From NCBI GenBank assembly GCA_913060645.1, contig CAJXSW010000015.1:1-38069 (forward strand): a stretch of 38,069 bases of DNA. Reading direction: 5' to 3'. Under the pieces are notes generated by a model. The model was not told where the DNA came from. It saw nothing but the letters and a program-made list of their open reading frames with translations, and searched no databases. Shown here one piece after another: positions 1 to 38,069 of the stretch (position 1 is its first letter; each line of letters starts with the position of its first letter). Source of the stretch: an uncultured Dokdonia sp. Its GTDB lineage: Bacteria; Bacteroidota; Bacteroidia; Flavobacteriales; Flavobacteriaceae. Position numbers and translations under genes: made by a program.

Positions 1-49
1 ATCTACACTATCCTCTTCGTCGGCAGCGTCAGATGTGTATAAGAGACAG
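1..49 (+). other. Untrimmed Nextera i5-side adapter, not genomic
   Basis: Bases 1-8 match the tail of the Illumina P5 primer, 9-16 are an eight-base index (TATCCTCT), 17-30 are the Nextera read-1 adapter and 31-49 are the Tn5 mosaic end AGATGTGTATAAGAGACAG. Genomic sequence starts at base 50. Translated on the minus strand, this stretch adds a false tail beginning [10 protein letters not shown] to the mutB product. Confidence 0.97.
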
Positions 50-1718
50 CTTTACTATATACACCACTAAAGGATTGGATTTGTGCTTTGTGCCTTCCGT
101 ATACATCTTCCAGCGCATCTGAAATCTCTCCTAAAGTTGCTCGCTCCTGTGCAGCTGTAACCGCCAGTGCAAGTAAATTACCATTACCCGTACGAGCCGC
201 TTCTGTAAGTGCAGCGAGGGCTTTTTTTACATTTTCGGTATTACGAGCTGCTCTAATATCTGCTAAACGCTTAAGCTGCCCTTCTCTTACTTTTGTATTA
301 TCTACATCAAGAATATCTAGGTGCTCATCTTCTGTAGGTCGGTATTTATTTACTCCTACAATAATATCTTGCGCACTATCTATGCGTGCTTGCTTTCTAG
401 CAGCGGCCTCTTCAATACGCAGTTTAGGAATCCCAGCTTCAATCGCTTTAGTCATTCCGCCTAGCTCCTCAACTTCTTCAATAAGTTCCCAAGCTCGGTG
501 AGCAATATCATCTGTAAGTGACTCTACATAATAACTACCAGCCCAAGGATCTACTGTTTTTGTAATATGCGTTTCTTGCTGTAAGAATATCTGTGTGTTT
601 CTTGCAATACGCGCAGAAAAATCTGTAGGTAAGGCAATAGCCTCATCCAGTGCATTTGTATGTAAACTCTGTGTGCCTCCAAAGGCAGCCGCAGCTGCTT
701 CAATGGTAGTACGAGCCACATTATTAAAAGGATCTTGCTCCGTAAGGCTCCACCCACTTGTCTGGCAGTGCGTTCTAAGAGCGAGAGATTTAGGGTTTTT
801 GGGGTTAAATTGCTTTACAATTTTTGCCCATAGCATACGTGCTGCACGCATTTTGGCAATTTCCATAAAGTGGTTCATCCCTATTGCCCAGAAAAAAGAT
901 AATCTTGGAGCAAAGCTATCAATATCCATTCCTGCAGCGAGTCCGGTTTTTATGTATTCCAGACCATCTGCGAGTGTGTAAGCAAGTTCTATATCACAAG
1001 TAGCGCCGGCTTCTTGCATATGGTATCCTGAGATAGATATACTATTAAATTTAGGCATGTTTGCAGCCGTATATTCAAATATATCTGAGATAATTCTCAT
1101 TGAAGGAGTAGGTGGATATATGTACGTGTTGCGCACCATAAACTCCTTCAAAATGTCATTTTGTATCGTTCCAGAAAGCAGTGCTGGATCCACTCCTTGT
1201 TCTTGAGCTGCTACAATGTAAAATGCCATAATAGGCAATACAGCACCGTTCATAGTCATTGAAACAGACATCTTATCTAGCGGTATCTGATCAAAGAGAA
1301 TTTTCATATCCTCTACAGAATCTATCGCAACACCAGCCTTACCTACATCACCTACTACGCGCTCATGATCACTATCATAACCACGGTGCGTGGCAAGATC
1401 AAATGCCACCGAAAGCCCTTTTTGACCAGCAGCGAGATTACGGCGATAAAATGCATTACTATCTTCGGCAGTTGAGAAACCTGCATACTGTCGTATCGTC
1501 CATGGACGACGCACGTACATCGTACTATAGGGGCCTCTTAAGTGCGGAGCAACACCAGCAATAAAATCAAGATGCTCCAGTCCTTTTACATCATCCTTAG
1601 TGTAACGAGACTTTACATCAATCTTCTCTGCAGTAGTAGTGATCTTAACTTCTGCTAATGAAGGAGAATTTTCTTCTTGGGAAGAAAGTGTGATATGTTG
1701 AATATTTCTTCTACTCAT
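50..1718 (-). CDS. mutB: Methylmalonyl-CoA mutase large (catalytic) subunit, C-terminus cut by contig end
   Basis: Interconverts succinyl-CoA and (R)-methylmalonyl-CoA using adenosylcobalamin, in the cytoplasm, as a heterodimer with MutA. About 556 genuine residues are present, against roughly 700 in the family. The TIM-barrel substrate domain is clear: [20 protein letters not shown] at residues 66-85, and GYHMQEAGA at 231-239, whose His matches the catalytic His of the Propionibacterium enzyme. The C-terminal cobalamin-binding domain with DxHxxG would lie beyond the contig end. The last 15 apparent residues are adapter-derived. The start codon overlaps the stop of the upstream lipoprotein gene by eight bases, so the two are probably translationally coupled within the udk-ftsB-mutA-mutB operon. 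Family assignment is firm; the gene is broken by the assembly, not by mutation. Confidence 0.96.
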
Positions 1719-2295
1719 TACTTTCTTTTATAGGAAGCTCAGTCATTGTAAGCTGTTGATAATAAGTATCCAAAGCCACATATAAAGCCGTATATCTATC
1801 TGATTGAGATTTGTATGCAAAATTTCTCATTCGAGAATTAAATAATTTTGGATCCATTGTGTTTGAATCAACAAGCGCTTCTATCATAAGAGCAAGCTGC
1901 GGATCCTCTATATTTTCAAGAACACATAAAATATTATTATACACTAGATTACTTTTAAATCCGCCGTCTTTTATAAATCCTTCTTTTACAAGTTCCTTTC
2001 TTATTTCTAAAGTATGTGATGTAGCTAATCGCTCATATTCTGCTACTCCCGAAAAACCAGCATATAAAAAATTTGCATAGGCCTTATTAATCAATTGTGA
2101 TTCTGGATCATAGGCATTTGTGATATCTTGTTCAAATTGGTACAGTGCTTCATTGAGCAGTGCATTATTTTCATTTTCACAATTAATTACTTGTTCCTTA
2201 TCTGCGTGTTTATACTCAAGTGAAGCTTGATTTTCACATGATACCACTCCAACTGCTATAATTATTGCAACAATAAGGTTATACACTTTTTTCAT
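1711..2295 (-). CDS. Small predicted lipoprotein between mutA and mutB, function unknown
   Basis: 194 residues. The N-terminus has a Lys-rich start, a hydrophobic stretch and a lipobox VVSC with the lipidated Cys at residue 20, so I infer export and lipid anchoring. The rest is acidic and helix-rich with no motif I recognise. It sits 4 bases after mutA and overlaps the mutB start by 8 bases (ATGAGTAG), so it is co-transcribed with and probably coupled to both mutase subunits. A lipoprotein has no obvious role in a cytoplasmic B12 enzyme, and the order may simply be inherited operon structure. No function is claimed. Confidence 0.8.
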
Positions 2296-2299
2296 AAGA

Positions 2300-3658
2300 C
2301 TACTTTTCTGCTTTAATACGTTCTTGTTCTAATGCCTCAGCTAGGCGTTTTGCAATTATAGGCTCCAGTAAAGTTTTACGAGGATTAATTTTCACAAAAG
2401 GGTAAATTTCTAACTCACCTTTCATTGCGTCTTTTGGATTAGGATGTTTATTTGTCCCCAAAAGAATCAACTCTCCTTCATCAAACTTAGCCTGTTCCTT
2501 TGCAGCACTTTCTTTTATTTTACGCTGGATAGTTCCTTCTTTAAGTTGTCTCAAAAATCCTCCTTGCGCTTCTATATCTTTATAAAGCGTAAGTGCTTTT
2601 TCAGCCAATTGCGAAGTAAGCTCTTCTACATAATAAGAACCATCTGCAGGGTTTTGAACTACATCAAAATAGCTTTCTTCTTTGAGAACGATGAGCTGGT
2701 TGCGAGAAATGCGCTGTCCAAAATTATTAGTCTTGTGATATAGTGCATCATAAGGCATATTTACCACCCAGTCTGCGCCACCTAGCACAGCACTCATACA
2801 CTCCGTAGTGGTGCGCAGCATGTTTATATTATAATCGTAAATCGTTTTATTGCGTCTTGATGGGTGCGCTATTATGCTAATAGCTGCATCCGTGTAATTA
2901 AATGCAGACAGCACTACCGCAGCAAGCTTTCTGAGCGCTCTTAGCTTTGCAATTTCAAAAAAGTAATTAGTTCCTACTGCAACTTCAAAAGTGACAAGAT
3001 TTATACTAAGCTTCTCTTTCTCACAATGGTTCAAATATTCGGTAAGATGAGCTATGCCGTAAGCTAGTTGCTGTACCATAGTGGCACCAGCATTCTGATA
3101 TAAGGTGGTATCTACAGTAAGTTTACTTTCTTCTCCCTGTAGCAAACTGCTCACTATATCGTGATCCTTTTGCAAGTTGTGATACCAGTTACCATCAAGT
3201 GCAAGATGATTAATGATATCGAGCTTTGTGGTGATATGATACGCTTTCGCGAAAGCGTGAAAACGTTTATAAAAATCTTCATCAAGAAAACTGAGCTCAA
3301 AATAAAGAGGGATTCTTTTATGCTTTAAACTTTCAAATAACAACTCAAGATCAAACAAAGTATCTGCCTGAAAGTAGATAGCCTCTGCTCCGTTCTCTAT
3401 AGCTTTATTTGCGGTTTGCGCCGACTTAGCCGCATCTACTATAAATATTTTCTCTCCTATAAACCATTGTTGTGGAGCTTGAACAGCGACAGTTTCTTTT
3501 ATTTCATCACTGTGATAAAAAGGCTTTACATGTATCCCTTCTAGACTTTGCCAGACAAGCGTCTCATTATAGTCTGCCCCTTTGAGGTCAAACTGTATTT
3601 TTTGCTTGAAAGCCTTTGCCGAAACTGCGTCAAATTCTGAAAATAAATTAGTCTTCAT
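2300..3658 (-). CDS. mutA: Methylmalonyl-CoA mutase small subunit
   Basis: Non-catalytic partner of MutB in heterodimeric methylmalonyl-CoA mutase. The protein resembles the mutase TIM-barrel throughout (for example the stretch containing VAVGTNYFFEIAKLRALR) but is shorter than MutB and diverges at its C-terminus, as small subunits do. I chose the ATG at 3658 (MKTNLFSEFD) over an upstream in-frame start at 3688 that would add ten residues lying inside the ftsB-like gene. With this start the overlap with the ftsB-like gene is 11 bases. About residue 134 the dispersed palindrome at 3242-3257 is read as AFAKA, in a segment between barrel elements. The lipoprotein gene follows after 4 bases. Confidence 0.92.
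   Translation of the reverse strand: MKTNLFSEFDAVSAKAFKQKIQFDLKGADYNETLVWQSLEGIHVKPFYHSDEIKETVAVQAPQQWFIGEKIFIVDAAKSAQTANKAIENGAEAIYFQADTLFDLELLFESLKHKRIPLYFELSFLDEDFYKRFHAFAKAYHITTKLDIINHLALDGNWYHNLQKDHDIVSSLLQGEESKLTVDTTLYQNAGATMVQQLAYGIAHLTEYLNHCEKEKLSINLVTFEVAVGTNYFFEIAKLRALRKLAAVVLSAFNYTDAAISIIAHPSRRNKTIYDYNINMLRTTTECMSAVLGGADWVVNMPYDALYHKTNNFGQRISRNQLIVLKEESYFDVVQNPADGSYYVEELTSQLAEKALTLYKDIEAQGGFLRQLKEGTIQRKIKESAAKEQAKFDEGELILLGTNKHPNPKDAMKGELEIYPFVKINPRKTLLEPIIAKRLAEALEQERIKAEK
3242..3257. repeat. Dispersed palindrome copy 1 (in mutA)
   Basis: Perfect CGCTTTCGCGAAAGCG flanked by A and T, so the symmetry extends to 18 bases. Read in the gene as Ala-Phe-Ala-Lys-Ala. Confidence 0.95.
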
Positions 3659-3980
3659 TCTCTGTAGATAAACTATCTTGATATTCAATTATATAAATCT
3701 CCTCGTTATCCTTTTTCATAAGGTATTCTTCACGAGCAAATCTTTCTAAACCTGCACTATCTTTAAGTTGTAAGATTTGTGCATTATCCTCTGCTATTTC
3801 CTTTTTAAAGTATGCCCTATTACCTTCCAGCTTATCGTATTCTTGATTGAGCTCTCTGTGTAATAAATAAGAACTTCCATCAAAAAACAGCATCCACACT
3901 ATAAAAATGAAAAAAATGAGCAAGTATTTATTGCTCATTATTCTAAACCATTTTTTCTGTTTTAGTTCCTTGATGTTCAT
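3648..3980 (-). CDS. Septum formation initiator, FtsB/DivIC family
   Basis: 110 residues: a short basic cytoplasmic tail, one membrane segment at about residues 19-38 (LLIFFIFIVWMLFF), then a charged coiled-coil region and a short tail containing LERFAREEYLMKKDNEEIYII, typical of FtsB/DivIC proteins. Members sit in the inner membrane and bridge FtsL and FtsQ in the divisome. It lies 21 bases after udk and overlaps mutA by 11 bases, so it probably shares one transcript with metabolic genes. As I recall, this order is common in Flavobacteriaceae. Start Met1 is used; Met15 is a possible alternative just before the membrane segment. Confidence 0.85.
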   Translation of the reverse strand: MNIKELKQKKWFRIMSNKYLLIFFIFIVWMLFFDGSSYLLHRELNQEYDKLEGNRAYFKKEIAEDNAQILQLKDSAGLERFAREEYLMKKDNEEIYIIEYQDSLSTENED

Positions 3981-4001
3981 TGTTGTAAATATAACAAAAC
4001 C

Positions 4002-4610
4002 TTAATGTAATCGTTCGTTTATGATACTACGAACGATATCTACAGCCACTGTATTGTACCTATTATTAGGTATAATGATATCTGCAAACTCCTTTGTAGG
4101 CTCAATGAACTGCTGGTGCATGGGCTTCAGTGTAGTTTGATATCTATTTAACACCTCATCTAGATCACGACCACGCTCTGCAATATCTCTCTTAAGACGG
4201 CGTATTAAACGCTCATCACTATCTGCATGCACAAATACTTTGATATCAAAAAGATTACGAATATTAGGATCTGTCAAAATAAGAATCCCCTCTACCACAA
4301 GCACGTTTGTAGGACTCGTAAGGACGGTCTCATCAATGCGGTTATGTGCAACAAATGAATACATAGGCTGCAAAATATTTCTTCCCTCTTTAAGCTCAAC
4401 AAGATGCTGGCAAAGCAAAGGAAAATCTATTGCGTTAGGGTGATCAAAGTTCACCTTCTTACGATCTTCCATCGATAATGCAGAGAGATCTTTGTAGTAT
4501 GAATCTTGAGAAATTACTGTTACTTGTCCTTCTGGTAGATCTGACACAATCTGATCTACAACGGTAGTCTTACCACTTCCGGTACCACCGCCTATTCCTA
4601 TAATAAGCAT
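4002..4610 (-). CDS. udk: Uridine kinase
   Basis: Phosphorylates uridine and cytidine to UMP and CMP in pyrimidine salvage, in the cytoplasm. 202 residues is the normal length for the family. The P-loop GGGTGSGKTT is at residues 7-16, followed by the family-typical QDSYYKDLS and NFDHPNAID (substrate-binding Asp and His region) and the lid segment RLIRRLKRDIAERGRDLDEV. It is the first gene of the minus-strand run through ftsB, mutA, the lipoprotein and mutB. The 171-base gap upstream holds the hflX terminator, so a promoter probably lies at about 4611-4690, but I cannot point to a convincing box. Confidence 0.96.
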   Translation of the reverse strand: MLIIGIGGGTGSGKTTVVDQIVSDLPEGQVTVISQDSYYKDLSALSMEDRKKVNFDHPNAIDFPLLCQHLVELKEGRNILQPMYSFVAHNRIDETVLTSPTNVLVVEGILILTDPNIRNLFDIKVFVHADSDERLIRRLKRDIAERGRDLDEVLNRYQTTLKPMHQQFIEPTKEFADIIIPNNRYNTVAVDIVRSIINERLH

Positions 4611-4717
4611 ATAATATTATTTTGAGGTAAAGGTACTATTTACGGATTAGTCTTTTATGAGAGGTTTCAAAAAATCAAGAATAATAGTAAAAGCTCAACT
4701 ATCGCTTTTGAGCAAAA

Positions 4718-4754
4718 AAAAAATCGAAGGCCCTAAGAAAGCCTTCGATTTTTT
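4718..4754 (-). terminator. Rho-independent terminator after hflX
   Basis: Perfect 14-base arms (4718-4731 and 4741-4754), core ATCGAAGGC/GCCTTCGAT, with a 9-base loop. A/T runs flank both sides, so on the minus strand the stem is followed by a U tract. It lies 28 bases past the hflX stop. A smaller hairpin, GCTCAA/TTGAGC, lies just beyond it at 4692-4713. Confidence 0.88.
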
Positions 4755-4781
4755 CTTTTACGCTATTAAGAATAAATAATC

Positions 4782-6011
4782 TTATTCTTCCTCGCTATTT
4801 CCTACTTGCTCCTCATATTCTGGATATAAAAATGCATTGTAAGGAAATCTTGTCACGTGAATCTCTCTTACGCGTTCGTAGATTTTCTTTCTGAACTCCT
4901 CAAAGTTATTTTTGTTAAGTGCAGATATAAAGATAGCATCACCATTAGTACGTGACATCCATGTTTCTTTCCACTCGTCAAGTGTGTAATGTGCACCAGT
5001 GCGCTCTACCATAAGATCTTCGTCATCATAAGCCTCTGCCGTATAAGCATCAATCTTATTAAAAACCATAAGCGTAGGCTTGTCCATACTCTCAATCTCA
5101 TCAAGAATCTGGTTTACAGCATTAATGTGATCCTCAAATTGTGGATGAGAAATATCTACCACATGCAGTAGTAAATCTGCCTCACGCACTTCATCAAGCG
5201 TACTTTTAAAAGAATCTACTAGCTGTGTAGGTAACTTACGTATAAATCCTACCGTGTCTGAAAGTAGAAAAGGAAGATTCCCTACCACCACTTTACGTAC
5301 GGTAGTATCTAAGGTTGCAAAAAGTTTATTTTCGGCAAATACTTTACTCTTACTTATTACATTCATGAGGGTACTCTTCCCCACATTCGTATAACCTACG
5401 AGAGCAACTCTCACGAGTGCACCACGATTACCACGCTGCGTAGCCATTTGCTTATCTATAGTAAGCATCTTCTTTTTAAGCAAGGTAATACGGTCACGCA
5501 CAATACGTCTATCTGTTTCAATCTCTGTCTCTCCAGGACCGCGCATACCTATACCTCCACGCTGGCGCTCAAGGTGTGTCCATAAACCCGTAAGTCTAGG
5601 CAGCAAATACTCATACTGAGCAAGCTCCACTTGTGTGCGTGCATAACTCGTTTGAGCTCTCTGAGCAAAAATGTCAAGTATCAAATAGGTGCGATCTACA
5701 ATCTTACATTTTAAGATTGCTTCTATGTTACGTTGTTGTCCAGGAGTAAGTTCGTCATCAAAGATCACAGTACCCACATCGTGCTGCTCTACATATGCAG
5801 CAACGTCTTCCATCTTCCCTGTCCCTATAAAAGTTTTAGGATTAGGTTTTTCTAATTTCTGAGAGAAACGCTTTAAAACTTCACCTCCTGCTGTATAAGC
5901 AAGAAACTCAAGTTCGTCAAGGTATTCCGTCATTTTATCGTGTGATTGCTTTTGAGTAACTAGCCCCACCAGCACACACTTTTCATAATCTATTTTTTCT
6001 GTTTCGATCAT
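4782..6011 (-). CDS. hflX: Ribosome-associated GTPase HflX
   Basis: HflX splits stalled or hibernating ribosomes and hydrolyses GTP. The 409-residue reading has the N-terminal HflX domain (FIGTGKMEDV near residue 61, DDELTPGQQRN near 85), the linker RGGIGMRGPGETEIETDRR at 151-169, and the G domain: G1 GYTNVGKST at 206-214, G3 DTVGF, G4 NKID. I chose the ATG at 6011 (MIETEKIDYEKC) because homologues start close to this motif; a longer frame to 6062 adds 17 residues with no family resemblance. It is divergent from the adjacent EEP gene. A perfect TAnnTTTG box (6017-6024) sits only five bases before the ATG, so the message may have almost no leader. Confidence 0.95.
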   Translation of the reverse strand: MIETEKIDYEKCVLVGLVTQKQSHDKMTEYLDELEFLAYTAGGEVLKRFSQKLEKPNPKTFIGTGKMEDVAAYVEQHDVGTVIFDDELTPGQQRNIEAILKCKIVDRTYLILDIFAQRAQTSYARTQVELAQYEYLLPRLTGLWTHLERQRGGIGMRGPGETEIETDRRIVRDRITLLKKKMLTIDKQMATQRGNRGALVRVALVGYTNVGKSTLMNVISKSKVFAENKLFATLDTTVRKVVVGNLPFLLSDTVGFIRKLPTQLVDSFKSTLDEVREADLLLHVVDISHPQFEDHINAVNQILDEIESMDKPTLMVFNKIDAYTAEAYDDEDLMVERTGAHYTLDEWKETWMSRTNGDAIFISALNKNNFEEFRKKIYERVREIHVTRFPYNAFLYPEYEEQVGNSEEE

Positions 6012-6016
6012 ATTAA

Positions 6017-6024
6017 CAAAGGTA
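6017..6024 (-). promoter_or_regulatory. Possible -7 box of hflX
   Basis: The minus strand reads TACCTTTG, a perfect match to the Bacteroidetes TAnnTTTG element, but without a TTG at the expected -33 distance. If used, transcription would begin at or within a few bases of the ATG at 6011. Confidence 0.35.
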
Positions 6025-6080
6025 GCAAATGGATTGCAGTCTTTTTGACTAAATTGTAACACTCATAGACACTATTCATT

Positions 6081-7064
6081 ATGAAGGATGATTCCGCTTT
6101 CGCGAAAGCGCAACAAGAAAAAATACAATGTGCAGTAGGCTTTTACAACCTAGAAAATCTTTTTGACACGACAAACAACCCAGAAACGCTAGATGACGAC
6201 TTTACACCGAACGGTTTTAAGGAGTGGAATAGCTATAAGTTTAATAAGAAAATAGCCAAACTATCTAAAGTCATCTCAAACATAGGAAAGGATGACACTA
6301 AGACCTCACCTTCTCTCCTAGGAGTTGCCGAAGTGGAAAATAGATCCGTATTAGAATCACTTATTGCGACAGACAACCTCAAAGATGAAGGTTATGATAT
6401 TGTTCATTATGACTCTCCAGATGAGCGTGGTATTGACGTAGCTTTATTATACAAAAAAGCAGATTTTAAAGTAACACAGAGTGAGCCCATCACACTCTAC
6501 CTAGAAGCCGATGAAGGTGGCAGAGACTATACTCGTGACATTCTTTATGTTCAAGGAGAACTTTTAGGAAATCCTGTGCACATACTAGTAAATCACTGGC
6601 CTTCCCGAAGATCTGGTGAGAATGAAACCTCACAAAAGCGCATTGCAGCAGCTCAGCGTAATAGGGAAGTTATTGATAAACTCATAAATGAAAATCCTAA
6701 AGTGAAGATTATCATTATGGGCGATTTTAATGACGGGCCACACAGCGAAAGCGTAAAAAACAACCTCGTTAAAACTGAGTTTTATAACCCTATGCTGTAC
6801 TTAGGAACAAGATATGAGGGAAGTTTAAACTATAGATTTGAGTGGTTCATTTTTGATCAGATTATCTTTTCAAACAATTTTGTACAACTACACGAAAACA
6901 CACTTCTTTACGAGAAGTCAGATATTTACAATGACTTTTTCCTCACTGAGTATGATGGTAAATTTAAAGGAACACCCTTCCGCACCTATGCAGGAAAAAG
7001 ATATTTAGGCGGCTATAGCGACCACTTTCCGGTTTATAGCATTCTATCTACAAGACCTGACTAA
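6081..7064 (+). CDS. Endonuclease/exonuclease/phosphatase family protein, no signal peptide
   Basis: 327 residues with the EEP fold motifs in order: FYNLENLFDT near residue 22, GVAEVENR (metal-binding Glu), VNHWPSRRSGE, IIMGDFNDGPH (Asp/Asn pair) and the terminal GGYSDHFPV (catalytic Asp-His). The family cleaves phosphodiester or phosphomonoester bonds using Mg2+; the substrate here cannot be told. It is paralogous to the gene at 11484-12560 and even shares the AFAKAQQ string near the N-terminus, but it lacks the signal peptide: an in-frame TAG at 6066-6068 shuts off any upstream start. So it is cytoplasmic as written, or the export signal was lost. It is convergent with the DUF5689 gene, 9 bases apart. 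Confidence 0.88.
   Translation: MKDDSAFAKAQQEKIQCAVGFYNLENLFDTTNNPETLDDDFTPNGFKEWNSYKFNKKIAKLSKVISNIGKDDTKTSPSLLGVAEVENRSVLESLIATDNLKDEGYDIVHYDSPDERGIDVALLYKKADFKVTQSEPITLYLEADEGGRDYTRDILYVQGELLGNPVHILVNHWPSRRSGENETSQKRIAAAQRNREVIDKLINENPKVKIIIMGDFNDGPHSESVKNNLVKTEFYNPMLYLGTRYEGSLNYRFEWFIFDQIIFSNNFVQLHENTLLYEKSDIYNDFFLTEYDGKFKGTPFRTYAGKRYLGGYSDHFPVYSILSTRPD
6095..6110. repeat. Dispersed palindrome copy 2 (in first EEP gene)
   Basis: Perfect CGCTTTCGCGAAAGCG, read as AFAKA at residues 6-10. The six bases that follow (CAACAA) also match those after copy 3, so this copy lies at a homologous place in two paralogues. Confidence 0.95.
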
Positions 7065-7073
7065 AAGGATGTT

Positions 7074-8573
7074 TTAATTTGCTTTAATTTGAATCTCGTC
7101 AAGTTCATAAGTACCGTCAAAACTTGCATTCCCAGATCCGTTATATCTAAATGCAACATAGCCAGTACCTGTGACACAGGAGAGATCTACAATACCAGAG
7201 TCAATCCAGTTTCCAAAGAAATCATTATCTGCCACAATATCTGCTGCGGCTAGGACATCCCAAGTAGAAGCAGCAATTGTTGTGACATCGCCATCCCAGT
7301 CGTTAGAAAAAAGCAGCGTCAACCTACTGCCGTCTGCAAAGCTATTTGAGGTTCTAAAACGTAAGGTTTCTCCTGTATTTGATGTAAAATCTAATGGCGG
7401 AGTGATTAACCAAGACACCGTTCTCGCATCTCCAGAAAAAGCAGATGCAATTCTTGCAGACCTACCTAATGAGGCATTCTGTCCAGTGCTCGTATAAGCT
7501 TCCCATGCTTGTGTACCTTCTTCCTGATAATTAGTCCAGCCATTACCCATTATAGGGTTGTTATTAGTTTGCGTTTCAAAAAACTCTTCAAAGAGTATAT
7601 TCTCTCCCATTCCACTAGCTGGACCGCAATCTATTTCTACGGGATCACAGCGATCTGTCTCCCCAAAAATGACTGCTTCTGGATTGTTAATTGCAATATT
7701 GTAGGTATCTCCAAAAAAGTTACGTGTAAGTACTCCAGAAATATCTCCAACTCCATCTGGTAGCAATATGGATTTAAAATTTGCAAAGGTACTTGTGCTT
7801 ACAATGGTAGATTGCCCAGTGGAACAGTGTACCAGTTCTCGCTCTCCATCAAACTCATCAAGAGGTTCTCCCGCGTAGGTAACACTCCCATCAATGACAT
7901 CCTCCTTTATAAACTGAACATCTGTGAGCTTGACGAATATATTTTCTAACTCATTACTAAAGTCTTCTATAGTGACCTCCAGCGGAATTATCTCTTCAAT
8001 AATGGCTGATCTCTGCATAAAGCTAAACTGTGCTGGCGCTGGAATTTTATCTAGATTATCTGTCATGCCCAGCGTTAATACTCCGTTGCTATCTCCTATC
8101 CACAAACCTCCTATGGATTGATTGTTTAGCGTTGCATTACCTAGCTTTACAAATACCTTGCGACCCACTTCATAATAGGTAAACAGCGGACTTTCATCTA
8201 TAAGTACGCGAACACCTGCTGTAGGACTACTTGCTGCATCTTGTATGATGAGCTCTTCAAACCAGTTTCCAGAGGCATCACTACTTATCACAAAACCTTC
8301 TACATAACGATTGGTTTCAGAAAGATCAAGTCTAAATGTGCTCCGTAAGGCCGTAATATCTGCCTCGCTAGTGGCATTGATACCAAGATTATCTGCTTCA
8401 CTCAAAACAGCTTGCTCATAGAGATTTACTAGTTGTGCGATGGTGATTATTTCTCCGTCTAGATTTGGATCTGTGATTTCAAGTACTGGTGTTGAAAACT
8501 CATCATCATTTACGCAACTTACAATTAAGAAGAGTAAAACAACAACTAACAGTTTCTGGAATAATTTCATCAT
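7074..8573 (-). CDS. DUF5689 lipoprotein with C-terminal choice-of-anchor-J-like domain
   Basis: Predicted surface or outer-membrane lipoprotein of about 499 residues. The signal peptide MMKLFQKLLVVVLLFLIVSC ends in a lipobox. A DUF5689 region follows (YVEGFVISSDASGNWFEEL and onwards, an OB-like segment). The C-terminal ~170 residues, with NGWTNYQEEGTQAWEAY and WLITPPLDF, look like a choice-of-anchor-J/jelly-roll carbohydrate- or substrate-binding module. I chose the ATG at 8573 because the signal peptide begins there; the frame runs on to 8606 but would overlap the receptor gene. It lies 13 bases after the TonB receptor, so the pair is probably receptor plus surface partner, analogous to SusC/SusD. 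DUF5689 has no proven function that I know of. Confidence 0.85.
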   Translation of the reverse strand: MMKLFQKLLVVVLLFLIVSCVNDDEFSTPVLEITDPNLDGEIITIAQLVNLYEQAVLSEADNLGINATSEADITALRSTFRLDLSETNRYVEGFVISSDASGNWFEELIIQDAASSPTAGVRVLIDESPLFTYYEVGRKVFVKLGNATLNNQSIGGLWIGDSNGVLTLGMTDNLDKIPAPAQFSFMQRSAIIEEIIPLEVTIEDFSNELENIFVKLTDVQFIKEDVIDGSVTYAGEPLDEFDGERELVHCSTGQSTIVSTSTFANFKSILLPDGVGDISGVLTRNFFGDTYNIAINNPEAVIFGETDRCDPVEIDCGPASGMGENILFEEFFETQTNNNPIMGNGWTNYQEEGTQAWEAYTSTGQNASLGRSARIASAFSGDARTVSWLITPPLDFTSNTGETLRFRTSNSFADGSRLTLLFSNDWDGDVTTIAASTWDVLAAADIVADNDFFGNWIDSGIVDLSCVTGTGYVAFRYNGSGNASFDGTYELDEIQIKAN

Positions 8574-8586
8574 CTTAATTTTAAAG

Positions 8587-11361
8587 TTAGAATCTAACGT
8601 AAGCATTTACGTAGTACGTGGTTCCTCTGCCAAAGAATAAACGATCTCCAAAAATGGGAGTGGCGCGTTGAGATTCTTCAAGTTTTAATCTATAATTTAC
8701 CCTACGAGAATCCTTAAAGCCTCCCGTAATATAATTTTCATTGAGTACGTTGTTTACTGTTGCAAAAAAGCCAACAAAGTAACTTCCTATCCTCCAAGAC
8801 TTCCCTCCTATAATATTTACGAGATTGTAGCTATCTATTTGTGATTGCCTAAGCAAACCCTTAGCCACCTCCGCATCAAAGTCGTTGAATGGTTGACCGT
8901 CTATGTCTTGGTTAAAATTTGCTGTACGTGCTAGATTACTAATGTCTATGTAAGCATTAGAAAAGCGATTTACCGTAATGCCAAAATTCCAAAAATCTGG
9001 ATCTCTATACTCAAGACCTAGTTGATAGGCTCTTTCTGGCCCGCCAGCAACGTGCAAATTATTGAGTATAACTTTCCCATCTCCAAAAGTCTGAGGTCCA
9101 TCAAAATCATCAGAGGTGTAGTAGATATCTGGATTATTTGCATACGTATATTGACCTACAGATGCAGCTGCCTTTAACTTGAGCGTAGGTAATACCTGCG
9201 CCTCTATTCCTACTTCTACACCTATATTTTGCCGCGCAACATTAGTAAGCACTTCTTGTACAAAAGATGCCTCCGTTTGCGCTATCGAATTTTGAGTAAA
9301 AAAGAATCCTAAATCAGTCCCGTTTTGAAACCCAGTATAAAATCCTGTGAGACGTGCTTTTACAATAGGGGATCTATAAATATAGCTAACATCAACACTT
9401 TGTATTTGCTCTGATGTTAGGTTATTTACTACATCATTATTTTGTCTAGCATTGCTAAAACTATTTCTAATAGAAGGAGCAGTGGTATAGTAAGCTCCGT
9501 TTACTGTTACTATATGTCTACCTGTAAATTTATAAGTCGCACTTGCTTTCAATCCTCCATCTGTAAATGAAAGTTTCTCACTTAGTCCAAAGGAATTCAC
9601 ACCCACAAAATTTCCGTTCTCAAATAATCCCTCTCGCTGATAACTTGTAGTACTTGCCGTACCAGAAATAAAGAAATCTGTATTCTTAAAAGTAAACTGT
9701 GCTTGAGCAAATCCGCTTATTGTACTTGAATTAATATTATAGTTATACTTATACCGATCTCCTACTTGAACAATTCTGTTAGGGTTGCGCACATCACTCT
9801 GTGCGAGATCGCCTTCTTGACCATCCTGACTCTCGCTTACGGAGAAGTTATCTATATCAAGAAATCCCTCGCCTCCTAGTAAATCACTTACCTGTGCATA
9901 GTTTTCACTCTTCAAATCTCTATAAGAAAGATTTCCATTTATGGTAATTGCATCCGTAAGCTGAGAGTTCAAAATCATAGTTGCAGACATTTGCTTATCT
10001 CCCACAACGTCATCTTGAAGAATTATTTTTGAGTTACCTCCTCCTACATTAGCCTGATATATGGATTCCCAGTCTAGCTGACCATCATTTATGAAGTCTT
10101 GTTGCAATACATATGCTGTTTGAAAATCTCCCGCGGTAGGGCTTGGATCTTGAAGTGCAAAACTGGGCAGGAGCTGATAATAATTTGGCGCTGGATTCCT
10201 AAGGCTACCGTTATCTATTCTACCACTTTTTATGGTGCCTACTTGATACCCTAAGTTTGTATTAATACTTGTCTTATTACTTATATCCCAGTAATGATTA
10301 ATCATAAATACTGGCTCTTCAATCTTGCGCATTCTACCATTTCGCTGCTCTCCATTTTGCAAACCCCAATATGGATTATAAGTGCGTCCTTTAAGATCAA
10401 CTTGTTCTTGTGTAAGTGAAGAAGCTCGACCACGCCGATTAGGCGTATAAAAAGAAGAAAAATTAAGACTGTGGTTGTCATTAATTTTCTTCTCTACAGA
10501 TAGGTATATGGAGTTTGCATCATATAAAGTGCCATCTTGAAAACCTTCTTTACCAAAACGACGAGACAACAGCAGACTGTAAGCCCATCCTTTCTGAGAT
10601 AACCCAGAGTTGTAACTTCCCATTAACCGCCCTTGATAAGAAGCACTAGCTGCGGCATATGAAATCCTACCTCCTTTTCGCTCCTGTGATGCTCGCATGA
10701 TGATATTTGTTACTCCAGCCAGTCCTCCAAAGCTATATTCATTCGCTTTTAAGCCTTGGGTAAACTCACGGTTGCGTTGCGCGTCATTAAGGCCGCCCCA
10801 ACTTCCCCATTGAGGCCTACCGTTAAACTGTTTATTCATTTCTATCCCGTTTATAAGTAGCTTACCATTTGCATTATCCAACCCTCTTGGTCGGAAAAAG
10901 GTAGCGCTCCAATCAAATGCTGCAGCGCTCAAAAAAGCGTCTCGTCCAGCAGTTAATAAGCCTGAGGTATTAAAAGTCTCTTGTGTATCATCGCTATTAA
11001 AATCATTATCTGATAACGAGATTAACCCTATCTGCCGCTGCTCTTCAGTAATATCAATGTCAAGGGTTATTATAGGAAGTTTTAAAATTCCTTTAGCTTT
11101 TATAATGACGGGCAGTCTCTTTGTAACAAAACCATTTTTTTCAACAATGAGAATTTGATCTCCATGCAACTCGATATTATTGTACACAAATACACCAAGA
11201 GCATCAGTTTTTACATTGCTATTTTCTCCTTGAATTATTATACTCACATCGGGAATCGGCTGTGAAGTAATGGCGTCTATTATCGTTCCTTTGAGTTGTG
11301 TTTGAGACCATAAAACGCCACTAAACAATAAGAAAACATACCGCAATAAATTGTTATTCAT
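8587..11361 (-). CDS. TonB-dependent receptor with N-terminal carboxypeptidase-regulatory-like domain
   Basis: About 924 residues. Signal peptide MNNNLLRYVFLLFSGVLWSQ, then a carboxypeptidase-regulatory-like beta-sandwich (LKGTIIDAITSQPIPDVSII and onwards), a plug region (LLINGIEMNKQFNGRPQWG, GGLAGVTNIIMRAS) and a long beta-barrel ending in an aromatic strand, YYVNAYVRF. Such proteins import substrates across the outer membrane using TonB energy. The start at 11361 is chosen for the signal peptide; the longer frame to 11382 adds seven residues. The downstream partner is the DUF5689 lipoprotein, and a secreted EEP gene is divergent. The likely substrate is a phosphoester or nucleic-acid product, by context only. 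Confidence 0.92.
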   Translation of the reverse strand: MNNNLLRYVFLLFSGVLWSQTQLKGTIIDAITSQPIPDVSIIIQGENSNVKTDALGVFVYNNIELHGDQILIVEKNGFVTKRLPVIIKAKGILKLPIITLDIDITEEQRQIGLISLSDNDFNSDDTQETFNTSGLLTAGRDAFLSAAAFDWSATFFRPRGLDNANGKLLINGIEMNKQFNGRPQWGSWGGLNDAQRNREFTQGLKANEYSFGGLAGVTNIIMRASQERKGGRISYAAASASYQGRLMGSYNSGLSQKGWAYSLLLSRRFGKEGFQDGTLYDANSIYLSVEKKINDNHSLNFSSFYTPNRRGRASSLTQEQVDLKGRTYNPYWGLQNGEQRNGRMRKIEEPVFMINHYWDISNKTSINTNLGYQVGTIKSGRIDNGSLRNPAPNYYQLLPSFALQDPSPTAGDFQTAYVLQQDFINDGQLDWESIYQANVGGGNSKIILQDDVVGDKQMSATMILNSQLTDAITINGNLSYRDLKSENYAQVSDLLGGEGFLDIDNFSVSESQDGQEGDLAQSDVRNPNRIVQVGDRYKYNYNINSSTISGFAQAQFTFKNTDFFISGTASTTSYQREGLFENGNFVGVNSFGLSEKLSFTDGGLKASATYKFTGRHIVTVNGAYYTTAPSIRNSFSNARQNNDVVNNLTSEQIQSVDVSYIYRSPIVKARLTGFYTGFQNGTDLGFFFTQNSIAQTEASFVQEVLTNVARQNIGVEVGIEAQVLPTLKLKAAASVGQYTYANNPDIYYTSDDFDGPQTFGDGKVILNNLHVAGGPERAYQLGLEYRDPDFWNFGITVNRFSNAYIDISNLARTANFNQDIDGQPFNDFDAEVAKGLLRQSQIDSYNLVNIIGGKSWRIGSYFVGFFATVNNVLNENYITGGFKDSRRVNYRLKLEESQRATPIFGDRLFFGRGTTYYVNAYVRF

Positions 11362-11439
11362 AGCCTCTAATTGACGTAACATTTCAGTTTTAAATATTTC
11401 CTAGGAAAAATTATAAATTCGTAACGCACTGAAATTCAT

Positions 11440-11447
11440 TACATTTG
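11440..11447 (+). promoter_or_regulatory. Promoter of secreted EEP gene
   Basis: TACATTTG matches TAnnTTTG exactly. TTC at 11418-11420 lies 19 bases upstream, one base from the usual TTG. The leader to the ATG at 11484 would be about 33 bases. Confidence 0.55.
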
Positions 11448-11483
11448 AATTGCATATTACGAAAAATCTTACATAAAACACAA

Positions 11484-12560
11484 ATGCTTTCAATAAAATT
11501 AAAAACCAAGAGATTATTATTACTTGTGATATCGTTTTGTCTCTACGCTTTCGCGAAAGCGCAACAAACCAATAATTATAGAGCCTACACTATCGCATTT
11601 TATAACGTAGAAAATCTGTTTGACACCATCAATGACCCTATCACTTATGATGATGATCGCACTCCTGAAGGTAAGGATCATTGGACCGAAAAGATATATC
11701 AAGACAAGGTGAGCAACATTGCCCGAGTAATTGCCGATATAGGCGCAGACTTCACAAAAAACAGCCCAGCGATTATAGGACTAGCAGAAATCGAAAACAG
11801 AAAAACTGTAGAAGCACTAGCGAATGACCCACAATTACTGCCGAAAGATTACGGTATCGTACATTACGATTCTCCAGACAGGAGAGGTATAGACGTAGCG
11901 CTGTTGTATCAAAAGAGGCTATTTAAGCCATTATCTACTAGCAAGCATGAGTTACTCATTTACGAGATTGATAATCCATCAAAACGTAAGTTTACAAGGG
12001 ATCAGCTTCTTGTATCTGGCTTACTAGATGGTGATATGATACATATCATTGTAAACCACTGGCCGTCTAGATCTGGCGGAGAAGCAAAGAGCAGGAAAAA
12101 GCGTATGGACGCAGCTTCACTGACTAAAAAAATCACAGACAGTTTACAAAGCAATGACCCTTATGCAAAGATTATTATCATGGGAGACCTCAATGATGAC
12201 CCTACAAATGCTAGTGTGAAAAAAGTGTTACAAACACAACACAAGATTAAAAAATTAAGAGACAAGGAACTTTATAACCCAATGGAATCCATGTTTAAAA
12301 AAGGAATAGGAACCCTTGCATATCGCGATGGGTGGAACCTCTTTGACCAGATAATTATAAGTGCGCCATTACTAGATGATGACTACACCTCTTTCAGATA
12401 TTATAAAGCCGGCATTTACAACAAAAGCTACTTGAGCAACCCAAAGGGTCGTTATAAAGGATATCCTTACAGAAGTTTTGCAAATGGAGGATATACAGGC
12501 GGCTATAGTGACCACTTCCCAGTATATATTTATTTGATTAAGAAAGAACTCTCTGATTAA
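11484..12560 (+). CDS. Secreted endonuclease/exonuclease/phosphatase family protein
   Basis: About 358 residues. The signal peptide (KTKRLLLLVISFCLY) is followed by AFAKA, giving an AKA|QQ signal-peptidase-I-like site at residue 26. The EEP motifs follow: FYNVENLFDT, GLAEIENR, VNHWPSRSGGE, IIMGDLNDDP and GGYSDHFPV. It is a Mg2+-dependent phosphoesterase or nuclease acting in the periplasm or outside the cell. Start 11484 is preferred over 11445 because the earlier one adds 13 residues ahead of a normal signal peptide and would leave no leader after the TACATTTG box. It is paralogous to the gene at 6081 and divergent from the TonB receptor. The palindrome supplies the cleavage-site residues. 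Confidence 0.9.
   Translation: MLSIKLKTKRLLLLVISFCLYAFAKAQQTNNYRAYTIAFYNVENLFDTINDPITYDDDRTPEGKDHWTEKIYQDKVSNIARVIADIGADFTKNSPAIIGLAEIENRKTVEALANDPQLLPKDYGIVHYDSPDRRGIDVALLYQKRLFKPLSTSKHELLIYEIDNPSKRKFTRDQLLVSGLLDGDMIHIIVNHWPSRSGGEAKSRKKRMDAASLTKKITDSLQSNDPYAKIIIMGDLNDDPTNASVKKVLQTQHKIKKLRDKELYNPMESMFKKGIGTLAYRDGWNLFDQIIISAPLLDDDYTSFRYYKAGIYNKSYLSNPKGRYKGYPYRSFANGGYTGGYSDHFPVYIYLIKKELSD
11546..11561. repeat. Dispersed palindrome copy 3 (in secreted EEP gene)
   Basis: Perfect CGCTTTCGCGAAAGCG, read as AFAKA at residues 22-26 and forming the signal peptidase site of the gene starting at 11484. Confidence 0.95.
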
Positions 12561-12575
12561 TCTTATTATTTAAAT

Positions 12576-12610
12576 TAAAAGCCCAAAATCAATATGATTT
12601 TGGGCTTTTA
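12576..12610 (+). terminator. Terminator after secreted EEP gene
   Basis: Perfect 15-base arms with core AAAGCCCAAAATC/GATTTTGGGCTTT, a 5-base loop AATAT, then a T-rich tail. It lies 16 bases past the stop. The A/T flanks on both sides let it work for either strand, including the minus-strand gene ending at 12674. Confidence 0.9.
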
Positions 12611-12621
12611 ATTTTCTAGTA

Positions 12622-12637
12622 CGCTTTCGCAAAAGCG
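12622..12637. repeat. Degenerate dispersed palindrome copy
   Basis: CGCTTTCGCAAAAGCG differs from the consensus at one central base (G to A), with the flanking A and T kept. It lies intergenically, just after the terminator. Confidence 0.85.
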
Positions 12638-12673
12638 TAATAATAACCTTTATAAATATTTAATCAATGGCTA

Positions 12674-13108
12674 TTAAAACCACTGATTCCATGGTATAAT
12701 TGCTAGCACTGCGATAAGTGCAAGTGTATAAAAGATTGCTATCTTCTTAAATTTAGGCGTGGATAGGCGTTGTTTTTTATGCTTAGAATAACCAATGGTT
12801 ACAAGCACCACTGCAATAATCATTAAAAATGGATGCTCTACCGCAAGTTGTCTTGCCTGACTAGAGAGTCCTCCCATACCATTTGCTTTTATAGCTTGTA
12901 ATCCATTAGGAGACACGAACCACAGCACAAGACCTATAAGCAGTTGTATGTGCATCGTTATAAGGGTGAATAAAGCTAAGCTCATATCTTTCCCGCCATA
13001 CTCTTTTTTTCCAAAGAATTTTGTGAGTGCATTAAATGTGGCAACCACAAGAACGATAACTACAAGGTAAGCCCAATACGAATGGACAAATTGAACAACT
13101 GAGTACAT
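12674..13108 (-). CDS. Four-helix integral membrane protein, cytochrome-b-like family of Bacteroidetes
   Basis: 144 residues with four hydrophobic segments (about 11-28, 44-65, 92-108 and 123-139). Histidines lie in or near the helices (VQFVHSYW, ITMHIQLL, AVEHPFLM), which could bind haem. Similar Bacteroidetes proteins are annotated loosely as cytochrome B; I treat that as a family label, not proof of haem binding. It stands alone on the minus strand between two terminators, with a TAnnTTTG box at 13137-13144. Confidence 0.75.
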   Translation of the reverse strand: MYSVVQFVHSYWAYLVVIVLVVATFNALTKFFGKKEYGGKDMSLALFTLITMHIQLLIGLVLWFVSPNGLQAIKANGMGGLSSQARQLAVEHPFLMIIAVVLVTIGYSKHKKQRLSTPKFKKIAIFYTLALIAVLAIIPWNQWF

Positions 13109-13136
13109 AAATAAATGGTTTAATAAGTTTAAAGCT

Positions 13137-13144
13137 CAAAGATA
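13137..13144 (-). promoter_or_regulatory. Probable -7 box of the four-helix membrane protein gene
   Basis: The minus strand reads TATCTTTG, an exact TAnnTTTG match 28 bases before the ATG at 13108. No TTG is found at the usual distance. Confidence 0.45.
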
Positions 13145-13157
13145 ATCCATAAAAACA

Positions 13158-13187
13158 AAAGCCGCTACTGTTTCCAGTAGCGGCTTT
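13158..13187 (-). terminator. Terminator after Oar-like TonB receptor
   Basis: Perfect 13-base arms AAAGCCGCTACTG/CAGTAGCGGCTTT with a 4-base loop TTTC. The minus-strand read continues into a run of T. It lies 33 bases past the stop of the receptor gene. Confidence 0.9.
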
Positions 13188-13220
13188 ATTATTGCGATTG
13201 CAATTATGTGATAATAGTTC

Positions 13221-16200
13221 TTAGTTAAAGATATAACGAAGACCTACTTGCATTTGCCATCTTGAAGATTGAAGTCCTTGATCATCAACTCGATCAATAT
13301 TGTCACTCAATAGATTACCATTTTCATCAACATTGAATAAGCTTTCAACTATACTGAATACTGGCTCACTATTAGAAGTAGATACGGTTTGAAGTGGAGA
13401 TACATTAGATCCTACAAATTTACGTACTCCCCAATCTTTATTGATAAAGTTTGTGAAGTTGAAGATGTCTAAAGAGATTTGGAATGTACTCTTCTTATCT
13501 CCAGTTTTTACATATATATCTTGTAACAACTTAAAGTCAACAATGTGATTCCAAGGTCCTCTTGAACCGTTACGCTCTGCATACTTTCCTCTTCGAGTGC
13601 TTAGATAATCATCATTCTCGATAAATGCTTCAAGAATCTCACGTTGTGCTTGTTCTGGAACAAGAACTACACCAGTTTCTCTATCTACAATATCTGCAAT
13701 ATTAATCTGATTTGCATCTAAAGCATTTGTAGGTACATAGATAAGAGCATTATCTCTTGAATCGTCATTTAATAAATCACGTCCTTCTCTATATGTAAAG
13801 CTATAAGGCGAAGATTGTGATCCTTCATAGAAAAGACCTATTGTAGTTTTTCCTCCGAAATCTCCTCCATATTCAATCTCATAAGATGCGTTTCCTGAGA
13901 TACGGCTTCCTAATGAAAAGTCAGATCTAGATAAAGGAATATCTGAGTTCTTACCGTTTACAGTTTGAATCCCTCTCCACTGTGAGCTGTTTTGAGAAGA
14001 AGTTCCATCAAATATTTTTTCAGACTCTCCGTAAGAATAAGAAACTTGCCCTTGGAATCCATTCTGGAATGGTTTTCTAAGTGTAAAAGTTGCATTATAA
14101 GAAGATCCTTCGTTTGTGTTTGATGCTAAAATGATTCTTCCGTAAGTATCATCGATTTCGTCACTACGATTATAGAATGGACGGTTATCTGCTCCTTCAT
14201 AAGTTCCTACTGGCTCACCTAAGTTTAAGTTCTCATAGTAAACATCTGTAAGTACATCATTATATAAGAAATCTGCAGATGCAATTAATCCCCAAATTGG
14301 TAATTTTTGATCTATAGCAATGTTATACTTTCCTACTTGTGGAAGCTTAAAGTTCTTAGCAAAAAGGTCGATGTTTCCACCTACTCCTCCAGAACCAGCT
14401 GCTACAACTTGTGTTTGCTGGTTTACATCAGGTTGGAATTCCTCTCCGAAGATAAAGCTAAATCCTCCAGTAACACCATTGTTGTTGTAAGTTCCTCCTG
14501 GCCATACTAATGGAAGTCTTGAAGTAAATACTCCTAATCCTCCACGTACTTGTGTAGTGTTGTTTCCAAATACATCCCAGTTAAATCCTAAACGTGGCGC
14601 AATGTGAGCAGAAGCATCTACTCCTTGTCCTACACGTGCTCCTTGTAAATCTTTACCTGCAGCAGTTAATAGACCAACAGTTCTTGTATTGAAGTCATCA
14701 TTTACAGTACCATCTTCCCAATAAGGAACATCCACACGGATACCTCCTGTTATTTTGAAGTTTTCAGTTACTTGAACTTCATCTTGAACGTAGAAACCTA
14801 ATTGTGAAGTTCCAAAATCTGCAGATCCAGCAGACTCATCACCTACAGCACCATTACCTACTAGAGAATAACCATGTTGGAATACATCTGCATCTTGCCC
14901 AGCTAAGAACTGATCAAGTCCAGAAGAAACTAAGTTATCATCAGCATCAAACTGATCTTCAAAAGTATAATCTCCATAGTTATAAGCAAAGAATAAGTTC
15001 TTAGCAGATGCTATCTCAAGATTCGCACCAAGAGTTACAGCGTGACGTCCAGAAAAAATCTGGAAGTTGTTATTAATAGTAAAGATATCCTGCTCAAGTA
15101 AGTTTGCAGTTGAGAATGGTTCAGATCCAAAAGAGATTGTACCTCCACCATCTTGAATGTCTACTGTAGGGAATGGATTTCCAGAAGGATCTCTATCATC
15201 CTTTACTGAAGTATATCCAATCTTCAAGTTGTTTGCAAATTTAGAACCAAACGTAGAATTTAATTCAAATGCAGTAGAATATGTTTTAGTTTCAAAAAAC
15301 TCAGATCCATTGATGAATCCAATTCCTCTTTCTCCTGAATTACGAGCTTCTAAGTTTGTTGCCTCAACTACACCTTGACGGATAGATACCTTATGGTTTT
15401 CGTTGATGTTCCAATCTAAACGTAAGTTTATCTTGTCGCTTTCTAAAGTTCTAGTATTGTTATCAAATGTACCAGGGTTATAACCATACTCAGATTGCAA
15501 GAAGCTAGCAAGGTTTGCAATTTCTGCTTCAGAAGATCTTCCTTGATAGTTTGAGAAGTTGAATGGTTGTGGAGTCTCGTCATCTTGACGCTCATAATTT
15601 GCAAAGAAGAATAATTTATCCTTTACAATTGGCCCACCTATACGGATACCGTAAGTCTTAGCAGAAAATTCTGCAAGCTTCTCACGCTCGTCACCTTCAT
15701 TTGTTAAATCTACTGGAGTTTTTCCAGCAAGACTTTCGTTTCTTAAGAAACCGTATACACTACCTTCCCAGTTATTAGAACCAGAACGTGTTACAGCGTT
15801 TACAGAACCACCAGAGAATCCTGACTGACGTACATCAAAAGGAGCTAGGTTAATTTGGAAAGACTCAATAGCATCTACAGAGAAAGGACTTACACCCGTT
15901 TGACCTCCGTTAGTACCTGATCCTGCAAGTCCAAAAACATCATTGTTAACAGCACCATCAATATAGATTGCGTTGTAACGGTTGTTTTGACCACCTAGAG
16001 AGATAGAAAAACCATCATCTCCTTCAGAAAGTTGAGCTTGAGGAGTAACACGAGCAAAATCTGCAATTCCTCTAGAAACAGAAGGAATAGTAGCAATGTC
16101 ACGTTCAGAAATAGAAGTTTCTGATCCCGTTTTATTAGTGTTGAAAATACTGTTGTTTGAGCCAGTAATTACAATCTCATCAAGAGCATTTGCATTTTCT

Positions 16201-16529
16201 TGCATTGTCACACTAATTCTCTTAGTCTCACCAAGAGATAAACTAAATCCATTAAGTGCATAATCCTCAAATCCTACATAAGTAATTGTAACGTTGTAAG
16301 GACCTCCTGACTTAAGGTTAGGTAGACGGTAAAAACCATCAAAATCTGTTACTGCTCCATACACAGAACCTGTAGGCACGTGCGTTGCAATAATGTTTGC
16401 TCCAGGCAATGGACCTTCTGTGTTGTCTAACACACGTCCAGAGATAGAACTTGTCGTTACCCCTTGTGCTAATGACGATACCGTCACTAGAAACATGGCG
16501 ATCAATGATAAAAATGTAATTTTCTTCAT
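13221..16529 (-). CDS. Oar-like TonB-dependent outer-membrane receptor
   Basis: 1102 residues. The signal peptide MKKITFLSLIAMFLVTVSSLAQ is followed by a carboxypeptidase-regulatory-like domain (SISGRVLDNTEGPLPGANII), a TonB-box/plug start (DEIVITGS near residue 117), a plug containing GGQNNRYNAIYIDGAVNNDVFG, and a large beta-barrel. The architecture and the plug string match the OmpA-related Oar family common in Flavobacteria, whose members are abundant outer-membrane proteins implicated in protein or peptide uptake and adhesion; the substrate here is unknown. It is a single-gene unit with a strong promoter immediately upstream and a strong terminator downstream, which suggests high expression. 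Confidence 0.93.
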   Translation of the reverse strand: MKKITFLSLIAMFLVTVSSLAQGVTTSSISGRVLDNTEGPLPGANIIATHVPTGSVYGAVTDFDGFYRLPNLKSGGPYNVTITYVGFEDYALNGFSLSLGETKRISVTMQENANALDEIVITGSNNSIFNTNKTGSETSISERDIATIPSVSRGIADFARVTPQAQLSEGDDGFSISLGGQNNRYNAIYIDGAVNNDVFGLAGSGTNGGQTGVSPFSVDAIESFQINLAPFDVRQSGFSGGSVNAVTRSGSNNWEGSVYGFLRNESLAGKTPVDLTNEGDEREKLAEFSAKTYGIRIGGPIVKDKLFFFANYERQDDETPQPFNFSNYQGRSSEAEIANLASFLQSEYGYNPGTFDNNTRTLESDKINLRLDWNINENHKVSIRQGVVEATNLEARNSGERGIGFINGSEFFETKTYSTAFELNSTFGSKFANNLKIGYTSVKDDRDPSGNPFPTVDIQDGGGTISFGSEPFSTANLLEQDIFTINNNFQIFSGRHAVTLGANLEIASAKNLFFAYNYGDYTFEDQFDADDNLVSSGLDQFLAGQDADVFQHGYSLVGNGAVGDESAGSADFGTSQLGFYVQDEVQVTENFKITGGIRVDVPYWEDGTVNDDFNTRTVGLLTAAGKDLQGARVGQGVDASAHIAPRLGFNWDVFGNNTTQVRGGLGVFTSRLPLVWPGGTYNNNGVTGGFSFIFGEEFQPDVNQQTQVVAAGSGGVGGNIDLFAKNFKLPQVGKYNIAIDQKLPIWGLIASADFLYNDVLTDVYYENLNLGEPVGTYEGADNRPFYNRSDEIDDTYGRIILASNTNEGSSYNATFTLRKPFQNGFQGQVSYSYGESEKIFDGTSSQNSSQWRGIQTVNGKNSDIPLSRSDFSLGSRISGNASYEIEYGGDFGGKTTIGLFYEGSQSSPYSFTYREGRDLLNDDSRDNALIYVPTNALDANQINIADIVDRETGVVLVPEQAQREILEAFIENDDYLSTRRGKYAERNGSRGPWNHIVDFKLLQDIYVKTGDKKSTFQISLDIFNFTNFINKDWGVRKFVGSNVSPLQTVSTSNSEPVFSIVESLFNVDENGNLLSDNIDRVDDQGLQSSRWQMQVGLRYIFN

Positions 16530-16553
16530 GATATTTGTTAATAATTAGCACTG

Positions 16554-16583
16554 CAAAATTACTCTAAATTTGTGGAGTGCCAA
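16554..16583 (-). promoter_or_regulatory. Bacteroidetes-type promoter of the Oar-like receptor
   Basis: On the minus strand, TTG (16581-16583) is followed by exactly 19 bases and then TAATTTTG (16554-16561), a full match to TTG-N19-TAnnTTTG. The leader to the ATG at 16529 would be roughly 20 bases. It is the best promoter in the window. Confidence 0.8.
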
Positions 16584-16639
16584 TATTAACTTAACGTTAA
16601 CTTATACAAGCGGGTTCATTCACTAGCAAGCGCACAAAA

Positions 16640-16669
16640 AAACCCTTCAAACATTAGCTTGAAGGGTTT
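16640..16669 (-). terminator. Terminator after pgi
   Basis: Perfect 11-base arms AAACCCTTCAA/TTGAAGGGTTT with an 8-base loop. The minus-strand read runs into seven T. It lies 30 bases past the pgi stop. Confidence 0.88.
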
Positions 16670-16699
16670 CTTAATAAAATACTAGTAGTCAATTATTTA

Positions 16700-18313
16700 C
16701 TACACTTCTTTATAGAATTTCATTAAATTCTTAGTAGAACCATCATGATTTTCACTTGTTCCAGTACTAAACTCATTAAGCACTTTTTTTGCAAGTTGTT
16801 TTCCTAGTTCAACTCCCCATTGATCATAAGAGTATATATTCCATATCACTCCTTGTACAAAGATTTTATGCTCATACATAGCTACCAGTGACCCTAAGCT
16901 CTCTGGAGTGAGATTCTCCCCTAAAATAGTCGTTGTAGGCTTATTTCCCTCAAACACTTTAAAGGGTATGAGTTCTTCTATACGCTTTCGCGAAAGCGTA
17001 CTTCCCTCAAAATCCTGCTCCACTTGAGATACAGTCTTACCATTCATGAGTGCTTCAGTTTGTGCAAAGAAGTTTGCCATAAGCTTATCATGGTGATCTT
17101 GATTACCGTGAAGTGACTTTTTGAAACCAATAAAATCTGCAGGAATTAATTTTGTTCCTTGGTGTATCAATTGGAAAAATGCGTGTTGTGAGTTTGTTCC
17201 AGGTTCACCCCAAATAATATTTCCAGTTTCATAAGTAACGCGGTCACCCTTGCGATCTACGCTTTTCCCGTTACTTTCCATAATTGCTTGCTGCAAGTAT
17301 GCTGGAAGTCTATGTAAATATTGGGAATAAGGAATAACAGCTTCTGTCTCTGCTCCATAAAAATTATTATACCACACACTTAAGAGTGCCGTAATCACTG
17401 GAATATTTTGATCAAATGACGTGTTTTTAAAATGCTCATCCATTTTAAATGCACCATGGAATAAGCCTTCAAAGTTTTTATAACCCACAGCAAGCGCTAT
17501 AGATAAACCTACTGAGCTCCAAAGAGAAAAGCGTCCTCCTACCCAGTTCCACATAGGAAATACGTTATCTGAAGAAATACCAAAGCTAGCAATAGCCTCC
17601 TCATTTGTTGACACTGCAACAAAATGGTTACTCACCGCTTCTTCTCCTAGTTGATTTACAAACCACTTTCTTACTGTTGTGGCATTACTCAACGTCTCTT
17701 GAGTTGTAAACGTCTTAGATACTATTACAAAAAGCGTTGTTTCTGGATTAAGATTTTTAATGGTCTCCATTACATGATCACCATCTACATTTGATATAAA
17801 ATGCGTAGTCAAGTGGTTTTTGTAATACTGCAATGCCTCAACAACCATCACTGGCCCAAGATCTGACCCACCTATACCTATGTTTACAACGTCTGTAATC
17901 TCTTTACCGGTAGCTCCTTTATGCTTGCCAGAAATAACTTTTTCAGTAAAAATTTCGATTGACTTTTTTACTTCATTCACCTCTTCCTTAGCAAAAGCGT
18001 CACTCTTTTCATCACGCAGCGCGGTATGCATCACTGCTCTATCTTCAGTAGCATTTATTGCATCCCCACCAAAATAGCTATCAATTGCCTCTTTTAAGCC
18101 AACCTCTTCTGCCAGTTGCACGAGTAACTCACGAGTTTTTGTTGTGATTCTATTTTTACTGTAATCTACATATAAAGAATCCCAAATGATTGTGAACTCT
18201 TCTGCACGAGCGCTATCCTTAAAAAGATCAACTAATAGCGTATCTTTTGTTTCCTTGTAATGCGTTTCTAATGCTTTCCAAGCTGCCGTTGTAGTTGGGT
18301 TTATACTTTTCAT
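16700..18313 (-). CDS. pgi: Glucose-6-phosphate isomerase
   Basis: Interconverts glucose-6-phosphate and fructose-6-phosphate in glycolysis and gluconeogenesis. 537 residues matches the long bacterial/eukaryotic form. Family motifs visible: DVVNIGIGGSDLGPVM near residue 142, VSKTFTTQET, and the signature GEPGTNSQHAFFQLIHQGT, with a C-terminal stretch WGVELGKQLAKKVL holding the conserved Lys. The dispersed palindrome at 16983-16998 is read as TLSRKR near residue 439, in EGSTLSRKRIEEL. It is the last gene of a minus-strand run behind kynA and the M23 gene (18-base gap) and is closed by a terminator. Confidence 0.97.
   Translation of the reverse strand: MKSINPTTTAAWKALETHYKETKDTLLVDLFKDSARAEEFTIIWDSLYVDYSKNRITTKTRELLVQLAEEVGLKEAIDSYFGGDAINATEDRAVMHTALRDEKSDAFAKEEVNEVKKSIEIFTEKVISGKHKGATGKEITDVVNIGIGGSDLGPVMVVEALQYYKNHLTTHFISNVDGDHVMETIKNLNPETTLFVIVSKTFTTQETLSNATTVRKWFVNQLGEEAVSNHFVAVSTNEEAIASFGISSDNVFPMWNWVGGRFSLWSSVGLSIALAVGYKNFEGLFHGAFKMDEHFKNTSFDQNIPVITALLSVWYNNFYGAETEAVIPYSQYLHRLPAYLQQAIMESNGKSVDRKGDRVTYETGNIIWGEPGTNSQHAFFQLIHQGTKLIPADFIGFKKSLHGNQDHHDKLMANFFAQTEALMNGKTVSQVEQDFEGSTLSRKRIEELIPFKVFEGNKPTTTILGENLTPESLGSLVAMYEHKIFVQGVIWNIYSYDQWGVELGKQLAKKVLNEFSTGTSENHDGSTKNLMKFYKEV
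16983..16998. repeat. Dispersed palindrome copy 4 (in pgi)
   Basis: Perfect core with TA on both sides, so the symmetry spans 20 bases. Read in a second frame as T-L-S-R-K-R. The next bases CTT are shared with the copies at 21633 and 25209. Confidence 0.95.
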
Positions 18314-18331
18314 TAGGTAGGTTCTATAAGA

Positions 18332-19639
18332 TTATTGTTGTTTTTCTTCTGTTTGCTGTTGTGCAAATTCCATTTCTGCTTCACTCATAAATGGAATATT
18401 ATCTAATTGCAATCTGAGAGGCTTACGTATACTATCGTAAATAGGCTTGAGTCGCTCATCTAGCGGTTTTGATGCTGGCAGGTCCTCTTTAAAGGGATCT
18501 ACTTGTTTTCCATTTTTCCAAAAACGATAACACACGTGAGGTCCACCAGAATTTCCTGTCATCCCTATAGTTCCTATTACATCTCCTTGACGCACAGATT
18601 GCCCTACTTTTACAGCTCTTTTTTGCATGTGTAGGTATTGCGTATCATAAGTAGCATTATGGCGTATTTTTACATAATTACCATTACCTCCACGTCGTTC
18701 AGATTTAGTCACCACTCCATCTGCAGTAGCAAGAATAGGAGTACCTATAGCTCCAGCAAAGTCTGTTCCCTTATGTGGACGCAACTTATAACCATAGTAC
18801 TTTATACGTCGCTTAAGATTATATCTAGATGAGATTCTATTGAACTTAAGTGGACCTTTTAAGAATGCACGACGTAGGTTGTCACCATTTTCATCAAAGT
18901 AGTCAAAACCTCCAGCTAGTGAGTCATTTGCAAATCTAAATGCATAAATCTCACGTCCTGCATGTTCAAAAAGAACAGCTTTAATTTTACCTACTCCCGC
19001 AGGAATTGTATCATTTACAAAGCGTTCCTCATAAATTGCCTTGAAGCGGTCACCTTTTTGAAGTTTAAAGAAATCAATAGTCCACGCATAAATATCTGCC
19101 ATTTTATAAGCAACATTCACACTTACTCCAAGATCATCAAAAGTAGAAGATAGATTGCTGTTTATTACTCCAGAGATTTCACGCTCATAAGTTGTTGTAG
19201 GATGCTTTCTTGCCGCAGCTTTTACATTTTCTTGAAAATCTACCACGACGTAGTCTTCTCTATTTTGCTCATAAATAAACACTTGAGCTGCCTCTAGAGA
19301 ATCTTTTGATTTAAGTAAGACATATGGCTTTCCTTTTCTAATTTTCCGAGTATCAAACACCGACACAACAGAGTCAGAAATCTCTTCTATAGTTGCATAA
19401 TCTACATTTGCATCAAAAAGAATTTTTCCAAAACTATCTCCAGACTGCACAGTATCTCGCTCTACAATATAATCATCAAGCACGTAACCGTACTCTTTAA
19501 CTACTTCTGGTGGCGCCGTATAAATTTCTTCATCATCTACCGTATCTGAGGTAGCGTCACCGCAAGCAAAAACTAAAAAACTAAAAAAAACTAAAAGATA
19601 TAGGTGGTTATATTTCACAAAAAGTAAGTTGTCATTCAT
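18332..19639 (-). CDS. M23-family peptidase lipoprotein (cell-wall endopeptidase-like)
   Basis: 435 residues. A signal with lipobox VFAC places the lipid-modified Cys at 26. An N-terminal region with VQSGDSFGKIL (residues 64-74) looks LysM-like/OapA-like. The C-terminal LytM domain contains HKGTDF (Zn ligands H289, D293), YLHM (H337) and PHVCYRF (H368, C370). Typical M23 enzymes have HxH there, with the second His binding Zn; here it is Cys. Family members cut peptidoglycan cross-links or, when degenerate, activate amidases. I believe the HVC variant is shared by other Bacteroidetes homologues but cannot check. The start ATG overlaps the kynA stop by one base, so the genes are coupled. Confidence 0.88.
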   Translation of the reverse strand: MNDNLLFVKYNHLYLLVFFSFLVFACGDATSDTVDDEEIYTAPPEVVKEYGYVLDDYIVERDTVQSGDSFGKILFDANVDYATIEEISDSVVSVFDTRKIRKGKPYVLLKSKDSLEAAQVFIYEQNREDYVVVDFQENVKAAARKHPTTTYEREISGVINSNLSSTFDDLGVSVNVAYKMADIYAWTIDFFKLQKGDRFKAIYEERFVNDTIPAGVGKIKAVLFEHAGREIYAFRFANDSLAGGFDYFDENGDNLRRAFLKGPLKFNRISSRYNLKRRIKYYGYKLRPHKGTDFAGAIGTPILATADGVVTKSERRGGNGNYVKIRHNATYDTQYLHMQKRAVKVGQSVRQGDVIGTIGMTGNSGGPHVCYRFWKNGKQVDPFKEDLPASKPLDERLKPIYDSIRKPLRLQLDNIPFMSEAEMEFAQQQTEEKQQ

Positions 19640-20577
19640 TATACATCATGCCCCCAGTTTGCAAGCTCTTCTGCAGTCCAGACTTCTGGAAAGAAAATAC
19701 GTCGCTGGTATTTAGGGTGCATATATTTTGTCCATTCGCTTCCGCCTGTTGCCTCTACTACTTTCTCACCATTATTTAAGTAGTGATTTGCAGCATGATA
19801 ATGAGACATTACCCAAGTAACATTTACTGTGTAATCGTAGTGACGCATAGCATCACGTAACTTTTGATTCTCACGGACTTCTTGAGGTAAACTTTTAAAG
19901 CGAGCATACAAATTTATAGTATTATATTCTTTTGTAAACGCTACAAAGTCGTTTTTATACTTCTCTTCAAAGGCTGTGAGCAAATAAGATTTTTTACCAG
20001 TATGATAATCCTTGCCGGCGGCTTGCCAATATAGATGTTCTAACGCATGTTCGTACGGAGTATTGCGGTCTATGCTTTCGCGAAAGCGATTATCTATAAG
20101 ATTTATTAAATCTGTACTTGCAAACTCAATTTTTCTATACTGCGCACTTTGAAAACCACTAGCTGGAGTAAGGGTTTTTCTAAATTTCATGTACTGCTCG
20201 ACATCCATTCCTTCTTGCATAATCGAGAAAGAACTGGTAAGCATATCAAAATACCTACTTATGCGCCCTAAACGAGAACTAAAAAAATCTACTGTAAGAT
20301 TAGGATGGTGAGCTACTTGCTCAATCTCCCAAAGTACCATTTTAAATAGCAGCTCATTAACTTGATGGTACATGATAAACACATTTTCATCTGGCATGCT
20401 CGTGCGTGGCAACTGCAAACTTAATAATGCGTCTGTATGGATGTAGTCCCAGTAAGTGATAGGCTTACTTTGCAGTAATCCTTCAAGATGGTCATCAAGA
20501 TCTTGATCTATCTTCTCATACTTATCATCAAGCTGATTGATGATTTTTTCTATGTCTGGTTGAATGGGCTTTTTCAT
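19639..20577 (-). CDS. kynA: Tryptophan 2,3-dioxygenase
   Basis: Haem enzyme that opens the indole ring of L-tryptophan to N-formylkynurenine, the first step of the kynurenine pathway. 312 residues. Recognisable segments: ITYWDYIHTDALLSLQ, FIMYHQVNELLFKMVLWE (substrate-side His/Glu helix), SGFQSAQYRKIEF and WVMSHYHAANHYL near residue 259, which carries the likely proximal haem His. The palindrome at 20073-20088 is read in a third frame as RFRES at residues 164-168. No other kynurenine-pathway gene is in the window; the downstream genes are a cell-wall peptidase and pgi. A 10-base perfect inverted repeat sits 30 bases upstream of the start. Confidence 0.93.
   Translation of the reverse strand: MKKPIQPDIEKIINQLDDKYEKIDQDLDDHLEGLLQSKPITYWDYIHTDALLSLQLPRTSMPDENVFIMYHQVNELLFKMVLWEIEQVAHHPNLTVDFFSSRLGRISRYFDMLTSSFSIMQEGMDVEQYMKFRKTLTPASGFQSAQYRKIEFASTDLINLIDNRFRESIDRNTPYEHALEHLYWQAAGKDYHTGKKSYLLTAFEEKYKNDFVAFTKEYNTINLYARFKSLPQEVRENQKLRDAMRHYDYTVNVTWVMSHYHAANHYLNNGEKVVEATGGSEWTKYMHPKYQRRIFFPEVWTAEELANWGHDV
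20073..20088. repeat. Dispersed palindrome copy 5 (in kynA)
   Basis: TGCTTTCGCGAAAGCG: the first base is T instead of C, and the 14-base core is intact. Read in a third frame as R-F-R-E-S. Confidence 0.92.
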
Positions 20578-20606
20578 GAGTGATTATTGGACCGTAAATA
20601 TTGAGC

Positions 20607-20631
20607 TTATCAAATACTTCATATTTGATAA
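20607..20631. promoter_or_regulatory. Perfect inverted repeat upstream of kynA, candidate operator
   Basis: Arms TTATCAAATA (20607-20616) and TATTTGATAA (20622-20631) pair perfectly around a 5-base centre CTTCA. The site is about 30 bases upstream of the kynA ATG. It has no U tract and little GC, so a terminator is unlikely; a binding site for a dimeric repressor or activator fits better. Confidence 0.5.
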
Positions 20632-20680
20632 ACATCAACGCTGTGTTGCCTGATTTATTAAGTGGCAATTTACAAAATCC

Positions 20681-21499
20681 TTAATCAAACACGATCTCAA
20701 AAGGATGCTTAAGTCCTTTATAAGCGTCTAGATCTGCTTTAAGTGAGCCTACAGATAATTCTGCCTTAATACGAAGCGGTATTTTATTATCATCATCACT
20801 TACCCATATGGTAAGACTTTCTTTTTCTTGGAAAACACGACCAGACTGTACAAGTGGTCTAAAAACTAATGTCTTTACCTTCCCAAACTTCGTGCGAATA
20901 GTCTCTCTTTCCAAAAATCGCATTTTGAAAGGATAATTTTCTCCATCAAAAAACATAGTGAGATTAACTTCATCACCCGCCTTTAGCCCGTCTGTAGTAA
21001 GATTATTACGCAAGTAATACATTGCAGAGACCATGTCCTGAATGCCTGGTTCTGTATCAATAGTGGTTTTCTTATCACGCTTTATATCGTTTATATGCGC
21101 TTTATGTGCCACTTGATCAAACTCTATGACTTTATTCTTAGTGTGGCCACCCTCATCTATTTTACGTAAAAACTTATATGGCAAATCTGTCTTTTTATCT
21201 ACCCAGCTCTCATAATAATCCTCTACTCCGAAGGCTAATCCCACAATACCTGTAGTCTCGCCAAAGCCTTTTATGTGATGCACTGGCTTTCCTTTATAAG
21301 TAGCATCTTTAATGTCAATAGTAGCATAACCGCCAGTAAGAAGCCCGTAGTGTACTCTAAATTTGAGCCATTCTCCCGCTTGATATGTATCCTTATGTTT
21401 CATCACACCATTACTTACTGGCGCCTGCATAAAGGCAGTACTCACAAGAAGTACTATCATTATTAATAAGGCAGGTATGTATTTGTTATGTGACTTCAT
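20681..21499 (-). CDS. DUF3108 domain protein, exported
   Basis: 272 residues. An N-terminal hydrophobic signal (IPALLIMIVLLVSTAFMQA) is followed by a DUF3108 beta-rich domain: YQAGEWLKFRVHYGLLTGGYATIDI, YESWVDKKTDLPYKFLRKIDEGG and IPLRIKAELSVGSLKADLDAY. DUF3108 proteins are periplasmic, of unproven function; some bacteria carry them near lipid or cell-envelope genes. It has its own upstream region containing a TAnnTTTG box inside an inverted repeat, so it is probably a separate unit from hppD. Confidence 0.82.
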   Translation of the reverse strand: MKSHNKYIPALLIMIVLLVSTAFMQAPVSNGVMKHKDTYQAGEWLKFRVHYGLLTGGYATIDIKDATYKGKPVHHIKGFGETTGIVGLAFGVEDYYESWVDKKTDLPYKFLRKIDEGGHTKNKVIEFDQVAHKAHINDIKRDKKTTIDTEPGIQDMVSAMYYLRNNLTTDGLKAGDEVNLTMFFDGENYPFKMRFLERETIRTKFGKVKTLVFRPLVQSGRVFQEKESLTIWVSDDDNKIPLRIKAELSVGSLKADLDAYKGLKHPFEIVFD

Positions 21500-21538
21500 C
21501 TTAGGTCGTTATTTGGTTGTACAAAGCATATAATACAA

Positions 21539-21564
21539 TTGTTATTCCAAAAATAGAATAACAA
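21539..21564 (-). promoter_or_regulatory. Inverted repeat enclosing a -7 box, DUF3108 gene promoter/operator
   Basis: Arms TTGTTATTC (21539-21547) and GAATAACAA (21556-21564) are perfect 9-base partners. The 8-base centre (21548-21555) reads TATTTTTG on the minus strand, an exact TAnnTTTG match. The arrangement would let a regulator cover the promoter. The ATG at 21499 is about 45 bases downstream. Confidence 0.45.
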
Positions 21565-21596
21565 AAAACTCCGTCCTATTTCTAAGACGAAGTTTT
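21565..21596 (-). terminator. Terminator after hppD
   Basis: Arms 21565-21575 and 21586-21596 pair fully in the minus-strand RNA with one G-U wobble (AAAACTTCGTC with GACGGAGTTTT) and are followed by TTTTTTGTT on that strand. The dispersed palindrome lies between it and the hppD stop. Confidence 0.75.
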
Positions 21597-21632
21597 AGTT
21601 AAATAATTGTAATTGTGTAAATAACAGCGTTA

Positions 21633-21648
21633 CGCTTTCGCGAAAGCG
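21633..21648. repeat. Dispersed palindrome copy 6 (intergenic, after hppD)
   Basis: Perfect core with TA on both sides (20-base symmetry), 12 bases past the hppD stop and before its terminator. Confidence 0.95.
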
Positions 21649-21659
21649 TACTTAAGAAG

Positions 21660-22820
21660 TTATAAAGTTCCTCTCTGTGCCTGCTCTCTTTCTATGGACT
21701 CAAAAAGTGCCTTAAAGTTTCCTGCACCAAATCCTTTTGCTCCCATACGTTGTATGATTTCAAAAAATAGGGTTGGTCTGTCTTCTAATGGTTTTGTGAA
21801 TATCTGAAGTAAATATCCATCCTCATCTGCATCTACAAGGATAGAAAGCTCTTGTAAACGTTCTATATCCTCCTTCATCACTTTCATATGCTCACCCAGT
21901 CTTTGTGGGATATCATCATAATATGTTTGTGGTGGTGGTGGTAAAAACTCGATACCACGAGCCTTAAGCTGCGCTACTGTTTTAATAATATCATCTGTTG
22001 CAAGAGCGAGGTGCTGTACACCAGATCCTTCATAAAAATCGAGATATTCTTCTATTTGAGATTTCTTTGCTGCCTCTGCTGGTTCATTTATCGGGAATTT
22101 AATACGACCGTTCCCGTTACTCATCACCTTACTCATAAGTGCCGAGTATTCTGTGTGAATTTGCTTATCATCAAAAGACAAGAAATTTACAAACCCCATC
22201 ACCTCTTCATAAAATTTCACCCAAGTATTCATCTGGTTCCAGCCCACATTACCTACCATATGATCTACATATTTTAAACCTGTAGGCTCTGGATTATAAT
22301 CTGATTCCCATTTTCTAAAACCTGGCAAAAACGCTCCTTTGTAGTTTTTACGTTCTACAAACATGTGTACAGTTTCCCCGTAGGTATAAATACCAGCGCG
22401 TACTGTCTCACCATGTTCATCACTCTCTACAAATGGCTCGCAATATGATTTTGCTCCACGTTTTGTAGTTTCCTCATAAGCACTTCTTGCATCTTCTACC
22501 CATAAAGCAACCACCTTTACACCGTCACCATGCTTTACAATGTGATCGTTTATAGGCGACTTACTGTTAAGCGGTGTAGTAAGTACAATACGTATTTTAT
22601 CTTGCTTAAGCACATAACTTACCTCATCACGAGATCCAGTCTCAAGGCCTTTATAAGCATATGATTGAAAACCAAATGCCGTTTTATAAAAGTGTGCTGC
22701 TTGTTTTGCATTACCCACATAAAACTCCACATAGTCTGTCCCTAGAAGCGGAAGAAAATCCTGCGCTCCTTCAAATATTTTTTCTAATCCGTAGTCTACA
22801 GATTTTAAGTCTTTGCTCAT
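21660..22820 (-). CDS. hppD: 4-Hydroxyphenylpyruvate dioxygenase
   Basis: Fe(II) enzyme converting 4-hydroxyphenylpyruvate to homogentisate, the second step of tyrosine breakdown. 386 residues with two vicinal-oxygen-chelate domains. The likely iron ligands are H187 (YVDHMVGNV), H270 (GVQHLALATDDI) and E354 (FFEIIQRMGAKGFGAGNF), all intact. The downstream enzyme, homogentisate dioxygenase, is encoded on the same strand at 23422, separated by a small membrane-protein gene. The 119-base gap upstream holds the palindrome at 22921 and a short TCTGC/GCAGA repeat; I found no convincing promoter box. Confidence 0.96.
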   Translation of the reverse strand: MSKDLKSVDYGLEKIFEGAQDFLPLLGTDYVEFYVGNAKQAAHFYKTAFGFQSYAYKGLETGSRDEVSYVLKQDKIRIVLTTPLNSKSPINDHIVKHGDGVKVVALWVEDARSAYEETTKRGAKSYCEPFVESDEHGETVRAGIYTYGETVHMFVERKNYKGAFLPGFRKWESDYNPEPTGLKYVDHMVGNVGWNQMNTWVKFYEEVMGFVNFLSFDDKQIHTEYSALMSKVMSNGNGRIKFPINEPAEAAKKSQIEEYLDFYEGSGVQHLALATDDIIKTVAQLKARGIEFLPPPPQTYYDDIPQRLGEHMKVMKEDIERLQELSILVDADEDGYLLQIFTKPLEDRPTLFFEIIQRMGAKGFGAGNFKALFESIEREQAQRGTL

Positions 22821-22886
22821 AGTTGTTACTTTTCGGTGAAGTTAGTTTAAGCTATTACTTCACTATTAATACTAATTGATAAGTCT

Positions 22887-22900
22887 TCTGCCTAAGCAGA
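22887..22900. repeat. Short inverted repeat upstream of hppD
   Basis: TCTGC-CTAA-GCAGA, 67 bases upstream of the hppD ATG. It could be a weak hairpin after the CCC-motif gene or a binding site. There is no U tract, so neither role is supported further. Confidence 0.3.
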
Positions 22901-22920
22901 TTGTTATGTTGTTTTTGTTA

Positions 22921-22936
22921 CGCTTTCGCGAAAGCG
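22921..22936. repeat. Dispersed palindrome copy 7 (intergenic, after CCC-motif gene)
   Basis: Perfect CGCTTTCGCGAAAGCG, preceded by TA, ending four bases past the stop of the CCC-motif gene. Confidence 0.95.
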
Positions 22937-22939
22937 GTA

Positions 22940-23413
22940 TTACTCAATACTATCTCTTTCTGGAAATACCTCGTTTAAGAAAATAGAATCTGTACTTATA
23001 GAGTCTACTTCCTCCTCCATAAACATGTCGTCACTAAAATCATCTTCATACTCCCAGTTGTTATCTGTACCGTATGCATCATTTGTAAGATCATCAAATG
23101 CTCCTGTCATACCAGCAACTCCTAAAAATGCAAGTGCTCCTATCACGATAAGTAAGAACAACCCATTTAAAATGATGGAAATAATATTAAGAACGCGTGC
23201 TATGGAAACGTTGCTCCTGCTAGACTCAGAAAACTCTTCTGGGTTTAAGCGATAGAGTTTCATACTCTTATTTGCCATCACGAGTCCTGCGATACTTAAG
23301 CCTAATGGAATGATTGCTGTAAATCCATAACAGCAGCAACCGGCAATGCCTATCACGAGGCCAACGATTCCTAATATTAATGCAGACGGATCTGCAGGTA
23401 ATTTATTTTGCAT
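22940..23413 (-). CDS. CCC-motif small membrane protein
   Basis: 157 residues. Hydrophobic segments lie at about 10-45, interrupted by a Cys triplet (GIAGCCCYGF, residues 23-32), and at about 73-102. The C-terminal tail is very acidic, rich in Asp and Glu, and ends around EVFPERDSIE. The layout matches the CCC-motif/DUF4190-like membrane proteins of Bacteroidetes, of unknown role. It lies 8 bases after hmgA, so it is co-transcribed with a tyrosine-catabolic gene; that may be incidental. Confidence 0.75.
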   Translation of the reverse strand: MQNKLPADPSALILGIVGLVIGIAGCCCYGFTAIIPLGLSIAGLVMANKSMKLYRLNPEEFSESSRSNVSIARVLNIISIILNGLFLLIVIGALAFLGVAGMTGAFDDLTNDAYGTDNNWEYEDDFSDDMFMEEEVDSISTDSIFLNEVFPERDSIE

Positions 23414-23421
23414 ATTGATGT

Positions 23422-24582
23422 TTAGTGGTCTAGCCAGCTTTGATAATAACTCTCGTCTGCAATTGCCATGGCGTCTTTACAAACCATAAGTGGTTTAAAA
23501 GTATCTACCATCACTGCAAGCTCTTCTGTTCCCTCTTTTCCTATACTTTTCTCTGCAGTTCCTGGGTGCGGACCGTGTGGTATACCAGCTGGGTGTAAAG
23601 AAATATGTCCCGCCTCTACATCTGTACGGCTCATAAAATCACCATCTACATAATACAATACCTCATCACTATCTATATTACTATGATTGTATGGCGCTGG
23701 AATACTAAGCGGGTGATAATCATACTTTCTAGGCACAAAACTACAGATCACAAAAGCATCTGTTTCAAATGTTTGGTGCACTGGAGGCGGCTGGTGGATG
23801 CGACCCGTAATAGGTTCAAAATCATGAATTGAAAAAGCATATGGATAGTTATACCCGTCATATCCTACCACATCAAAAGGGTGTGAAGCATATACCATCT
23901 CAAAAATATCGTCTTGCTTTTTTACCTTGATTAGAAACTCTCCTTTCTCATCGTTAGTTTCTAGCTCATACGGCTGTCTTAAGTCACGTTCACAAAATGG
24001 AGAGTGCTCCAGCAGTTGACCAAAATAGTTTCGGTAACGCTTAGGAGTATAAATAGGTCTGCGCGACTCTACTATAAAGAGTCTATTATCATCCGTATCA
24101 AAATCCATCTTGTAGATAACTCCTCTAGGAATGAGTAAGTAATCTCCATATTTAAAATCAAGATTCCCTAAGTGTGTACGCAGTTTTCCAGTGCCTTTAT
24201 GAACAAATATAAGTTCATCTGCATCTGTGTTTTTATAAAAATAATCTTGTGTGCGTTCTTGAGGAGCTGCAAGTATAATGGTACAATCACTGTTAGTAAG
24301 TACGGCTTTCCTACTTTCCAAATAATCTTTTTCTGGCTTGATTTGGAAACCACGAAAACGGTAGGATTGCATGTTATTCTCCTTTGCAATCTCTGGTTTT
24401 ACAGAGTATTGCTTGCGTATTTCCTTTACTTGCGTAGGTCTGTGTACGTGATAGCTATTTGTACTCATCCCGTCAAAACCTATGGTGCCAAACAATTGTT
24501 CGGAATATAATGAACCATCTGGCTTACGAAACTGAGTGTGACGCTTATGAGGAATATCTCCCAACTTATGATAAAAAGGCAT
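23422..24582 (-). CDS. hmgA: Homogentisate 1,2-dioxygenase
   Basis: Fe(II) cupin enzyme that opens homogentisate to maleylacetoacetate in tyrosine and phenylalanine breakdown. 386 residues, a shorter bacterial form. Visible family features: FRKPDGSLYSEQLFGTIGF near the N-terminus, the cupin strand GDYLLIPRGVIYKMDF, and the metal-site region DEVLYYVDGDF to HPAGIPHGPHPG (about residues 308-340) with the expected Glu and His residues. It heads the hmgA-CCC-hppD run. A weak promoter candidate, TTG-N17-TAACTTTA (last base off consensus), lies just upstream. Fumarylacetoacetase is not in the window. Confidence 0.95.
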   Translation of the reverse strand: MPFYHKLGDIPHKRHTQFRKPDGSLYSEQLFGTIGFDGMSTNSYHVHRPTQVKEIRKQYSVKPEIAKENNMQSYRFRGFQIKPEKDYLESRKAVLTNSDCTIILAAPQERTQDYFYKNTDADELIFVHKGTGKLRTHLGNLDFKYGDYLLIPRGVIYKMDFDTDDNRLFIVESRRPIYTPKRYRNYFGQLLEHSPFCERDLRQPYELETNDEKGEFLIKVKKQDDIFEMVYASHPFDVVGYDGYNYPYAFSIHDFEPITGRIHQPPPVHQTFETDAFVICSFVPRKYDYHPLSIPAPYNHSNIDSDEVLYYVDGDFMSRTDVEAGHISLHPAGIPHGPHPGTAEKSIGKEGTEELAVMVDTFKPLMVCKDAMAIADESYYQSWLDH

Positions 24583-24745
24583 TGTTGTGTTTTTAGATTG
24601 TCTTAAAGTTACTCAAAATCAAGTAAAGCAATCTATTCTGGGTTCCTCTTTATGAGGAAATTAAGAAGTATAGGTAAGTTTATCCAGCCTTGTGCGTTCA
24701 TGAGCGTAAATATAGGGGATTTTTACCGTGTTGTAAAAATGGAAA

Positions 24746-25993
24746 TTAGAAAGTTCTATCTGGATGAAACATAGCCATATCCATACAAGGTGTTACCTCA
24801 TCTACAATTTCTTGAACTAACTTCCCTGTGCTAGGTCCTAACGTCCATCCCATCATCGCATGACCCGTAGCGATAGTGAGATTTTTACATTTTGAGCTTT
24901 TACCTATATATGGCATTCCATCTGCAGATACTGGTCGCAAGCCACAGGCAGCACCAGCTTTTTCTTCTGCTGTAATATGCACTTCTGGAAAATACTTATT
25001 GACACCATCTGCAATAGAGTCTACTCGAGCCTTATTTATTGTATGATTGATTCCAGCGATCTCCATCGTTCCCGCAAAACGGGTAAATCCATTCATTGGA
25101 GTTATTGCCACTTTTGCTTCTGCAAGTATAGATGGATAGGTAATTCCTGTTTCTTTGGTGGTTTGGACACGATATCCTTTTCCAGCCTGAAGGAGTAGGT
25201 TGATGTTTAGCTTTCGCGAAAGCGTACTTGTCCAACTTCCAGCTGCCATCACAACCTCATCTGTTTTAAGAACTTCTTTATCCGTCTTTACACTGGTGAT
25301 TTTACCATTATTAATCTCTAAATCAATCACTTTCTCCTCTTGTCGAATGACAACACCTTTTGATAAAAGATGCGCTTTCATTTCTGCCATGAATTCGCCA
25401 GGAGTGCTGTGATGATCACACTCAAAATACGAGGCGCCCACGATATCAAGCGTAGCATCTGGCATCATCCTCTTAACATCTTGCGCAGTAATGACTCTTG
25501 CACTTAGCCCTTCTTTTATTGCAATTTGTACAAGTTGGTCCTCGTGATGAAGTGTTGCTTCTGTCTGGCAAAGCATAAGCAAACCTTTTTTTTCTAAGTG
25601 AAAAGAAAATCCTTCTTCTTGCTTGATCTGATGATATAAATCTCGGCCCAGCACCGCAATTTCTTTCATTACGGGAACAGCGCTATTTACATGCTTCTGA
25701 GTACACGACCTATTAAAAGCTAGCGACCATTTTAAGAAATCTGTATCAAGACGTGGCTTAATATACAGCGGACTCTTTTTATTAAACATCCACTTTATCC
25801 CTTGCCTCATGACTCCGGGAGCTGCCAGTGGCACGAGATGACTAGGAGACATATATCCAGCATTTACATAACTCGCGCCGCCATCCATTTTAGATTGATC
25901 TATTACCATGACTTGATGCCCAGACTTTTGTAGAAAATAGGCACAACTTAATCCTATAATCCCTCCACCTATGATGATAACTTCTTTTGCCAT
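24746..25993 (-). CDS. FAD-dependent D-amino acid oxidoreductase (cis-4-hydroxy-D-proline oxidase/dehydrogenase)
   Basis: DadA-like flavoprotein of about 415 residues. Rossmann FAD motif EVIIIGGGIIGLSCAYFLQ at residues 4-22, and a C-terminal FAD-contact segment CGLRPVSADGMPYIG. In hydroxyproline catabolism this family oxidises cis-4-hydroxy-D-proline to 1-pyrroline-4-hydroxy-2-carboxylate; the neighbouring epimerase, deaminase and ketoglutarate-semialdehyde dehydrogenase genes make that role likely. I chose the ATG at 25993 (MAKEVIIIGGG) over a TTG at 26011. It follows the epimerase gene by 20 bases and is the last gene of the operon. The palindrome at 25209 is read as TLSRKL near residue 256. 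Confidence 0.88.
   Translation of the reverse strand: MAKEVIIIGGGIIGLSCAYFLQKSGHQVMVIDQSKMDGGASYVNAGYMSPSHLVPLAAPGVMRQGIKWMFNKKSPLYIKPRLDTDFLKWSLAFNRSCTQKHVNSAVPVMKEIAVLGRDLYHQIKQEEGFSFHLEKKGLLMLCQTEATLHHEDQLVQIAIKEGLSARVITAQDVKRMMPDATLDIVGASYFECDHHSTPGEFMAEMKAHLLSKGVVIRQEEKVIDLEINNGKITSVKTDKEVLKTDEVVMAAGSWTSTLSRKLNINLLLQAGKGYRVQTTKETGITYPSILAEAKVAITPMNGFTRFAGTMEIAGINHTINKARVDSIADGVNKYFPEVHITAEEKAGAACGLRPVSADGMPYIGKSSKCKNLTIATGHAMMGWTLGPSTGKLVQEIVDEVTPCMDMAMFHPDRTF
25209..25224. repeat. Dispersed palindrome copy 8 (in D-amino acid oxidoreductase gene)
   Basis: AGCTTTCGCGAAAGCG followed by TACTT: the first base is changed and the 14-base core is intact. Read as L-S-R-K. Confidence 0.92.
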
Positions 25994-26013
25994 AAATGCT
26001 ACTTTTATCAATA

Positions 26014-27018
26014 CTATATTACAGAAAACCCTAAAGCATAAGGATCTTCCTCGTCAATGGTGATGGTATTATTCCCATATATTCTTGCCCATCCTTGTAT
26101 GCTAGGTACAATGGCATTTTGATTACCAATCATTGTTTCTTTTGTTACACGACCTATAAATTTTGAACCTATAAAACTCTCGTGTACAAAAGGTTCTCCT
26201 ACTTTTAATTTCCCTTTTACATATAATTGTGCGAGACGAGCCGAAGTTCCCGTACCACAAGGGCTGCGGTCTATGGCCTTATCTCCATAAAAAACAGCAT
26301 TACGCCCATCTGATGATGCGTCTATAGGATTTCCCGTCCATAACATATGAGTTACATCTCTTATGGTCTCATTTTCTGGATGGATAAACTGATTAGGATA
26401 TTGCTCATTAATACGCTCACGCACTACTTGGCTCATTTGTATAATCTGACCAGCCGTAAAATTATGCACGCCAGTAAAATTCTCTTGCGGATCTACAATT
26501 GCGTAATAATTGCCACCATAAGCAACATCAAACGTAATCTCGCCTAGATCTGGACAATCAACGGTTAGATTTTGTGCAGCTAGGTATGAGGCCACATTAG
26601 TGAGACGTACCCAGTCAACTTTAGTTCCCGTTTGCTGATATTCAATTTCAACTAATCCTGCTGGGGCTTCCATTTTAATAATACCAGGCACTCTAGGTGT
26701 GATGATCCCTTCTTCTATTGCAATTGTTATCGTCCCGATAGTTCCGTGACCACACATAGGCAGGCATCCTGAAGTCTCTATAAAAAGAATAGAAAAATCA
26801 TTTTCAGGATCATGCGGAGGAAACAAGATGCTCCCGCTCATCATATCGTGACCGCGTGGTTCAAACATCAATCCTTTGCGTATCCAGTCATACTCTTTAA
26901 GAAAATGCTGTCGCTTCTCGCTCATGGTTGCTCCCTTGAGATTTGGCCCGCCATGAGCAACAAGTCTTACCGGATTTCCGCAGGTGTGTGCATCTATGCA
27001 AGTAAAAATGTGCTTCAT
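26014..27018 (-). CDS. 4-Hydroxyproline 2-epimerase (proline racemase family)
   Basis: Converts trans-4-hydroxy-L-proline to cis-4-hydroxy-D-proline, the entry step of the pathway. 334 residues. Both acid/base cysteines are present: C89 in MCGHGTIG and C254 in DRSPCGTGTSAR. Two catalytic Cys indicate a racemase/epimerase and not a trans-3-hydroxyproline dehydratase, which has Thr at the second position. The operon context favours hydroxyproline over proline. It follows the DUF885 peptidase gene by 12 bases and precedes the oxidoreductase gene. Confidence 0.93.
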   Translation of the reverse strand: MKHIFTCIDAHTCGNPVRLVAHGGPNLKGATMSEKRQHFLKEYDWIRKGLMFEPRGHDMMSGSILFPPHDPENDFSILFIETSGCLPMCGHGTIGTITIAIEEGIITPRVPGIIKMEAPAGLVEIEYQQTGTKVDWVRLTNVASYLAAQNLTVDCPDLGEITFDVAYGGNYYAIVDPQENFTGVHNFTAGQIIQMSQVVRERINEQYPNQFIHPENETIRDVTHMLWTGNPIDASSDGRNAVFYGDKAIDRSPCGTGTSARLAQLYVKGKLKVGEPFVHESFIGSKFIGRVTKETMIGNQNAIVPSIQGWARIYGNNTITIDEEDPYALGFSVI

Positions 27019-27030
27019 ATTAAATAGGTA

Positions 27031-28743
27031 CTAACTATTTTTCTCAATCCAGTGTTTCACTCGTCTATCAAGTATAGCGAGTGTCACCGTTCCCTGCTCT
27101 AAGATTATCTCATGAAACTCTCTAATGTCAAACTTAGCACCTAGCTCCTTTTCTGCTAGTGTTCTCAGTTCTCTTATTTTGAGCTCGCCCATTTTATAAG
27201 CAAGTGCTTGTCCCGGCCATGAGATATATCTATCGGTCTCCGTATTAATTTCATGTATGGAAAGCGCTGTGTTTTCAGACATATAATCTACCACTTGCTC
27301 CCTTGTCCAGCCTTTTGCGTGTAATCCTGTATCTACTACAACTCTGCAAGCACGCCACATTTCATAAGTCAATTGTCCAAAACGCTCATACGGTGTTGTA
27401 TACATCCCCATTTCGGCAGCGAGGTATTCGCAGTACAATCCCCATCCCTCACCGTATGCATTTACATACATGTTTTTTCTAAATGTTGGGATGCTATCGC
27501 CCAGCTCTTGATTAAGCGATCCTTGTAAGTGATGCCCAGGCACCGCTTCATGCACCGTAAGTGATGGCAGCACATACACCGGGCGACTAGGCAAATCGTA
27601 GGTGTTTACCCAGTAGTATCCAGGATTTGTACTTCCCTTTGCACTACCTACATATCGCCCTGTCGTGTATTTAGGAGCAATAGCATCTGGTACTGGCGCC
27701 ACTCCGTAAGGCTTACGAGGCAAGGTCTTAAAAAATCGAGATAACTGTGCATCTGCTCTTTTTGCCATGTCACGAGCAATCATAAGCAGTTGCTCTGGAG
27801 AGTTGGCATAAAACTGCTTATCTGTGCGCAAAAATTGTAAAAAGTCTGCAAAAGACCCATCGAAGTTTACTTCCTCAATAATTTTCTGCATTTCGGCTTT
27901 AATGCGGGCAACTTCAGCGAGTCCTTTATTATGCACCTCATCTGCGGTGATATCTAGGGTGGTGTAATAGTTTATTCTGTTTTGATAATATGCTTTTCCA
28001 TTTGGTGTTTCTGAAACTCCAAGTGTCGTGCGCGTTTTAGGGAGATATTCTGTTTCAAAGAATGTTTTTACACGCTCAAAAGATGGAACAACCTGTTGTT
28101 CTATTGCGCTTCTAGCAGCTACCAATAGCGAATCTTTTTGCGCGCCCGATATTGAACTTGGTAAGTTTAAGAATGGCTCGTAGTAGAAGCTGTCTTTATA
28201 ATCGGCTACAATTTGTGAATCATACGTACTCTCATATCCATTAAATATTACGCGCGGCTGCGAGACACCTTTTTCTACTCCTTCTCTCAATAATGGCAAA
28301 TATTGATCTACTACGTCTGGTAACGCTTTCAGCTTATTGAGGTATGAAACCGCTTGCTTATACGTACTTATGGGACGCACCATATAATTCCAACTACTGT
28401 GGAAACCCGAGTCTGATAACAGCGGGTTCAGATAACTTTCGTATGCATAGTAATCTACCGTTTCTTGATGCTTGAACTTGAGTAACTCTAGAGATATACG
28501 CTCTGTCTCAGACAAAGTTGATGGTGAAATGACCTGTAGTTTTTTAAGTTGCGCTTTCGCGAAAGCGGACTCCTTTTCAAACCGTTCTTTTGAAAACACA
28601 CCCATGGGATGCTCATCTGCCAAATCATCTTGCCACTTGAACTCCTGACTATCTTCTATAATTTTCGCAAGCTGCGCCGAAGAATTCTGAGCGCAAACAT
28701 TTATAGAAATACAGAAAACGAGCAGTATAATTATATGCTTCAT
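27031..28743 (-). CDS. Exported DUF885-family metallopeptidase
   Basis: 570 residues. A signal peptide (MKHIIILLVFCISINVCAQ) is followed by a long helical DUF885 body. The zinc motif HEAVPGHHLQ starts at residue 398 (HExxxGHH form, with Glu as catalytic base), followed by an Asn/Glu-rich helix and YGEGWGLYCE. Characterised DUF885 relatives are metal-dependent di- or oligopeptidases. Inside a hydroxyproline operon the parsimonious idea is that it releases hydroxyproline from short peptides in the periplasm; that is inference. The palindrome at 28552 is read as AFAKA at residues 60-64. It is tightly linked to the dehydrogenase gene (6 bases) and the epimerase gene (12 bases). Confidence 0.88.
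   Translation of the reverse strand: MKHIIILLVFCISINVCAQNSSAQLAKIIEDSQEFKWQDDLADEHPMGVFSKERFEKESAFAKAQLKKLQVISPSTLSETERISLELLKFKHQETVDYYAYESYLNPLLSDSGFHSSWNYMVRPISTYKQAVSYLNKLKALPDVVDQYLPLLREGVEKGVSQPRVIFNGYESTYDSQIVADYKDSFYYEPFLNLPSSISGAQKDSLLVAARSAIEQQVVPSFERVKTFFETEYLPKTRTTLGVSETPNGKAYYQNRINYYTTLDITADEVHNKGLAEVARIKAEMQKIIEEVNFDGSFADFLQFLRTDKQFYANSPEQLLMIARDMAKRADAQLSRFFKTLPRKPYGVAPVPDAIAPKYTTGRYVGSAKGSTNPGYYWVNTYDLPSRPVYVLPSLTVHEAVPGHHLQGSLNQELGDSIPTFRKNMYVNAYGEGWGLYCEYLAAEMGMYTTPYERFGQLTYEMWRACRVVVDTGLHAKGWTREQVVDYMSENTALSIHEINTETDRYISWPGQALAYKMGELKIRELRTLAEKELGAKFDIREFHEIILEQGTVTLAILDRRVKHWIEKNS
28552..28567. repeat. Dispersed palindrome copy 9 (in DUF885 peptidase gene)
   Basis: Perfect CGCTTTCGCGAAAGCG, read as AFAKA in KESAFAKAQLKK. 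Confidence 0.95.
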
Positions 28744-28749
28744 AAGATA

Positions 28750-30246
28750 CTATTTTAGATAATCTGGCAACAGCGCCGAAGGAAAGTCTTGAAAACTAAA
28801 AGGTCTTACCCAACGCAAAATACTATGATTTCCTACCGCCGTAAAGCGACTATCTGTACTTGCCGGATATGGCCCTCCGTGTGTCATACCCTCTTCTACC
28901 GCAACTCCTGTGGGAACTCCGTTGTAAATGATGCGACCTACCTTCTCTTGTAAAGCTAGTGTAATATCTTGTAATGTCGCAACCTCTTCATCTTGAGAGA
29001 TAAGAGTTGCCGTAAGCTGCCCTTCTAGATTTTTTATAATCGCTAATTGTTCTGCTTCATCTTTTGCAAGCACAACCATAGAAAAGGGACCAAAAACTTC
29101 TTTGTGCAACTGAGAATTCTTTATAAAATCTACTCCATTTACTACCGCTAGAGTGGGAGCTGCATGGTTTTCTTTACTACTATCTGTACTCATTACAAAA
29201 GTAACTTTAGGCACTTTTGACATTTCTTTCTCTCCGCTACTATATCCAGCCTTTATACGTGGATGCAACATACACCCTTCCTCTACCTTGCTCAGATTAT
29301 TTGCTAGATCTTTAACAAAAGCCTGAGCTTCATCACTCGCGATTGTAATAATAAGTCCAGGGTTTGTACAAAACTGACCAACACCTTGGGTTATGGAACC
29401 TGCATATGTTTCGGCTATTTGAGAGCCTCTACTTTTTAAAGCCTCTCGTGTTATAATTACAGGATTTATACTTCCCATCTCTGCAAAAACTGGAATAGGA
29501 GTATCTCTTTTTGCTGCAATATTATACAGTGCGCGCCCTCCTGTATGACTACCTGTAAAACCTACCGCTTTTATTGCTTCGTGTTTTACTAGTTGCTCTC
29601 CTACTTCGACTCCTACACTATTAAGGTTAGAAAAAACACCCTCTGGCATTCCTGTTTTTTGTGCAGCTTTAATAATGGCAGTTGCCACCATCTCTCCTGT
29701 ACCCGAATGCATAGGGTGAGATTTTACAATAACGGGGCATCCAGCTGCAAGCGCACTTGCAGTATCGCCACCAGCCGTAGAAAACGCTAGCGGAAAATTA
29801 CTTGCCCCAAAAACCACCACAGGACCTATGGGTATCAATGCTTTTTTAAGTCCGCTGGAGTTACCGGCTCCTGTGGGATTGCGCCACTTGTCTTGTGACA
29901 CTAGCTCTGCAAACATTCTAAGCTGCCCTAAGGTTCGACCTAGTTCTCCTTGTGCTCTACCTTCTGGCAGACCACTTTCTTGCGTGTACATATCCGTAAG
30001 ATCTGAGCCAAGAGCCTCTATCTCGTTTGCAATAGTATTTAAAAAGCTTGCGCGTTTACTTCCCTTTATTTGACTGTAGGAGTGAAAGGCTTTTTGAGCA
30101 AGCGCGCAAGCAGTATTTATTTCTTGTTGAGTAGCCTCGTAAAATGCGGTTGGATTTTCCTTATTTAGTTGAGGATTTATAGTTTTATAAGTCACGCTAC
30201 CCGTGGCACCCTGTGTAAAACCTATTTGATTTTTTCCTGTAATCAT
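28750..30246 (-). CDS. 2,5-Dioxovalerate (alpha-ketoglutarate semialdehyde) dehydrogenase
   Basis: NAD(P)-dependent aldehyde dehydrogenase of 498 residues. N150 (FGASNFP), general base E256 (FAEMGSINPV) and nucleophile C293 (GQFCTNPG) are all in place. Sequence features (FAEMGSINPV, GQFCTNPGL, VEEGMTHGGPYPAS) resemble the ketoglutarate-semialdehyde dehydrogenases of hydroxyproline and sugar-acid pathways. It would carry out the last step, yielding 2-oxoglutarate for the TCA cycle. The start overlaps the DUF1272 gene stop by 4 bases, typical of translational coupling. Confidence 0.92.
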   Translation of the reverse strand: MITGKNQIGFTQGATGSVTYKTINPQLNKENPTAFYEATQQEINTACALAQKAFHSYSQIKGSKRASFLNTIANEIEALGSDLTDMYTQESGLPEGRAQGELGRTLGQLRMFAELVSQDKWRNPTGAGNSSGLKKALIPIGPVVVFGASNFPLAFSTAGGDTASALAAGCPVIVKSHPMHSGTGEMVATAIIKAAQKTGMPEGVFSNLNSVGVEVGEQLVKHEAIKAVGFTGSHTGGRALYNIAAKRDTPIPVFAEMGSINPVIITREALKSRGSQIAETYAGSITQGVGQFCTNPGLIITIASDEAQAFVKDLANNLSKVEEGCMLHPRIKAGYSSGEKEMSKVPKVTFVMSTDSSKENHAAPTLAVVNGVDFIKNSQLHKEVFGPFSMVVLAKDEAEQLAIIKNLEGQLTATLISQDEEVATLQDITLALQEKVGRIIYNGVPTGVAVEEGMTHGGPYPASTDSRFTAVGNHSILRWVRPFSFQDFPSALLPDYLK

Positions 30247-30509
30247 AATGCTTTAATTTTTTGCTGGTGCAATACTACGTTTACTGGTTTATGCACTGTA
30301 ATTGTAGATGCTGGATACTTTTGTAATAGATGCTCTGGTCGTATTGGTCTTTTCTCAAAACCACCTCCGCAGTTAGGACATACTTGTAATAATATATCAT
30401 CTACACATTCTTTGCAAAAGGTACATTCAAAAGTGCATATTATTGCATCACTAGCATTATACTGCAATTGCTTATTGCAATGTTCACATGATGGTCTTAT
30501 CTGTAACAT
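30243..30509 (-). CDS. DUF1272 small zinc-ribbon-like protein
   Basis: 88 residues. The Cys pairs CEHC (8-11), CTFECTFCKEC (25-35) and CPNC (44-47) match the DUF1272 consensus (LRP.CE.C ... FECTFC..C ... CPNCGG) and would bind one or two metal ions. No function is known to me; homologues are often scattered near unrelated catabolic genes. It is sandwiched by overlaps: 1 base with the deaminase gene and 4 bases with the dehydrogenase gene, so it is certainly made from this operon. It could be a redox or metal sensor or an accessory to the pathway; nothing in the sequence decides. Confidence 0.88.
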   Translation of the reverse strand: MLQIRPSCEHCNKQLQYNASDAIICTFECTFCKECVDDILLQVCPNCGGGFEKRPIRPEHLLQKYPASTITVHKPVNVVLHQQKIKAL

Positions 30510-31423
30510 TATAAGTTTTTATAAGTAGGTAAACTAGGTCTACTGGCCAGTCCACTTTTAATTATTTGTAAGACATGTTCTCTCTCATCTCCAGAAAGTG
30601 GCAGCCTAGGTTTACGAACATTCTCTGTTCCTATCCCAGTGTGCACCTCTGCAAGTTTTATGTTTTGCACCAGTTTAGGATTTATATCTAATTCTAGTAG
30701 TGGTAAGAACCAGCGATAAATCTCAATTGCTTCTTTAATTCTACCAGCCTTTTGTAGCTCGTATATTGCTACAGTCTCTGCTGGAAAAGCACATACTAAA
30801 CCTGCGACCCAGCCATCTGCTCCCATCAACAATGACTCTAGCGCTAGAGTATCAACACCAGTCATTATTTTAAGTCTATCTCCAAAGTTATTTTTAATGC
30901 GTGTCACATTAGAAATGTCACGAGTACTTTCTTTTACAGCTTGAATATTATCCTGTTTTAACAAGGTCTCAAACATGTTGAGCGTGACCTCTATTTTATA
31001 ATCTATAGGGTTATTATAAATCATAATAGGTAAGCTAGTACTACTGGCTACGTCTTGAAAATAAGTAACCACCTCTGCGTCTCCTGCATTATATCGCATA
31101 GGAGGAAGCATCATAAGACCACTTGCTCCGTCTTCCTCTGCTTTGTGTGCAGCAGCGATGGCTCCTTTTGTAGATTGCTCTGCAATATTTATCATGACGG
31201 GTACACTACCTTTTACAAGTTTTACCGTCTCCGTAGTAAGTGTGCGCTTTTCATGATCTTCCAGAGTGCTCGCCTCCCCAAGTGTTCCGCCTAGTACAAT
31301 ACCATGAACTCCCGCGTCAAGTTGGGCTTTGATGTTTACAGCAAACATGTCAAAATCTAGCTCGTCTTTTTTTGTGAATTTTGTCGTTACGGCGGGCATT
31401 ACACCTTTCCATTCTATGCTCAT
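30509..31423 (-). CDS. DapA-family lyase, likely 1-pyrroline-4-hydroxy-2-carboxylate deaminase
   Basis: 304-residue TIM-barrel aldolase of the dihydrodipicolinate synthase family. The GGTLGEAS loop (residues 45-52), Y136 (IYNNP) and Schiff-base K164 (QAVKESTRD) are present. The operon holds the epimerase, oxidase and ketoglutarate-semialdehyde dehydrogenase, so the role that fits is deamination of 1-pyrroline-4-hydroxy-2-carboxylate to ketoglutarate semialdehyde. True DapA for lysine synthesis is less likely, since the neighbours are all catabolic. It is the first gene of the operon, divergent from the AraC-type regulator across 133 bases. Confidence 0.9.
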   Translation of the reverse strand: MSIEWKGVMPAVTTKFTKKDELDFDMFAVNIKAQLDAGVHGIVLGGTLGEASTLEDHEKRTLTTETVKLVKGSVPVMINIAEQSTKGAIAAAHKAEEDGASGLMMLPPMRYNAGDAEVVTYFQDVASSTSLPIMIYNNPIDYKIEVTLNMFETLLKQDNIQAVKESTRDISNVTRIKNNFGDRLKIMTGVDTLALESLLMGADGWVAGLVCAFPAETVAIYELQKAGRIKEAIEIYRWFLPLLELDINPKLVQNIKLAEVHTGIGTENVRKPRLPLSGDEREHVLQIIKSGLASRPSLPTYKNL

Positions 31424-31440
31424 AATGATGTTATTTTGGT

Positions 31441-31448
31441 CAAAGATA
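31441..31448 (-). promoter_or_regulatory. -7 box of hydroxyproline operon
   Basis: The minus strand reads TATCTTTG, an exact TAnnTTTG match 18 bases before the ATG at 31423. No TTG lies at the -33 distance, as expected for an activator-dependent promoter. Confidence 0.55.
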
Positions 31449-31480
31449 ATGGCGCCATAAGCTTAAGATTAAATACTGTT

Positions 31481-31508
31481 TTATCCATCATTAATAGTAT
31501 ATTATCCA
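31481..31508. promoter_or_regulatory. Direct repeats, candidate operator for the divergent AraC-type regulator
   Basis: TTATCCA occurs at 31481-31487 and 31502-31508, exactly 21 bases apart, and each is followed within three bases by TTAA. The 21-base, two-helical-turn spacing is classic for AraC-family half-sites. The pair sits 33-67 bases upstream of the operon's -7 box, in the place of its missing -33 element. Confidence 0.5.
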
Positions 31509-31556
31509 AATTAACGTGAGTAGCTATTTATTTAAAACAAAAAAGTACCTTTATAT

Positions 31557-32390
31557 ATGCGTGTACTTCCTTTTAAAATTCCGAAGCCCAGCAATGCTGC
31601 TATTCTATTTCAAGTAGATCAAGGTGTATTATACAATGCACTCCATCATCATGAGGAAATCCAAATAAGCTACATTAAGAAAGGAACGGGAACTCTAGTG
31701 GCAGGAGATACTGTTCATTCATTTTCGGCTGGAGAGGTAATTGTTTTAGGTAGCTTTCAGCCCCATGTATTTAATAGTGACACCGCAGATTGCTTGATGT
31801 ATTCTGTGTTCTTTAGTGCAGCATCTTTTGGCGATACGTTTTTACAACTAGAAGAAGGAAAAGGTATTGCTGATTTTAACGCTTTCGCGAAAGCGGGATT
31901 TAAAACATCCAAAACTCCTGAAATTGACTCTTTGTTCCAACATATAAACACGGCTCAAGGAATGCATAGACTAGGGCATTTTATAGACCTAATTACTGTC
32001 TTGAAAATCAAGAAAAGCATCTCGCTCTCGACGTTTATCTATGAACGTCATATTTCTGAAAAAGATGGAAAACGCATGAGTGTAATCTTTGACTTTACAC
32101 TAGCAAACTACAAGCAAGAGGTGCATTTAAATGATCTCGCATCACTAACATCTATGACGCCTCATAGCTTTTGCAAGTACTTTAAACAGCGCACAAACAA
32201 GTCATATTTTAGTTTTCTTACTGAAGTTCGCATTGCACATGCCTGCTCCTTACTAGAAGTTCAACAAGAAATTTCTATAGCAGATGTTGCAGATCGCTGC
32301 GGTTATAAGACCTTATCGCATTTTAATAAAAATTTTAAGAAATTGATGAAAATCACTCCAAGCGCCTATAGAGATAAGGATAGGACGTAA
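31557..32390 (+). CDS. AraC-family transcriptional regulator of the hydroxyproline operon
   Basis: 277 residues: an N-terminal cupin-like sensor domain (HHHEEIQISYIKKGTGTLVAGD to FQPHVFNSD, residues 31-76) and a C-terminal double helix-turn-helix (about 173-275: VHLNDLASLTSMTPHSFCKYF and ISIADVADRCGYKTLSHFNKNFKKLMKITPSAYR). It is divergent from the six-gene operon, so it is the probable activator; the ligand may be hydroxyproline or a pathway intermediate. The palindrome at 31880 is read as AFAKA at residues 109-113 in the linker between domains. A TACCTTTA box lies only three bases before the ATG, hinting at a nearly leaderless message. Regulator identity is firm; the target is inferred. Confidence 0.9.
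   Translation: MRVLPFKIPKPSNAAILFQVDQGVLYNALHHHEEIQISYIKKGTGTLVAGDTVHSFSAGEVIVLGSFQPHVFNSDTADCLMYSVFFSAASFGDTFLQLEEGKGIADFNAFAKAGFKTSKTPEIDSLFQHINTAQGMHRLGHFIDLITVLKIKKSISLSTFIYERHISEKDGKRMSVIFDFTLANYKQEVHLNDLASLTSMTPHSFCKYFKQRTNKSYFSFLTEVRIAHACSLLEVQQEISIADVADRCGYKTLSHFNKNFKKLMKITPSAYRDKDRT
31880..31895. repeat. Dispersed palindrome copy 10 (in AraC-type regulator gene)
   Basis: Perfect CGCTTTCGCGAAAGCG, read as AFAKA in DFNAFAKAGFKT. Confidence 0.95.
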
Positions 32391-32392
32391 TT

Positions 32393-32416
32393 ATCTAAGT
32401 TTTTCTTTTCTTAGAT
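32393..32416 (+). terminator. Weak terminator after AraC-type regulator
   Basis: Seven-base arms ATCTAAG/CTTAGAT around a 10-base T-rich loop, followed by TTTTATAAAA. The AT-rich stem is short, so confidence is modest. It starts 3 bases past the stop. Confidence 0.4.
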
Positions 32417-32489
32417 TTTTATAAAAATGTTAAGAAAGCTACGATATAATATCTCATATCTTTACATAAACAACCTAGACTAACCAAAA

Positions 32490-33038
32490 ATGATTGATAC
32501 TCCACTACGCATACTTATTGTAGAAGACCTAGTATCTGATGCTTTTCTCGTACAAAAACAGATTAAACGCTTTTGTAACAATGTTGAGATCAGCATTTCA
32601 GACAAAGAGCTTTCACTCGCTGTGGCTCTCAAACAGTTTTTACCAGATATCGTGGTAAGTGACTTCAACCTTGAAGGATTTACTGGGTTTGACGTAATTA
32701 AACAAGTCAAAGAATTTAATAGTGAGATTCCAGTAATTATTATTACAGGAAACCTCAACAATGAAGAGAAAGCAGCAGAGCTTATCTTACAAGGGGCTTC
32801 TGGATTTTTCTTAAAAGAAAATCTTCAAAATTTACAACAAAAACTACAACCGCTTTTTGAGAAATTTATTTCAGAAAAGCAAGAGCTTATCACACGTTTA
32901 GAAAGACAACGTGAAAAAGATGCTAGAGAGCGCGAGCTTACAGATTACTTGCGCCATCATGACTTTGAAGCTTACGAGCACAAGGAAGCAATAGAATCTC
33001 TTAAAGATAAAGTGCTCAAATTTTTATCCATAAAATAA
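32490..33038 (+). CDS. Response regulator with receiver domain and C-terminal helical tail
   Basis: 182 residues. Receiver domain: acidic pair E12-D13, phosphoacceptor D58 (VVSDFNLEG), T86 (IIITGN) and K109 (FFLKEN) are all present. Residues 115-182 form a charged helical tail (KQELITRLERQREKDARERELTDYLRHHD) with no DNA-binding or enzymatic domain. It lies 3 bases before the histidine-kinase gene and is the first of a three-gene signalling unit. The tail may dock onto the kinase or a partner protein. A TATCTTTA box at 32457-32464 is one base off the promoter consensus. Confidence 0.88.
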   Translation: MIDTPLRILIVEDLVSDAFLVQKQIKRFCNNVEISISDKELSLAVALKQFLPDIVVSDFNLEGFTGFDVIKQVKEFNSEIPVIIITGNLNNEEKAAELILQGASGFFLKENLQNLQQKLQPLFEKFISEKQELITRLERQREKDARERELTDYLRHHDFEAYEHKEAIESLKDKVLKFLSIK

Positions 33039-33041
33039 TCT

Positions 33042-34454
33042 ATGGATACTACCGAATCTAAAAATATAGTCAGGTCACTTTACTTAAGTTTTTTTTCGAC
33101 ACTTGCTGTAATTGTTTTAGTTACGCTCTTATATCTCGCGTCACAGTATTCTCAAAAATGGATTGTTCATACAAATGAAACAACCACTCAAATACACAAT
33201 GTATCTGAGACATTATTGAAAGCTGAGAGTATGCTGCGAGGGTATTTAATAAGTAAAGACCCTGAGTATCGCATTGACTACAAGGTTCAAATAGCAAAAT
33301 TGAGAGGTGAGATAGATCAACTCAAAATAAAAACGCTTGAAAATCCTTCTCAACAAGAAAACTTAAGAAAGTTTGAGGCGCTAGTAAATGAGCGCATACT
33401 GGGCATGGATAATAATATGGAGAATTATGTGCTTCGTACTCCAGAAGAAAATAGAAAACGCACCGGAAGAACAGAAACCTTGCGCCTTATAGACGCTATT
33501 GATAACATGCGAGACATCATGCTTATTGAGGAAAATGCACTACTTCTTGAGCGTAAATCTACATACGACACCATTTACATTTTAAGTCTTATAGCATTAT
33601 CTATAGCGCTGCTATTAATGCTATTTAATGTCTATGCTGTTAGAAAAAGGCTTATTCCACTATTTACAAAGCTTGCCGAAAACAATGATGCCCTTACCGA
33701 GTTAGTTCACTCACGAGATCAAGAAATTGCTCTTAAGGAAGCGCAAATGGAAATGAATGAAGATCTCATTCACCAGATGGAGGACAAAAACAAGCAGCTT
33801 AACCAATTTGCCTACATAGCTTCTCACGATTTGCAAGAACCTCTGCGCACCGTAGATAACTTCATTGCACTTTTTGAAGAAGATTATGGAGACAAATTAG
33901 ACGGCGAGGCTGCAACTTATTTTAATTTTATAAAAGGCGCTACGGCACGTATGAAGAGCCTCATTACCGGCTTACTTAATTACAGTAGATTAGGCAGGTC
34001 TGGCACTCGCTCAAAAATTGATCTCAATAAACTTTTAAACGAGATTAATGTAGATCTAAGCACACGCATAGAAGAGAGTGAAGCAGTTATTACTAACGAT
34101 ACACTCCCTACTGTATCTGGCTATCCAGTAGAACTACGACAGCTTTTTGTAAACTTAATTACAAATGCCATCAAATTTACTCCGCCAGAGCGTTCTCCAA
34201 AGATTCATGTGAGTGTAAGTGACTCGAGACTATATTATACGTTTAAAGTTTCTGATAACGGATTAGGCATTAAGAAAGAGCACTTAGATAAGGTATTCAA
34301 TATGTTTACACGCCTTCACAGTGCAAAGGAATATGAAGGGACAGGCATAGGTCTTGCCTTTTGTCAAAAAATTGTAGAATTACACAAGGGAAAAATAAGT
34401 GTTGCATCTACCGTAGGTGAAGGCAGCACATTCACATTCACTTTAAAAAAATAA
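33042..34454 (+). CDS. Membrane sensor histidine kinase with CHASE3-like extracellular domain
   Basis: 470 residues. TM1 at about 12-34, a periplasmic helical region at 36-175 that looks like CHASE3 (SMLRGYLISKDPEYRIDY), TM2 at 177-199, a coiled coil at 205-255, then HisKA with H262 (ASHDLQEPLR) and HATPase_c with N box NLITNAIKFT (371-380), G1 VSDNGLGI (403-410) and G2 GTGIGLAF (433-440). All catalytic residues are present. The HDLQEPLR H-box is of the type common in phytochrome-like and Bacteroidetes kinases that pair with stand-alone receivers, which fits the flanking regulator genes (3 and 4 bases away). The stimulus cannot be read from the sequence. Confidence 0.93.
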   Translation: MDTTESKNIVRSLYLSFFSTLAVIVLVTLLYLASQYSQKWIVHTNETTTQIHNVSETLLKAESMLRGYLISKDPEYRIDYKVQIAKLRGEIDQLKIKTLENPSQQENLRKFEALVNERILGMDNNMENYVLRTPEENRKRTGRTETLRLIDAIDNMRDIMLIEENALLLERKSTYDTIYILSLIALSIALLLMLFNVYAVRKRLIPLFTKLAENNDALTELVHSRDQEIALKEAQMEMNEDLIHQMEDKNKQLNQFAYIASHDLQEPLRTVDNFIALFEEDYGDKLDGEAATYFNFIKGATARMKSLITGLLNYSRLGRSGTRSKIDLNKLLNEINVDLSTRIEESEAVITNDTLPTVSGYPVELRQLFVNLITNAIKFTPPERSPKIHVSVSDSRLYYTFKVSDNGLGIKKEHLDKVFNMFTRLHSAKEYEGTGIGLAFCQKIVELHKGKISVASTVGEGSTFTFTLKK

Positions 34455-34458
34455 TAGC

Positions 34459-34878
34459 ATGCAACCACTAAGAGAGATATTACTTATAGATGATTCTGAG
34501 TCTGATAATTTTGTACACTCACGAGTAATCAAGAAGGCTAAGGTTACCGCTAGAGTAACCATAAAGTATTCTGGAGAAGAAGGACTTAACTACCTTAAAA
34601 CTCTTATTGATGAAGATTACCCACGTCCTGATCTTATTTTCTTAGACATTAATATGCCTGGCATGGACGGCTTCGAATTTTTAGAGCACTATGAAGAATT
34701 AGAAGATGTGCAAAAAGCAGGAGTGGTGATTGCTATGCTTACGACCTCTACATCTCCGGTAGATAAAAAGAAGGCCGAAAAGTATGACCTATTGCAGCAT
34801 TTTGACAACAAACCGCTTACTCAAGAAAATCTTTTCAAAATTCTAAAAGAGCAATTCCCTGGACGTTTTGACGATTAA
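34459..34878 (+). CDS. Single-domain response regulator
   Basis: 139 residues, a receiver domain only: D11-D12, phosphoacceptor D63 (IFLDINMPGMDG), T95/T96 (AMLTTST) and K118 (FDNKPL). The form resembles Rcp1/CheY-like partners of HDLQEPLR kinases. It lies 4 bases after the kinase gene. It has no output domain, so the signal must pass by protein contact or phosphorelay. The 3' end overlaps the convergent membrane-hydrolase gene by 4 bases, leaving no room for a dedicated terminator. Confidence 0.92.
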   Translation: MQPLREILLIDDSESDNFVHSRVIKKAKVTARVTIKYSGEEGLNYLKTLIDEDYPRPDLIFLDINMPGMDGFEFLEHYEELEDVQKAGVVIAMLTTSTSPVDKKKAEKYDLLQHFDNKPLTQENLFKILKEQFPGRFDD

Positions 34879-35876
34879 TTCCCTTTAATTCTCGTCCATA
34901 GATTACCCAAGACGGCATTCATATTTGAAGGGTCAGGACGATCCTCTGTGGCGGTGATAGTACCACTATTTTCCTCTAGCTTGTATCTAAAAACAAACTG
35001 AGGATTATCTGGATCTATAGCGATAAGTCCAAAACGGAGATCATTATAGATCCACTCATCTTGAATTTTCTCAAGAATATACCAACCTTCAGAAATAGTT
35101 ATAAGCCGTTGTACTTCTGACCTATTAATAAGCGCTTCACTTTCTGAGCGCTTTTTGGGATACGCCTTAAAACTAATTGGCTTGGAATCAAAGAAAGAGT
35201 AATCACCTATAAGATAATCTTCACCTGCATCTACATTTATATTCCACAATACGGTGTTCATTGGGGCTGGACGCGTTGAGATTTGGGTATATGTTATGCC
35301 CTGCTGTTCAAGATTTTCAACCACCTTTTGATGGGCTACATATTTTATCACAACTGTGAGTAATAAATATGCAGTACTCATGTAAATGCCAAGGTTATTA
35401 GTACGCTTTCGCGAAAGCGAACCACGTTTTTTAGTAGCTGCTATAAGGACACATATTAAGAAAGGAACAGTGTATAATGGATCTATAACAAAGACGCTAT
35501 TAAAAGCAACTCTCCAATTAAATGGCCAAAATATTTGCGTTCCCCATGTAGTAAATGCATCTAGCAATGGATGTGTAAAAAGACCCCAGAAAAATAGCTT
35601 TGACCATCCTTTCCAGCCTACATCTGGTCGCTTTTTAAGCTGATGGACAAGCCATCCAAGAAATGGAGCTGCGAGTATAGAAAACACGATACTGTGGCTA
35701 AAACCACGGTGCATCTCGGTCGCTGTGATAGTATCTGTGAGATATCTCCACACAATATCAAGATCTGGTATGGTACCCGCTACCGCTCCCCAGATCATTG
35801 CTCTATTACCTATCTTTTTGCCAAGTACTGCCTCGCCTACTGCGGCGCCAAGAACTATCTGAGTTAAACTATCCAT
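34875..35876 (-). CDS. YdjM-like inner-membrane metal-dependent hydrolase (DUF457)
   Basis: 333 residues. The N-terminus has the family hallmarks MDSLTQIVLGAAVGEAVLG, GTIPDLDI, MHRGFSHSIVFS and FTHPLLDAFTTWGTQIF, with conserved Asp/His that probably bind metal, set among four or five membrane segments. The C-terminal 150 residues are soluble. Homologues are called LexA-regulated or metal-dependent hydrolases, but the reaction is not known to me. The palindrome at 35404 is read as SLSRKR near residue 153, in the loop KKRGSLSRKRTNN between membrane segments. It lies 19 bases after the MutS-like gene. Confidence 0.87.
   Translation of the reverse strand: MDSLTQIVLGAAVGEAVLGKKIGNRAMIWGAVAGTIPDLDIVWRYLTDTITATEMHRGFSHSIVFSILAAPFLGWLVHQLKKRPDVGWKGWSKLFFWGLFTHPLLDAFTTWGTQIFWPFNWRVAFNSVFVIDPLYTVPFLICVLIAATKKRGSLSRKRTNNLGIYMSTAYLLLTVVIKYVAHQKVVENLEQQGITYTQISTRPAPMNTVLWNINVDAGEDYLIGDYSFFDSKPISFKAYPKKRSESEALINRSEVQRLITISEGWYILEKIQDEWIYNDLRFGLIAIDPDNPQFVFRYKLEENSGTITATEDRPDPSNMNAVLGNLWTRIKGN
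35404..35419. repeat. Dispersed palindrome copy 11 (in YdjM-like gene)
   Basis: Perfect CGCTTTCGCGAAAGCG preceded by TA, read as S-L-S-R-K-R. Confidence 0.95.
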
Positions 35877-35895
35877 ACTATCTTATTAAATACTA

Positions 35896-37668
35896 TTATG
35901 ATACAATCCCCATTTTCTTTAATAAGAAACTAGCATTCATATTCTGACAAATACCTTCTTTAAAAGTGTAATCAAAAAAGAGCTCGTCGTTTATTATTTG
36001 TGCGTCAAAGTAATAGTTCTTAACCTCCTTAAGATCATGTGCAGCCTCACATAAACTTAAATCGTGTGTAGCGATAATACCTGTTGCTCCTGCACCTACA
36101 AGCTTATCTATAAACTTACGAGAACCCTCTGCCTTATCTGTACTGTTAGTACCTTTTAAAATTTCATCTAGGATGATAAAGTAACGATCTGTTTCTATCT
36201 GATCTACAATAAACTTAAGACGTTTGAGTTCGCTGAAGAAGTAACTCTCATCATCTGTAAGACTATCTGTGGTGCGCATACTAGTAATTAACTTTATAGG
36301 CGTATATGAAGCGCTCGTTGCAAATATGGGCAAGCCTACGTTACCCATCACGATCTGTAAAGCCACCGTTCTTAGGAAGGTACTTTTACCAGCCATATTT
36401 GCTCCTGTGATGATAAAGAACTCATCGTTTTTTATAGTAATATCATTGCGCACAGCAGTTGTAGGATCAAGAAGAGGATGCGCTGCTCCTGTAGTTACTA
36501 GCGTAGTTCCTGTTTCTGTAATCTGAGGAAATACATGAGCTTGATGATTAAAAGCATAATTACCCAAACTGTTATAGGCATCAAAAAAGGCGATTACTTC
36601 AAACCAATCTTCTACCGCATCGCGATGTGTTGCAATCCATCCTTCAATGTTGTGTACAATACTTAAATCTCTCAGAAAAAATCCATTAGATATGAGTCCA
36701 ATTATAAAATTATTACGTTGATCAAGTGCGTCTAGATGTTTTGAAAAAGCTCTTAAAATGGACGAACTTGATTGCTCTGATGTAATGACCATTTTACGCT
36801 TATTTACTAGCAAATCACTTGCAAATTCTTGCTCTTCTATTCTAGATAACAAGCTCGCATATTGTGTAAATGTGGTTTGAATTTTCCCCGTATGTGCAGA
36901 GAGCATATTTATTCTCCCAAAGAATCTGCCGCTTATTAACAAGCCTATCCCAAATACTACAAACACCCACCATCCTGCAATAAAACCTATAAAATAAGAT
37001 CCAAGCGTGAGTAATGAGATTACAGAAAATATACGTGAGATAAGTTTCATTTGTTTAGGTACAAATGAGGAGTAATCTTTTAACCAAAGCAGTACACTAT
37101 CTGCAGCTATATCTGTGCTAACTAATGATGCAATCGCACTGAATAACTGTCTCCACTCTGGCAGCTCGCCTAACTCTTTTACAGCTTCTTGCTTTTGTGA
37201 TATTCCTTCAATATTATTTGAAAGAAGCATGGAAACTAGTTTTAAAGAACCACTATCAAGAGCTGTTCTATTAAAGTACTGAAAGAAAGAGCCACGACCA
37301 AAAAGGTCTATATCTTGACTAAATACATGCTCTGGATTATGAAATTCACTCCCATCTGGCAGGTCATAAAAATCCCTACTTAGCACTTTTAATTCTGTCT
37401 CATTGCGCTCTAGAAGCGCTTTAGTAAGATCACGCTTGTGCTGCAACTGGCTGTGGCGACTCACTAGTAATAAAAAAGCTATTATACCTGCGATTATACA
37501 TCCCATAAGTAATTGCGTGTTACCTAAAGTGAAGCACACACTCGCTCCTGTAGCTAAGAACACTACAAGTCTTATGGTACTTGAGATATTGAGTTTTCTT
37601 TTAATCTCAGATAATTCTTTCTGATATGTTTTGATTTGTCCTTCGTAGAAGGCTGTAGGTGCTGTCAT
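35896..37668 (-). CDS. Membrane-anchored MutS-family ATPase
   Basis: 590 residues. Only the MutS core and ATPase parts are recognisable: a lever/clamp-like helical region, Walker A TGANMAGKST (421-430), an ST(S)-type region TSMRTTDSLTDDES (462-475), Walker B FIILDE (497-502) and TGIIATHDL. The N-terminal mismatch-reading domain with Phe-x-Glu is absent. Four hydrophobic segments (about 32-48, 52-70, 211-230 and 231-250) predict membrane anchoring. It is therefore unlikely to be the housekeeping MutS; the family is recurrent in Bacteroidetes without known function. Start 37668 (MTAPTAFYEGQ) is chosen over 37683; it overlaps the stop region of the MmcQ-like gene by no bases. Confidence 0.85.
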   Translation of the reverse strand: MTAPTAFYEGQIKTYQKELSEIKRKLNISSTIRLVVFLATGASVCFTLGNTQLLMGCIIAGIIAFLLLVSRHSQLQHKRDLTKALLERNETELKVLSRDFYDLPDGSEFHNPEHVFSQDIDLFGRGSFFQYFNRTALDSGSLKLVSMLLSNNIEGISQKQEAVKELGELPEWRQLFSAIASLVSTDIAADSVLLWLKDYSSFVPKQMKLISRIFSVISLLTLGSYFIGFIAGWWVFVVFGIGLLISGRFFGRINMLSAHTGKIQTTFTQYASLLSRIEEQEFASDLLVNKRKMVITSEQSSSSILRAFSKHLDALDQRNNFIIGLISNGFFLRDLSIVHNIEGWIATHRDAVEDWFEVIAFFDAYNSLGNYAFNHQAHVFPQITETGTTLVTTGAAHPLLDPTTAVRNDITIKNDEFFIITGANMAGKSTFLRTVALQIVMGNVGLPIFATSASYTPIKLITSMRTTDSLTDDESYFFSELKRLKFIVDQIETDRYFIILDEILKGTNSTDKAEGSRKFIDKLVGAGATGIIATHDLSLCEAAHDLKEVKNYYFDAQIINDELFFDYTFKEGICQNMNASFLLKKMGIVS

Positions 37669-37669
37669 A

Positions 37670-38022
37670 TTATAGAGCCGCAAGTTCGGCTTGTTGTTTT
37701 TTTGTCATTTTTGATACGACCAGATTGTAAGAATGGTCAATAAGCTCTGCTAGTAATTGTGGTGGCAACTCTTCCAGAACACAGGTATTCCAGTGAGTTT
37801 TATTCATATGCCATCCAGGAATAATCGCTCCATCATGTTCTTCTCTTAAAACGACAGCTCGATCTGGATCACATTTTAAATTTGCCGAAAATGGAATTCG
37901 CTTTAAAGAGCAAAGTGCAAACATTTTACCCATCACCTTAAAAACTAAGGTGTCTGCATCAAAAGGAAGCTCCTCCGTCACTCCTTTTTTATCAAGGCAA
38001 TATGTTCTAAACGCTTCTATAT
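37670..38022 (-). CDS. MmcQ/YjbR family protein, N-terminus cut by contig end
   Basis: The MmcQ/YjbR fold is recognisable: the segment GVTEELPFDADTLVFKVMGKMF, then NLKCDPDRAVVLRE, PGWHMNKTHWNTC and the C-terminal helix LIDHSYNLVVSKMTKKQQ. The frame continues upstream of a GTG at 37981 as IEAFRTYCLDKKG, which matches the usual family start, so that GTG is internal and only one or two residues are missing beyond base 38022. Members resemble CyaY-fold/DNA-binding proteins with no settled function. It is adjacent to the MutS-like gene (gap of 1 base). Confidence 0.88.
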
Positions 38023-38069
38023 CTGTCTCTTATACACATCTCCGAGCCCACGAGACGGACTCCTATCTC
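38023..38069 (-). other. Untrimmed Nextera i7-side adapter, not genomic
   Basis: 38023-38041 is the Tn5 mosaic-end complement CTGTCTCTTATACACATCT, 38042-38056 is the read-2 adapter CCGAGCCCACGAGAC, 38057-38064 is an eight-base index (GGACTCCT) and the last five bases begin the P7 primer. Confidence 0.97.

Follow-up and report, generated by a model that had tools for sequence, protein, structure and literature searches.

The window examined here, i.e., the whole stretch of 38,069 nt from an uncultured Dokdonia sp., carries 11 exact copies of a 14-bp palindrome, GCTTTCGCGAAAGC, together with one variant, GCTTTCGCAAAAGC (Table 1). By our own gene-prediction script, nine of the exact copies lie within genes and two are intergenic. 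The full 16-mer is present in 9 of the 11 (the exceptions being those at 20074 and 25210), and two copies, at 16984 and 21634, extend to the perfect 20-mer. In 100 dinucleotide shuffles of the window, matches with up to two mismatches numbered 0.09 on average and 2 at most, and none reached 12. Both the iteration across the window and the extension of the best copies to a 20-base palindrome, pointed out in a preliminary description, were reproduced; the start positions listed there refer to the 16-mer and precede the 14-mer starts given here by one base. The accompanying remark that no gene has two copies holds within the window but fails as a rule, since the phosphoglucose isomerase gene of genome G206 holds two.

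Table 1. Copies of the palindrome in the window, with an example of the full element.
Feature	Position	Context	Retention
Exact copy	3243..3256	In gene 2300..3658 (-), methylmalonyl-CoA mutase small-subunit-like	
Exact copy	6096..6109	Close to start of gene 6081..7064 (+), AFAKA frame	
Exact copy	11547..11560	Gene 11484..12560 (+), end of apparent signal peptide (AFAKAQ)	Retained in G206, L036, G679
One-base variant GCTTTCGCAAAAGC	12623..12636	Intergenic	
Exact copy	16984..16997	Phosphoglucose isomerase 16700..18313 (-); LSRK, variable loop	Retained in G206, L036
Exact copy	20074..20087	Tryptophan 2,3-dioxygenase-like gene 19639..20577 (-), RFRES	Retained in G206, G190; one-off in L036
Exact copy, perfect 20-mer	21634..21647	Intergenic	
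Exact copy	22922..22935	Intergenic	
Exact copy	25210..25223	FAD-dependent oxidoreductase (DAO family) gene 24746..25993 (-)	
Exact copy	28553..28566	Close to start of DUF885 gene 27031..28605 (-), AFAKA frame	
Exact copy	31881..31894	AraC-family regulator gene 31557..32390 (+)	
Exact copy	35405..35418	YdjM-family gene 34875..35876 (-)	
Full-element example	21604..21677	Palindrome plus ~20-30 bp arms; C-poor 5'/G-poor 3' is statistical and differs among copies	

The genome from which the window derives (3.11 Mb, 219 contigs, 89% complete) contains 705 copies of GCTTTCGCGAAAGC and none of a reversed control pattern. The counts are thus neither near expectation in the genome nor confined to the window, the two outcomes that had been named as contradicting a genome-wide iteration, and the genus as a whole agrees: All 18 Dokdonia genomes carry the palindrome, at 369 to 905 copies each. 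Larger Dokdonia genomes do not hold more copies, with 903 and 740 in genomes of 5.5 Mb and 905, 899, and 794 in genomes of 3.3 Mb. Among the 236 Flavobacteriaceae genera sampled, only 3 are copy-rich. Near the terminus, as inferred from GC skew, the density is unchanged (5.26 versus 5.88 per 20 kb, p = 0.41). We found no earlier report of GCTTTCGCGAAAGC among the papers listed by our literature searches, including papers containing TTTCGCGAAA, as judged mostly from their titles. Even spacing, strand-asymmetric arms, restriction to three genera, and copies in phages, all set out below or above, go beyond the preliminary description.

The copies repel one another, with few gaps shorter than 1 kb and a coefficient of variation (CV) of the gaps of 0.44 to 0.74. 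Such short gaps made up 4 of 99 (22.8 expected), 2 of 89 (17.7), and 0 of 57 (12.9) in three Dokdonia genomes, and 0 of 87 (17.3) in G242. The evenly spaced copies lie in coding as well as non-coding DNA, and one-off variants likewise keep away from exact copies and retain the arms. These arms, ~20 to 30 bp long, are A/C-rich 3' of the palindrome on each strand and hence G/T-rich 5' of it; the G-poor character 3' of the palindrome is found on both strands, and inside genes too, where the arms are similar on the sense and antisense strands. T is not enriched in them, and they are weaker in G190. Outside the core, the two sides of the element vary independently. The half site GCGAAAGC outside full copies is found 45 times versus 29 expected, 7 versus 4.8, and 52 versus 36 in the three genera (1.4 to 1.6 times), an excess small enough to argue against a one-sided signal as the unit; GCGAAAGC does not behave as an oriented single-strand octamer of the Chi kind, for which half the palindrome would be enough. 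Likewise, the inner hexamer TCGCGA outside full sites stays close to its Markov expectation in the three genera (144 versus 124.5, 38 versus 37.8, and 210 versus 174).

A single-strand hairpin was considered and rejected, as no consistent covariation extends beyond the core among 321 Dokdonia, 111 g11, and 54 G190 sites. Compared to permutation, matching was slightly higher at two positions (2 in Dokdonia, p = 0.035; 7 in G190, p = 0.022) and lower at several others, e.g., position 5 in Dokdonia and position 9 in g11. DNA folding of five window copies yielded z-scores from -1.98 to 0.07. GCGAAAGC is said to form a mini-hairpin of unusual stability, but folding it by program yielded no structure, and we set this idea aside.

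Among 90 sites, 54 are coding, at any position within genes, and 36 are non-coding, although non-coding DNA amounts to 10%; the intergenic copies comprise 27 in tandem, 6 in divergent, and 3 in convergent arrangements. In the one gene that we traced, that of phosphoglucose isomerase, substitution with no indel gave rise to the copy, which encodes LSRK in a variable loop; this, with the genic majority, upholds the earlier view that this is not a simple mobile element. A comparison of 40 flanks revealed no sequence common to the copies. Many copies are retained between species, far above the background of 1.6 to 3.6%. Because two window genes match one G206 gene and one L036 gene, retention of window sites was counted by distinct target genes, which gave 3/3 for G206 (raw, 4/4) and 2/3 for L036 (raw, 3/4); the comparison of G206 with the own-genome loci L001-L015 (3/3 kept) was excluded because these loci were chosen for their sites. 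In comparisons between genera, G190 retains one of three window sites and 0 of 3 G206 sites (one of them at the alignment edge), and the reverse direction gave 0 of 4. The match to the dioxygenase-gene site in G242 and G010, where the homologue is 44% identical, may be convergent.

Some phage contigs carry the palindrome as well. The richest holds 7 exact copies and 1 one-off in 37.4 kb, which is almost host density, with no significant evenness of spacing (CV 0.61, P = 0.12, 7 gaps); other phage records hold only 1 to 3 copies. An island in a tag-poor host contains 9 one-off to 16 exact copies, compared to one-off/exact ratios of 0.08 to 0.21 in tag-rich genomes, and looks decayed.

Gene searches covered several candidate families. 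ComEC was found in 8 of 8 copy-rich and in 19 of 20 copy-poor genomes and, being equally frequent in the latter, does not explain the distribution of the palindrome. Of 11 copy-rich genomes searched for two methylase families, 5 lack C5 methylases (PF00145) and 7 lack PF01555 methylases; together with the near-expected hexamer counts, this speaks against the proposed methylase site centered on TCGCGA. The suggestion of Noc-type nucleoid occlusion lost ground as well, given that the terminus is not depleted and that the five copy-rich genomes tested do not share an additional ParB-domain gene (one match each in G206, G010, G242, and G190; a second in G000 only). RecC was found in 0 of 26 genomes tested. 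A search of sampled stretches, covering part of each genome, for unusually similar genes common to the three genera gave top matches that resemble ordinary conserved genes. Flavobacteriaceae are known to include cases of natural transformation, and in Riemerella, of the same family, it is described as requiring four proteins of unknown function (PMC8459023).

Our analysis points, with an about even chance of being right, to a self-DNA tag resembling uptake sequences, which a symmetric protein would bind and which biased import and recombination would spread. The palindrome would form the core of a 50- to 70-bp tag working like the Haemophilus and Neisseria uptake sequences: A protein with two-fold symmetry that acts in DNA import would bind the 14- to 16-bp palindrome in duplex DNA, and tagged fragments would enter preferentially, turn single-stranded, and be integrated into the chromosome by recombination. 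The polarity of the arms, A/C-rich 3' and G/T-rich 5', may favor a strand-specific step after binding, e.g., one-strand entry or RecA loading. Tagged alleles would replace untagged ones, such that tags accumulate at places where the protein or the intergenic sequence can accommodate them, and a fragment would gain nothing from a second tag, such that neighbors within ~1 kb would not be kept and a spacing of ~4 to 5 kb would result. In favor of such a tag, we count the evenness, which is like that of the uptake sequences in phages HP1 and HP2 and unlike that of Chi; carriage by phages, as in HP1 and HP2; the coding copies, substitution origin, retention, one-off behavior, and lack of genome-size dependence; and the decayed island, ComEC in copy-rich genomes, and transformation in the family. 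Against it, a structural function would equally account for long retention at fixed positions, carriage by phages and islands fits several intracellular functions, known uptake sequences are non-palindromic with skewless flanks in HP1/HP2, the G190 arms are weaker, and the richest phage record is not significantly even in spacing, other phage records holding few copies. A broader reading, possible though doubtful, is a new type of DNA-processing element, where a symmetric protein on the palindrome would start a strand-polar reaction outward along both arms, one signal serving both directions, for self-DNA import or recombination. This reaction might be unwinding, cutting, or filament growth that prefers the G-poor strand over 20 to 30 nt. 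The element would be carried by resident phages and conjugative islands, and the three genera would share one transferred factor, after which hundreds of sites arose largely independently.

Several features would also suit an architectural or segregation site, at which a dimeric nucleoid protein anchors or bridges loops of ~4 kb and possibly spreads along the arms, namely, the symmetric unit with sides that are independent outside the core, the even spacing, the uniformity over the replichores, and the presence in 18 of 18 Dokdonia genomes. We regard this as unlikely: The number of sites does not follow genome size between 3.3 and 5.5 Mb, phages carry the palindrome too, no extra ParB-domain protein turned up in the genomes tested, strand-asymmetric arms would not be predicted from duplex binding, and each of hundreds of sites would presumably yield a tiny benefit. 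The G/T-rich arms 5' of the palindrome on each strand are accommodated by a bidirectional recombination or repair site, where a palindrome-bound protein would stop resection and hand a G/T-rich 3' tail to RecA in a Chi-like manner, and RecA is reported to prefer a TGG-repeat sequence that resembles Chi (PMC3763553). Copies in phages and islands and a density equal to that of E. coli Chi (one per 4.7 kb) fit as well, but Chi at this density is not even (gap CV 1.33; 11 short gaps versus 11.9 expected) and has no such arms, the half site is in small excess only, and RecC is missing from all 26 genomes, which makes this reading rather improbable.

Usual methylase sites are shorter than 14 bp, which counts against a HIP1-like sequence that owes its creation or upkeep to a DNA methyltransferase and repair, as do the near-expected TCGCGA outside full sites and the copy-rich genomes that lack PF00145 or PF01555 methylases. 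Such an origin is very improbable, even though a GC-rich palindrome iterated genome-wide is what is described for cyanobacteria (PMC4390886). A transcription signal, be it a terminator, promoter, or regulator site, could apply to the copies that are intergenic, yet most copies sit at any genic position with arms alike on sense and antisense, the intergenic ones are mostly tandem (27, with 6 divergent and 3 convergent), and the arms are not T-enriched; we consider it extremely improbable. There is next to no chance that the palindrome is mobile (REP/BIME or a transposon remnant) and spread through insertion: High copy number and intergenic enrichment (36 of 90 in 10% of the DNA) would be expected of it, whereas 54 of 90 genic sites, the indel-free phosphoglucose isomerase site, the even spacing, and 40 flanks with nothing in common would not.

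If the tag reading is true, then marine Bacteroidota would add an independent case of uptake tags, one that is palindromic and strand-polar, and this would bear on the question of whether drive or function makes such tags spread. The tag would offer a testable handle on gene exchange among marine flavobacteria. By marking DNA by origin, it may help to assign uncultured phages to their hosts and to recognize islands in other genera that derive from tag-using donors.

Known systems resemble the element in part. Noc, SlmA, and ParB sites are palindromes of similar length read by dimers; unlike them, GCTTTCGCGAAAGC occurs in hundreds, uniformly over the replichores, and with no extra ParB-domain protein in the genomes tested. 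With Chi of E. coli, it shares the density and possibly a RecA-friendly strand alongside, whereas Chi is not palindromic, not even, and lacks skewed flanks. Chi is read by RecBCD or AddAB, and RecC is absent from all 26 genomes tested. Like the cyanobacterial HIP1 (GCGATCGC), it is a GC-rich palindrome highly iterated genome-wide, but it differs in sequence, is longer, occurs in Flavobacteriaceae, lacks a universal methylase in PF00145/PF01555, is not enriched for its inner hexamer alone, and is sparser than HIP1 with its ~one copy per 1000 nt (PMC4390886). The likeness to uptake sequences, raised in the preliminary description, gained support from the genome-wide abundance and the evenness in coding and non-coding DNA. 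To our knowledge, few lineages are established as having sequence-specific DNA uptake tags, and we know of none that is palindromic. Phages HP1 and HP2 each contain 17 copies of AAGTGCGGT versus 0.2 expected from base composition (a high-order Markov figure of 16.2, with the uptake core left unmasked, was dropped), with gap CVs of 0.52 and 0.56. The 28 distinct uptake-sequence flanks of these phages show no G/C strand skew, so that the palindrome's arms are unexplained by the uptake analogy. The genomic distribution of uptake sequences is described as relatively even, an expected consequence of molecular drive, with an average spacing in Haemophilus of roughly 1 kb (PMC7811141), and GCTTTCGCGAAAGC is ~four times sparser than that and 2.3 times sparser than the uptake sequence in phage HP1. 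Overall, like the uptake sequences of Pasteurellaceae and Neisseriaceae (USS and DUS), GCTTTCGCGAAAGC is present in hundreds of copies, evenly, in coding and non-coding DNA, and is phage-borne, as the uptake sequence is in HP1 and HP2, whereas, unlike them, it is a perfect palindrome with a 14- to 16-bp core and polar arms, in Bacteroidota.

The palindrome GCTTTCGCGAAAGC, a 14-base core, is iterated across the whole genome and not only in the window, a possibility raised in the preliminary description. A recount of the window agreed with the 11 exact copies and one one-base variant claimed there, compared with 0.09 matches at up to two mismatches in shuffled window sequence; nine of the 11 exact copies reach the 16-mer and two the perfect 20-mer. 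At 3.11 Mb in 219 contigs and 89% completeness, the assembly to which the window belongs has 705 copies, or roughly one every 4.4 kb, against none of the reversed control pattern. The excess of the core and its one-base variants over a Markov model was also evident in 400 kb of G206, another Dokdonia genome, where 90 exact, 19 one-base and 26 two-base variant copies faced 0, 0, and 0-2 in Markov sequence. Both window ends carry what we take to be untrimmed Illumina Nextera adapter, along with adjoining bases toward the contig ends, and these ends are therefore not genomic.

At least one copy was present in 61 of 299 Flavobacteriaceae genomes, but only five held large numbers (408-857, the next highest being 19), and these five fall into three of the 236 genera sampled, i.e., Dokdonia, g11, and g191. 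All 18 genomes of the window's own genus, assigned to Dokdonia through one named locus, contained 369-905 copies, the two lowest counts coming from genomes only 78% and 85% complete. Copy number did not track genome size (903 and 740 copies at 5.5 Mb; 905, 899, and 794 at 3.3 Mb). Among 395 Bacteroidota genomes, the window's own was the only copy-rich one, the remainder having 0-6 copies, and in the surroundings of phosphoglucose isomerase (loci of mostly ~21 kb each), exact copies occurred in the Dokdonia locus only among the best 80 named loci listed. Two copy-rich genomes, G010 and G190, also carry other 12-mer repeats (see table).

The main unit is the whole palindrome, since its parts are near expectation or in small excess outside full copies: TTTCGCGAAA occurred 54 times versus 54.3 under the Markov model in Dokdonia, 10 versus 10.0 in g11, and, in slight excess, 48 versus 39.4 in G190, while the half site GCGAAAGC reached 1.4-1.6 times expectation and some 7-8-mers 1.6-2.8 times with small counts, a pattern that decayed copies would give. 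TCGCGA stood at 1.0-1.2 times Markov expectation, which speaks against the methylase site centered on it that had been suggested. The C5 (PF00145) and N6/N4 (PF01555) methylase families did not track the copies across the genomes tested. According to gene predictions by our own script, 54 of the 90 exact copies in G206 lie within genes, 32 of them encoding AFAKA. In the one gene where the origin of a copy was traced, phosphoglucose isomerase, the Dokdonia proteins have LSRK in a loop that is variable among relatives, with no insertion. Among the 11 listed copies that read AFAKA close to a protein start, five are situated at the end of a putative signal peptide, judged by its appearance, in a sequence suited to cleavage. 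Two window genes of one family, both matching a single G206 gene, each carry a copy close to the start.

The copies are flanked by arms of one-sided composition. With the strand read 5' to 3', G is scarce and A and C are abundant in the 20 bases that lie 3' of the palindrome, and because of the palindrome's symmetry, this bias is present on both strands. G falls to ~5% at arm positions 4-10 in G206, G679 (Dokdonia), and G242 (g11) and recovers over 30-60 bases; the A+C excess amounts to z = 15.4, 24.1, and 17.3, respectively, and is weaker in G190 (z = 6.8; GC 45% in the 100 kb read). The arm G fraction was 0.098 for in-gene sense, 0.064 for in-gene antisense, and 0.052 for intergenic positions. 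Such a strand-specific feature of 20-30 nt suggests a single-strand step or strand tracking. Beyond the core, no consistent covariation of the two sides was seen, which favors a symmetric protein with independently acting halves over a folded hairpin.

Copies also repel one another at short range. Gaps below 1 kb numbered 4 in G679 (99 gaps, CV 0.74), 2 in G206 (89 gaps, CV 0.66), and 0 in the window's own genome (57 gaps, CV 0.44), versus 22.8, 17.7, and 12.9 under uniform placement, all three counts referring to covered contigs. In G242 (87 gaps, CV 0.45), the shortest gap was 1268 bp where 17.3 below 1 kb were expected by chance, and 13 sites in one 100 kb stretch of G190 gave a CV of 0.64. 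Evenness was weakest in G679, with a CV slightly above the minimum of 5000 simulations. One-base variants, whose arms have the same composition as those of exact copies, lay within 600 bp of an exact copy in 5% (G206), 0% (G242), and 0% (G679) of cases, compared with 21-32% of random points. An exception to the repulsion is a pair 222 bp apart that is conserved in two species. As to retention, the window's coding copies were kept in 4 of 4 cases in G206 (3/3 distinct target genes) and in 3 of 4 at a named Dokdonia locus (2/3), over a background of 1.6-2.1% for identical 14-mers. In further stretches, G679 retained 3 of 6 sites from G206 and 1 of 3 from the window, and the window shares 3 of 4 sites with the C12 stretch of G206 (background 3.0-3.6%). 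Between genera, G190 shared one of three window sites and none of three G206 sites; over the few testable positions, copy positions mostly differ between genera.

The element is present on virus contigs as well. Scanning with the core only returned at least 120 stretches; of the 80 that were listed, most are single matches and many lack arms. Scanning with core and arms returned 24. Eighteen records chosen from both scans and counted in full had 1-8 copies each, one-base variants included; several are related, as identical site distances indicate, and the richest had seven exact copies and one variant in 37.4 kb, with spacing that was not significantly even. In 16 virus copies failing the arm pattern, arm G was still 0.11. 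A PHROG family was matched by 14 of 20 proteins scanned from tag-bearing contigs. The tag might help to predict the hosts of uncultured phages.

In copy-poor genera, part of the copies reside in islands. All 16 exact and 9 of 10 one-base variant copies of G076 lie within one ~78 kb stretch, with a variant share higher than in copy-rich genomes; we read this stretch as DNA that came from a donor using the tag and is decaying in a host without tag maintenance. A pair of copies 933 bp apart is common to G101, G078, G215, G160, G076, and G287 and recurs in G087, where the copy cluster adjoins genes for an AcrB-type efflux pump, an outer membrane efflux protein, a multicopper oxidase, and RteC. Several Flavobacteriaceae genera share this island, which is metal-efflux-like and includes RteC, and it brings the palindrome into otherwise copy-poor genomes.

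Locations of individual features (G, genome; C, contig of a genome; L, locus or contig)
Feature	Source	Position	Detail
Illumina Nextera adapter	window	31-49	
Illumina Nextera adapter	window	38023-38041	
Gene of shared family	window	6081-7064	
Gene of shared family	window	11484-12560	
Copy at putative signal-peptide end	window	11547	
Genes with copy at putative signal-peptide end	G206 C1	164326, 258933, 349402, 351942	
Pair 222 bp apart	G076 C3	94528, 94750	
Pair 222 bp apart	G287 C4	16492, 16714	
Metal-efflux-like island	L132	3499-8465	
Other repeat	G010 C1 (L116-L120)		GAAACTAAGAAA-type 12-mers, 21 per 100 kb
Other repeats	G190 C1 (L126-L130)		CATTGATCACTA/AGTGATCAATGC-type 12-mers, 13 per 100 kb
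Tag-bearing IMG/VR phage contigs	L191, L222		PHROG: Mu-type transposase and partner
Tag-bearing IMG/VR phage contig	L168		PHROG: terminase, portal
Tag-bearing IMG/VR phage contig	L190		PHROG: head maturation protease
Tag-bearing IMG/VR phage contig	L182		PHROG: integrase
Tag-bearing IMG/VR phage contigs	L186, L199, L210		

Our favored reading, to which we give about an even chance, is that the palindrome is a self-DNA tag of the uptake-sequence type, where biased import and recombination would keep the tags in the genome. Such drive is favored over site-by-site selection because three separate genera each have hundreds of sites, mostly at different positions where testable, because copy number does not scale with genome size, and because of the short-range repulsion and the copies on phages and islands. 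The likeness to sites of nucleoid proteins (Noc, SlmA) noted in the preliminary description gained no support from copy density, which showed no drop near the G679 terminus (placed by GC skew), or from ParB-domain proteins, which did not track the copies across the genomes tested. We consider an architectural site unlikely and a recombination site, symmetric like the palindrome itself, slightly less likely still. RecC likewise failed to track the copies in the genomes tested. As for import, ComEC was found in all 8 copy-rich genomes and in 19 of the 20 copy-poor ones; being common to both, it makes import possible without being specific. Another member of the family, Riemerella, is described as naturally transformable, a process that depends on ComEC, DprA, ComF, and RecA as well as on four proteins whose function is unknown (PMC8459023).

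Two known systems served as controls. In 300 kb of E. coli K-12, Chi is as dense as the palindrome (65 sites, 4.7 kb spacing) but matches neither its spacing (CV 1.33; 11 gaps below 1 kb versus 11.9 expected) nor its arms, the flanks being unskewed. The Haemophilus uptake core, with 17 copies in each of the phages HP1 and HP2 versus 0.2 from base composition, resembles the palindrome in even spacing (CV 0.52 and 0.56) and phage carriage but differs in the arms, as the flanks of 28 distinct HP1/HP2 copies had no G/C strand skew. The spacing and the phages fit an uptake sequence, the spacing does not fit Chi, and the arms fit neither. Even if the uptake-type reading is true, the form as a palindrome and the polarity of the arms would be novel.
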